Origin: Antedon mediterranea | Lineage: Eukaryota > Echinodermata > Crinoidea > Comatulida > Antedonidae | NCBI RefSeq assembly: GCF_964355755.1 | Contig: NC_092680.1 | Location: 9,339,001-9,403,000, forward strand | Direction of reading: 5' to 3' | Length of the DNA stretch: 64,000 bases | In this document: in pieces, positions 1 through 64,000 of the stretch | How the letters are laid out: the number at the start of each line of letters is the position of its first letter | Position numbering within the stretch: the stretch's first letter is position 1 | Notes under the pieces: model-generated | What the model saw: the letters and a program-made list of their open reading frames with translations, nothing else | Databases searched by the model: none | What the model was told of the DNA's origin: nothing | Program-made: the position numbers and the translations under genes

Positions 1-1620
1 TTATTATTTAGTAGGCCTAATATAATGTAGTTACGGTAATTATTAGTAAAAGTTAATTCATCTAAGTACAATATTTATAATATACATTTTTGTATCACGT
101 TTGGTAGTACATTTAATCAAATTAAAGAATTATTTTACTCTGTCGAAATATCTAAAACAAACTATTAACATTGAACTGCGGTAAGAAAATGTTGAATGGG
201 CTTTCATATCTAATAAGTATCATATATTAGGGTCGTAGTCATCAGTATGGTTTTCAATATGACCACTTTTGACAGAGAACACATAAAACTCATCAATTGA
301 TTAATTAATTAATTATTTATGAGATTTCCCAACAAGAATATCATCTTAAAGAATTGTTAAGGAGCGACGGGTGGAGAAGAGGTTTCACAACATTACAACT
401 TTATGAATCCAGAAAATAAACATAAAACCAGGCCCTTCATCTTGCTTGCTTCCCCCTCGCGACGACTGCACCAGGTCTCGTGGCTATGTTGCCCTGGCTG
501 TATATTTGCTGTGCCTTAATTACGTCTATTATAACATTTCAGAAATCTTTAAAAAGTCAAATTTTATTTCTTTTAAAAGTGCTACAGTATATTCAGAAAA
601 TTGTAATATTGTATCATAAACTGTATTACGTAATGCTGCTTTATTCCACAATATAATTAATGGAAATTGTCATGTTGTTAAGGTTAAGTTGTGCCTAAAT
701 ATATCAAATATCAATTTATTACAAGTGTTGTGTTTTTATTTTGCCTTCCATGCTTTATTTTCAACAAACAATAGACAGTTAATATTTAATATAATTATGA
801 CCTAAAACGTTATTGAATTAATAAAATACTGTAGACGTACTTATATGTTTTTTTTTATAGAAGTGGACAGGAATTCTTCCAACCAACCTCGGGGGCGGGG
901 AAATCTCAAATAGCGGAACTACTAACATAATCAAACAGATATTAAAAAGTAATTGATAATTTTATTTTAACTGTCAAAATGAGGGAATTTAACTATTTTA
1001 ATGATAATAATATTGAATCATAAATTTTACATATTATTATTAATAATTGTATTCTTTATTGTTACAACCAACAGTGCAAGGCATCAATTACAGGTTGATA
1101 ATAAAATATACAAAAAAAAAAAACAAAAAGATAACATTTATATAATAATATCTTTCAGAAAGGCCACAGTTGAATATCTAAAAAATGTTTTGAAGATATA
1201 TTGTAGATAGATTTTGTATAGGCCTCATTAAAGAGTTATCTGTCCATTCTTATCTGACATGAATAATTGGTTTGTTGGTAGTAGAGTAGTTGTTGCGCTG
1301 TTTTTCGACAGATAATATGTTAATGATAAATTGTTAGTAGGCTTAACCGGGATGAGTCACTTACTAGCCTTTGGGCTTTTACAAGGAAATTAGCCTACTC
1401 GACCACAAACAACTATTATTATTGTTGTAAAAATGCATGTTGAAATTAACGGGGGTGTGGAGTGTGAGAAGTAGAGCTGAGGAGGCGAATTGTCCGTCTT
1501 CTGTCGTCGCAGAGGTTGATATTTTTGTAAATTAATGTTTTACTGTTTTGGTAATCTTCTGGCAAAGTTGTAACTGCTTCCAAACAACAAAAGTACTGTA
1601 TAGCGGCCATGTTTTTATAT
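1..1620. other. Non-coding, AT-rich, no gene seen
   Basis: I see no convincing exon. The stretch is AT-rich with homopolymer runs, and the one forward reading frame near 1001-1210 is low-complexity Ile/Tyr/Lys text without a domain. A phrase near 385-400 (gaggtttcacaacatta) recurs at about 32548, in the tail of a SINE, so part of 355-420 may be old SINE debris. Confidence 0.6.
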
Positions 1621-1627
1621 TGTCCAC

Positions 1628-1762
1628 TTAAAAAATATATTAAAACAATTTTTTATTTTTTGAATATGCTATTTTAATGTCACATAATAGTTATTCACTT
1701 TGACCAAAAAAGTGGATAAAAAAAAAAGTTATTTTCCTGAAAAAAATTAATTTAAAGCAGTG
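1628..1762. repeat. Fragment of the MITE family seen whole at 9624-9973
   Basis: The phrase around 1676-1705 (cataatagttattcacttt, then gaccaaaaa) recurs at about 9700-9725 and in reverse orientation at about 17312-17345. The neighbouring runs of A and T match as well. It looks like a truncated member of the family whose intact copy has GGGGGACAATA-type ends. No coding content. Confidence 0.5.
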
Positions 1763-1780
1763 TTCCACAACCTTTTTTGA

Positions 1781-2860
1781 GGGTGTCACGAAAGCTCAGA
1801 CCCCCTAAAGACCTAAGATCACGAAAGCTAAGACCCAACACCTAAGATTACAAATACTAAGATATACTACAGCTTAAAAACAATACTTGTTTATCCATAC
1901 ACAATTTTAAACACAGTAGGTTTCATTTATTACCATAAATATAATTTAATACTACCGCAAAACATAGATAAACTCACATTATTTTCGCCCGTTGAGTAAA
2001 TGTATATTTTTTCTTTACAACAAACAAACTTGACGGGTTGTTTGTTGGTATATATTTACTCCATTGTGTTGGTTCAGAGGATGTTTTTCTTACGCACCTG
2101 CCTTTCTTGTATTTTGACTCCAAATTTGTTGACTAACTTTATCCTGAACACCACACTTTAAAATTAGGACTTATAAGTACTTTCAGAAGGAGAAACACAT
2201 AATAACAAATAAATAAATCCTTTAAATTGATGATTTTACAGATGTGTTTCTTTGTACTGTATACTGTAATGACAATGTAACTCCTCGAGCTCCCCATGCT
2301 CAATGTTTTTGTTTCTATGGAGCGCCAAAAGAGCAACAATAATAGTACAAGTATAAAAACAGAAAGAAAACGAAACAAAAAAACTTATCATGATTTTTAA
2401 ATTAAAATTTATTTGCCAGTATTTATTTCTTCGTACTTGCATGATTATACTATTATCATTACAATTTTAATTTTACATTGTTCCATCCACACTGTAGACG
2501 GACTCCACAGAGTTTTCAGCCCTCTATATAATTTTTGCTCTTTTGACGTTCCATAGAAACAAAAACATTGAACATGGCCCATGGGGTAGGCCTACTGTAC
2601 TGTAGGCTAGTCATTTTGTGTGCGAGAAAAACGTCTGTAAAATCATCAATTTAAAAATGTATTTGTTACTTTTTATGTGAATTCTTTTTCATGAAAGTGC
2701 CAATTCTAAGGTGTGGTATTCAGAATAAATGTTGGGAGTTAAAATACAAGGCAGGTGCGAAAGATAAATATTTGTAATCTTAGGTGTTGGGTCTTGGCTT
2801 TCGTGATCTTAGGTCTTAGGGGGTCTGAGCTTTCGTGGTCTGAGCTTTCGTGACACCCCC
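1781..2860. mobile_element. Foldback element with long inverted arms
   Basis: The left arm begins gtgtcacgaaagctcagacc and the right arm ends with its reverse complement (ggtctgagctttcgtgacac, reaching about 2856). The match continues inward: the text at 1800-1860 (acctaagatcacgaaagc) is mirrored at 2765-2830. An inner pair at about 2288-2338 and 2545-2590, containing catagaaacaaaaacattga and its complement, shows that most of the element is one imperfect palindrome with a short central loop. The two short antiparallel reading frames at 2139-2442 lie inside an arm and are not genes. A left-end fragment of the same family lies at 3281-3438. Confidence 0.75.
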
Positions 2861-3002
2861 TTTTTTGATGATCTTATTTTGACCCAAACATTGCGTAGGC
2901 TATTTTATCTTACAGAAACGCCCCCATATCGGCATCATCTTTACAATGTTCTACATTTGTTCCTAATTAATTTGTCTGATGACAAGTACATGTATTTGTG
3001 TT

Positions 3003-3275
3003 TAAAAAAACATTGAGGGCGATAAGCATAAAATTTACGAGAATGAATCCACAGAAAACAAAAATTGACTGAACCAAATGACCCAGTACGTAACTATTGT
3101 CATAGTGTCCTCTCCCTACATCTGGTAATGTCGTGGAAACGACACAATGTCTCTGCCAGCATTGAGGTCGTTTCCACGGCATCACAAGCATTGACTTGCT
3201 TGTGTGGTGGAAAGCGGGACGACGGACAGTAGCTCCATAGCTTTAAACTCTATTCCACCACGACCAGCAACAAAG
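3003..3275 (-). mobile_element. tRNA-derived SINE, 5' truncated
   Basis: Read on the minus strand, this carries the same body as the copies at 15428-15767 and 57221-59400. It runs from a tggtggaatagag-type phrase, through the accacacaagcaagtc segment and a pair of complementary words (gtcgtttccacg, tggaaacgac) that form a stem, to a tail mirrored by attgagggcgataagcat. The tRNA-like head is missing, because the copy starts just inside it. It shares no coding potential with neighbours. Confidence 0.7.
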
Positions 3276-3280
3276 ATTGA

Positions 3281-3438
3281 GTGTCACGAAACCTAAGACC
3301 ACGAAAGCTAAGACCCCCCTAAGACCTAAGATCACGAAAGCTAAGACCCAAGACCTAAGATTACAAATTCTAAGATATACTACAGCTTAAAAACAATACT
3401 TGTTTATCCATACATAATTTTAAACACAATAGGTTTCA
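3281..3438 (+). repeat. Truncated left end of the 1781-2860 foldback family
   Basis: This matches about 1784-1930 almost base for base in the same orientation (gtgtcacgaaa start, agacctaagatcacgaaagc, then tactacagcttaaaaacaat and a similar run to ataggtttcat). It stops where the next repeat begins at about 3440, so only one arm survives. Confidence 0.7.
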
Positions 3439-4165
3439 TCAAAGAATATATATCACAAGAATGAGTAATCCGCGATTTTCCCTGTAGTGTAACAGTAATA
3501 TTGTCCATGTGGTAGGGCGCCGCCATAAGTGTGGATGTATCTGGGATGTTATACAACTTTTTGTGACGGTTTCACTAATCAAAGGCTGGACCACCGGTAG
3601 TATTTTCATGATAAAAAATGTTATCAACTACATGCCAACATCATGTTAAATACTATTTGGATATTTAATTGTTCGTTTTATGCAATTTATTTAGTAAAAA
3701 CTGCCGTATAAACAGTTTGCTTTATCAACCGGGCGCTACGATAGCGTGACCGGGCGTGTTGGTGTTTACGCGTTTTCACGAAGGATAGTTTAATAATATT
3801 CCTATATTTAACTTGTTTCTGGTAAAACAAATAAATGTTAATGACATTTAACATTTTGTCCTATTAATAACATGTATTTTATACTAATTTATATCATAAA
3901 AACAATACTTAATTTACCGGGCATAGAGTAGTACACGGCAATGGTAAAGAATAGGCCGTGCTGAGTAACGATTCGTTGATTTTTGGTGTTTCTGTGTAAG
4001 GCCTTTTTTGTGAACTAACTTAGCATGTTAGTAAATAATTGTCTGTAAAAGTGAATGTACACTAGTTTGTTAATAAATATGTATTATAAAATAGTTTGCA
4101 ATTGCAAAAACTATCATCATAATTCTATTTAATGTGACATGTATAATATCTATTAAATCAAGTAA
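3438..4165 (+). mobile_element. MITE, copy A, right end missing
   Basis: This is about 700 bases of near-identity to 56408-57115. Shared landmarks are atcacaagaatgagt, gaccaccggtagtattttca, tcaactacatgccaacatca and a run ending taatatctattaaatcaagt. Copy B ends with the inverse of its own start (about 57165-57207), which identifies the ends as terminal inverted repeats. Copy A stops before that right end. No transposase reading frame is visible in either copy. Confidence 0.75.
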
Positions 4166-4784
4166 AAAAAACATTTATATGTTCAACAATGGCATTATAC
4201 AGTATAATATATAGATGTGTACATAAATGAAAACATTAGTAATAAACCATCATTTGGGGTTTTCTCTAGAAGAAATCAAGTTTCTTGTCTCGAGAAAGAC
4301 CCCAGAAACAATACACATACGTCATTTAAACTAATACAATTTACTACATAAAATAATAAATAAAAACGATGAAATAAAAATAGATACTTTCAGTGTACTC
4401 TACAATCATAATAATATTAAAATTAGTATAAAGAAATAAGATATTTTTTTAAATTTTTACGAAAAGTATAAAGAGATTTAAAATGCTTTAGTTTGTCATC
4501 AAGATCATTCCAGATTCGCGGTCCTGTAAACAGAAATAAAATATTCGGAAATTTTCAGTCTAAAAGGAGGTACATCAAGATACTGAAATTTATTGTCGAT
4601 ACGTAAATTGTACTTGTGTGATTTTGTATGCCATGACTTACTAGATTAGACATTGTCACAGGGAGTTTGGTATTAAAGAATTGAAAAATAAAGGAAGCAA
4701 TTTGTCACTTTTGTAAATAGATCATGTAGACTAAGAATATAGAGTTTTTTAATTCGGGAGACTCCCGGATATTAATCGGGAGGG

Positions 4785-4900
4785 TTGGAACGTCTGTAAA
4801 TGACACCCCTGGCTGGAAATGGTACTCTCGCACGTAAAAATTATGAAAAATGGCACCTCTAGTTGGCCAGTAATAGCGCGCTCGCAATTGGCAATTTTTT
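4785..4900. repeat. Dispersed repeat fragment shared with 43190-43300 and 55165-55265
   Basis: The phrase ggctggaaatggtactctcg followed by cacgtaaa, ccagtaatagcgcgctcgc and similar words is found again near 43200-43295, and in reverse orientation near 55180-55250. It is a non-coding piece of a dispersed element. The 60-residue minus-strand frame here is a by-product of the repeat. Confidence 0.6.
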
Positions 4901-5121
4901 TTTTACTTTGAAAGATATTCGGAGAGGAGATTATTTTGTGTAAAGTGTATTCCTTAAAATTGAAGTTTGCCCTCTATTAGTTTTGATGCTCAACAGAGCA
5001 TGCATTTAGTTAGTCTCCAAACTAAACTGCTTGCTTACTTAGGTTTCTGTCCTTGTTGACGTTGGGTAAAAACATAAAATTGCTCAATACCAGCGCCCTT
5101 GTTTTTACCGTTTCCTTCACA

Positions 5122-8100
5122 ATGTCTTCCTTTAAAACAAATAGTGGCTTTTGGATCACAATAATTAGTATATGTGTAACTGTTAGTCACAGTCAAATTG
5201 GTGAGTTTTAAGGGTGATTTTTGTACTTTTTAACTGTTTTAACTAGGCAAGGCTACTGCTGCTGCTGTGGAGAAACAAATTGGAAGCTAGGCTCAGAGCC
5301 CCTAGTACCATAGCATAGGCAAATTTAAAAAAACACCACCAGGCCACTTGTATGTAATTTTTTTGTCATCATAAACTAGGTAAACTACTAGTAGTAGTAA
5401 ACACTAACAATTATAATAATTTTTGCAATATCTGTAATCTAGGCCTCGTTCCTATCTATAATCTCAATGATACTAAATTGCTTGCGTAATTTTACGTATC
5501 TCCCCCAGAAACTGCTGAATGGTACGTGCTCACATTTGGCACACTGATGTTTCTTGATGGGTCGCACACGATAGGCTTTATCTCTTTCCTGAATTTTAAA
5601 GATAAACACTAAAAAGGCAAATAATTTAACAGAAATTTAACGTCTCAACGGCCATGTTTCGCAAATTGTAAACATACACTAGACACATCATTTAAAAAAA
5701 AATTTTCTTTTTTTTGAGGATAAAGGTCAAGTAGAACAATTAAACAAATTTAATGCAAGCCCATCTGATAATGAATTTATTTTTGTTTGCAGTTTGTGTT
5801 ATTGAACCATTAAAATTAGAGCTGGACACCGGATCAAGTGGCATGCTGACGTGTTCTTGTCAAGGCACCACAGCAACTGATGAAATGTGGTGGTGTCAAG
5901 ACAACCAGGAATGCGCCAAACAAGCAGCTATCGAAGCTGACCCAGCAAACTTTCTAACGAGTAGTGCTTTCAACAATGGACTTCTAGTCGGCGTTCTTAC
6001 TGTGTTGGATGCTCAGTCACGGCACAGTGGATTATATTATTGTAAAACAAAAGACGGTGGCAGTTTCGATGCTTCAATCGAGGTATCAAATGGTAAGTTG
6101 AAGTAATGGACTAATAATTATTACTAAATAGTACATGTAAATGGATAACTGCAATTTATTTTCCCATGCCTTGATAATAAATACTGTATAAATATACTGT
6201 AAACTTTGCATATACAGTAGTATCATAAATTATAAACTCCAAGCCATTTCATTTTTTATATTTCACACCATAGAAGTGCCACAGGCATTGACTTAAAAAT
6301 TGTTATATACAACAATTGTTTTTAAACAATATTAATATACTGTACCTCTCCTTTTTTTGAAACACTACTAAAACGGCAATGACAAGTTTGACAACCACTG
6401 CCAACCTCTATTCAGGAGACAACATCCCCCCACCCCATCTCTATTAACTAAAGTACAGTACTAAAATGTGGCAGTACTCAGGCTGTTTCTGGAATACGTG
6501 ACAATAGAAATTTTGAAGCAGAGATCTGGTCATACATCAAAACAGATTATTTTTGGTTTTTTATTTGATTTTGTAATTTAAAAAATGATTCATTAGTCAA
6601 ATCATCATCATCATCAATATACTGTAATCAAGGACATTACATCCAATTTAGGTGGAGTATATAAACCAGTTAATGAAACGGAAGGGGGTGGTGAAGACGT
6701 TATAAAAGAAGTTGTTGTTATGAGCAGCAAAAACCCAGAAATCATAGCCTCAGAAAAAACGCCAGTAACAACAGATGCAAAATCTGGTGGATTACATCAA
6801 GGTATAATTTGTACTAATTTCAGTACATTTGTTAGTTTATTATTATTCGGTGGTAGTGTACAGTAACTAACAACACTTTTGGATGCACACATGCAAATTC
6901 TTTTTGTTTTGACTTTTGTAAACTCTATCCTAAACCAGTTTTGATTTTGTCAATCCATGACAAAGTGCCATACTGTTACTGTCCTCCTTCTTACAATGGA
7001 AACAATTGCATGTGATTACTAATTATGTAAAATTATTTTATTAAGATATTACAGAATACTTTAATAAAATGTGTTTGCAGTTAACATTTTGGATTGTTCT
7101 TTATTTATGAAGGTGGTTTATGTATTAACATTTTAAACTGTTTTTAATTTGTTATTGGTTGTTACTTGGATTTCTTGCAAATAGCACAGATCACTGATGT
7201 CTGTCCTTATTCAATTCACTCTTTGCAGATCTTTCTTAGGCATTTTTTTTGCTGCCAATATGATATTTATAAATTTATACCGTATGTTGGGTACCCTTTT
7301 TGCTGCCAATAAAAAATACCATATATTTTGGTTTTCCATAACTTGTTTACACATGGATGGATTATCTAAACTCAACAAAAGTAAGGAACTGCAACATTTG
7401 CAAATAATCTGTTGGTGAAACAAATATTTCGGGAAAATTAACAAGGAATAAACAGAAAGCAGAGGATACACAACATCGCAAAAGATTTGAGGTATCGAAA
7501 GGCAGGTTGGGTAAAAAAGATGAATTTTAACATGACCACTCACTCAAAATACATAGTAGGCCTACAGGTACTAAACAATATGGTATAAAATATACAATAT
7601 TTTATACCGTATTTTTATACCATATTTTGAGGATATGCAGCAAAAACAGGCCCTTACTGTAGTTGTGTTATTGTAATTTGTTTTATGTTCTAAATAATAT
7701 ATAACAATTAGACTTTTTGTGTGTATGTGTTCAGTGTAGTATTAACAATAAACTAATAGTAATCCTGATACAATACAGTGTCCTTGCCACATGTGGATAT
7801 TATAGTAATGACCAGCGATCTTTATTTAAAGTACTACAGTAATTGTACTTACGATTTGCTGGTCATTTTTGTACAGCTAAATTCTAACTACTGCATACTC
7901 TCTTCTATATTGTACTGTTATTTTTTCCTTGGGGTTAAGATTACTGTATTATATAAAAAATGTATTTGTTAAATAGTTGAAACACCCAAAAATATATGTT
8001 TTTGTCATGACAATATATTTTTCTGATTTACTGTATAGTATACAGTAATGTACTTGTAACTGTACTGTAACAATAATACAGCATGATTTGTTATTCTTAG

Positions 8101-11100
8101 ATCATTCCTTTATCCTATCTGATAACAAAAGAGTTCCTATGGTGTAATTTAATTAATAGAAATGATTTCCTGAATGATTTAAAACAATGTAGAAAAAACA
8201 TACTGGATTTGGTCAACTACCTTTGTTATTGCCAAAACAACACTATTGGATGCAGTGCATTTACAGTAGTGAATGTACAGTAAATTAAAAAAACAATTGA
8301 ATGTTTTGATCACAAAAAACACAATAAAATGAATAGTGTACTTTAGTGTAAATGAAAATTTGTATAGTACAGAGTGCTATGGAGTAAAAGGTACTATTTC
8401 TATTTCTGCTATTCTCATAGTATAGCCAACATTTTAAATTCTATTTATTAAAAAAAATAAAATACATAAAACAATTGTTACGTAAAAATAAGTCCGTTCT
8501 AAATTCTAAATTAAAAATAACCCATCCCTACAAAATAGTGTGTTATTAAACTGGTTAATACTGTATGTAGTATGCTTTTGATGATGTGGGTAATCCTTAA
8601 CCAGATGTTACATAGATAACTATTTATACCAATCTATTCAGTTTTATATTCAGTCATGCTAACCATATGCTATTCTAGGTTAGTGTTCATTTGATGATTG
8701 ATATCATGGAGCTCCATGGTTGAAAGTTATTCTATCTCATAGCAAGTATCGATGCCAGTGAAATATGTTACACTTTTCTGGGATTTTATTGTTTTTGTGT
8801 TGTTGTGTTGTTGGGTTTAAACAGGAAGGTATGAACAATTTAGCAGATTTGATTAAACTACAGTATATTTTAGTCGGAATGTACATTCCCATTTTTGTGT
8901 TATCTTTTTTATTGTTATGGTTTGTTTCTTTGGACGCACCTTCACAAGTTGAAGTGTGCCACTGATAAAAAAAAAAGTGCAGTGCCAATAAATTGTTATT
9001 ATATTTCTTTGTTAAAATTTGACTGAGGCTTAAATCCTCTAGACTGAGTTGGGGGATATTCCTTCAGGCATCCACATTTTGTTTGGATGGGTGTTAAAAA
9101 TAGTCAGGTCTGGGTCAGTGAAAATCCTATCCAATATAGAAAAAAAAACCATTCTCATGTTCATTATACTGTACATCAGTAATACAACCTTAGGAAGTTT
9201 TGTAAACCAATTTGAATTGCAGTTAAAACATGTGTTCTCTGCAGGTACTCTGTTTAAAGTACATGCTACTCACTGTATTCATTTTTTAGCTGGTACTGTA
9301 GGCCTTATGCATCTGTAGTATTCTTGTACCTGTAGTATATTGTTACATATTAAATAAAATAGGCATAAATTGTTATTTTGTTTAAACCTGGATAACTAAT
9401 TTTAACACCTACCTTTTCTAAATTTTAAAACAAATGTTTTTAAGGTCTAATGAAAAGTATAGTTAAATGTTGAAATGTCATTGTACGTCATTCATTGCAT
9501 TTTGATTGCCCTTTGAACTTTTTTCTATTGCTAGTTCAAAAGGGAGCAAAGATTATGAATGCTAACCTATTAATTGCATTTTATATTTGCATGTGCATGC
9601 CAAGTGGTCTGTAAATCCTAATGGTTAAAGATGTATTGTCCCCCTGAAAAAATAATTCTTAAACAGATTTTTGTTGAATATTCCATTTGAATGTAACATA
9701 ATAGTTATCCACTTTGACCAAAAATTGGATCGGGAAAAAAATGTATTTTTCTGAAAAAATGTAATTTGAAGCAAAAAATGGTCAAATTGGCTGTCAGCCA
9801 ATGGATTTTTGGTTGAATTTAACCATTTATTTTGTCATTTTATAAGTGAAAACATAATTTTTTTTCTATGGAAGTGATTAACTTGATTAAAACTACAAAA
9901 TAACATATTCAAAAGTCTGATTTAATTATGTATTCATTATTTTTCATGTTTTTGGGGGACAATACGTCTTTAAGCCTTTTATAAGCAAAAGCACTTTGTA
10001 TTTTCTAGAACTATTGTAAATTTAAGGCAGGCTGTGAAATTGTTTAAAAGATTTTTGTTTAAATACTGCAAAGCTCACTCTCTCGCAGGAGAAGATTGGT
10101 TAAACAGTTACTTATTTATTGTCTCTTTTTGTTTTCTTTTTTTAGCCCCCTATATTCAAATGACACCGAGTGAAAATCAGGTAATCACAACTAATGAGGA
10201 CATTGAAGTAAAATGCAGTGTAATAAATGCTGAAGCAACAGACATTACCTGGTACAAAGAAAAAGAACAACTACACACAGAAGGAAGCTATGAAATATAT
10301 GGTAACACACTTACAGTTAAATCACCTGGAAGTGACCAAGCAGGCACATACTCATGTCAAGCTATTGTTCAAAATAACAATGGATCAGCGTTGCAATTGG
10401 AACATTTTATTACACTCGGAGGTAAAGTCTTGTTCATTACTGAATTGAGCTTTCGGCTTTAGATAGTGAATAACCTTAAAGCTCAGGTAGAGGCATGAAT
10501 TTTAAATATAATATCTGGTTAATTGTACATAAATGAAATATTTGTAACAGAAATCAAGACGAAAAAACATGAATTTCACCTGCAGTCAAATACAAAATTT
10601 GGCAAAATTCTGCCATAAAAACCAGGAAGACTTTTTTTAGTAGTTAGGTAGTTTAACCATGTAACTATATAGTTCCATGGTTAAACCTAATGTAATAACA
10701 TGTCTGGTGACTCCTTAGAAGGTGAAAAAAGGTAATAAAAATGAAAATAAAAATCTGAAGTTGAATAAAAATAGCAGAAATGTAAAATACTGTATATTTA
10801 GTCATCTGATAACATTTTTTACCACACCGTTTATTTTTCATAGCTTTTTAAAATGCTTCTCTATTTACAAAATTTGTTTACAAAAGAATAGAGATTTTAC
10901 TGTGTAATTTGAACTATCCCCACACTGAAGAAAGTGCTTATTTTCAACAAGCTTGTGTAACACAAATAAATCCCAAAAAAATATGGAACATAAGGGAAAC
11001 TATAGCCTTTAAAGTCTTCATAAAAATAGTTATGGCTCTCCAATCAGTGCATGTACAGTACCCACCACCCACAGTACCTCAATATGATAGACAGTACGTT

Positions 11101-12897
11101 GCCTGTAATGGTTCGCCTCGATCACTATAATAACAGTCTTTCAACTCTTTCAACTGTTCTTTCTACTCAAAATTCATTTTCAGTAATGTTGTTTGTTAAT
11201 TTCTGAAGCTGCAAGATTTTATGATGATTTGGTTATGTTTGATGATGCCATTTTTCGATAAGCATACCTGTAAAAAACAAACCACTTTAATATACAAGTG
11301 GTCTGTCTGATTAGGTTACCTGTTGAATAAAGAACGTAGTACAATAATTCAATTCAATTAATAATATTAGTAGTATATTATTATTAAATATAGGTTATAT
11401 TCAATTTCAGAACCAATTAGTATAAAAGCCACGGAATCCGTGAAATACACAGAAGGTGAAATTGCAAGAGTGGTGTGTATAGCTACATCCAGCCCTCTAC
11501 CAACTATTTCATGGTTTTTAGATGGTTTAAACATCACAAATGTGATTGCACAGGGCAACACTAGCCACTACCAGGAAGTCGGGCGTGAGGATGGACCACA
11601 TGGTTGGAAGTCTACTCTCAGAGTTTTAGATCTGTCATTTGCTGACGCTGGTCTCTACAACTGCTCAGCATTTAACGGTGTCGTTCATGAGTACAGGACT
11701 ATTGACCTCAAAGTTCAAGGTCAGTATAAACAAAAAAAGAACAATTAAATAAATTAAAAAAACTTTATTGTGCTAAAGCGTGGCAATTGAAGCCAAAATA
11801 CTTATCACACTATGTAAGATCTATGTATCTTTCTTAAGTTGTTAGACTCATTAATTTTTGCAGTTTTGTTTGTAGTTTGTCTATAACAAGAGAAGATTAT
11901 TTGTGAAATGATAATAATAATAATTTGCTTTCAGATCGTATGGCTGCTGTATGGCCTTTCCTAGGCATTGTTGGTGAATGTACATTTTTAATTATTGTGA
12001 TTCTTATTCATGAAAAATGCACTGAGGAAAATTATGAAGAAGAGGAATACAATGAAGAAACAATTAAAATGTAAGGCTCTGTCTACAGTATCAAACTTTA
12101 TGTGACAAAAAAAATGTGATGTCCATAATTATATGGACATGATGATGTCATATTACTACCATACTTGGACACACCTTTTTTGTCAAACTAGTTTGATCGT
12201 GTAGACAGAGATTAAGAACATGACTTTGCAATTAATTTGAACAAATTAGGTTTGAAATATTAAATCACAATGATGTGTTCCACTTTTTTTCAGGTTATTT
12301 TATATGTAGTCAGTGTGTTTATTATGTGTTCGTAAATGAATATTTGCGCAATTTTAAAGGATAGAACATTTTAGTACTTCCATTAAAACAAGGAGGACTG
12401 TATTATATTTTTAACATTCAATGCTTTTATTAAGCCAGTAATTGTACAGTATGTGAACATAAAATGATCATCTAACGTTATAAGCTTAATCACAAACATG
12501 ATTAATAGATAGGTCATTATCTGATTTCTATGTTAATGATTTCTATTTATCATGTGAAATAATTAAAAAATAAATGTAAACTTTTTTGTTAAACCAGTTG
12601 TCAAGTACTTACTTGCTACGTTTTGACTATTTTCAGTAGCCTTGGTCACGCAAATGAGTAAGTACTTGACAACTGGTTTAACAAAAAAGTTACCACTTAT
12701 TTTTTAAATATCCATTTGAAACCAGATGAAATTTTTTTTAAATTTGAAATAATGATAATATATCCTGATAATTAAGTCACAATATTTCATATGAACTTGT
12801 TAATGAGAAATATTAATGTATTTTATATTTTTGCTTTAGAAACAAGAAGCATGACCCAATAAATGATAAAAATGATGTACGAGACAGAGAAAACTGA
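5122..12897 (+). CDS. Basigin/neuroplastin-like Ig-superfamily membrane protein 1
   Basis: Spliced exons are 5122-5200, 5793-6092, 6652-6801, 10146-10421, 11411-11719, 11935-12070 and 12840-12897. They total 1308 nt, 435 aa, and every junction keeps the frame (phase 1, except the last at phase 2). The order is signal peptide (about residues 1-25), Ig1 (27-126, with CSC and WWC cysteines), a hinge of about 50 residues rich in Glu, Lys and Val (127-176), Ig2 (177-268, WYKEKEQ and GTYSCQA), Ig3 (269-371, SWFLDGLN and AGLYNCSAFNG), a transmembrane segment (about 374-397) and an acidic tail. The transmembrane text AVWPFLGIVGE, with Pro379 and a buried Glu386, is the hallmark of basigin and neuroplastin. 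The tail end NDKNDVRDREN resembles the neuroplastin C terminus. Potential N-glycosylation sites lie in the hinge, Ig2 and Ig3. By family knowledge it should chaperone monocarboxylate transporters or PMCA pumps at the plasma membrane and mediate adhesion; that role is inferred. Confidence 0.88.
6802..9623. other. Long intron 3 of basigin-like gene 1, no additional exon recognised
   Basis: This AT-rich intron is scattered with TACAGTA/TACTGTA words. Several short reading frames (7197-7543, 7778-7972, 8737-8988, 9049-9318) are hydrophobic, low-complexity and lack domain signatures. Frames at 7211-7418 and 8765-8965 have equally long antisense partners. A local repeat of tttttttgctgccaata-type text occurs near 7245-7310. 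I found no splice-flanked Ig-like exon. Confidence 0.55.
9624..9973. mobile_element. MITE of about 350 bp in intron 3 of basigin-like gene 1
   Basis: The ends are inverse copies: ttaaagatgtattgtccccc at the left and gggggacaatacgtctttaa at the right. The interior is A/T runs, including cataatagttatccacttt, and has no reading frame. Fragments of the family lie at 1628-1762 and about 17290-17400. Confidence 0.75.
12075..12211. mobile_element. MITE abutting the exon 6 splice donor of gene 1
   Basis: The ends gctctgtctacagtatcaaa and agtttgatcgtgtagacaga are near-perfect inverse copies, and the interior holds a smaller palindrome around tccataattatatgga. The element starts four bases after the exon 6 donor GT, so the donor consensus (gtaag) runs straight into the TIR. 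A sister copy is at 35931-36047. Confidence 0.8.
12580..12691. repeat. Near-perfect hairpin in intron 6 of gene 1
   Basis: The left arm contains ttttttgttaaaccagttgt and caagtacttac. The right arm is its inverse: gtaagtacttg followed by acaactggtttaacaaaaaa. Arms are about 33 bp with a loop of about 46 bp. It is probably a tiny MITE and has no coding content. Confidence 0.8.
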
Positions 12898-15427
12898 ATA
12901 AACTCGGAAAAACAGCAACAATAAGCAACTTGCTGCAGGAAATATTTTTTTACAAATAGCAATAATATCAACTTCTGTTTGTGAAATTTAGAATCATATT
13001 ATTATTGTAATATAATAACTCTTTTGATATTTCTTATAACTTCCCCCTTCCCTGTTTTTCATCATTGACCTTCTCACAAAAATGTAAAAACCGTTTTGAT
13101 ATATTACCAGTAATTGATAATATTAGTTATCAACAATAATAAATGTTTAAAATTGAAATAATTAAGAATGAGAATTAAGATTATTTGTATGATTTTTAGT
13201 TAAAACCTTCATTTATAATGAATGAGGAGCACAGATTAAAATTGTACAGTAATGTGAATACATACACCTCCTTTGGGACATCCCTATTAAGGGGACACTT
13301 TCCTATGAAGCGAACCATTGGAAATATATGTTTTAACAATATGGCTACCGTAACCCTTATTCAAGAGAAGAGGACAATAACAATATGGCTACCGTAACCC
13401 TTATTCAAGAGAAGAGGACAATAAGAGGACACTTTTCCATTTGTGTCCCACTGTATTTTGATTCAATACAATTTAAAACACTACAATATGGGGTGGGTGT
13501 GTAAGCTATACTGTATAACTGTAACATTGTTGATAAAGAAAAGAAATAAAAGTAGAGGAGTGGTTTATTTCACTTTTGTTTTGTACTTTTGATTGTAAAA
13601 CATTTTTTGGGGGGTAAATTAAATTTTTACATGATTTTGCATTTTAATGTTTTTAATGTTACATACTTCCATCTTTTGGAATATGTTGTGTAAAATATTT
13701 TTTTTGTGAGGCTTTTAACATTTGTCTTATCGGATAAAATAATTAAACTCAATAACCCGAGGAAATAACGTTTAGAAGACAATGAGATTAGCATGATAAT
13801 CCTCTCAAAATATCTTTTTAACTTTGTACTTATTTCAACTTCTGGCGTATTCAAATCTTTTTTTTTCATGTTCAGAAAGTTACATTTACAATTTTAGGGT
13901 TATGAATTTAAAGCTGAATTTAAATATTGATGTCAGTGGGTATGTTATGTTGTATTGTTTAATTGTTTAATTAACGTAACATAATGCATTATGAATAATG
14001 TATATATAGATATAGGATGAAGTAAATAACTAATAATATGTAAACATGTCATAAGTTAATTTAAATGCAATGAATGTTGCAGTAAACTCGTTCTTAAACC
14101 AGACACCTTTGCACTAGCCAGAAATAGCCAGTTTTCAGAATGCATTATACTGTATAGTATACAAATAACCAATATTTATGAGTGCAATGGTTCAAATAAT
14201 TTCATGAGGTTTCAGATGTGTTATAATAAAAGTACAAAATAACTTGGGACTTTTTTTTTAGTGTTCAGTTTTCAGGTCGTCTGGTTTTCAGTGAACAATG
14301 ATTTGTTTTTATCTTTTATTGATACATTTTTAGATATAAACTTGTGGTATTTTATAATAGTTTGATTAATATAGCAAAATAAGTTGATAATGAAGTTTGT
14401 GTATAATTAATAATTTGTTATATTTGTGGGTTAACATTTTCTGATGTAAGTAAAATCTGTTAAAAAAATACAGTATAAAAAAATAATTTTTTAATAGGTT
14501 CATTTAGATCAGATAAAAAAATAAATAAACTTACTTTTCATGTAATTGAAACGTTAAATGTAAATGTGTTTGTCATTTTCATCAAGTTCTGATACACTTT
14601 TAAATTACATTAGGCCTATTTTAGTACAGATGTTTTTTCCAAATTCTGATGTAAATGTAGGCCTACTGGATACCAAAGATTTCTCAATCTTTTATAAGCA
14701 TTATACAGTACCACCAATATATCATTTTGTTTTGTTTTGTATCAAAAAATAACTTTATAATTGTGGACATTGTCGGGCAAACAACCACATTGTGATGCCG
14801 CCAGTTACACTCTTACACATTCACATAGAGTATTTGTTAAAATTATGTCTGAGTCAAGCATCGATCGATAACACTTTCATCATCGGTGAAACTTTTATCG
14901 ATGCAATTTTCAACTTAATTGCCAAACGTGCATAAACGGCGTTAGTTATATAGTATTTGATACAATTTCAATGAATGAGCAAAATATTTGGTCGTGCACA
15001 ACCTTAGAGATAAAATAAATATTTTCGCGCCGCAGCTTTGCCAGCTATATTCCCAGAGGATTACTCATTCAGAAGCTATTTCAAGCGGAAGCTAATAGTT
15101 ATAGAGGCTGACAGTTTTGGAATTTTGTAAACTGGTCGGGTCATGCTCAAATTACAAACCCTAAGGCACGTCTGGGAGAAGAGAGTCTATGAAAATATTT
15201 GCTGATAATTCGTCAGTATTATTGAGATGCATATGTAGACAGTAATCTGTAAAATCTTTTAAAATAAGTAATGGCTTTGTTCTTGCTGTCAACCAATAGG
15301 CAGATATTTACAATGACTCCTATTTGACTGTCAATCTAGGCTGATATTATAATAATCAGATAATCATTGAATTATGATCAAAACATAAAGTTTTTGTTTG
15401 TAATAGGATACAATTTTTTGTGTTCTT
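12898..15427. other. 3' region of gene 1 and intergenic DNA; contains a 44-bp tandem duplication
   Basis: The 3' UTR of gene 1 must lie here, and an AATAAA-type word near 13545 is one possible end. At about 13336-13425 the phrase caatatggctaccgtaaccc plus ttattcaagagaagaggaca is present twice in tandem, just after a copy of the dispersed word ctattaaggggacac. No further coding region is recognised. The reading frames at 13627-13869 and 14564-14752 are low-complexity. Confidence 0.5.
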
Positions 15428-15767
15428 AAAATTGAGGGCGCTAAGCATGAAATTTATGAGATCGAATCCACAGAAAAAAAAAAAAAAAAAAAATTTAAGT
15501 TAGTACTATTGTCTTATAGTGTCCTTCCCTACATCTGGTATTGTCGTGGAAACGACCGCAATGGTGTGGCAGAGACATTGTGTCGTTTCCACGGCATCAC
15601 CAGATGCATAGACTTGCTTGTGTGGTGGAAAGGGGGACGTATTATTGTGTGAAACCCAAATACAGTTAGTAGGTTTAACTCTATTCCACCACGACCAGCA
15701 TGGGGTTCGAACCCTGAAATCCGTGTTGATAACACGACGCTGCTCAGTCGACTGAACTAACTGGTCA
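15428..15767 (-). mobile_element. tRNA-derived SINE, near full length
   Basis: On the minus strand it begins with a tRNA-like head of about 73 nt. This has a D-arm/box A region (agttcagtcgactga) and a T-arm/box B (gggttcgaacccc). The body with complementary words gtggaaacgac and gtcgtttccac follows, and it ends in a tail reading cttagcgccctcaatttt. A 17-base A run (plus strand, about 15474-15492) lies inside the tail region. It is the best reference copy for the family seen at 3003-3275, 57221-59400 and 63580-63665. Confidence 0.8.
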
Positions 15768-15867
15768 TCTTGGTTATAAACAGGTTAATACCAGCTTTGA
15801 CGGTCATGAATATATTTATGACGTAACGATGAATATAAAGTACGTATAGGCCTAAATAGACTATTGT

Positions 15868-16082
15868 CAGCTGCTCAGTCATGCTTTACATGGCGTAACG
15901 GGTTCTCTATCTGTTTGGATACTCTAAGCGCTAGCCTGCGCTCGAAACTCTGCGGCTTTTTTTCATTTATTTTTTTATGAAATAAATATTGATTTTGTTT
16001 TAAAAGATATTGAGACAGTTAAGTTAATTTAGGAAATAGTCATAGGCCTAAGATATTTTTGCGATTTCTACCGTCATATTAG
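15868..16082. repeat. Dispersed repeat, inverse copy at 56219-56405
   Basis: The phrases agctgctcagtcatg, taagcgctagcctg, aaactctgcgg and aaagatattgagacagttaa, ending atttctaccgtcatat, occur in the opposite orientation at 56219-56405 (gacggtagaaatt through ctgagcagctg). No coding content. Confidence 0.7.
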
Positions 16083-16144
16083 CCTAATCAGGGGCGCAGC
16101 CAGTGGAAGGGGGGGGGGGGGGTCCTGATATCCCCTTTTTTTTA

Positions 16145-16735
16145 GAAAAAATAAATAAAAACATGAGACAACAATACAGATCAAATCATCCTGGAGATAC
16201 TGTGGAAGATTACTACCGAGCAGTATTACCAAATCAACTTCCTGATTACAAACCGAGTTAAAAACCCGTTTTTCTGCCGATAACAGGCCATGCTTTAAAA
16301 TATTTGGCGTAGCACCCGAGTCTATAGTGAAGTGTAATGTTGAAGAAGTCTTCAAGGAACTTGAATTTGGTACGATGATCTGCCAAGACACGAACATCTT
16401 CATTCCGAGCTTCAGTGATGGAAGCGACTGTGTAAAATTAGCGGATCCAAATGTGTTCCCGAATGTGCGTGCACTTCTTCTAATCGCGTAGGCCTATGCC
16501 CGTAACGTCTGCTGAAGCTGAGCGGAGTTTTTCGACTTTATGGAGAACGAAAACCTGTTTGGGAAATCACATGTCTTATGAGCAGCTTTAGGGATTGTGC
16601 CTCATGAACATACACTTTAACATGAACATTAATACAGAGAATGTCATTCGCGAATTCTGTCTCCAAGCCAAGAAGAATGTTCCAAACTTATGTTTAAAGA
16701 TGCATCACGCGATGTCAAGAGCGCCGTTATAGTAA
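16145..16735 (+). pseudogene. Dead hAT-family transposase fragment
   Basis: Conceptual translation in shifting plus-strand frames gives DPNVFPNVRALLLIA, then MPVTSAEAERSFSTLWRTKT (codons from 16496). That text is the signature of the C-terminal hAT dimerisation domain (the TSAEAERSFS block), as found in ZMYM-like and P52rIPK-like transposases. It is followed by LCLMNIHFNMNINTENVI and a tail ending near 16730. The frame is broken by a stop near 16490, another at about 16587, and shifts upstream near 16258. Only the last third of a transposase is present. The minus-strand frame at 16074-16403 is its shadow. Confidence 0.7.
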
Positions 16736-17471
16736 CTAACGTAAAATGTATGATAATAATTTAGAAGTTAGTTATTACAATTATGTATAAGCTATCACCT
16801 ATACTATACATTCGAACAAAATAGGTATATTTTTAAACAAAATATTGTATGTACTGGGTATGATAAGCGTCTCACATACACATGGAGCCAAGATAGCTTC
16901 TTGGACTTGCACAGTGTATGAACTCTAACCTTACGGTTCTCATTTAATAATATCACTCCCTCCATGCTATCATTCTAATTTCTTTTTTCAAACTTTTGCA
17001 TCTCATGCAACTTTTGTATTGGTGAAAAGGGAGGAATTCAATTAATTCCTCCTCTGAGTTTACAGCCTCTCTACACAAATCAACAAACAAGCAAGAAAAA
17101 AAGTGTTTGTCTGTGGCAGCCTGGAATATAAAAATGTTCTGTAATGAAAATGAGAGTTGTTTTTTGTTTTCTTTGTTTCAGTTTATTAGTGTTAACATTG
17201 TCATATTTGTGTGTGCGTAAACCGATTCAAATGATCTAGATTGCTCTAGACCGCCAAAGCTTCCAGGGGGCGTCGCCAAGGGTAAATATTTTTTTTTTTC
17301 GATTCATTTTTTGGTTAAAGTGAATAACTATTATGTGACATCAAAATGACACAGTCAAAAGCAAATTTGAAAAAAAAAATTATGGAGACAATATATTTTT
17401 AAAACTGTTATACGTCAACGAGCGAGCGGCGTTTTTTGTAAGATGATTGTCTTCAGAGCGTATGACGGTGG

Positions 17472-19495
17472 AGCATTCGCTACTTCTCTATGGAGCGCCA
17501 TTTATGCCTTTATTTACTTCGGAAATAGAAATAGTACTACTGTAAACTGGTCCAGTGGACCAAAGTTGGCACCTGTGGAACATAGTGATATAAAAAGTCA
17601 CTAATTTTAATATATTTTCGTATGTAATACACTTTGTTCAAGTGGACCCGATTCGGCGCCAGAGCACATGAGTGATATAAAATAGAAATAAAATCACTAC
17701 AGTACATTTTAACATCTCATTCGTAAGTTAATACACTGTGCTCATGGACCCAGTGTGGTGCTAGTGGAGCACAGTGATATAAAATAGAAATAAGTCACTA
17801 AATGTTAATATCTCATTCGTATGATTAATACACTGTGCTTAAGTGGACCCAATTTGGCACGACCGGAGCACAGTGATAATTGAAATAAAGTCACAAAAAG
17901 AAATACCTTTTGGTGTGTTAATGCACTGAGCTCAAGTGGACCCATTTTGGCGCACACAGTGGAGCACAGTAAAAGCACATACAAAAACATCGAGAAAAAG
18001 TAATTGAATTAAAAAATATTTCAATCTTGGTATAGGCCTATATGTTCAATATCGGTTACCCCATCCGTAGTGCGAAAGAAAAATTAGTTTCAAGCCATAT
18101 ATCAGTGATTTTAATAACTTACATATGTCTAAGATAAATACTTATGAAAGAACATACAATTCAAACACAAATTTAGCGATTAAAAAAAACATAATTTAAG
18201 AATGAACGATGTAGTATAGTAACATAATTGAACGTGTAGTAACCTATTGAACGTATGCTACCAAATTTCAAATGTGTAGGACAATTATTTTATGACGATA
18301 ACCATTTAAGTTTAAAAAATGTGTTTGAATATTGTATGTTTGTTCTATCATAAATATACATTTTAAACGAACGCAAATTACTAAAATAATTTTTTTTTTG
18401 CATTACGGGTCACAATTAACCGACTTGAGCATATATAGGCCTGTTACAACCGTTAATGTAGAAAACGCCAGCTTATGTCGAAACAACCGTTAATGTAGAA
18501 CAATCCACCGCTTATGTAGTAAAACCTCCAGCTTATGTAGAAACACCAACAGCTTATGTAGTAAATAAAAATCAACACCAGCTAATGTAGAAACGGTCAC
18601 CAGCTTATGTAGTAACGAAAAATGCCTCCCAGCTTATGTAGTTACTATCGCCAGCTAATGTAGAAAATGTTATATATTTTACAAAAATGTCTAAATCATG
18701 TGCAAATGCATCGATATTAACTTAGCTATCAGCTAGGTCGTGGTCCCTTAAAAGAGGTGGTCATTTACGAGAGGTGTGGTCGTTAAGAGAGATGGTCGCT
18801 TACGAGAGGTGATCGATTATGGAAAGCGGTTCCTTGTGAGAGGAGGTGATCAATTACGAGAGGTGGTCGATTATAAGAAGTGGTCCCTTAACAGAAACGG
18901 TGGAAGTTCAATAGAGGTGGGCAATTCAATTGAGAAGCGGTCCTTTAATAGAGAGAAATATGTTGTGGTCCCTTAAAAAAGGTGGTCATTTACGAGAGGT
19001 GGTCGCTTACGACAGGTGCAGTGGTCGATTATTAGAAGCGGTCTCTTATGAGAGGAGGTGATCCCTTACGAGAGGTGGTCGATTATGAGAAGCGGGCCCT
19101 TAACAGAGATGGTAGCTTACGATGTGTGGTCGTTTTAGAAAGTTGGTTGCTTACGAGAGGTGGAAAGACTGATAGCTAAGTAAAGATCGATGCATTTGCA
19201 CATGATTTAGACATTTTTGTAAAATATGTAACATTTTCTACATTAGGCCTAAAAAAGTCTGAAATATTGTTTAATTCGAGAAACATTAGTAAATAGTATT
19301 AGTATAGTTATTTCGGTGTGCTCCGTTGGTGCCAGATTGGGTCCACTTGAGCACAGTGTATAAACATACGAATTTAAAAATTCACTGGTTTGTTTCTATC
19401 TTTCTATCACTGTGCTCCCCGTTGCCAAATTTGGTCCACTGGACCAGTTACGTTACCGTAGTACTATTTCTATTTCGGTAGAAGTAGAGAATGCT
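17472..19495. mobile_element. Foldback element with nested tandem-repeat arms
   Basis: The outer ends are inverse copies. The left reads agcattcgctacttct and then aaatagaaatagtactac; the right carries the complements near 19455-19495. Behind each end sit tandem units of about 100 bp built on caagtggacccnntttggcg plus gagcacagtgatataaaata: about five units at 17540-17965 and two, inverted, at 19315-19450. Inside them lies a second array (18430-18665) of the word ccagcttatgtagaaac. An inner inverted pair follows (18656-18735 and 19172-19246, sharing catgatttagacatttttg and its complement). The core (18736-19170) is made of gaggtggtcgcttacgag units. No transposase frame is visible; the 66-residue frame in the core is repeat text. 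Confidence 0.75.
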
Positions 19496-19609
19496 ATATA
19501 TATAATTATTATCTCTCTGCATCTCTCTCTGATTACGTACCTAGCAGAAAAATTAACAGAGCCCTCAACATCACGGATAACGACGTGTGAGAGTTTCCGT
19601 TCGTCATAT

Positions 19610-21215
19610 CAAAGATAGTGTAGTAGGAAGATGTTACACTTCGCTCAAAAATTAGAGAACCGCTCGAGATAGGGCGCCTCTCACGACGAGTAGGGATAGA
19701 CGAATCTGAAACATGAGGAGCGCAATGGCAAAGCCCAATGAAAGTGGTGTTTTCGGCAATAAATTGTAAAAATAAGCCACAAAAAACAAACAAAAACTTC
19801 TTTTTTGTCTTTATTATACAAAGTTAAAAATTAATATGATGTTTTCATACTGTTTTTGGATCTTTTTAATTGTTAATACATTTATTTGGAGTGAGTTTTG
19901 TCATGACATGACTGTAAACACTGAGCTAGGATCAGGAGGAGGCTTACGCGCGCCTGTAGACGCATTCATGAATGGATGGTGGTCATCTCGTACCAAAACC
20001 AACCCGTACCCATAAAAACTCTTACCTATCTTGGTAAACCCCAGTTAAGTCTGAAGTCATAATGCTAATTTTACAGTATACAGTATTGTTGTTGACAAAC
20101 AATATATGATTTATGAATAAATTATAGCAATTCTTCTGCAATTTCTATAAAACTCTAGGGGTAGAATCTGTAAATTCGTTTCTATAGAAATTACCTGTTT
20201 TTATAGATTAACATAGAATTCTAAAACTTCTATAGATAGAACATTTTTTGTAAGGGTAGTATAATGAAAGGGGGTAAAGTAGGCCTCCCCACAGATATTT
20301 TTTCCTTGATATAACCTTACCAATAATGAACTCATTGGCTTATAATTAATATTATCAATAATGTTAGGCGTTACATAATCAGGGCATATCAAATTACGAT
20401 GAATGCACGAAAGTTCGGAGTGTTACAAGCATAATATAATAATTAGTTACAGTATTATTAAATTATTAAAATTAATAGATAATTAACAATAATTGTTTTT
20501 TTTTTCAGTAAAAAAACATACTCGTAGTCCTAAATTCCTATAATGTTCAAGCCTACTGGTACCGTATTCAGTTTATGCAGATCGACTATTTGTATAATAT
20601 TATTGATTATAATAAATATTGATTGATTGATTGATTGATTATTGATTACATGCCATACTACCTATTCTCTTTTATTACCCTTAGAAATAAACCATACGTA
20701 ATGGATTATTATATAGGCATACACATTGTAGGCCTATTTACCACTAGGCTCCTAATATATTTATTCACTCTGATGAAGAAGTGTTTCTAAAGCTAGGTAT
20801 TAAATTTTCTATCTATGTCCAATGATAAACAATTAAATGTAAATAATTTAAAAAAGTTCAATTGATTTGCAAATAAAAACATTAAAATAAAAGAAATAAC
20901 ATACGGGTAGATAAATTCCAGGTACCTAAACAATTCCAGGTAATTGAAACACAAATTTGTATTCCAAAACATATAAATATGATTCATTTGCACTTTCTAT
21001 AAAGATAACATTACATTTTATATGTTAATTCGTATTAAATCTTAATTTTACAATCAAATTATTCTACTGTTATAATAGCCTTATTTCCTATACAATAACT
21101 TTCCGTATCCCTACTCGACGTGCGAGGCGCCCTTTAAATTTAGCTCCATGTTGTCTCGCTTTTATTTGCATTGAACGAATAGGAAGTGTAACATCTTCCT
21201 ACTACACTATCTTTG
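19610..21215. mobile_element. TIR DNA element with 7-bp target-site duplication
   Basis: The ends caaagatagtgtagtaggaa and its inverse are followed inward by matching gatgttacacttc and, further in, by gggcgcc/actcgtcgtg-type text near 19670-19700 mirrored at 21105-21135. The element is flanked on both sides by gtcatat (19603-19609 and 21216-21222), a convincing target duplication. The 1.6-kb interior has no recognisable transposase. Related end sequence (gagggcgccct and agctccatgt) occurs at 63150-63185. Confidence 0.8.
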
Positions 21216-21330
21216 GTCATATCAATCATCATGCAATGTTCATTTTTATAGGCGTTGGGGAGAAGTAGTAAGAGTAGTGGCCTAAAACCTAGCTTGTAAC
21301 AATTTTAGTGAAAAAAACTAAATAAAAACC

Positions 21331-24300
21331 ATGAAACTCATATTTCTCATATTATTTACCTCCATCACAGAGGTAGTATCTCAAGGTAAGTAATAATGTT
21401 TTTTTGTCTCATTCAACGTGACATTATTAACATTTTGTTCGTATATTAAAAGGTCTAGGCTAGGCCTAGTAGGCCTACTACGTAGCCTATAGAGTACTGT
21501 AGGTCTAGGATAGCGATAGGATAGGCTAGGCTTAGCCTAGCTACGATTGACAGACGATTGGGGCCATGGACGATCGGGCTTTTTTTAAAGACGATTGGGT
21601 ACAAACGCGGGTTTACGATGAAATCGGTCGCGTTTGAAATCTGTCACAATAAAATCAACTTCAGGTTTTTTGTATGGCGAGCCGCTAGAGCTATATGTTT
21701 GATGATATCGGTCACGTTTGAAATCAGTCGCGCTATTTTGTATGGAGCGTGATGCATGCTAGCGGGATATACATTTTCTTCGTTTATATAGATTTCATTG
21801 ATATTTTTTAGGAACTAGATTATTTATGTGGATATTTTTAATTTGGTTAATAAATATTTATTAATATTATCAATCATTATTATTTTTTTATTTCACAGGT
21901 CTCGGAGAAGGACTGTGTCTTTTCAAAATGGCCATTTCTAAACACGTTTAAAATATTGTATTAGGCATATAATAATTTACCTCTATTTTATTATGTACTG
22001 TAATTAATATACGTAAAGGAGAACAATTTATTTAAAAACAATAATTATTACAATGTATATAGTCCGTAAAGCCAGCGTATCCATTTTTATACTTATGCAT
22101 AGGCTACTGTGGCAGATATATCATATCCATGTCGTTAACATTTCTTACTATTCGATCACCTTATATTTTTTTCTATTTTATTTATGATAATATTAAGTAT
22201 ATGATTATTGTTGAGGCAAATCACGTGTATATTTTTATTTTTAATGTTTGTTTAAAATAATTTCTAGTAAAAATGATTATTATATGCGGATCGTTAAAAG
22301 GCGGAAATAACCAACCCCCAAAATAAGCCATATCGGAGATGTGCCTTCTATGATCGTGCAGCCGTTAACTGTACGTTATTTTGCTGACGGAGATTTCCTT
22401 TTTTAAAAAAACATGTACTATTGTGTCAAATCACATGGACAAAACATGTACGATCGTGAAACCTAAGTTCCATGGTGAAACGATTAATATAATTTACGTA
22501 TAAACTATATACGTCGGCGATACTATAGTTTTTAATTTGAATATCTTTTATTTCTTCATTTATAATACCGGTAATCATTTAATGTAAATAATTAAGTACA
22601 ACTCAGTGTCTCACATCCATACGCCGTTTGTAAATCTAAATGTTTAAAGACCCCTTCCCTGCAATTTTGGACGTTTTTTGGAAAATAATACATATATATC
22701 ACTTTAAAAACATTAAACCATGTCGTTTCTTGTCTTAAATGTACGTTTTATGGTAAATTATGATAAAAAGTGAGAAACAATGCACTACCTAAGTAGCTCG
22801 CGGCGATCGACCTCTCGTGGACGGTCTTAGGCCTAGCCTAGCTAGGCTTAGTTTTGTAGGCCTAGCTGGTAAACATCGGTAACGTACGAACATCGTACGC
22901 GAGCTATATACCTAGCCTGACGTTGTATAGTTGCTGCATTAATTGTCTTTCTATTTTTGCCAGACTCCGTTGATACAAATTGGGGAAAACCCGGTATTTT
23001 CGCTGAAAAGTTAGTCTTCCATTTGTTTTGGCCTCACGATCGATCGAAAAGTGGGCGAATTACAGGTGAAAAACAAAAACATCAATCCGCGCGCAATGCA
23101 TTTTGGGATTTATAGCGGGCCGCTATAATTATTAGAATCGACTTATTTTTCACATTTTTAACCGTTTAAAGACGAAAAAAGTTATCGCAATAGGACCATA
23201 TAGTATTATTTTTACATTAAATATAGTTTGTGATCTTAAATTAGATCTAAAAAACGGAGGGAATGGGGCTTTAAATATCAGTGCAGATTACCTCTTTGAG
23301 AATCGTGTCTACCTTTATTGTCTATCTATTATTATTCCCACATCTAGGCCAATCATTTTACATCATAGTCCTGCTGTATAGTAGGCCCGGTAGATTGATT
23401 TATAACGGCATATTATTATTATCTATATACTGTATTTTAATATTTTATCCTAAAGCCATGCTCACATCAGAGTGGCGGATCGAACATAAAAATCATCGTC
23501 ATACATCATCTTCCTTTATTGCATAAACCTCATTGAGCTGGTATCCACTTGCAGGTATAGAACAAGTTTCGTAATTAACTGTCATTACAAAATATGCAAT
23601 AGGCGCGTCTACTTGTTTAACTATTAAACTATTTCAACATTTTCAAAACTTTGAAAAGTGGCATGCCAATCTTTTCAAAAACCTAACAAATATTTAATAA
23701 AACTTTTTTTAAACGATTTTCTAAACGAACACATTACAATCATTCATTGACACCTGCTGTAAGATAAAAGGAAAACACAAATTATTTATAAATAATGAGA
23801 TCAATATTTTAATTTATATTTACTGTACTTAAAAAAAATATTAATTAATAATAGTATAATTATAAATTCAATATTCAAAATTAACTAAAACCATAATTAG
23901 CGTTTTCATAAAAAATGTATCTAGTGCGTCCCATACAAATTAGCGCGACCTATATAAAACGTAACTACTATAATAATATGATAAAACGCATATCTAGCGG
24001 CGCTCCATACAAAATACCAGATGTTGATTTTATAGCGACCGATTTCAAGCGCGACCGATTTCATCTGATACCCAAACGCGTGCGGACGTTCGGGTCCAAC
24101 TTTGTGGACGTTTGGGCTCAACTGTGTGGACGTTCAGGCCCAATATAATTAGACGATCGGGCCTATTAAGTATTATAAAAATAATGGGAAGACGATCGGG
24201 CCCACGAAAACGAATTGGATTTATAATTGTTCACCATAACATTTTACGCCGTGGTTAGGATTCCGGCACCGGAACTCAACTGCCCAGCGTTAGGGAATCC

Positions 24301-27300
24301 GACACGCTATTGCGCATGCCCAGAGCGAGGTAATCGGGGCGACTCTATACTGTACTTCTTATCAAAGAACTTAGTTCTCTTTGTTCTTATCAACAGCGAT
24401 GGATCATTTCATAGCTGCGCCACACGGCGAACTAGCCTAGCCTAGATGCCTACTAATATGGGATCCACTAATCTAGGCTAGGGCTACCAGTTAGACGTGA
24501 CCAGTGGTCCTATAGTATTTATTTTGTAATTAAAAAGTGGTTGCTTCATTCATATATACACTTCATATCATTATGAATTATATAATTACATGACTAGTTT
24601 TATATGGAACGCCTCCTCTGCCTTCAGTTCACATTTATCATGCAGTACACACCAATCGTAATGCAGTACACCCCAATCGTCATGCAGTACACACCAATCG
24701 TCATGCAGTACACACCAATCGTCATGCAGTACACACCAAACATCATGCAGTACACACCAATCGTCATGCAGTACACACCAATCGTCATGCAGTACACACC
24801 AATCGTCATGCAGTACACACCAATGGTCATGCAGTACACACCAATTGTCATGCAGTACACACCAATCGTCGTTCACATTTATCATGCCGTACACACCAAT
24901 CGTCATGCAGTACACACCAATCGTCATGCAGTACACACCAATCGTCATGCAGTACACACCAAACATCATGCAGTACACACCAATTGTCATGCAGTACACA
25001 CCAATCGTCATGCAGTACACACCAATCGTCATGCAGTCAAATATTGCGTATTTATACCGCCACCTATCGACAAAATCGAATATCACGTGAGTTTTATTAG
25101 ACGGCTGTAAAACTAAGACTATTTAAACTTCTTTTATGGAATTCAATAATTGCAATGGCCTCCTAGCCGCGCCTGTGTCTCGCATAATAAATTATTGTAT
25201 ATATAAAAAACAGAGCATTCACAGAGATGTGTATGGAACGCCTCCTCTGCCTTCAGTTCACAATGGTCATGCAGTACACACCAGTCGTCATGCAGTACAC
25301 ACCAGTCGTCATGCAGTACACACCAATGGTCATGCAGTACACACCAATGGTCATGCAGTACACACCAATCGTCGTTCACATTTATCATGCAGTACACACC
25401 AATGGTCATGCAGTACACACCAATCGTCATGCAGTACACACCAATGGTCATGCAGTACACATCAATCGTCATGCAGTACACACCAAACATCATGCAGTAC
25501 ACACCAATCGTCATGCAGTACACACCAAACATCATGCAGTACACACCAATGGTCATGCAGTACACACCAATTGTCATGCAGTACACACCAATCGTCATGC
25601 AGTGAAATATTGCGTAATTTATACCGCCACCTATCGACAAAATCGAATATCACGTGACGTTTATTAGACGGCTGTAAAACTAGGCCATCGACTCTAAGAT
25701 TTCTTTTATGTTTGACATACTGTACTTATTTTAACCGCTACACATCTCTGTGAATGCTCTGTTTTTTATATATACAATAATTTATTATGCGAGACACAGG
25801 CGCGGCTAGGAGGCCATTTCAATTATTGAATTCCATAAAAGAAGTTTAAATAGTCTTAGTTTTACAGCCGTCTAATAAACCTCACGTGATATTCGATTTT
25901 GTCGATAGGTGGCGGTATAAATTACGCAATATTTGACTGCATGACGATTGGTGTGTACTGCATGACGATTGGTGTGTACTGCATGACAATTGGTGTGTAC
26001 TGCATGATGTTTGGTGTGTACTGCATGACGATTGGTGTGTACTGCATGACGATTGGTGTGTACTGCATGATAAATGTGAACGACGATTGGTGTGTACTGC
26101 ATGACAATTGGTGTGTACTGCATGACCATTGGTGTGTACTGCATGACGATTGGTGTGTACTGCATGACGATTGGTGTGTACTGCATGACGATTGGTGTGT
26201 ACTGCATGATGTTTGGTGTGTACTGCATGACGATTGGTGTGTACTGCATGACGATTGGTGTGTACTGCATGACCATTGGTGTGTACTGCATGACGATTGG
26301 TGTGTACTGCATGACGATTGGTGTGTACTGCATGATAAATGTGAACTGAAGGCAGAGGAGGCGTTCCATAGATGTGTAGCGGTTAAAATAAGTACAGTAT
26401 GTCAAACATAAAAGAAATCTTAGAGTCGATGGCCTAGTTTTACAGCCGTCTAATAAACGTCACGTGATATTCGATTTTGTCGATAGGTGGCGGTATAAAT
26501 TACGCAATATTTCACTGCATGACGATTGGTGTGTACTGCATGACGATTGGTGTGTACTGCATGACAATTGGTGTGTACTGCATGACCATTGGTGTGTACT
26601 GCATGATGTTTGGTGTGTACTGCATGACGATTGGTGTGTACTGCATGATGTTTGGTGTGTACTGCATGACGATTGGTGTGTACTGCATGACCATTGGTGT
26701 GTACTGCATGACGATTGGTGTGTACTGCATGACCATTGGTGTGTACTGCATGATAAATGTGAACGACGATTGGTGTGTACTGCATGACCATTGGTGTGTA
26801 CTGCATGACCATTGGTGTGTACTGCATGACCATTGGTGTGTACTGCATGACGATTGGTGTGTACTGCATGACCATTGTGAACTGAAGGCAGAGGAGGCGT
26901 TCCATAGTTTTATGATTTTTCATAACGCATTATAGTTACTCTCTACATAACAACATGCAATCACAAGTTGATTTGTTGACGGCAGCCACCGCGTGAATGT
27001 GAAAAAACTGTTCGGGAAGTCAGGGTCGCAACGCTAAAAACAGCATTACGATTCTTAGATAGATACTGATACTTATTAATATCATTATAATTATTTTAAC
27101 GCGTGGCGTAGTCGTATTTTAATTATTAATTCATGTATGGCATAGACCAAGTTTCATCCATCGCTCTCTCCCCCGCGCAACGACTATCTAGGCTACAGTA
27201 AATCCCTATAATACTCCGACTCTCCGTGGTGTGGCACACTATTCAGTATTAGTGCAAGCTATAATTCACTTCCCAGAGCTCTGGGCATGCGCAATAGCGT

Positions 27301-30300
27301 GTCGGATTCCCTAACGGTGAGCAGTTGAGTTCCGGTGCCGGAATCCTAACCACGGCGAACATTTTATTATATATTATGATTACCCTATTAAGGGGACATT
27401 ATTTTTTTTCTATACCAAACACAATAAAATTAAAAAACAAATAGGCCTATTCATTTTGGCTTAGGCCTCTAGGCCTACTACTAGGCTAAAAAAGGGATTT
27501 CATTTTCTCTATTTGCCAAACAATTGCAATAGTAGATACTTTAGGATACGAAGCGGCCGCTAGTTCAATAACGGTAATCTGTATGGAACGCCGTATGCGC
27601 TTACCGTACTGACGCGGGTATAAGCCCATACTCGGGTATAAGCCCACCCCCGACTTTTGACTAATTTTCATGAAAAATGAGGCACTCGGGTATAAGCCCA
27701 TCCATTAATTCGAAGATCTACAGTGTGTGTCGTAATACATTATTTTGTATTTGGCGACGTCCATACACCGAATACACCTACCTTTGATCATAACCAAGCT
27801 AGGCTAATATACGCTAGGCCATATGAGGCCTAGCGGTCCTGTTTTGTTTACACTCCATTGTGGTCGAAGATCGCTTCACACACGACGCTACAAGTCGCCA
27901 AAACGGAAAACCCCTATTTTAGTATTTGGTATCGGCTGCCATAAACAAGCTTATTAAATTTCTTTGGTACATTTCTATTTAACGAATATTGTATACTTGC
28001 TTTTCTGCTTGATAAATTCTTGTTCAATTGATGTTTAAAATAATATATTCTACGATAAATTACACAAACTATAAGCTTAATTTTCCGACACTCTACACCT
28101 CGTGTATTTAGAGGCAACGTCGTACACGTGAGGGCGCTCGCTCGCATGGTGGAATACACAGTGTACATGTGCTGTTTTTGACGATCTGCATTTTTGGATC
28201 CTCGGGTATAAGCCCACCCCCCAAACTTGACGTGATTTCATGTTCGAGGGGGGTGGGCTTATACCCGCGTCAGTACGGTAATTGATTGTCATTGGTTTGT
28301 AATTTCTTGAATGTCATTGTTTGGACAAATTTACTTTACCTCGGACGTAAATAACAATCTACATTATTATGTAATTTATTCCCTTTTTTTACAGATTGAA
28401 TGTGATACATTCTTTTTAACGAAATAGCGAATCGATGATTACTTATTTTAACTGGTCTAAATGGTATATATGTTTAATAGATAATGTCAATAAAATACAT
28501 TGTGGTGTTTGTATTGTATATTAATATTATAAACCAATTATTAAGAATTATATATATTTTTTCAATAAAGTACTGTACAGTATATGAAAATTAAAATTGT
28601 ATATATATATTTTTGTTATTGTATATTATCAATTAATTGGTAAAATAACAAGTAGTGTTCGCAATCATAATTTGTTTATAATTTTATTGATGATGACATG
28701 ATGACAGCAACTTATTTATTTAATATCTCTCATTATTTTATACCTTCAGATATATAAATCAATTTAAAATGAGTTTTAAATACTAAAATAAGACGCAAGT
28801 GTCTGTGCGGTATGGTATTTAATTACACAAATTTCTGCTAATAACTCGACTGGCGACCGGCCATGAATAGTGCTGTAGAAGGTGCTCATTCCTCTGGCGT
28901 ATTTGTCCCCACAAACAATGTATTACAATGCAATAACACTTAAATGTACAAACACACCCTATTATATTATTATTCGATAGTATGTACTGTAAATGAGATA
29001 CAGTATAAAGATTCGGCAATACAGTACGTAAATTATTAATGCAATACTGTATAAAGATTTGATAGTAAAGTAAACGAGATATAAAGATTTGGCGATACCG
29101 TACGTAAATTATTAATGCAATACTGTATAAAGATTTGATAGTAAAGTAAACGAGATATAAAGATTTGGCGATACCGTACGTAAATTATTAATGCAATACT
29201 GTATAAAGATTTGATAGTAAAGTAAACGAGATATAAAGATTTGGCGATACCGTACGTAAATTATTAATGCAATACTGTATAAAGATTTGATAGTAAAGTA
29301 AACGAGATATAAAGATTTGGCGATACCGTACGTAAATTATTAATGCAATACTGTATAAAGATTTGATAGTAATGTAAACGAGATACTGTATAATGATTTG
29401 GCGATACCGTATGTAAATTATTAATGCAATACTGTATAAAGATTTGATAGTAAAGTAAACGAGACATAAAGATTTGGCGATACCGTACGTAAATTATTAA
29501 TGCAATACTGTATAAAGATTCGATAGTAAAGTAAACGAGACATAAAGATTTGGCGATACCGTACGTAAATTATTAATGCAATACTGTATAAAGATTCGAT
29601 AGTAAAGTAAACGAGATATAAAGATTTGGCGATACCGTACGTAAATTATTAATGTAATACTGTATAACGATTCGATAGTATGTAAATGAGATACAGTATA
29701 AAGATTCGGCAATACTGTACTTAAATTATTAATGCGCAGCAATACTGTATAACGATTCGATAGTATGTAAATGAGATACAGTATAAAGATTCGGCAATAC
29801 TGTACTTAAATTATTAATTGCAATACTGTATAACGATTCGATAGTATGTAAATGAGACAATGAATACGCCGTAAGAAACGTTGGTTCAGTTCAACATTAT
29901 TGTTTCCCTTCATTACCAATATAAGGAAGAGATAAAGATTCAATAGTACGTAAATGAGATATAAAGGTTCAATAGTACATAGATTTTAATGATGCAAATG
30001 TAAATTATTAATGATTTGATAGTAAATGTAAATATTAAAAGAATATAAGATTCGATAGCATGTAATTGTAAGTTAATATTAAAATACAAATAAAATATAC
30101 AGTACATTGATTTATCATCAGCAGGCAAACTTAATTATTATAAAAATGTAAAGATTCGATAGTACATGATTTTTGGCTTATATTTATTGGTTGGACCATA
30201 CTCCTTTAGCTGTAACTCAACTTGCCATACTGTAGGCCATGGCGTTGAAAACGACAATCAAAGATTAAAGCGCACATGGTGTTCCATACAAATGACGATA

Positions 30301-33300
30301 TTAGACTGGCGGCCGCTTCGACCATACTCCCATATATAGTTACCATACCAAATGTCAAAATGTGAGGTTTTTTTAGCTTACGTCACCTTTATAATATAAC
30401 ATTTTTCTATATCTTTTTTAATCGCACATAATGGCTACCATTAATATTATAAACATTGTTTGCCGAGAACTCAATTATAAACTATTATATATACCGTAAT
30501 GAAACAGATTTACAAACGATACACTTGGCTATCGGGCCAAACGTCTAATGCACTTGTCAACTATATTACCCCGGTAGAGGTGCGTCATTTGTCAGGTATG
30601 TGTCATACCTTATGAATACCATGACAAACCCGTGCATCAAAAATGTGAATTACCTTTAGGTGACCATGACTCACTGTGACAATGTTGTTTATGATATTTT
30701 GAGTGGTAAAGTGATGGACATTAACACACCATCATTGATTTGACGTATCTTCTAGGTTTTTTGACGCACTCTCACGTCAGTAATTATTGATAAATAACGC
30801 GGGTCGTATTGTGCGTCATACAATTTACAAGTGCATAAGATGATCGGTCCAAACATATAAGACGATCAGGCACATAAAAATATGGGCCTGATCGTCCCTA
30901 TGATGGCCCCGATCGTCCTTGGGCCCGATCGCCTGTTCACCGCATAAATTATAATAGGCTACTAGAATAGACCCCTAGGCTATAGGCCATTCCAGGTGGA
31001 TAGCCTAGGTGGTAGGGGTAAACCTGGCCCTCTAGCCTATGCTATCTCTAGGCCTAACGCAGCAAAGTCTATACTAGGCTAGGTAGGTCTAGCTAGATTG
31101 AGGCCTGATGGAGCCAACTAGGAATTTTAAGGCAATTTGCAAATTACGAAAAACTATTTAAATTTGCATACAAAAGTTACGAGCAATCTAACAACTTGCA
31201 AAATGCAAATGTTTGCTTGCACCATTTGCTAGTTTTGCTAGGACGATGTGAAGCTGCACCTGAGCAATGATTAGATTCATATTAACATGCAGTTCAAAGG
31301 CACACACCGCATAAACTTACCAGCCTGTATCTACATTTTTTTTAAAATAGCATTCATTTATGTAATGTATTTTTGTATGGTGTTTTTTTCACAGGTCGTG
31401 GCTGTATCATTGAAGGGGACACTAGCTTTCCAGAGGGGACTAACCCTACATTGAAATGCGTTTGCCCTAATTCTGATGCTACTGATAAGTTGTGGTGGTG
31501 TCTTACTGAGGCAGGCTGTGAGCAAACCGAAGGTTTAGAGGTTGGTGCACACTATAATATTGAATCTGACTATCGAGCAACTGAAAGGGAAACTAGCAGT
31601 GTTTTGACTATAAAGAACATTGCAATTGAAGATAAAGGAGAATACACATGTAGGTCAACCACCGGCAATAGCTTTTCGCATACAATTACGAGTGTTTATG
31701 CAGGTATGATTGCTTGGTATTTTTTTTATCATCTATACATGTAAAAGTATACAATTTTATACAAATTCACATTTTACTTTCTTATCACCTACGGGCCTAC
31801 CACATACGCTTTTTATGTAGGCGATTTTATTCTAAATTTTAGTAAGTAATTTGCGTATAATCAATATGATAATCAATCATAAGGTCAAAGGACTGTTACA
31901 AGTTCCTATCTTGGCAAGACGTGCACTGTATCCTGTTCATAAATTGCCTTGGTATTGTACAAAAAAAAAACATGAAGGGTTTTTTTTTAGATGTGAGTAC
32001 ATTGGATCCTGAGGGTGATGCACAGTTAGAATATGGTGAAGATTTGACATTAACCTGTACAAGTGATCCATCCAATACTATTGAATGGACCAAAGATGAA
32101 AAAACTGTTTTAGATCAAGGTGACAACCCTGTTGGTGTAGACGACGATGTTGTGAATGTGAAGGGTGGCATTTTAAAGATCAAAGATGCCAATATCAATC
32201 ATGCTGGTTTATATCAATGCAATGTAGCGAAGAACTCTGAAAGAAAGAGATCTGTTGAATTGTGGAGTAAGTATCACAACAAAAATTACTTTTTAATCTA
32301 CTGCTCCAGCAAAAGGCGTGTGCCGCATTGTGTAGGACGTTCGACTACGAATCCAACTCTCGCCGCATTGCTTGTATCCTAATAGGCAAGACACTTACAT
32401 TTGCCTCTCTCCACCCAGGTGTATAAATTGGAACCCGGTTAGATCAAGAAAAACATTTGCGCTGATTACTATGCATTATGGGAGTATGTTTACATACGTG
32501 TTTAATAAAAAAAATGACTGGGGTAATATTGTTCTGCGCTTAGAGGTTTCACAACATTAGGCGCTATATAAATCCAAGATATAATTATTATTAAACCTTT
32601 GCTGGTTGTAAACAATCTTGTACTCAAATTTTGTCAAATTCTTTAATTCTACAATTTAGTGTAATTTACCAAAAAAAGTTACAGATGGATTTTTCCGTGT
32701 CATATCAACCAGAGTTCCCCGCTCAACTTTCTGTCTGTTTCATCACCATGTCCATATATGTGCATATCACATGTTGTCACATTTGGTAGTATAGACCGAG
32801 CTTTAAACTCCCTTAAACTGTTTATTGGCTTAAGTGAAATAGTGTGATTAGGTAATACCACCACATGTGCGCATTACCATGCCTTACTGACGCGGGTATA
32901 AGCCCATACTCTGGTACATACACCTACCTTTGATCATAAGCCTAGGCTAATAATATATGCTAGGGTAATATACGCTAGACCATATGAGGCCTAGCGGTCC
33001 TGTTTTGTTTACACTCCATCGCGGTCGAAGATCGCTTCACACACGACGCTCGAATCACAAGTCGCCAAAATGGAAAACCCCTATTTGGTATCGGCTGCCA
33101 TAAACAAGCTATTAAATTTCTTTGGTACATTTCTATCTAACGAACATTGTATACTTGCTTTTCTGCTTGATAAATTCTTGTTCAACTGATGTTTAAAATA
33201 AGATATTCTACGATAAATTACACAAATTTTCCGACACTCTACACCTCGTCTATTTGGCAACGTTGTACACGTCGCAACACCTCGTAAGGGTGCTCGCATG

Positions 33301-36300
33301 GTGGTTTCAGAGGAGGAATGTCCATGATTGAATACACAGTACGTGTGCTGTTTTTGACGATCTGCATTTTTGGATCCTCGGGTATAAGCCTAAAGCTTCC
33401 AGGAAACTTTTCTTTTTACGATCACTAAAACGATTTGGTTTTAACATTGAAGAGCTTAAATTGACCTTTTGTGGTTACATTAGACCAGTTGTTGAGTATG
33501 CTGATGTTGTTTGGCATTCTGGCCTGTCTAGTAGATTAAGCGATTGTATTGAAAATGTTCAAAAGAGGGCTTGCCGTATAATGTTAGGCAATGATTACTT
33601 TTCTTACTCTGGTGCCCTTGAATTTCTTAAATTAGAGACTTTGGCTCAAAGAAGGGTGGAGCATTGTCGCAAGTTCGCTGAGTATCTCCCCAAAATTAAA
33701 CAAACAGCTGATTTAATCCCACCGACAAGACATAGCTGTCATGGTAGGAATTTAAGAAATAAAAACAAAATTACCCAGCTAGCGTCTAAAACATCCAGAT
33801 TTACCAATAGCCCTATACCCTACTTCATCAAATTACTGAATTCTTAATTTTCTCCCCTGCTAGTTTGCGACTGCTCTCCCCTTCTTTGTTGTTTTTTTTT
33901 TTTTTTTTCATTTTTTTTATATATATTTATTTTTTTGATATGACATGTATTTTACACGCAATTTGGCTCTTAGCCACGAGTTGTAATTTTGGTCAATTTT
34001 TTGATATTTGAAATAAAAGTGAATAATAAGCCCACCCCCCAAACTTGCCGTGATTTCATGTTCAAAGAGAGTGGACTTATACCCGCTTCAGTACGGTAAT
34101 TAATCATTAAATATTTATATATTTTGTAGCAAAGATTGACGTAAAAGCTGATCTATCTGTGAAGGTAACTGAAGGTAAAGATGCAGAGATTAAATGCGTA
34201 GCGAGGTCGTATCCCCAACCAAAAGTCACTTGGAGGGTTCCCGGGCAAAATCAAACAATAGAAGGTACAAAGGGAAACACGGATGACGACGATGATACAT
34301 ATACGTACACATCCACACTCCAGATTATGGACGTTACACAGCGTCAATATTATACGTGTATAGCCAGTCACCAATTTACTAATTCAACTCAGACAGATAT
34401 TCTCTTACGTGTTAGAGGTAAGTTTTTTTAAAATATTTATTGGATTTTAGTTCATAAGGGTTATTAGGGAAGTTTTGATTTGCAACAACCAAACCAAGTT
34501 ATGTCAATTCATTGTGAGCATGCAGAGAAGTCGTGACATGCTTCCGCGTTTCGGTAGTTTCTAGATTCAGACGGTGACTGGCGACAAATCAATTGACCTG
34601 ACCTAACTTGTTCCAATAATATTTCGGTTTCCTTTCAACTTCATTATAAGACACGTTAAATCATTTTTTTTAAATACAAATTTAGAGTAAGATTATAATT
34701 CTTGTTGTTATTTTGTATTGTGTAGCAAAAGAACATCCATTGCATAGAGGTAAGGAATCTATTACTAAATTCCAAAATATATTGATTAAGGCCCATTTAC
34801 ACTAGGACGATAACTATCGACGATAAATAGACAAATGTGCATTTTTCATACATAAAACAAAAGAAATATAAACACTTTTCATTCTAGAATTGTAGAATAA
34901 CCATCTATGCTTCTTTTGATGAAAATTATATTTTCATTTTGATTGGAATTTTAAAAATATTATTTTTATCAAAGACAGCATAAATGATTATCCTATAGTT
35001 CTAAAACAAAGCCCTTTCTAATTTCTTTTGTTTTATTTTAAAAAAATGCATGCTTATATATTTATCGTTGATCGTTATTGTCCTAGTGTAAATGGGCCTT
35101 TACCTTGGATTGAAACATCACGGACCTTCCAACTTGGACAAATTAAATATCAGGAGCTTTCATGAAAGCATGAACTATAATGGGCGACATACATTAAAAA
35201 ATCTGAACATATTGGCATCCATAATACTGCAGTAAACACGGATAAGTCAGGTGTGCAAAATGGCGGAAAATCTGTTGCCAATTCATTATTTAACAAAATA
35301 ACAAATGAATTTATTAAACATTTTACAGACCAAGATCATCAGTATGTTTTCTAATCTTTTATCTTTATATTATGAAATTATGATTTTTTTAAGCATTATG
35401 TTGTTTATTAAAAAAATTGGGAGAAATTGCATTTTAGCAGGTGATGACAAGATATTAAGGAAAAAAACATGATTATCGGGAGAATTGGGAAATCTGACAT
35501 AGTATTGGTAATATATTAAGACGGTCCAATCTAATTTTATCCAGTGAATTACTGTATATTTAATGTACAATGCATCAATTTTAACATATTATTTTTAAAG
35601 AATTCTTATTATTAATATTGTATTTAATTTTTTAGTAATTATATTATACTTTAACACAATAGTTAGTTAGTTATTGATGGCGGCAACAACAAAATAAAGT
35701 TTATTTTTCATATTTAACAATGTCCACAAAGTTGTTTTGGCATTTTTACCTGTGGTGATATTAATATTATACCACTTCAATTCATACTTTAGGAGTAATT
35801 TTCTTTTAAAAGGATATTTAATTAGTAAGAATAATTTAATTTAAAAAAAATATTATTTTACTGTAATACATATATTTACTTAATTAATATTAATAAGGTT
35901 TGCATGGCAAATAAATACTGGTAAAGTAAAGCTCTGTCTACACTATCAAACTAGTGTGATGTGCCAAAATATGGTAGTGATATGACATCATGGATGATGT
36001 CCATATATGGGCACTTCACCCTAGTTTTATATAGTGTAGACACAGCTTAAGGGTACATATGACAGATTTCCAATTTTATGTTATATATTGCAAACCTTAC
36101 TTAATATATATTTATTCAATTATTAATATTTATACTGGCGATTGACATATAGTAGTAGGTTATAAAATATAAAATAAAATGTAAAAAATATAATAAAAAA
36201 TATTAAAAAAAACAATACTGTATGTTTTATATTAATTCATTTTATATTTGGTATTTTAAGTATGCTTTTTTTTACAATTAAAAAGTATTTATATTCATAT

Positions 36301-37027
36301 TCATAATTTAAGAGACACCTACAGTGGAGTTTCCTTAATAGGTGTGTCTCCTGAATAGAGTTTATTGGCTGTTGCAAGATACTTTTCCCTCGTACATCAT
36401 GAGAAAGCTTCTCATTAATATAGATGTACAAAAAGAGAGGTTCTACTGTTAATTGATTTTAAAGCATTTAAAAACAATTATTATGTTGATGACTACAGGT
36501 ACATATTATTATTATTATTATTATTATTTGATAAACTTTTTTCTTTACAGGCAAGTTAGCATGGCTTTGGCCATTCCTTATAATTCTTGGTATAAGCATA
36601 ATTCTAGCTGCTATCTTTGTAACTCTACATTTTAAAGAAGGCCGTGATGGTGATGAAGAGGAAGATGAAGAAGAAAGCCCAATGTAAATACATGTTTACA
36701 CACACACATATAAGTCTGTTTCACATTTAGGTGAATTGAAATTATGCATGTGCATACTTTTCATTTTCTCATCTGCCACTTTGTGTGATAAATGTTATGT
36801 GGGGTGTTATTTAGGGAAAAGTGCCTTTAGTGTGGTACTCTGTAATTATTTAGTTTATTTTTTGTTAATCAGTTTTTTTGGTGGGAGATAAGAATAAGAT
36901 AATGTATGACTAATTTATATATTTACCAAGTGACACTTGTAATGTAACTTATTGCTTTTTTTTTTAAAGGATATCTGGAAAACCCAAGAACATCCCTGCT
37001 GCTACCCCGGCTGACCCTGATGCATAG
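21331..37027 (+). CDS. Basigin/neuroplastin-like Ig-superfamily membrane protein 2
   Basis: Exons are 21331-21385 (signal peptide), 31395-31703 (Ig1), 31991-32266 (Ig2), 34130-34417 (Ig3), 34726-34749 (a 24-nt microexon), 36551-36683 (transmembrane and acidic tail) and 36970-37027. They total 1143 nt, 380 aa, with intron phases identical to gene 1 (1,1,1,1,1,2). Ig1 shares gene 1's pattern: a CVC pair, then LWWC and an extra Cys. The transmembrane segment LAWLWPFLIILGI (about 320-343) keeps the WPF motif, but the position of the basigin-family Glu is Ile332. The tail is Asp/Glu-rich (GDEEEDEEESP) and ends PAATPADPDA, without the DKN-R-R ending of gene 1. It looks like a diverged tandem duplicate on the same strand. 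The 9-kb hinge exon gap of gene 1 has no equivalent; the linker is lost and a microexon precedes the membrane. Function is inferred: adhesion or transporter-partner protein. Confidence 0.86.
21551..24203. mobile_element. Inverted-repeat element in intron 1 of gene 2
   Basis: The left region (21551-21760: gacgatcgggc, gatgaaatcggtcgcg, tgtatggcg, gtttgaaatcagtcgcgc) and the right region (23925-24203) are inverse copies. The right region contains gcgacctatataaaacg, gcgctccatacaaaatacca, gcgaccgatttcatctg and gacgatcgggccc. Arms are about 230-280 bp, with about 2.1 kb between them lacking a transposase. A short fragment of the same vocabulary is at 30841-30935. Confidence 0.6.
24604..25110 (+). 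repeat. 21-bp tandem array block A1
   Basis: Leader, about 19 units and trailer. Unit variants differ in the last bases (ATCGT, ATGGT, ATTGT and AACAT types). An internal gttcacatttatcatgc interruption splits it at about 24871. The order of variants is almost the same as in block 25868-26372 read in reverse. Confidence 0.85.
25230..25675 (+). repeat. 21-bp tandem array block A2
   Basis: Same leader and trailer as A1, with about 16 units richer in the ATGGT variant and with an internal gttcacatttatcatgc interruption at about 25374. The variant order matches block 26446-26910 read in reverse. Confidence 0.85.
25868..26372 (-). repeat. 21-bp tandem array block A3, inverse of A1
   Basis: On the minus strand it carries the same leader, units, interruption and trailer as A1. 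Flanking spacer 25745-25867 is the inverse of the spacer that follows A1 (25111-25229), with matching words aattcaataattg, tgtgtctcgcataataaatt and cattcacagagatgtg. Confidence 0.85.
26446..26910 (-). repeat. 21-bp tandem array block A4, inverse of A2
   Basis: Minus-strand copy of A2. The spacer between A3 and A4 (26373-26445: gatgtgtagcggttaaaata, catacttaaaag-type text) is the inverse of 25676-25745, which follows A2. Confidence 0.85.
27601..28281 (+). mobile_element. MITE with TTACCGTACTGACGCGGG ends, copy 1
   Basis: It begins ttaccgtactgacgcggg and ends with the exact inverse, cccgcgtcagtacggtaa. Sub-terminal ggtataagccca words are repeated at both ends. The interior matches copy 2 (32876-34105) in order and orientation, e.g. 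cacctacctttgatcata and gaggcctagcggtcctgttt. There is no transposase. Confidence 0.85.
28975..29860. repeat. 76-bp tandem satellite, about 11-12 units
   Basis: The unit contains gtaaattattaatgcaatac, tgtataaagatttgatagta and gatttggcgataccgtac. Consecutive copies of the gcaatactgt word are 76 bases apart. Central units are nearly identical, and both edges are degenerate (variants with gattcgatagtatgtaaatg). The minus-strand Tyr/Leu/Ser-rich frames here are repeat text. Confidence 0.85.
30321..31394. other. End of intron 1 of gene 2; short gacgatcggg repeat fragment
   Basis: At 30841-30935 the words gatcggtcc, gacgatcagg, gggcctgatcgtcc and gggcccgatcg recall the ends of the 21551-24203 element. 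30960-31100 is dense in the ctaggc/taggcct vocabulary. No exon is seen until the acceptor at 31393-31394. Confidence 0.5.
32300..32592 (+). mobile_element. SINE with CR1-type tail in intron 3 of gene 2
   Basis: A tRNA-like start (around ttcgactacgaatcc) is followed by cctaataggcaagacactta, tttgcctctctccacccagg, tgtataaattggaacccggt and a tail gcgctatataaatccaagat ending in short ATT repeats. This head, body and tail layout, with a gcgctatataaat(c)c plus ATT tail, is typical of deuterostome and cnidarian SINEs mobilised by CR1-like elements. It is distinct from the SINE at 15428-15767. Confidence 0.65.
32876..34105 (+). mobile_element. MITE copy 2, split by a retrotransposon
   Basis: It matches 27601-28281 in order and orientation (cttactgacgcgggtataag start; gaggcctagcggtcctgttt; tttttggatcctcgggtata; cacccccc; end cagtacggtaat). 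It is interrupted between 33390 and 34026 by the non-LTR fragment annotated separately. Confidence 0.8.
33391..34025 (+). mobile_element. 5'-truncated CR1/jockey-like non-LTR retrotransposon
   Basis: A reading frame, open from 33392 to the stop at 33847, encodes text typical of the C-terminal region that follows the reverse-transcriptase domain: YIRPVVEYADVVWHSGL, then IENVQKRACRIMLG and ETLAQRRVEHCRKFAEYL. A T-rich 3' UTR follows, ending aaataaaagtgaataat. It is flanked by ataagcc on both sides (33384-33390 and 34026-34032), a 7-bp target duplication inside MITE copy 2. Only the last 150 or so codons inserted, a normal 5' truncation. It lies in intron 3 of gene 2 in sense orientation and is not a host exon. 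Confidence 0.8.
34788..35102. mobile_element. MITE of about 315 bp in intron 5 of gene 2
   Basis: The ends aaggcccatttacactagga and its inverse (tcctagtgtaaatgggcctt) continue into cgataactatcgacgataaa against tttatcgttgatcgttattg. The interior is AT-rich and non-coding. It starts only about 38 bases after the 24-nt microexon. Confidence 0.85.
35931..36047. mobile_element. MITE, sister of 12075-12211
   Basis: The ends gctctgtctacactatcaaa and gtgtagacacagct are inverse copies, with internal gatgtccatatatggg shared with the other copy. Degraded relatives appear at about 32690-32820 and 40660-40780 (atggtagt-atatgaca, gtccatata words). Confidence 0.75.
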
Positions 37028-40000
37028 GCATGTGTCCCCTGATGTGTCCCCAAATTTATAGGTATATGTAAACCTGTTGGTGTACCCCGATATATACTGT
37101 AGGCATATACAGTATACCCGGTTGCAGACCTAAAAGGCTAGTTGATATTTCCTGTTGTGGATGCTGATACCTACTGTAGGCGCGTGTTGCATTATTTAAT
37201 TTGTTAAACTATCTATATAGTACTGATGATGATTTTAGATTACTATGTAGTAGGCAGTGCAATGTAGAATTAACATATTTACTTCATTTAGTCATTTTAG
37301 GAGTGACTAAATTTTATTCAGTACATTTTTTCAGGACATATTATATATATATATTTGTCCTTTTCTATACATTTTGTAATAACAAAAGTAGGTTAATCTT
37401 TGTACAGTTTATACTGAAACTGTCTTTTGTTGATGCATGATGTTGATAAATGCTTTGTTTACAGAGTAACGATATCAAACATCTGGCATATGTGCAGACA
37501 ATTATATCACTAAATGTTGGTAATAGTTTTAATAAACTATGGGAACCATTATTATTATAGTGTCTGTGCAATGGTAAATGTAACTATTTGTATACAGGTA
37601 CTGTACCTCCATAGTTAATCTATGTAAAAAATGGGGATCAAATTTCAGGTGATAAAACAGGATTTTCTAATGTATATTTTGTACACTGTTTACAACACTA
37701 AAGGGATGCATTGTTAATCAACAGGAAATGATCTTTGTTAACATTATTTGATACTATCATTTCCTTGCCTACTAAATTAAGTGTGTTTGTACCATTGTAA
37801 CATGGGGTCCACTAATATGTTTAATAAGATAATACAAAACAAATCATGTTTCTAAATAGAGTTTTTGTTTATCTTCAGCATTCAATTGTATATTGTTTGT
37901 TGACATGGATTCTATCCTATCTACTGTAGGATCCACAAAATGAAACATGAAATATTATGATTATTATGATTTTAATAACCAGAAATATTTGCAAAGCTTT
38001 TGGGCAACACCTAGCCCTTCATCAGAATTTATATATATATATATAAAATATTTCCCATGAGACCATTATGTGCCCTAATGCCCATTTATTTATATATATT
38101 ATATATTTCACACAGTTCTGTGTGAAAGGGGCTTACTAACTAACCCCTGCACTATATACAGTCAACATCACTAACAGCTGAGTGTATTAGTAGACTAGTA
38201 GCACAGTGTATTATACCATAGATACTCCTCCACCTGAATTAAGATATTGTAGATAATGTAGTACTGTAATGTGAAAGTTGCATTTTGAAGGTGGTTTGTA
38301 CGGGCAGCCGCATTGCAATTTAAAGATAAATCATGCTTGCACAATAAATTACTTATGGTTTATGTAAAAGTTATTAAATATTTTTTAATCTATTAAAAAT
38401 GACCAGTCATTATTTGATCTTTAAATTTTGGAAATCCATCTCTAGTAATATTGTAAACAGTGTATTAACGACTAATAGTACTACTGGCAAGTGTGCCCCT
38501 AGAGCTATCCCGGATCTGCCCCTAAAAGGCATTTTTCAAATTTATTGCGACATTTCTCTAGGGCTTAAGCTTGGTTCGCACTAGAATGCAACACAAATAC
38601 GCAAGTGAATTTACCAATCACAATCAGTTTGGATAATCCACCTCTTAATTGGTGCAATTACTTGCATTGTGTTTATGTTGCATTGCATCCTAGTGGGAAC
38701 CAAGCATTATGCATTTCACAGTGTACTGTAGTTTTAGATATTATTAGATACTGTACCAAATTTACTGTTGCTATAATGTAAAATAATAGGAGTAACTATA
38801 GCTGCTATTTGTTTAATTTAATATATCCTGCCTGTAATATAAATTATTAAAATCATGTAAAAAATTATTTATACATGAGTTATGCATTTTTTAGTGTAAT
38901 TGATAATACGTTTGCATGTAATTGATAATATATTTTTCAAGTGTTTTGTAGAATGACTTTTATTTACCAATTTGTCACTGAATTCACAAAGTGTTTTTCA
39001 CATTGTGCTACTATGTGAATCTCAATAAGTGGCAACTTTAAAGTAATTATTAATCTGTATTACAATACTTATTATATTTATTTACGCTTACTTAATATGG
39101 TATAACAGTACCGGAACTACTTTCTTTTGCGGTTTTTATGGTAGGACTTTATGTAATTTAAAAGTTAGAAAAATTTATAGATTTGAACCAAACGAAATAT
39201 CACTACATATTGTTTACTATACTTAAAACTAGCTGGTAAAAATGGTAATATATTTACCAACTTGCAATTTGAAACTATTTGCAGGCTGAGTAATTGTTAG
39301 GGGATGAGCCTATGTTGTTAGTTGTGGTTGGTGCATGTTGTTGTTTCACATGCTGAGTCTTATATAGTATGTATCTAGATAAAAAAGATTATTTAATATT
39401 TAGAACACTTTTCCACTTCAAATATACTTGTACTTAGAAAGCATTTTCATAGTATTAATATAATGTATATTTTGTAATTAGTCAGTTTTCATGTTAGAAA
39501 TGTACTTTGGTAGTAATTTTTTGTATGTGGTTTTAACATTTTGCCTTTGGACACGTATGTTTTGGTACTAAGTATTGACTGTAATCTTATATCCAGCATC
39601 TACTAGCAAATTTTGTTTTAAATTTATTACTGTATTTGGTCGGTTGATGTCATCATTCTTTTTTTGTCTAACAGCATAATTAATTATCAGTTTGAAAATA
39701 TGTATGTTTGTCCCCTTCCAATGTACAGTATACCGTCCACACATACTGTACCCTTATCTGGTAATTAGCATAAAGTTGCTATTACAGTAAAACTCCTATT
39801 AAAGGGGACACCTACGGGACCTAACAAAGTGTAGTAGTAGTAGTAGTGTTAAAACATACCAAATCTCTCCCCTTTCCTAGTGTTGTTTTAAAGGATTAAA
39901 AAAGGCAGGATGTGGGGGTGTGTCCTACTGTAGACGCTAAGCTTTTTGTTTATTACAATGTAGAAGTTAATACATACATAACATCTATATCAAAAACAAG

Positions 40001-41189
40001 CTTTCTGCAGTAAATAACATGTTAAAGAGTAAGCAACATGTTACGTAGTTGCTACAGTAACTGTAGTAGAACAATGACCCCTAGTAGTAGTAGAATGTTG
40101 ACATTGCTCCTGATAAGTAGGCTGTGTACTGTACATCATATACACCAACACATTATCGTTTCAATCATGGTAATGGAATTAACTTTGTAATAATCAAATG
40201 ATACATATTACAGAAGACATTTTCTATTTAATAAGACAAAACATATTTCAATATACACGTGGGGCTTATTTATAATACATTCCGAAGTTTAATGTTTTAA
40301 AAATGTATTTCTTAATGTCTTAATATATGTGTTGTAGGGAGCTTTCAAATTATATTGCATCATGGGATTGGTTTTGCTATTTGTTATTGGAAATCTTAAT
40401 TTCATACATTATAAGATGACTCAGGAAAAGTACAACACTTCAAATTTCCTATTCTATTATGTGATATAGAGTTTTCCCTTTGTGATAACATTGTCAATCT
40501 ATTGTACAACATGCTTCCAAGCTGTCCACCTCAACACAGTTTAGATGCTTTCCAGTCCAGGTGACAACCGACGACTGGCTTGTTCCTTGTTGCAAATCAA
40601 AAGCTCCCTATGGTGCTACTTTGTGGACCTTGACGTTTATAACGGTTCAAATTTTGTAAAACAGTGGTTTATGTCTAAAAAAGTGTGATATGCCCAAATA
40701 TGGTAGTTATATGACACCATCGTGTCCATACAGTATATGGGTAGGCCCTACATCATATTTTTTGTCATATAAGTATGTAGGTACGTGTAATGTAAGAAAA
40801 TCGCAAGAAAACATATCGGGTGATCCATTGCTTATGGTTGATTGTGGGGGATCAAGGTTTGGACACTTTGTCAGTGCCACCATTTTAATGCCATATGGTC
40901 ACTTCATAGGTCTGGTCAATAACCAAAATTAGTTCTAGAATTGCCATTGTAGTTAGAAAGCTCTCTGTTATGATATACAGTATAACAATATTTCGAATGC
41001 TATCAATTCTACTGATTGTAGGTAAACGCCACAGAAAGTGTTGCTGTTTTTAATTAAAAGTACTGTTATGTGGGGGTTTGTGCTCTTTTTAATTGCATTA
41101 TGGTGTTTTGTAATAAAGTATACAATCATAGAGGTATTTGATTATCTCTATGAATTTGTGCACACTTAAAAGATAATTATTGCTTACTG
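37028..41189. other. 3' UTR of gene 2 and intergenic DNA, no gene recognised
   Basis: This is AT-rich, with many TACTGTA words, and the 3' UTR of gene 2 lies somewhere at the left. Reading frames at 37201-37440, 38399-38584 and 40690-40932 show no domain. The last overlaps degraded MITE text related to 35931-36047. A copy of the ctattaaaggggacac word followed by ctacgggacctaacaaagtg is at 39797-39830. Confidence 0.55.
38569..38705. mobile_element. MITE of about 137 bp
   Basis: The ends gcttggttcgcactagaatg and cctagtgggaaccaagc are inverse copies. Inner words caacacaaatacgcaagtga and acttgcattgtgtttatgtt are also near-inverse, so almost the whole element is a hairpin. Confidence 0.8.
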
Positions 41190-42400
41190 ACGGATCATTT
41201 TAGGATTGAGTACTATTTCTTTGAGTATTGCCCACTGATGGATCTATTTAGGATTGAGTACTATCTCTTTGAGTATTGCTCACTGACGGATCTTCCTTTT
41301 AGGATTGAGTACTATCTCTTTGAGTATTGCTCACTGACGGATCTTCCTTTTAGGATTGAGTACTATCTCTTTGAGTATTGCTCACTGATGGATCCTTTTA
41401 GGATTGAGTACTATTTCTTTGAGTATCGATCACTGACGGATCCTTTTAGGATTGAGTACTATCTCCTTGAGTATTGCTCACTGACGGATCATTTTAGGAT
41501 TGAGTACTATCTCTTTGAGTATTGCTCACTGACGGATCTTCCTTTTAGGATTGAGTACTATCTCTTTGAGTATTGCTCACTGATGGATCCTTTTAGGATT
41601 GAGTACTATTTCTTTGAGTATCGCTCACTGACGGATCCTTTTAGGATTGAGTACTATCTCCTTGAGTATTGCTCACTGACGGATCATTTTAGGATTGAGT
41701 ACTATCTCTTTGAGTATTGCCCACTGATGGATCTATTTAGGATTGAGTACTATCGCTTTGAGTATTGCTTACTGACGGATCATTTTAGGATTGAGTACTA
41801 TCTCTTTGAGTATTTCCCACTGACGGATCATTTTAGGATTGAGTACTATCTCTTTGAGTATTGCTTACTGACGGATCCTTGTAGGATTGAGTACTATCTC
41901 TTTTGAGTATTTCCCACTGATGGATCTATTTAGGATTGAGTACTATCTCTTTGAGTATTTCCCACTGATGGATCTATTTAGGATTGAGTACTATCTCTTT
42001 GAGTATTTCCCACTGATGGATCTATTTAGGATTGAGTACTATCGCCTTGAGTATTGCTTACTGACGGATCCTTTTAGGATTGAGTACTGGCTCTTTGAGT
42101 ATTGCACACTGACGGATCATTTTAGGGAGTATTGAGTACTATCGCTTTGAGTATTGCACACTGACGGATCATTTTAGGATTGAGTACTATCGCTTTGAGT
42201 ATTGCTCACTGATTGATCATTTTAGGATTGAGTACTATCTTTTTGAGTATTTCCCACTGATGGATCTATTTAGGATTGAGTACTATCGCTTTGAGTATTG
42301 CCCACTGATGGATCTATTTAGGATTGAGTACTATCTCCTTGAGTATTGCACACTGACGGATCATTTTAGGGAGGATTGAGTACTGTCTCTTTGACTTTAA
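41190..42400 (+). repeat. 48-bp minisatellite, about 25 units, frame-preserving
   Basis: The unit is actgacggatcattttagga, ttgagtactatctctttgag, tattgctc. Some units carry a 3-bp insertion (cttcctttt), making 51. Every length variant in 41238-41880 is a multiple of three, so one frame stays open for 222 codons with the repeat FRIEYYLFEYCSLTD. An extra T near 41902 breaks it, and it resumes in another frame to 42135. Later units lose or gain bases (gggagta, gggagga). I treat it as non-coding repeat; the possibility of coding is discussed in the findings. Confidence 0.85.
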
Positions 42401-42868
42401 TTAAGTACTTGTGTATTATGTAATAGCCTTTATTATTTTCACAAATTATGCATATTTAATATTTGAAGGAATAAAGCCTCTTTGAATTCACAATTCTCTT
42501 TTGTATCATTGGTTTGAAATAATCATGCGTAAGGCAAAGCGTTATCCACGACAAGGTATACCAGGCAAGATTCAGATTACATTGTAATGTCATCTTGAAG
42601 GGCATTGGCGGCTTTGGTGGATTCTTTTCCGAGGAGAGTATTGATGATAGCCTTAGCCAAATAAAATCATGCCTGTCACTATCTTGACTTTGTAATTAGA
42701 CTGTAGAAAGTCACTGTTTATTTTATAAAATGTAATCAATAATTGTCTTCTTTGTGGTGTAATTAAAGATTGCTGAAATTGATTGTATGACAGCAGTAAT
42801 ATGTGTTACATAACTAGACCTTGAGCGTTTAATTGCGAATGTTTATTATCATTAATTAGAGAGTTGCA
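42401..42868. other. Intergenic, nothing recognised
   Basis: No exon, structured RNA or clear repeat is seen here. Confidence 0.5.
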
Positions 42869-43850
42869 CTGTTTTGCGTCGTAGAACCAGTTGGTAGGTT
42901 ATTAAATCCACGTCCTAAAAAGGGGATTCCCTACTTGTATATTAACATATTTATATTTGCTAACAAAATATTCAAAAAATCACTATCAACAATATGGATT
43001 TTGGGTCATGACGACGCAAAGGGCACACGAATCCGATTTACAATGGAGTCCAAGCCAATTACCAGCGTTCCGCAACCTTTTTTGACCACGACCCCATGAT
43101 CCTATTTTGGGAATTTTCTTGTTTTCAGCACATAAAAATAAACATATTAACCATGGTGGCCCTGTGGCAAAGCGAATTTTGTTAATTGACAACACCCCTT
43201 GCTGGTAATGGTACTCTCGCACGTAAAATTATGATAAATGGCACCTCTAGTTGGCTGGAAATGACACTCTAATAATAGCGCGCTCGCAATGGGGAAAATG
43301 ATCGTAGCCAGCTACTTTTTCCGCCGGTAAACACATTTGCGTTCAATGCTAACGTCAAAGGGTTCTCCCGAACCATAAAAGCCTGAACAACATCGCTTGT
43401 AATTTGGGATGGACCTGTTTTTATTGTTCTTTCTATTATTCTAATGTTCATTCTAAAAGTTCCCACCGCCGGTACGCCTACATCAAAGTTCGCAGTTTTT
43501 CAGTCAAGTTACACACTCCTTTGAAAACTACAGAAAAATAGCGTCGTAGAACCAGTTGGTAGGTTATTAAAACCACGTCCTAAAAGGGGATTCCCCACTT
43601 GTATATTAACAGCGAACTATGCGTCAACAGCGTCCATTGCCCCGTCGTCGATTCCCAATTGTGTAGGCCTACTGTACGCTACGGACTCGCTGCACGTCAA
43701 CATAGGGAAAACTGTAAATGTAAAATGTAATCAGTGTTGTAGATTCTACAAAAACTGAAAACATAAAAAGTTTCAGTATTGGAAACATTCGCGAACCATC
43801 AATTTTTTTTCGCGACTTATAGGTTGCGGAACGGCGAATTACAGGGTGGA
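42869..43850. repeat. Composite dispersed repeat with internal direct duplication
   Basis: The phrase gtcgtagaaccagttggtag, gttattaaa, cacgtcctaaaa, ggggattcccnacttgtata occurs twice in the same orientation (42877-42945 and 43540-43610). It occurs again inverted at 54930-54990. The stretch between (43190-43530) also has an inverted relative at 54990-55260 (gggttctcccgaacc, acacatttgcgttcaatgct, gagtgtcatttcc words). No transposase. The minus-strand frames at 42986-43466 are repeat text. Confidence 0.65.
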
Positions 43851-44193
43851 TGACATATCATGCTTTAAAGTCTCATTCGAGGCTAGGGAGTGGAGGGTGT
43901 AAAAAGAGTCATTAGATAAGCCTACAATTACCCTGGCACCCAGTCAAGAAAGTTAACGAATAATTGTTGTGTCTGCATGAAAAGCCTCTTAAAAATAAAA
44001 TCAGCGCGAATCAAAGTTGATTTGTGTTTTGTGATACAAATAAATTCAAGTTAAAAATAAGTTTATAAAAAAATAAAACGATAGACAAATACGGAATAAT
44101 CTACACTGTATTTCATTATTATATCATTTCGTATATTATTGTTGAATTATGGTATTAATACTGTTTGTATTGGTATTCGATTTTCCGTTTTCT

Positions 44194-47100
44194 TTATACC
44201 GTTTCGTTTATAATCATTGCTTCAGTTACAGATATGACTTGCTCCTCTTCGTCCTCCTCGTTTTCGCTGCTGAAATACATAGATAATAATGGTAATTATA
44301 TATAAACTAAATTAGGTTCATTTTTTTTTCTCGCTGAGCAATGGTTGCAGCAACAGCGCATATTAGTTTGAACTGAAAACAGTACTTAAAAAACTTTAGT
44401 GCTGAGAAAAGACCATTACGTTATCATTGTTTGCTCGACATCCTCTATAGACAGCAGCGTCTATGAGGAAGATACGTAGCTGGTTTCTGTTAAATCTGGC
44501 TCATGTGAAGAAATCGGTTCCTGCCTTTGTGGAATGAGAAACCCATGCTTTATCAAATAAATTTATCTTATAAACTTACAAGTAGTCGGCATCGGATGGT
44601 ACTTGAAATAGAACGCTGACCTTTTTCGACGATGAATTTGTGTTTTTACGTATGAGACTAGCTGATCTTCCGATCTTTTTTAGGCGTCTGATTGCAATCT
44701 CCTCCATAGTCTTGCGAATTGATGGGTATTCTCTGACAACGCTTTGAAAGTTTTCTACTGACAAGGAGAATAGGGAACAGTACGTCTCGGCACGGATACT
44801 TGCTACTCGTCGTTCTCTAGTGAGCAGACAAATTTCTGAAAATAATTATGTAAATTATATTTAGGAGGCCCGGACAGAACAGTCGACTTTTCGCAAACAA
44901 TGAATGAACGAACATTCGCAAAAAACTCCACTTCTTTAATCAATTCACCTTTACAGGTTCATTCCAGGTACACACTTTGTTTGACGATCTTAAGGCCATC
45001 TCAATTGCTATTATTGTTGTTGTTATTGTTATTCTTCCGTTTCACGGAACGGAAGACAGTGCCGTTTATGTTAACGTCTTCCGTTACGTGAAACGGACCA
45101 CTTAGTGTAATGTAGCTTTTAGTAAATAAAGCTGGTAGTTAACCACAAAAGATTTAAAAAAAAGTAATGTAGCTTTACAACGATCTTGAATTGTAATTGC
45201 AACAATGCTAGTAGTTTACCTCCGAAGTATGAACCATCAGACAGTGAGGTAGCAACTTGGCCTTCTTGTGTGAGTACATCCACTACGCCTTGTTGTATAA
45301 AGAACATACTTTCGCCAAATGTGCCTTCACGAACGATGTAGTCACCCGGTTGAAATACTTCGTATTTGAGATGCGTTACAACTTTCGTCACAAAGTTTGG
45401 ATCTGCGTTCATAAAAAACGGAACTGACGAAACGAGAGAACGGCAGTTGTAGTTTGCAATAGTCTGGAAAATGCAAATCACAAATGTTCAGAAAGTGAAA
45501 TATAAAAGATCCTCTGATCAGTTACGAAATAAAAGACGACACATAGAACCAATATGGCGTCATGATCAACACAACTTGTTCATTTGGCATTAATTTTGAA
45601 TGGTACCTCACTCATCTATGCTATCCCCATTTTAGGCCCTCCCCCGGGGGTCTGGCGGGTCTATTGCAGCAGACAAAAAGTCTGTCGTTTGTGATACTGG
45701 TATAAGGATGCCAATGGGCATCCCATGGTGTTAAAATTTGGTGGTATCTCTCTCATCTAACCGGTGCCGATTTTTGAGCACCTTCGTGGTGCCCCCGGTC
45801 TAGACACAGCAGGGGGTACCCGGCAGACTCCCATTTTCATTGACTTTAAGTGACCCCAACACACTTAAATAGTCAGATATTGGTACCTAGCTCATCTAAC
45901 CAAATGTCTCTGGGCTGCCTGTCTATGTCATTATTGTAATCAGGTAGGACGTAACCGTGCTCAATTTGCTAAGTTTTTATTGAAAGAGGCAATTTGTGAC
46001 TAACCTCTTTTAACACTTGTGAAACTTCTTCAAATATAACTTCTTCATCAAACATTTTGCCGTGGTAACGGTATTCATAGTAATCGGTTATCTTCTCTCT
46101 CAATTCTTTTGAGAGTTTGCGATTCGCCATATATTCTTCCACTTGCTTAACCTAAAAAATAGACACATAATATACAGTAGTAACATTATGATATTGTTAG
46201 GTTAATAGAGAAGGTACATTATTATGCCTTGCTTTAATTATAGTAAAATCGCCGAGCCAGCAGAACAAATAACACATTGTATGTACATTTACAATGCCGC
46301 GAGAGGCCAGATTCCTAATGATTAGACAATACTTTTCCCACACTTTTGAGAGGCCTCTCCATAAAATCGCGATGCCTCTCAACTTCCCATAGACTAGAGG
46401 ATTCCTGATTGTTTACATTATTGTTACATTACCTTTTCTCTATATTGACGACTTGATGAGTCCATAGATTGAATGATAGTTGTAGCATGGCCGATGAACA
46501 GTGCGAAACATGTAGCACCAGATATCATACTGATGATCGTAAGCCATACGTCACTCATACTCTGAGGTGGAAACCTACCGTAGCCAATACATAGCATATG
46601 TGACATTGCCTTGAATAAAGACCATGTGTACTGGTCAACCCATGCAGCGTTCTTTAAAAGGGAACACAAATACGTACGTCACACATTATTTTGTACATAT
46701 TATGTTGCATGTTATTGAATTAATCTTCCATGGTTATTTAACTGCCTCGCGTATGACAAGCATGTCGTATGCGTGCACTGGAAGAAGACCAGCTTAATTT
46801 TATATGAAAACTGGCTGCAAAAGATACCTTACACTGAAAATTACACGCGTAATAAAAATGGGATCTAAAAAATTGGTTAACAATACGAGCATGTTGTAGG
46901 CCTAATTATGACGTGGAATTGTGACCAATTGCTCTTACCTCCAGATTGTTAATAGTAACCCATGATTTGGCTGGATAGTCTTGAAGCTTAGGAACCAAGA
47001 ACTGTAAGCAACCATTCCAGTGACTGATAAGCACCATCATGCAGACTAAGTTGAAAATGCGAATAACAGCACCGGCAATATTGAAAGTCTATGAAAGAAA

Positions 47101-48712
47101 TAAACTCATTACAGTTTCATAAAAAATAATTAAATTATGTAATGTAAAATGTTATAGTAAAGTATAAATACACCACCAACAATATAGGCCTAAAACTAAA
47201 ATCATACAGTAGATATAAACGTGGTCTATTTAAATAGAGAAGACGTAATGAATACCTGTTCCCAATGTCTTATAAACCGAACTAAACGAGACAGTCGAAG
47301 TAGTCGAAGCAAACTAAGTAATTTAGCCATACGCAGGAATCTGAGAGCACGTGATGCTTTATAAATGCTCTCGTTGCCTCCTCCCATCAGCAAAATAATG
47401 TAGTCCATTGGCAAGGATGACACCAAGTCCAAGAAAAACCAGCTTTTTAGATAATGTTTAGCTATTTTCTTTGGATCTAAGATTACCTACAAGAAAGATT
47501 GTGTTACAATAATAGTAATTATATTATTATATAATGCAATAGTGCAATAGTAATAATATAAAATTGTAAGTAATTATGCGCCAATCTATAAATTAGTATA
47601 TTTGAATAAACAGACATGCGGATCAAGGATTTTTTTTTAACGGAGAGCGCTCATGAATACATAATTCCATTTAGCTGTCAAAAGGGGAGAACACGCTCCC
47701 ACTGCGATATGCCTTGATCCTACCTTTACCTACCAGTTCATTTCCGTCATGATTTAGAATTCCTGTCCTAAAATTAAAGAATATATCAGTGATAAAAAGA
47801 GTATCTGATACGCAGTTAATGACGATCCACTGTAGTCCAATCTCCTCTTGCTTGAAAAACGTAATGCTGACAGGAATCGTTATCAGGTTAATAATCAAGA
47901 TAGCGATCATCAGGAAGTCCCAATACACCCTGTTAAAGGCAAAGTAAATATAATTAAATTTATAGGATAAAAAGGCTTATCAATCAATCTATACCAAACA
48001 TTTACTTCTTTCTTATTATGAATAAAACGATAAAAATTACTTTAAATTATTTCAAATAGCCTAAGTTAAATTTCTTTTTCCCATTAACGATCATTCATTC
48101 CTTCGTTCGATCGTTCATGTAGGCCTATTCACAAAATGGTCTTTCAATAATATTCGTTTTTAGAAACGTGGTCTATAACTGTAGGTTTATTATAATTAGA
48201 CAGTCAAGTGGATGTGATTACCTAAGGTTGCTACATGGATGTATCACTAGTGAACCAATGGCCTGTAGTCGTTTCTTCTCCATTTTAATCCCCTTCTGGC
48301 TTCCAAATAGTTTCATCGACAACCTATTATCTGTCGGCTGCAGCATGGTACGGATTCGTTTCTTTAAGAAATTTGTATCTGCTTGTTGCTCATTGTGTTC
48401 ACACATTTCCGATTTGGCACGGGGAACTCCGAATAAAGATATACTTTCCTGTACAAGCAGTTTAATATTATTTAGACGCTCTTGATTTGGTTTGGGTCCT
48501 GATGGTGATACGTTTCTTTTAGAAGATTCGTCACTGAAGTTTACTCTTACTTGAGTGCTTCCCATGTCGTGCGATGGTAAACCAGCATCTTCGGCGGTAG
48601 ACGCTTTATCAACATCGACGGTTTCAAATGTTTGGGGATTTAACCCACTTGTGTCATCCGCCATTGCAGCTAGGCCTACCTCTATACCTGGACTTACTTT
48701 GTTAGTAATCAT
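44194..48712 (-). CDS. HCN-type hyperpolarization-activated cyclic-nucleotide-gated channel
   Basis: The nine exons, in transcript order, are 48712-48222, 47929-47734, 47486-47256, 47088-46939, 46651-46433, 46151-46005, 45463-45220, 44835-44580 and 44269-44194. They total 2010 nt, 669 aa, frame continuous, with an in-frame stop just upstream of the ATG. In order: the HCN domain ([20 protein letters not shown]), S1 ([15 protein letters not shown]), S2-S3, an S4 with regular Arg/Lys ([19 protein letters not shown]), S5, the pore with CIGYGRFPP (377-385), S6, the C-linker ([18 protein letters not shown]) and the cyclic-nucleotide-binding domain ([20 protein letters not shown]). CIGYG, the long positive S4 and RAETYC identify HCN over CNG or EAG. 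The last exon, a 25-codon acidic tail, is the least certain; without it the frame stops at 44576. Residue 570 is Val where vertebrate HCNs have a cAMP-contacting Thr. The role is Na+/K+ pacemaker current at the plasma membrane. Confidence 0.92.
45590..45910. other. GC-richer block in HCN intron 6
   Basis: A segment between exons 6 and 7 is visibly richer in G and C than the surroundings (ccctcccccgggggtctggc, gtgcccccggtctagac, cagggggtacccggcag). It contains a thrice-repeated theme ggtacctcactcatctat, ggtatctctctcatctaacc, ggtacctagctcatctaacc, spaced by about 145 bases. It is probably a degraded tandem repeat; no reading frame is seen. Confidence 0.45.
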
Positions 48713-49323
48713 TCTGTATTGTTATCTGAAACTTGTATAAAAGCAGCATTTCTCGTCCGTGTTGTTCTCGGTGAGAAGCGCCAGAAGACAATCCGTTGTA
48801 TCGTTCACATGGCAACAACGCACAAAATGCAGTTGTAGCGTGGGTACGCGTTACTATGTGTTACCTAATAATATGATGCTGCTCTAGTCTTCCCTGCGCG
48901 CGCAAGATATAGTGCAATAAGTACGCACTAACTACTAAACTTTGAGTAGCAGTTTATGGTATAGATTAGATGATCGCAGTTACAGTAATTAAAAAACATT
49001 TATTACTTTAATAAACGACTAATAATAATTACTTTTTCAAAAACCAACCTGATATAGGCTTAAATGTGTATAAATGTTTAGATAACCCGAAAAGATTATA
49101 CTGCATAGCCTAAAACAAAGAAATACAAACTTATTTAAATAAACTTATATATCCTAATAATATCAATAATAATAATAGTAACGATATTAATTTTATTATG
49201 GGACGTTTATAATAATAGACGCCGCCCTCCCCATAACAATTGGTACGTACATTGCCTGTTGGCCAGTTTCCACACAGCAGTCCTATTTGGTAAAACGGTT
49301 GTGTCTAGTAATAACAAATCGAA
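48713..49323. promoter_or_regulatory. Intergenic region between divergent HCN and HYKK starts
   Basis: The two start codons are 611 bases apart and point away from each other, so both promoters and 5' UTRs, or further non-coding exons, must sit here or overlap. A CG-containing cluster (ctgcgcgcgcaag) is at about 48893-48905. No TATA box can be assigned. The function is inferred from position only. Confidence 0.35.
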
Positions 49324-52300
49324 ATGGAAACAGTGGGTAAGTCCTCTTTAATGATATTCAGTGATTAAAATGCTAATAACATAACCTAGTTGTCGGCAGT
49401 TTCGGAATATAAATATAAATGGCTCTGTTATTGAAATCGTAAATAATTACAAATACCAGGGGTATTACCATTGACAATGAATTAAATTGGGCTGAACAAT
49501 GTAGAAATACTATACGGAAAGGAAATGTGCCACTGTTCTTTCTTAGGAAACTTTAGGACTTTAAATTTAGGACAAGTCAATATTAAATTTGTTCTACTCA
49601 TAAGTGGTTGAAAGTCTCATCGCTTTCTGCTGTGTAGTATGGTATGGAAAATGTAAAGAAGAGGATAAAATGTCTACTCAACGTATCGTAAAGAAATGTG
49701 GACTAATCACAGAAATGAATTATTCGCTGAAGGAAATATGTCATAAATGTATGTAAAACCACTAATATATTCAGAAAGACACGCAAAACATGCACTATAT
49801 AGTAAGACCCAGCGAAGTGTCCCCTTATAATAGTGTGCATTCGGGGTTACCATAGTGTCAAATGAAATATATTACCCCTGATGTGTTTGGTACTTGCCTA
49901 ATAACTCTCGACTCTAGAATGAATGTGCATAACCAGGAAGAAATTTTTCCTAGACATTTGCAACTATAGGCTAATTGATTTCCTTTTGGAAACGCCGGGA
50001 CCACAATCATAACCTTATTAGTACCTATATGTATGATGAAGAGGAAATACTTTAATGTTTTGAAACTCCCAGTGAGCTTACAAGCACTTGAATTGAATGC
50101 ATTACACTGATTCAATTGAAATCATCTTGATTGGATAAAAATGACATCATATGATTCCACATTGTACTCCATACCAACAACATGTTGCAACTGAAAAGAA
50201 CAGTTTTAGTTTTATTTAAAAAATAACATACCAACAATTTTTCACTATTTAAAAAGATGAGAAATCACCTAGAAAAGAAATGTTTTGGTGAAAAAATAGA
50301 ATTAAATTAAGCTAAGTGGAGTTAACAAAAGGATGGATATACTGTAAAGTATTGTAAATACAATTTTGTTATGTTTAACAGTAGAGATTGATTATTGCAT
50401 TGTTGTTCATCATGGTTAATTAAATACGTTTAATTGAACATTATTTAGAACCGTTGTTTCGAGGCAAAATGGAAGAGTGGGATCCATTAACTAATACAAA
50501 CTGAATAACAAAAAAATGTAGGCTTACAACCACATATTTATTTTATATACAGTAGAACTGTGGATACTTTCGAGACCAAAGAACGTGTCCACTGAATAAT
50601 CTTAAATTGAAGATTGAATAAGCTACTGCTACTGGATGTCTCCTTAATATGTTTTTACTTTTACTCTATTGACATCTGGAATGGTTATTTAATTGATGTA
50701 GGCCTACCGGTTATTTAATTTATTACATTTTGAATATTTCAGTCATGTGCATAAGTACATTAAAATAAAATAGAATATCGATTATAAATATGTACTGCAT
50801 TGCAACCGCTATTAAGGTGACAAAGTGTCCCCTTAATAAGGATGTCTTCTATTATTATGGTATAAAACAAATATTTGGCCCTCGTCTCTTGATAGGGAGT
50901 ACTATATGTAGGAGTATCTCAAGGCTGTGTAATATCACCTGTGTTGTATTCCCCTTTTCACTTCTGACTTTAGGTCACCAAATGAGTCATGTTCTGTGAT
51001 TAAATATGCAGACGATACTGTTATCACAGGATACATTTCAGGTGATAAACATGATAATGAATATGACTACCGTAAATTGATATCAGATTTTGTAAATTGG
51101 AGCAAATTTAATAATTTAAAGTTAAATGTTGGTAAAACTAAGGAGATGGTCGTAGACTTTAGAGTAAAGAAAGATCCTATTATTCCAGTTCTGATTGATG
51201 GTAACGAAGAGTAGAAGAATATAAATACTTAGGTTTTGTCATGGACCACAAACTATCGTGGGAAACCAATACGAATAGAATAGTTAAAAGAGCCAATCAA
51301 AGAATGTTTATACTTCGCAAAATGAAATCACTTTAATTAGTATTGATAGCTCCCTGTTAAAATTGTTTTATACCACCATGATCCAAAGTATTATGTCTTT
51401 CTGTTTGATATGCAATTATGAAAATATTAATAAAAAAGATAAAAAGAAATTGAATCGCATTACAAAGAAAGCTGAATATATTGTTAAAGATCCGTTGGTG
51501 CAGTTAGATGAAATATACATAGATTGGATAGTGAAGGCAGCCCTTAGCAAATACTTTATTATCAAACGCAATGGTATAGAATACATGTTCCAATAACTAA
51601 GACAAACAGATCGAGACATGCCTTTGTTGCAAATGCTATATTCATATAATTAATTCACGTCACCATCGATAAAATGTTATGTAATACAAGACTATGTAAA
51701 CAATGAAACTTTTAAAACGTAATTTTTTTCAATTTATAAATGTTTTTATATTTTTAATATGTTTAAACGTTTTTAACATTTTTAGCCTATTTGAAATTTT
51801 AGCAATTTATAAATTGTAAGGGTTTTAGGAACATTCTAATGGTTTGAATCCTTTTAAAGCTGTTTTTAATCCTTTTAAAGCTGTTTTAAACTATTTTAAT
51901 ATCCTGAATCCTATTCAATTTTAATACCTAGTCATTTTTAAACCGTGTTTCATAACTTATATTTTTTGTGCAATTATGTGTGTGTACATAATATATTATA
52001 TTGTATATCTATTTTTTTTTTGTACTAATAATTGTCAATCTTCAAGAAGAATTTTTTTTGTTATTTTATGATGATGATGGACAAATAAAGCATTTCAGTA
52101 TTCAGTATTCAGTATATACTAAGGGATGTCTTAAAATGGTTCTACTAAATTGCCTGGGTATAACATATAAGTGTAAATACCCAACGATAGTTTAAAATAT
52201 CCCAGTCAAATGAGTTCATTTTGATACCCCTCGTGCAATAGCAGACGTTTGTATAAAAAATGTATGTTTGTATAAAGTAATCAGTTTAACAATCAGTGAC

Positions 52301-54466
52301 TAATGGTATTCATGAACTTCTCGCTTGAATCGTACTTTATTCCAGGTATTAGTGAGAAACCAATAGCAAGGGACGAAGACATACAAGGGATCTTAAGTGA
52401 TTTGTACGAACTTGATGCAGCAGTCATTAAATCACAAGAGAGTTACAATGACCAGGTCTTTTACATTTCAACACAGACCTCTCCGGAACAGGAGTACATA
52501 TTAAGAGTGTTCAACCACACAGATTCTAAGAAGGCAGAATTAACTGAGATTATTGATGTGTTGGTGTGGTTGAATCAACAAGGTGTCAACTGTCCAAAAC
52601 CACTGAAAAACAAGTATGGTGATTACGTGTTTATGAAAAAATTGTCTAATAAAAAAAATGGTAGGAAAGGTTTCTTTTATTGTTACTGAGACAGATATGT
52701 TAAAAATATATTTTCCCCTGTAAAATGATAAATAATTGTTTATTAAAATTTCATCCAGACATTTAAATACCAGACACATAATAGAATTGTGTGTGTGATA
52801 AAGTGTAACTGATTAAAATATTCTCATCGACCAAGTTAAATTTAAACATAGACACAGAGAAGTATAATGTATACTAAATGTATACAGTACATCTTATAAG
52901 CAGTTACATTTTGTGTTAAAAGATTATTATTAATATTAAAAAAAGATTTTGATGATTTGATTTTCAGGAGTATTCATCCATGGGACGTATGCTGTTTGTC
53001 TCTACAACTTTGTTAAAGGAATTAAACTTATGAATGTAGAATCTACTGATGACGTAATCTATAAAGCTGGACAGTATCTTGCTCAACTGCAGATTACCCT
53101 TAAGGTTGATTTGCTCACAAATATTAACATTTTCTTCTTGTAAAACTCATAAAATTACAATCTAAATTCCTCTACCGTCTCTGTTGTGCTTAGCTTACCT
53201 GGATAAAACCATGGCAACAATGCTTCTTATTACCACTACTCAGAAGTGGGAGATTCCATAGCAATTGTCATAGATAAAGGGAATGCTCCTCCTACTTATA
53301 TTACAATGATCTTTAAGAAGGAGTTGCTAATTATTATCGTAATCTAAGTTAGTAGGATGAACCAATTGTCATTATCTATAAGCAGGAGGAGATTATTTTA
53401 AATCATGTTTATTTAATTATACTTTTTTTTAAATTTGTATCTCAGGGTGTAGAATTTCCGCTTACAAAACAAGTCGATTTCTATTGGAACTTTGATTGCA
53501 TTAGAGATATATTAAGAGACAACATTTTCCATGAATATGTTAGACATTCTGATAAAAGAGAGCTCATAACTAAGACATTCAACATGTTTGTGAGTGATGT
53601 TGACTCACGGAAATCAGAATTTGAAAAAGGTGTGTCATTTTAAATAATGAAATTAATCTTAACCGTTAGTAAATATATTGCTCTAGAGTTTTAGCGGGTA
53701 AGAAAAACATTAACTCACGGAGCCGCTGCGTATGTGGTTTAATCATGAAATTAAATATTGTCCTTGCATCATATATACAATAATTAATATTCATGCAAAA
53801 AAAAATGCAGTAAAAGCCCTATTAAATGGACACAGTTTACGGGACCCAACAAAGTGGTCGTAGGGCTACGTTTCACAGAAAAGTGTCTTATTATGGGATA
53901 GGAAGGTTCACTGAGGGGGGATTTCCCAGTGTTACTTTATTGAAAAGCAAAAAGAAGTAATATTTGTTTCTGTTATTAATTTTGTTTATATTTCAGGTCT
54001 TGTTCATTCTGATTATAATGAAAGCAACATTCTTGTGGAAAGTTTTCCAAATTCAGTTAATGGAACATCAAAGACATTTATTGTAGGAATCATTGACTTC
54101 TTTGATCTTTGTTACAATCCACTTGTTTATGACGTTGCTATAGGCCTTCTGTACATGATGTTGATGCGCCCTCAAGATATGCTGACTGCAGGGGGACACT
54201 TCTTAGCAGGTTATCAAAGCAAAAGGTGTTTAAAAGACATTGAGAAAGAAGCGATCATTAAGACAACATCAGCCAGGCTGGCTCAGTCTTTAGTGTCAGG
54301 ACTGGTCTCGTTCTCCAAAGACCCAGAGAATGTCTATCTTTTGAAAACACAGACGTCTGGCTGGGACTGCCTTAGTATGCTGTCAAATACACCGGAACAA
54401 GATATTTGGAAGACATGGGATAGTTTATTGAATGAGTATGATCAATACACAAATAATGAAACTTGA
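49324..54466 (+). CDS. HYKK: Hydroxylysine kinase-like (aminoglycoside-phosphotransferase fold)
   Basis: Exons are 49324-49336, 52346-52660, 52968-53104, 53446-53629 and 53997-54466. They total 1119 nt, 372 aa, essentially the length of human HYKK (373 aa), with consistent phases. Exon 1 encodes only METV plus one base. Exon 2 starts GISEKPIARDEDIQGILSDL and contains the ATP-binding-lobe strand text QEYILRVFNH. Exon 5 holds the catalytic loop HSDYNESNIL (Asp222, Asn227) and the metal-binding IIDFFD, then the HYKK-like GGHFLAGYQS and NVYLLKTQTSGWDCL. The usual HGD is HSD here. The exon 3 donor (aag/gttgat) is weak. By family knowledge the enzyme phosphorylates 5-hydroxylysine with GTP in lysine/collagen breakdown. 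Intron 1 (3 kb) is full of retrotransposon debris. It is divergent from HCN. Confidence 0.88.
49440..49850 (+). pseudogene. Degenerate non-LTR reverse-transcriptase fragment
   Basis: Translation with frame changes gives YQGITIDNELNWAEQCRNTI, then RKGNVPLFFLRKL and later FCCV-type and WYG-type text followed by STQRIVKKCG. This is the post-RT region of Rex1/CR1-like elements. Stops and single-base shifts occur near 49555 and 49610-49640, so it is dead. It lies in intron 1 of HYKK in sense orientation. Confidence 0.65.
50911..51640 (+). pseudogene. Degenerate non-LTR reverse transcriptase with YADD motif
   Basis: The first segment (50911 on) reads GVSQGCVISPVLYS, the RT block preceding the catalytic box. 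After a shift the frame 50996-51214 reads IKYADDTVITGYISG and KLNVGKTKEMVVDF. After another shift, from about 51209, it reads VEEYKYLGFVMDHKLSWE. The last segment (51363-51596) reads KKLNRITKKAEYIVKDPL. At least three frame breaks show it is inactive. It is the same superfamily as the 49440-49850 fragment and probably a separate insertion, because the post-RT regions overlap in content. It lies in HYKK intron 1. Confidence 0.8.
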
Positions 54467-54819
54467 AAACTTAGCAAACGGTATGAGAGACTACATCATG
54501 TAAAGCAAAGTGTTTTAACACTACTACTAACCCTTTTAGGGAGTTACCTAAATAAGGAGACACTTGGTGTGGTCAGGAGCGAACTTTCAAAATTTGCCTT
54601 TGTGCTTTTGAGAGATTTATTTGCATTATAATGTACTGCTTATACTTTGTTTTAAATGTGTTTTTTTGGTTAATGTATAATTCATTCTAATATCCAATTA
54701 CAATAGTTTATAAGAAATGTTTTAACTACCAGTTTAGGCCTACTACTTTCAGATTCTAAATTATGTATAAACTATTACAATTGACACTTTTATAGTTTCT
54801 TTTTTGTCTTTATTTCCAA
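54467..54819. other. 3' flank of HYKK, no gene
   Basis: This is AT-rich sequence that probably includes the 3' UTR. A degraded copy of the aaggggacac-type word occurs at about 54550, and a clearer one (ccaattaaggggacac) at 54826-54842. Confidence 0.5.
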
Positions 54820-54849
54820 AAACCCCAATTAAGGGGACACTTCCGTTCT

Positions 54850-55265
54850 TGTTTATTGTCCCAATAATGTCCCCGAATTGGGAATCGACGACAAGCAATA
54901 GACTAGCTTTTGACACATAGTTCGTTGTTAATATACAAGTGGGGAATCCCCTTTTAGGACGCGGTACCAACTACGACGCTATTTTTCTGTAGTTTGCAAA
55001 TGAATGTGTAACTTGACTGAAAAACCGCGAACTTCCATCCCAAATTACACGCATCGCTATGTTGTTGTTTAGGCCTTTATGGTTCGGGAGAACCCCTTGA
55101 CGTTAGCATTGAACGCAAATGTGTTTACCGGCGGAAAAAGTAACTGACACGATCGTTTTTCCAATTGCGAACGCGCTATTATTAGAGTGTCATTTCCGGC
55201 CAACTAGTGCCATTTATATTTACGTGCGAGAGTACCATTTCCAGCCAGGGTTGTCATTGCCATTA
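54850..55265. repeat. Dispersed repeat, inverse of 43180-43640
   Basis: Words gttaatatacaagtggggaa, tccccttttaggacg, gaacgcaaatgtgtttaccg, attattagagtgtcatttcc and acgtgcgagagtaccatttc are the complement of the text at 43200-43620. The two copies are inverted relative to each other, about 11 kb apart, and enclose HCN and HYKK. Confidence 0.7.
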
Positions 55266-55319
55266 CCATGGGTAATTTGTGCATTTTTTATTGAGGCTGC
55301 GGGTGGCAAAATGCCTATG

Positions 55320-56160
55320 GCACTGTCACACCAAAATCAGTCCGGGCAAAAATCGGTCCGGGGGACCATTTATTCCAAAACCTGTCTGGTCGGACCAATT
55401 TTGGCCGCTAAAACTGGTCCGGCCTGGATAAAATCGGTCCGGCAGTAGGCCTTTTTTGGCCGATCATGGTATGGCCCGGTCTTACAAATATATGTTAGTC
55501 ATAATGTATCATTTAAAAAAAACCATGATCAGTCATTATATTGAAAACTACGGGGTTTTAGTTGTTATTTTAATATTATAAATTAAGCCTGTTTTTTATC
55601 TACATTATTAGTAGCAAATCATCAATAATTAGTACTTAAGTTGTTAGGCCTTTTGTGTAGGAATGTATCTCTGGCTGTTATTAATCCATTTTTGTTTTTT
55701 TTGTTTTAACATCTTAGTTTCCCCATGATGTTAAAAAGAATTTAATGTATTACTTATTTATGGTTAATCAATCAATATATCAATTCAATACAATTATTAT
55801 AAAACAATTATCTAATATTGATTAGGCTGAGGAAGAAAAAATGTCTCAATCATAACATAAAATCTAGCTGGCAATACTAGCGTCTCATACCCGTTGATGT
55901 GAGTGTGTGGCAGGCTGATATGTAGTGAAAATACATTTATTTATAGTATTTATTCGACAAGATAACTTTCTTATATATATTTTTCTAGTCATTAAAAACT
56001 TAAAACAGCATCATAGGCATAGTGATTCAATTAAAATCGATAGAAGAAAAACCCGGACCGATTTTGGCAGTGATGAACTGTTTTTGGCCACAAATTTAGA
56101 GCCAAAACAATATGTCCGGCCGGACCGATTTTGGCCTGGGCCATATTTGTCGTGACACTC
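55320..56160. mobile_element. TIR element with ggaccgattttgg-type ends
   Basis: The left end reads cactgtcacaccaaaatcag with aaaaatcggtccggg repeats (55320-55445). The right end reads gtccggccggaccgattttg and closes catatttgtcgtgacact (56160). Multiple aaaatcggtccgg words in each arm make the arms internally repetitive. The core is AT-rich without a transposase. Confidence 0.65.
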
Positions 56161-56218
56161 ATTAATAGAGATTACTATAACGATAGTGATTATGTATGCA
56201 TCATGACTATGTATTAAT

Positions 56219-56405
56219 ATGACGGTAGAAATTAACTTAACCGTCTCAATATCTTTCAAAATAAAATACAAACAATATTTATTTCATTAAAAAAAATATT
56301 TAAAGGAAATCCGCAGAGTTTCGCATCCAGGCTAGCGCTTAAAGTTCAAACAGAGAGCATTTAAGGCCTACCCGTTACACCACAAATTACATGACTGAGC
56401 AGCTG
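56219..56405. repeat. Dispersed repeat, inverse of 15868-16082
   Basis: It shares gacggtagaaattaactta, cgtctcaatatcttt, ccgcagagttt, caggctagcgctta and catgactgagcagctg with the complement of 15868-16082. No coding content. Confidence 0.7.
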
Positions 56406-56407
56406 AT

Positions 56408-57207
56408 CAAAGAATATAATTATATCACAAGAATGAGTGATTCGCGATTTTCCCTGTAACAGTAATATTGTCCATGTGGTAGGCCGGGCGCCGCCATAAG
56501 TGAGGGTGTATCTCGGATGTAGGCATATACATTACTTTTTGTGACGGTTACATTATGGACCACCGGTAGTATTTTCATAATAAAAAATGTTATCAACTAC
56601 ATGCCAACATCATGTTAAATGCTGTTTGGATATTTAATTGTTCGTTTCATGCAATTTATTTAGTAAAAACTGCCGTATAAACAGTTCGCTTCATCAACCG
56701 GGCGCGCTACGAGGCTACCGGGCGTTTTGGTGTTTACGCGTTTTTACAAATGATACTAGTTTAATAATATTCCTATATTTAACTTGGTTCTGGTAAAACA
56801 AATAAATGTTAATAAAATTTAACATTATATCCTATTAATAACATGTATTTTATACTAATTTATATCATAAAAACTATACTTAATTACGGGCGTAGAGTAG
56901 TCCGCGGCAATGGTAAAGAATATGCCGTGCCGAGTAACGTTTCGTTCGTTGGTTTTTGTGAACTAATTTAGCAGCATGTTTAGTAAATAATTGTCTGTAA
57001 AAGTGAATGTACACTAGTTTGTTAATAAATATGTAATATAAAATGGTTTACAATTGCAAAATATATTATCATAATTCTATTTAGTGTGACATGTATAATA
57101 TCTATTAAATCAAGTCTTATTTAGTCTGTATACATCCGCCCTTATCTGTTACAAATTTCTCATGCAAAAATCGCGGAATACTCATTCTTGTGATATATAT
57201 TTTTTGT
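56408..57207 (+). mobile_element. MITE, copy B, complete
   Basis: The start (tatatcacaagaatgagtga, then ttcgcgattttccc) and the end (aaaaatcgcggaatactcat, then tcttgtgatatat) are inverse copies. The body is nearly identical to 3438-4165. At 800 bases it defines the full length of the family. No transposase. A SINE head starts 14 bases further on. Confidence 0.85.
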
Positions 57208-57220
57208 TTATATCTAAGAT

Positions 57221-57293
57221 GACCGGATAGCTCAGTCGGCTGAGAATCGTCGTGTTGTTAACACTGTCATGGGTTCGAACCCCATGCTGGTCG
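57221..57293 (+). other. tRNA-like head of a SINE (pol III promoter boxes)
   Basis: It reads as a tRNA-shaped sequence: box A tagctcagtcgg, an anticodon-arm-like stretch, and box B gggttcgaacccc, closing with ctggtcg that can pair with gaccgg. It continues directly into SINE body text (tggtggaatagagttt), and the same head is on the SINE at 15428-15767. I therefore annotate it as an internal pol III promoter of a SINE and not as a tRNA gene. Confidence 0.75.
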
Positions 57294-57693
57294 TGCACTG
57301 GTGGAATAGAGTTTCAAGCTATGGAGCTACTGTGTTTGAGGTTCACAGAATTATACGTCCCCCTTTCGGTACTAGGACATTTTGCCGAATGTCATTTTGT
57401 CGACAGACATTTAGCCGACAGACATTTAGCCGACCGGACATTTAGCCGACAGTATATTTGATCGACAGGACATTTCGCCGAAGGAAATTTCGCCGACAAG
57501 ACATTTTGCCGACAACTATTTCGCCGACAGACAATTGGCCGACAGACAACTGGCCGACAAGACATTTCGCCGACAACACATTGTTTTAGATTGTTTATAA
57601 CATTTTTTCCTCCTTTTTATTGTGAGTCTCAAGTTTTAACTTTCTGTATTGTAACATTGTTATGTAATCATGTATTGTATGTTGATTATGACC

Positions 57694-57732
57694 GAATAAA
57701 TGAATGAATGAATGAATGAATGAATGAATGAA
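57694..57732. repeat. GAAT microsatellite
   Basis: About nine consecutive gaat units, inside the foldback element. Confidence 0.9.
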
Positions 57733-57909
57733 TATAAAACAAATAGGCCTATGATTTTCTTTTTTATTTTGTTGGGAATTCGTTGATCTGCCACTCAGAC
57801 GGTATAGGTATGAAAATTATAGCGTAGCCTATTTATTCGAATAAACGCCCGGATCGTTTATTGTTCGGGAGTCGTTCATTCGAGGGAGGCCTTGATATGA
57901 TATTATACA

Positions 57910-58065
57910 AATAATGAATGTTTATGAGTGTAATGGTACAAATAATGGCACGAGGTGAATGATGAAAGGTTATATCAACGAGGCAACGCCAAGTTGATAT
58001 AACCTTTCATCATTCACCAAGTGCCATTATTTGTACCATTACACGAATACAAAACATTCATTATT
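57910..58065. repeat. Near-perfect hairpin in the foldback core
   Basis: The left arm includes gtaatggtacaaataatggc and gaatgatgaaaggttatatc. The right arm carries gatataacctttcatcattc and gccattatttgtaccattac. The loop is about ten bases. A weaker relative of the arm (agtgcaatggttcaaataat) is near 14182. Confidence 0.85.
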
Positions 58066-59404
58066 TGTTTTATATAACATCTAAATAAATTCTAGTTATT
58101 TGAATCAAATAAAAGATAGCCCTAGCCAAAGCTTACTACATTTCATTCACACACATTGATTAAAAACAATAACATTTGGTTTTTAATAATTTTATATTAA
58201 ATGTTATATTTATATGGATTTCGTAAACACACCTACTTTTGTGTTAATTATGTCAACAAACGACCAAACAATCCTAGGCCTAGCAAGGCTAACACGCCTA
58301 GGCTAGGCCTAGCCTAATACTAGCATGGCCTAGTTAGGCTAGACCTGTAGCCTAGTACTAGCTTGGCTGAAAGGCAAAACTTCGACAGACAATTGGAACT
58401 TATCTAAGCTAATTATGGTTTTTCCAACAATTCCACGTCTTGTAGGGATGTCCCCATTAATTAATCAAAATCCTAAAAACGATCTAAAGCTAATTTAAAT
58501 GCCTCTTTGAATGAAATTAGTACATAATGTCCAAATCGTACACAAATATCTGCTGCTGTTGCATATCTCGCGGTGGTGTTTACAAATGAAACTGAGACCA
58601 GACGACAGGTGGCGCTGTTGTATTTCACAGTACAGAGCCATATATCATAGGATAATTTGTGTACTAGATTTTTTTTCATCCGCGAGACGTTTTTTTTTTC
58701 GTACACAAAAATGTTTCAAAAAGTACTATTAAACGATCGTTTAATAGTGCGTACTATTGCACGCCATGTGACCCACAATCATCCAATCAAATGACAGGAA
58801 TTTATTTAGGTGTTATATAAAATACGATAACATATATAATCACATTTTTCTAGATATAAAAAAAAGTAGACCTACAACACAAATCTCAAAAAGATATAAA
58901 AAGTAATCAGTAATTGTTGATATTTATTTTTTATTCTCTTCTTTATATTGACAGTATAGTAACACAGTAACACACAGGTTGGGTCTATTATTAATGCAAA
59001 CGTTTTAAATTCAATTCAAAACTCGTACATAAAAAATATCGGCGGTATCCTGTCGTCAAAGTGTCTTTTCGGCCAATAACCTGTCGGTCAAAATGTCTGT
59101 TGGCCAAATGTCTGTCGGCTAAATGATTTTCGGCGAAATGTCCTGTCGGCGAAATGTCTTGTCGGCGAAATGTCCAGTCGGCGAATAGTCCGGTCGGCGA
59201 AAAGTCTGTCAGTCAGTGGTCTGTCGGTGAAATGGCGTTCGGCAAAACGTCCACCCCCCTGTCCACCACACAAGCAAGTAAATGCATTTGGTGATGCAGT
59301 GGAAACGACACAATGTCTATGCCACAGCATATTGAGGTCGTTTCTACGACATTACCAGATAGATGTAGGGAGAGGACATGCTGGGTTTTTAGTCGCGTGG
59401 AAGC

Positions 59405-59474
59405 GACTCTATAGTTCACTATGTCGGTCGGTTGGTCGGTCGGTCTGTCTGTCTGTCGGTCTGTCTGTCGGTCG

Positions 59475-59505
<31 letters not shown>

Positions 59506-59525
59506 GGTCCGGTATCACTATGCGT
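59405..59525 (+). repeat. GTCT/GGTC-rich repeat block, direct copy at 63489-63572
   Basis: Between tatagttcactatgtcggtc and cggtccggtatcactatgc lie alternating gtctgtct and gtcggtcg words. The same framed block is at 63489-63572 in the same orientation, where SINE-type tail text follows. The Cys/Ser/Val-rich forward and Thr/Asp/Arg-rich reverse frames here are microsatellite text. Confidence 0.8.
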
Positions 59526-60038
59526 TTTATCGCTTTATGACCTTATCTTGATATCAGTTTAATCTAGCTAAGTCAATTTTTCACAGAATATTCCTTATGG
59601 CCAGGAATCGATGTGGTTATGTTTTCACAGTGCGCAATAAAAAATTACGCGGTCTACGCACGATTTAACGAAATCACGTTTGTAATCATATCTTAACAAC
59701 CATGATTCACAATTAAATAAAATTTGGTACTCATAAATTTCAGGGCATAAATCATCATATGGCAATACAATTACGTGCGTAGCGCATGTAACGCATGCGT
59801 ACGCGCGCTTAAAATTTTCAAAATTTATTTTCGATGAAATAAGAGTACGTTTCAGCAAAGATCTTATTATTATACTAAAGATGTGACACTTCCCGCGTTT
59901 ACGCGTAACACTTTAGAAGCGTCAAATTATAGTGCGCCCCCTCGCTTAAACGAGTAACGAACTTTTGCGTGACGATCGCAGTATTCTTAAGAAAATGGGA
60001 TTGATGAGTCGCGCCAAAGTTTGTATGGTTAAGAAACA

Positions 60039-62509
60039 ATGAATGAAAAGAAAAAAAGTGGAGGGATATACTGTGCTGCAATTAATTGTAAAAGCAATTC
60101 AAAGGCCAACCCAGAACTTAAGTTTTACAATTTTCACAAAGACAAGAACAGGTAAATTTATGTAATTAAATAAGTAGCCTACATCTTAACATAGGCCTAG
60201 CCTATGCTATGTAGGGACTAACCTTACTTTACTGTGTATTCAATTTATACATATATTAATAAACTAGGCTAGGTAGGCCTATTATTAATAATTATTATTT
60301 AAACGTAGGTATGAAATGATTATTATTATCATTATTAGGCTACTACTAGTACATTAATTATATAACAGTGAACTTACACTAATTTCTTCACTGTTCCCTG
60401 GTTATATTACTTTATCCTTTAAAATTTAGTACCTTAAACAACTTTTAAAACTTTCAATTCAAGAAACATTTATTGACCAAATATTATATCATTACAATTG
60501 TTGGCATATAAGTAAAAATTTGGTCGAAAGACTACAAGAAGCCCAATTGGCATGTCGCTGTAGTCCCTCTTTTTACATTATACAAATAATAATAATAATA
60601 ATACTTAATATAAACAAATTGTGATCTTAATTATTTCATGCTTTCCGTCTCATGGTTAATATTTGCTTTCTGTCTCATGGTTATTTTATTTCGTTTAATT
60701 TAACTAGCCGTTACATACATTACAGTATATTAACGCATGAAATAATTATTATTATCATTATTAGGCTAGGACATTAGTTATAATAACAGTGAAATTACAC
60801 TATTTTTATTGTTCCCTGGTTATATTACTTATCCGTTGAGTAGCCCTAACAAACAATTTTTAATTGAATCTTATACTTAATATTTATGAAATTCAACCGT
60901 TAGTTAGTTAGTGGTTTTAGGTTAGGCTTAAGTATTTGACTTTAGGCCCTAACCAATTTGAAAATCAATTAGCATGCACGCAGACGTCCTATAATTACGT
61001 AAACGTTAATTATGATAAAGCAAAAACTCACCAGACAATTATTAATTTACAGGTGTGCAAAATGGGCCCAGAACACACGACGCGCGGATTTGAGAAGGAA
61101 ACCAAGTTCCTATTTACATCGTAATTTCCGCTTGTGCAATATTCATTTCGAAGAATCTCAAATACTGATGGTCACAAGAAGACTTGTATGGAATGCAGTC
61201 CCTACAATATTTGATGTCCCAAATCCACCACACCAAGTAACAGTGCGGCGTAAATTACCCACAAGACACTCGGAGGCAACACCAACTCCAGAAAACAATG
61301 TTCGAACGTTACAGACTGTTCACAGTGAAACAAGTAAGTGAATATAGTACTAGCGTACTAATAAAATACATTACAATAATTAGATTGTGAAAGTTCTTAT
61401 TTTCTTCCTGATACAAACATATCGTTCATTAATGTTCTCTTTTTATGCTTACCGTATTTGGCCTGTCAAAAAAGGTTATGTTGGCATTTAATATTTCGTT
61501 GTGTGACGTGGTACTTATTCTTAATTGTTGTTTTTGTGTAGGGCTCCCCGTCATCATTCTGATCATAACTATGCTATGACGTCTACCGTGACTCCTTCAA
61601 CACAAGACAGGACTGAAGATGAGTGCCAAGTTCCAAGTAAGCATTATATACCCTACACAAAATGTTATTTATTAAAGTCTAGATTGACTGATTGGATAAC
61701 TGACTGACTGATTCCAACTACTACTATTATTAATATTATAATAATAATTATTATTATTATCATTCTCAATCACAGATGCATGTGTTCCCTTTTTATTTCC
61801 AGATATACCGATACCCTTAAATGAGACGCCGGCTAGACAATCATGTCCGTCAACTTCAAGACTTAAAGCAAAAATGAAGAAGATACAGTCTACCATCATT
61901 GAACTAGCAGGTGGTGATCAAATCGAAAGTATAATTCAGAAAGCTAAAACCTACATGAGTACTAATGCCTTAGATTTCTTTGCCGGTCAACTACGAATTG
62001 GCAAGAAGAAACCAAAGAGCCGTCGTTATACAGTGAAAGACCGCTTGTTTTCAATGGCGTTACATTTCCAAGGTCCCAGGGCTTACAGGTTTTGTAGAAA
62101 GATGTTTGTCCTTCCACACCCAAGATCACTGAAAAGGTGGCTACAACGGATCGAAGTAAAACCAGGATTTAATGATGCCACTTTTTCATCATTAAAAATT
62201 AGATGTGCAACATTCAACGAACGTGAACGTGTGGTGGCCGTGTCCCTTGATGAAATGTCCTTGAAAGCTGCCATCAAATACAATCGTTATAAAGATTGCA
62301 TGGAAGGGTTAGAAGACTATGGGAGCATTGGCACAACAAAGAAGGTTGCTACACAGGCGCTAGTGTTCATGGTTAGGAGTATGACATCTAGATGGAAGCA
62401 GTTTACGTACGTAAACCTACGCATATTCTATGCTGTTAAATTCTTCAACAGAGACATAATCAGTGATAAGAAGAAGAGTAAAAAATTAATTAAAGTATCT
62501 CATTTATGA
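60039..62509 (+). CDS. THAP-domain P-element/THAP9-like transposase, C-terminally incomplete
   Basis: Exons are 60039-60151, 61053-61337, 61542-61636 and 61803-62509. They total 1200 nt, 399 aa. The frame is continuous if exon 2 uses the donor gtgaat at 61338, and an in-frame stop precedes the ATG. Residues 1-95 are a THAP zinc finger: YCAAINC (Cys12, Cys17), KWAQNTRR, LCNIHF (final Cys and His) and the AVPTIF box. A linker and a coiled-coil-like segment (ARQSCPSTSRLKAKMKKIQS) follow. Then comes P-element transposase text (FAGQLRIGKKKPKSRR, FCRKMFVLPHPRSLKRWL, VSLDEMSLKAAIKYN, ATQALVFMVRSM, WKQ). SLDE should supply the first catalytic Asp of the RNase H fold. The frame stops soon after WKQ, so the second and third catalytic residues and the GTP-binding insert are absent. 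Later exons could lie beyond the window. It may be a truncated transposon, a repressor-like remnant or part of a domesticated THAP9-like gene. Confidence 0.75.
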
Positions 62510-63480
62510 GGTATGGTAAAGTTGTAGGAGGTCTGTACGCGCCCCCGTGCATTATCGGCTAGAAATGATGATCATTACGACGGTCTGGTATGATGATTAA
62601 ATAATTGTAAATATGATGATTTTATTTCAATGCTTCTACATTTTTTATATTTCCTCTGGGTGGCCCGTGCATCATTTTGCAATAGTTATTGAGTTAATTT
62701 TAAACTCAGACTACTATAACATAACTAATTGCTATCTCAGGTTTTAAATAAATTATAATAACAAATGAATGTCATGGCGAATGATGGGTACATAATGCAG
62801 TAGTCCTAGTATGAATTGTCTGAGAATTGACTATCATAATCTGTTTCATGTCATGACTGTAGGCTTAAGCCTATGATTGTTTATAAATATATTCCTAAAA
62901 ATTACTGCAATAAAATAGTCGAAGTAGTGATTTTAAAAAGTGACTTCTTGTTCTTTTTTAATTGTTTATAACACACTATTTGACTAATATGTTTTCCTAA
63001 TATGCACTGTTTTGCTGCTGGATGAAAAGTAGTATATAAGATCTTTGGAATAAACCAAAGATCATATACTATTATTGTGATGAAAAAAATTGAGTATTCA
63101 GTTACAATACAGTAGACATATCTGATCCATAAATCTAATCCTTTGAGCGAGAGGGCGCCCTATAAAATGAGCTCCATGTGTGTTACATGAATTGCACGTA
63201 AAATTCCGAGAGTGTCCTATCTTTAGATTATAAGATCTTTGGTTTCAGGCAATTTTAAGCGTTTACAAAATTGCCATGAGTGCGCAGATTTTTGCGCGCG
63301 CACTGCGCGTTAAATGTTATTGCGCACTCTTTTTGCCCGATTTCTGTTTTCTTGACTTACTTTTCAACTCGAAATTACGTTATACGAGCACGTCAAAAGT
63401 GACAGGCTACGCACGTGTAAATTAAAAAAAATATAAATGTTTTTAAACATTTCAACATTTTTAAACACGTTCAGTAATTT
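62510..63480. other. No gene recognised; fragment of the 19610-21215 element family
   Basis: I searched for a continuation of the transposase and saw none. At 63150-63240 the words gagggcgccct, agctccatgt, tgttaca and cctatctttag resemble the right end of the 19610-21215 element. At about 63030-63080 an inverted pair agtatataagatctttgg / ccaaagatcatatact forms a short hairpin. Confidence 0.5.
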
Positions 63481-63484
63481 CGGT

Positions 63485-63665
63485 CAGTATAGTTCACTAT
63501 GTCGGTCGGTCCGTCTGTCTGTTGGTCTGTCTGTCTGTCGGTCTGTTTGTCTGTCGGTCCGGTATCACTATGCATTGTAGCACGCGACTTAATGGCTGTT
63601 GGCCTTGTTTTTCTGTAAATTCGATCTCGTAAATTTTATGCTTAGCGCCCTCAATTTTTAGAACA
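63485..63665 (+). mobile_element. SINE 3' portion with GTCT repeat
   Basis: After the GTCT/GGTC block comes tagcacgcgactt, a tttctgtaaattcgatctcg segment and the tail taaattttatgcttagcgcc, ctcaatttttagaacacaaa. This is the tail of the 15428-15767 SINE family. The head is missing. Confidence 0.7.
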
Positions 63666-64000
63666 CAAATACACGTCAAAAACTAGTTTTATTTATAAAA
63701 AAATGTTGACTAAAACAAATGTAATAAAAAAACAAGCACAAACTGAACTTTCAACAAAAAATTTATAAAAAAATACCAATTTAAATTTAATTTGCATGTT
63801 AGATTTTATTCTTCATGTCTTTGACCTGGATAGACCTATATTATACGCTTTGAACAGTACTATATTATGCATTTTATATTGACTAGTCGTGCTTATTCGT
63901 GTTTAAATAGCTACAAATAGGATGCATGATCACCATGAGTAAAACATTGTATTATTTTTGTTTGTGCCGCATTGTACACTTTGGGTGGAGTTCCCCTGTC
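63666..64000. other. Right edge of the window, nothing recognised
   Basis: AT-rich sequence without a recognisable exon or repeat. The window may cut a gene here. Confidence 0.5.

Follow-up and report, generated by a model that had tools for sequence, protein, structure and literature searches.

A basigin-type and HCN channel gene neighbourhood in the crinoid Antedon mediterranea as a candidate counterpart of the vertebrate HCN paralogon

In vertebrates, genes of the basigin family lie close to HCN channel genes in three pairs, BSG-HCN2, NPTN-HCN4 and EMB-HCN1, and in human the two genes of each pair share one direction of transcription. Chicken chromosomes 28 and Z carry BSG/HCN2 and EMB/HCN1. 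The same two chromosomes carry ancestry of chordate linkage group C, according to the available part of one study (PMC7269912). On chicken chromosome 10, NEO1, HCN4, REC114 and NPTN fall inside one 0.57-Mb region, and the accessible text of a deletion study names HCN2 in its region and BSG in its abbreviation list, with the gene order not given there. A human 936-kb deletion at 1q22 contains HCN3, ASH1L and RIT1, with PKLR listed beside HCN3. As defined in the available portion of PMC3832594, members of the basigin/neuroplastin/embigin group carry two or three Ig domains and one transmembrane (TM) segment with a glutamate.

We analysed a 64,000-nucleotide stretch of A. mediterranea chromosome C11 (the window), together with 270 kb of flanking DNA beyond it. 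Gene models confirmed the content that a sequence-only reading had reported, namely two basigin-type genes, an HCN channel gene and a HYKK-type gene between positions 5122 and 54466. The families that are close neighbours in the vertebrate BSG-HCN2, NPTN-HCN4 and EMB-HCN1 pairs are likewise close neighbours in Antedon; in contrast to those pairs, the Antedon block is single-copy, holds two basigin-type genes in tandem and has HCN inverted. We consider this block to be probably the single unduplicated counterpart of the vertebrate HCN paralogon, in which basigin and HCN genes were neighbours before the vertebrate duplications; the earlier wording "candidate ancestor of a vertebrate paralogon" was loose as to "ancestor", since an unduplicated outgroup counterpart is the better description. 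No further gene was recognised between the four, and the span held open reading frames without a Pfam match at 33332-33844 and 40660-40929. All 18 modelled introns of the four genes were GT-AG, an agreement that is partly by construction because splice sites were picked to preserve the frame. The second basigin-type gene and HCN stand tail-to-tail, and HCN and the HYKK-type gene head-to-head with 3647 bp between their start codons. HCN is thus on the strand opposite to both basigin-type genes, unlike the human order, which speaks against a common block.

Gene A (5122-12074, plus strand; 367 aa) comprises a signal peptide (5122-5200), three Ig domains, termed Ig0 (5793-6092), Ig1 (10146-10421) and Ig2 (11411-11719), and a TM and tail exon (11935-12074), with four phase 1 introns. 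Its single TM keeps the glutamate, and gene A thereby shows the combination that defines the group. A PDB search aligned residues 143-353 to basigin (7y1b, 64 bits), which ranked third behind DSCAM (87 bits) and titin (76 bits), so that Ig domains cannot by themselves identify the family. Searched on its own, the TM exon returned ten matches: three basigin and two neuroplastin entries at E-values of 1.1e-5 to 5.7e-4, four auxin transporters with E-values no better than 0.21, and embigin at E 0.78. Gene A is accordingly classed as a basigin-family member chiefly by its TM motif.

Gene B (31395-36687, plus strand) is a basigin-like tandem homologue with the same layout, Ig0 (31395-31703), Ig1 (31991-32266), Ig2 (34130-34417) and TM plus tail (36551-36687), and three phase 1 introns; its 335 aa do not count a signal-peptide exon, which was not found. 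It is 29% identical to gene A (z 48), and its three Ig domains and TM can be aligned along their length to a member of the group, with neuroplastin (9gsd, 57 bits, residues 20-334) as the second-best PDB match behind DSCAM (93 bits). For both genes, Ig domains by themselves were rejected as proof of basigin identity, DSCAM and others matching first. The gene B TM, LAWLWPFLIILGISIILAAIFVTLHF, contains no acidic residue. The earlier assignment of both genes to the basigin/neuroplastin type was right as to family, and the TM glutamate is found in gene A only; its absence from gene B is a further point against the common block. When the genome was searched with gene A (77 matches listed), a separate TM-exon match was obtained only to gene A itself, and the search passed over the TM exon of gene B, so that members as diverged as gene B can be missed. 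We inspected five weaker matches, four Ig matches toward the TM on chromosomes C1 and C2 and the best match off C11, on C9, and none of the five had a basigin-type TM.

The channel gene (48664-44194, minus strand; nine exons, the last of them inferred; 653 aa) encodes an N-terminal HCN domain (Pfam Ion_trans_N, E 3.5e-20), a channel core with a CIGYG filter, a C-linker, a cyclic-nucleotide-binding domain and a short C-terminus. It scored 686 bits against HCN4 in the PDB and 192 bits against CNGA3, the best non-HCN family, with CNG and KCNH channels both more distant from it than HCN channels. The earlier claim of an HCN gene thus holds, and the assignment is certain. Over nearly the same span, its cyclic-nucleotide domain scored 313 bits against 2ptm, presumably a sea urchin sequence, compared with 278 bits against mammalian HCN4. 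One other HCN locus was found in the genome, on chromosome C1, and the sea urchin likewise has two HCN loci. The C1 copy is divergent and has a GFG filter; it reached 432 bits, compared with 686 bits for the window gene, with a query that was incomplete and lacked part of S4. For the cyclic-nucleotide region alone, the window gene scored about 278 bits and the C1 copy 168-170 bits. Judged by PDB bit scores, the window gene is the stronger candidate for orthology with HCN1-4, and the C1 copy, with its divergence, its GFG filter and its lower score, was set aside as the less likely vertebrate orthologue. Among the 77 basigin-query matches listed, none lay within 8 Mb of the C1 locus.

The fourth gene (52312-54466, plus strand; four exons, 379 aa) has an APH fold (E 1.6e-18) and the HxDxxxxN and DFxD motifs, which we take to mark APH-type kinases and HYKK. 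In NCBIfam it matched homoserine kinases and, over their first third, two bacterial models that are each some 1000 residues long and of which one is named as an aminotransferase, all of these scoring far under the cut-offs. We class it as a HYKK-type kinase, predicted to be hydroxylysine kinase-like. Further HYKK-like loci lie on C11 at 13.71 Mb and 2.12 Mb; orthology with human HYKK is consequently not implied and the label stays HYKK-type, so that the earlier identification as HYKK holds at the level of fold and motifs. Human HYKK lies some 5 Mb from HCN4, and in contrast to the vertebrate HCN regions, the HYKK-type gene of Antedon sits between HCN and RIT.

The flanks contain homologues of ASH1L (SET exons), HERC1 (RCC1, SPRY and HECT exons), KIF24 (SAM and kinesin), NUDT2, RIT and INTS3. 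Two of the nine named neighbours, ASH1L and RIT, have a human homologue beside an HCN paralogue, and ASH1L and RIT near HCN in Antedon recall the HCN3-ASH1L-RIT1 region of human 1q22. The fourth HCN paralogue, absent from the sequence-only reading, thereby fits the same block. An MRPS16 homologue among the neighbours falls outside the expected paralogon, human MRPS16 being at 10q22, and counts against a shared block. In human, a 185-kb duplication at 9p13.3 takes in KIF24 and NUDT2.

Independent convergence of the genes in the Antedon lineage by chance is extremely improbable: next-neighbour status of basigin and HCN would be expected at about 2e-4, given assumed gene numbers and a hypothesis set by vertebrate maps, with the other block genes uncounted, even though the orientation departs from the human order and few markers lie on C11. 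Seven marker families were fixed beforehand from human positions (TLE, PIAS, POLRMT, PK, NNT, SIN3 and ETFA), and two of them, TLE and PIAS, were on C11 (p 0.067); POLRMT, PK, NNT, SIN3 and ETFA were not, POLRMT being on C3 and PK on C2. MEF2 (PF12347, which we take to be the MEF2 domain), run last and outside the pre-set list, was also on C11, giving 3/8 (p 0.011). Chromosome-scale support for the paralogon is modest, and macrosynteny, at 2/7 pre-listed families, was rejected as too weak for the main argument; unlike the chordate linkage group C paralogon, C11 carries only three of the eight tested families. Human POLRMT adjoins HCN2, and the homologue of PK lies beside HCN3, so the C3 and C2 locations run counter to a common block.

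The TLE, PIAS and MEF2 markers would also suit an account in which only chromosome-scale linkage is ancestral, with C11 and human 15q/19p13/1q21-22/5-9 going back to one linkage group and with shuffling having paired basigin and HCN separately in Antedon and vertebrates. Amphioxus chromosomes of single linkage groups are indeed extensively rearranged in internal gene order, as stated in the available part of PMC7269912. We regard such repeated pairing as quite unlikely, because two genes are still unlikely to end up side by side by chance on a single 22-Mb chromosome, because KIF24-NUDT2 and ASH1L-HCN-RIT are close in both lineages, and because vertebrate maps show the tight association three times over.

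Linkage of basigin and HCN by descent is well supported. Basigin-type and HCN genes are adjacent in this one outgroup genome. The earlier claim that the pair was adjacent before the vertebrate duplications is supported in part: it gains from the gene families, their adjacency, the low chance expectation and the nearby ASH1L and RIT, and is weakened by the inverted HCN and the 2/7 markers. Under descent from a common block, the two genes would have been adjacent in the common ancestor of Antedon and vertebrates, two rounds of vertebrate genome duplication would have copied the block to give BSG-HCN2, NPTN-HCN4 and EMB-HCN1, and the fourth copy would be HCN3 with ASH1L and RIT1, its basigin copy having been lost. 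No claim of basigin-HCN synteny was present among the literature matches listed; supplements and subscription papers fell outside that search, and an earlier report is possible.

We infer that the pair persisted most likely through slow local rearrangement and entangled regulatory DNA: if HCN control elements lay in or beyond the basigin-type neighbour, separation would be harmful, and a direct HCN-basigin protein partnership would not be required. Ancient microsyntenic pairs are reportedly kept by cis-regulatory constraint, as Irimia et al. are said to have described in 2012. That work is cited, with remarks on such pairs, in the available part of PMC13317027; Hi-C and ATAC-seq data exist for sea star and sea urchin according to the same paper. 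Such neighbours were likewise kept together over very long times, through cis-regulatory constraint, whereas the Antedon pair is known here from its genes alone. In mouse, according to review literature, Nptn, Neo1 and Loxl1 lie in the TAD of Hcn4, deletion of upstream regulatory DNA of Hcn4 lowers Hcn4 and alters Nptn, Neo1 and Loxl1, and Nptn expression in the conduction system resembles that of Hcn4. By analogy with mouse Hcn4-Nptn, shared regulation of basigin and HCN is plausible. That the pair forms one ancient regulatory unit, with Hcn4/Nptn pacemaker expression derived from a pre-vertebrate shared control region, is a more doubtful though not negligible possibility; HCN-driving elements in or beyond the basigin-type gene would have been duplicated along with it. 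The conduction-system expression could instead suggest that HCN and basigin proteins act in one membrane complex and need co-expression, and basigin-family proteins do chaperone transporters and pumps, according to the accessible source text. This is very improbable as the reason for the linkage: the literature matches listed, from a search not aimed specifically at it, included no HCN-basigin complex, one PMCA-neuroplastin paper has HCN in a reference only, and the tail-to-tail arrangement of HCN and gene B means that they share no promoter.

Collectively, if descent from a common block is confirmed in other outgroups, the basigin-HCN neighbourhood would be older than the vertebrate duplications, and one ancestral block would explain all four vertebrate HCN locations, the fourth without its basigin gene. 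Confirmation would also give concrete grounds for examining whether a deep common origin underlies HCN4 pacemaker enhancers and NPTN co-expression.

Exon-by-exon assembly in the window (C11:9339001-9403000, C11 being contig NC_092680.1) yielded four gene models, with 18 GT-AG introns obtained in part by choice of splice sites. The models run in the order gene A, a basigin-type gene (5122-12074, plus strand); gene B, a basigin-like gene (31395-36687, plus); the HCN channel gene (48664-44194, minus); and a hydroxylysine kinase-like HYKK-type gene (52312-54466, plus). The neighbourhood of basigin-type, HCN and HYKK genes that the sequence-only reading had described was borne out in substance. Gene B and HCN lie tail to tail, with 7506 bp from stop to stop, and HCN and the HYKK-type gene lie head to head, with 3647 bp from start to start. 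Between gene B and HCN, a minisatellite of 25 copies of a 48-bp unit (41178-42394) yields a spurious 250-aa ORF, and at 24638-26877 two oppositely oriented arrays of 21-bp minisatellite units make up a large, imperfect palindrome, whose arms reach 379 nt at 97% complementarity and which gives rise to long spurious ORFs. The window also holds 11 copies of a 76-bp tandem unit (29004-29857), a THAP domain with P-element-like transposase pieces (61003-62506) and a weak reverse-transcriptase fragment under the Pfam cut-off (50933-51214). A 171-aa ORF within a gene B intron (33332-33844) had no Pfam match.

The HCN assignment was upheld by comparison with structures: the window protein scored 686 bits against HCN4 (7nmn), 670 against HCN1 (5u6o) and 647 against HCN3 (8inz), versus 192 bits for its best CNG channel match. 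Its cyclic-nucleotide domain scored higher against 2ptm, which we take to be a sea urchin sequence, than against a mammalian HCN4 fragment (313 versus 278 bits).

Searching with the transmembrane (TM) exon of gene A returned 10 matches, among them three basigins and two neuroplastins at E 1.1e-5 to 5.7e-4; the embigin match (E 0.78) is uninformative alone because the remaining four, auxin transporters, appeared at comparable values (E 0.21 to 2.5). Since DSCAM and titin outranked basigin in the full-length search, the identity of gene A is based on TM and architecture, and its TM segment bears the basigin signature. Residues 20-334 of gene B align with three-Ig neuroplastin, with DSCAM scoring higher; the gene shares phase-1 introns with gene A and 29% identity (94/322 aligned positions; z 48 relative to 200 shuffles). 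The TM of gene B (exon 36551-36687) lacks the glutamate that gene A retains and that, in a passage of a neuroplastin paper, is present in all three group members (PMC3832594). By the rule in that passage, we class gene B as a tandem homologue resembling basigin rather than as a full member of the group. Gene B may have lost transporter chaperoning following tandem duplication. Because both genes contain an Ig0 domain, the three-Ig form is not novel to vertebrates; a passage of a review describes neuroplastin-like receptors of the BSG1 type as already known in scallop and amphioxus (PMC9396122).

Across the genome (354 Mb, 18 contigs), gene A gave 77 listed matches with E values no higher than 10, five of which were its own exons, and a separate TM-exon match was found for gene A alone. 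Next in rank were an Ig exon on C9 (31%) and then Ig2 and Ig0 of gene B, whose TM exon was unmatched, so this search would overlook members as diverged as gene B. A basigin-type TM was absent from all five inspected matches, namely the C9 match and four whose alignment ran toward the TM (C1, 40.87 Mb; C2, 12.59, 12.61 and 12.78 Mb). HCN loci appeared at two places in the genome search, on C11 and C1. The second, divergent gene (G000:C1:32257875 onward) has the pore motif GFG in place of GYG and scored 432 bits versus 686 for the C11 copy, the C1 query being without part of S4; among the 77 genome matches listed (E up to 10), no gene A match lay within 8 Mb of it. The adjacency hypothesis was derived from vertebrate maps, independently of the present sequence. 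With two HCN genes, one basigin cluster and an assumed 15,000-30,000 genes, the probability that basigin and HCN are next neighbours by chance is 1.3e-4 to 2.7e-4.

Flanks of 270 kb were fetched (334 kb in total with the window), and 29 flank ORFs, chosen from long lists on codon-usage score and visual inspection, were searched against Pfam; as only these were selected, the gene list is incomplete. Several long ORFs resembling mobile elements fell outside this set. The block reads ASH1L, HERC1, KIF24, NUDT2, A, B, HCN, HYKK, RIT, INTS3, MRPS16, C18orf32, C-type lectin and polyketide synthase. ASH1L (C11 about 9211620-9230491, plus) was recognized by its SET exons (166 bits ASH1L versus 105 NSD2), with AWS and PHD matches under cut-off and two further exons without a Pfam match. 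HERC1 (minus) has RCC1, SPRY and HECT exons and two further unmatched ORFs; KIF24 (minus) has SAM and kinesin domains; NUDT2 (plus) matches 3u53 (E 4.2e-24); and RIT (plus) scores 182 bits against Rit1 versus 121 against KRas. Pfam matches identified INTS3 (plus), MRPS16 (minus), C18orf32 (plus, DUF4512) and the C-type lectin (minus), and the polyketide synthase (C11 about 9515927-9526904, plus) comprises ketoacyl synthase, acyltransferase, dehydratase, ketoreductase, ACP and thioesterase domains. Beyond domain content, the names HERC1, KIF24, INTS3, MRPS16 and C18orf32 are putative. The human positions are 15q22 for HERC1, 15q25 for HYKK, 1q21 for INTS3, 10q22 for MRPS16 and 18q21 for C18orf32. 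KIF24 and NUDT2 adjoin on opposite strands (minus and plus; C11 about 9313000-9337700). A passage on human 9p13.3 places UBAP1, KIF24 and NUDT2 in a single 185-kb duplication (PMC5048446), and KIF24-NUDT2 is a candidate second ancient pair. In human 1q22, a single 936-kb deletion is described as containing HCN3, ASH1L, PKLR and RIT1 (PMC7273683). The sequence-only reading had overlooked this HCN3 side (ASH1L, RIT). Of nine named neighbours, two, ASH1L and RIT, map close to an HCN gene in human, with a probability of 0.0006-0.009 under rough assumptions, in a count made after the genes were known and excluding the lectin and synthase as large-family members. Families, gene order, adjacency and block content are observed directly; we infer that the basigin-HCN neighbourhood is shared by common descent.

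At chromosome scale, two of seven marker families fixed beforehand, TLE and PIAS, lie on C11 (p 0.067), with POLRMT on C3, PK, NNT and SIN3 on C2, and ETFA on C1; adding MEF2, a marker outside the pre-set list that is on C11, gives 3/8 (p 0.011). On these counts the correspondence of C11 to the HCN paralogon is partial at most, and C2 has as many of the markers. The NNT homologue (G000:C2:16446319-16447695) spans 1064 aa in a single open frame and may be a retrocopy or a gene with few introns.

Chicken 28 presumably carries BSG/HCN2 and chicken Z EMB/HCN1. Group C ancestry is assigned to chicken 28 and also to Z, there mixed with L, in a passage of PMC7269912; in an excerpt on chicken chromosome 10, NEO1, HCN4, REC114 and NPTN fall within a 0.57-Mb region (PMC10742582). 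Passages of a human 19p13.3 deletion study name HCN2 in the region, and BSG in the abbreviation list only (PMC3141657). Among the literature matches listed, none gave an earlier statement of a basigin-HCN neighbourhood.

We take the human pairs to read basigin-type then HCN, all on the same strand; compared with that order, HCN is inverted in the crinoid window, as a single local inversion would produce. The inversion speaks against a promoter common to both genes and would fit distal enhancers. In mouse, according to a passage of a review, deletion of DNA upstream of Hcn4 altered Hcn4, Nptn, Neo1 and Loxl1, which lie in one TAD, and Nptn expression resembles that of Hcn4 (PMC10777909). Why the linkage persisted is more speculative; these mouse data are the best evidence bearing on it. 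Echinoderm TADs are reported to contain known ancient microsyntenic pairs, in passages that leave HCN unmentioned (PMC13317027). The gene neighbourhood is real and probably ancestral, and the locus adds a case to the known phenomenon of conserved microsynteny.
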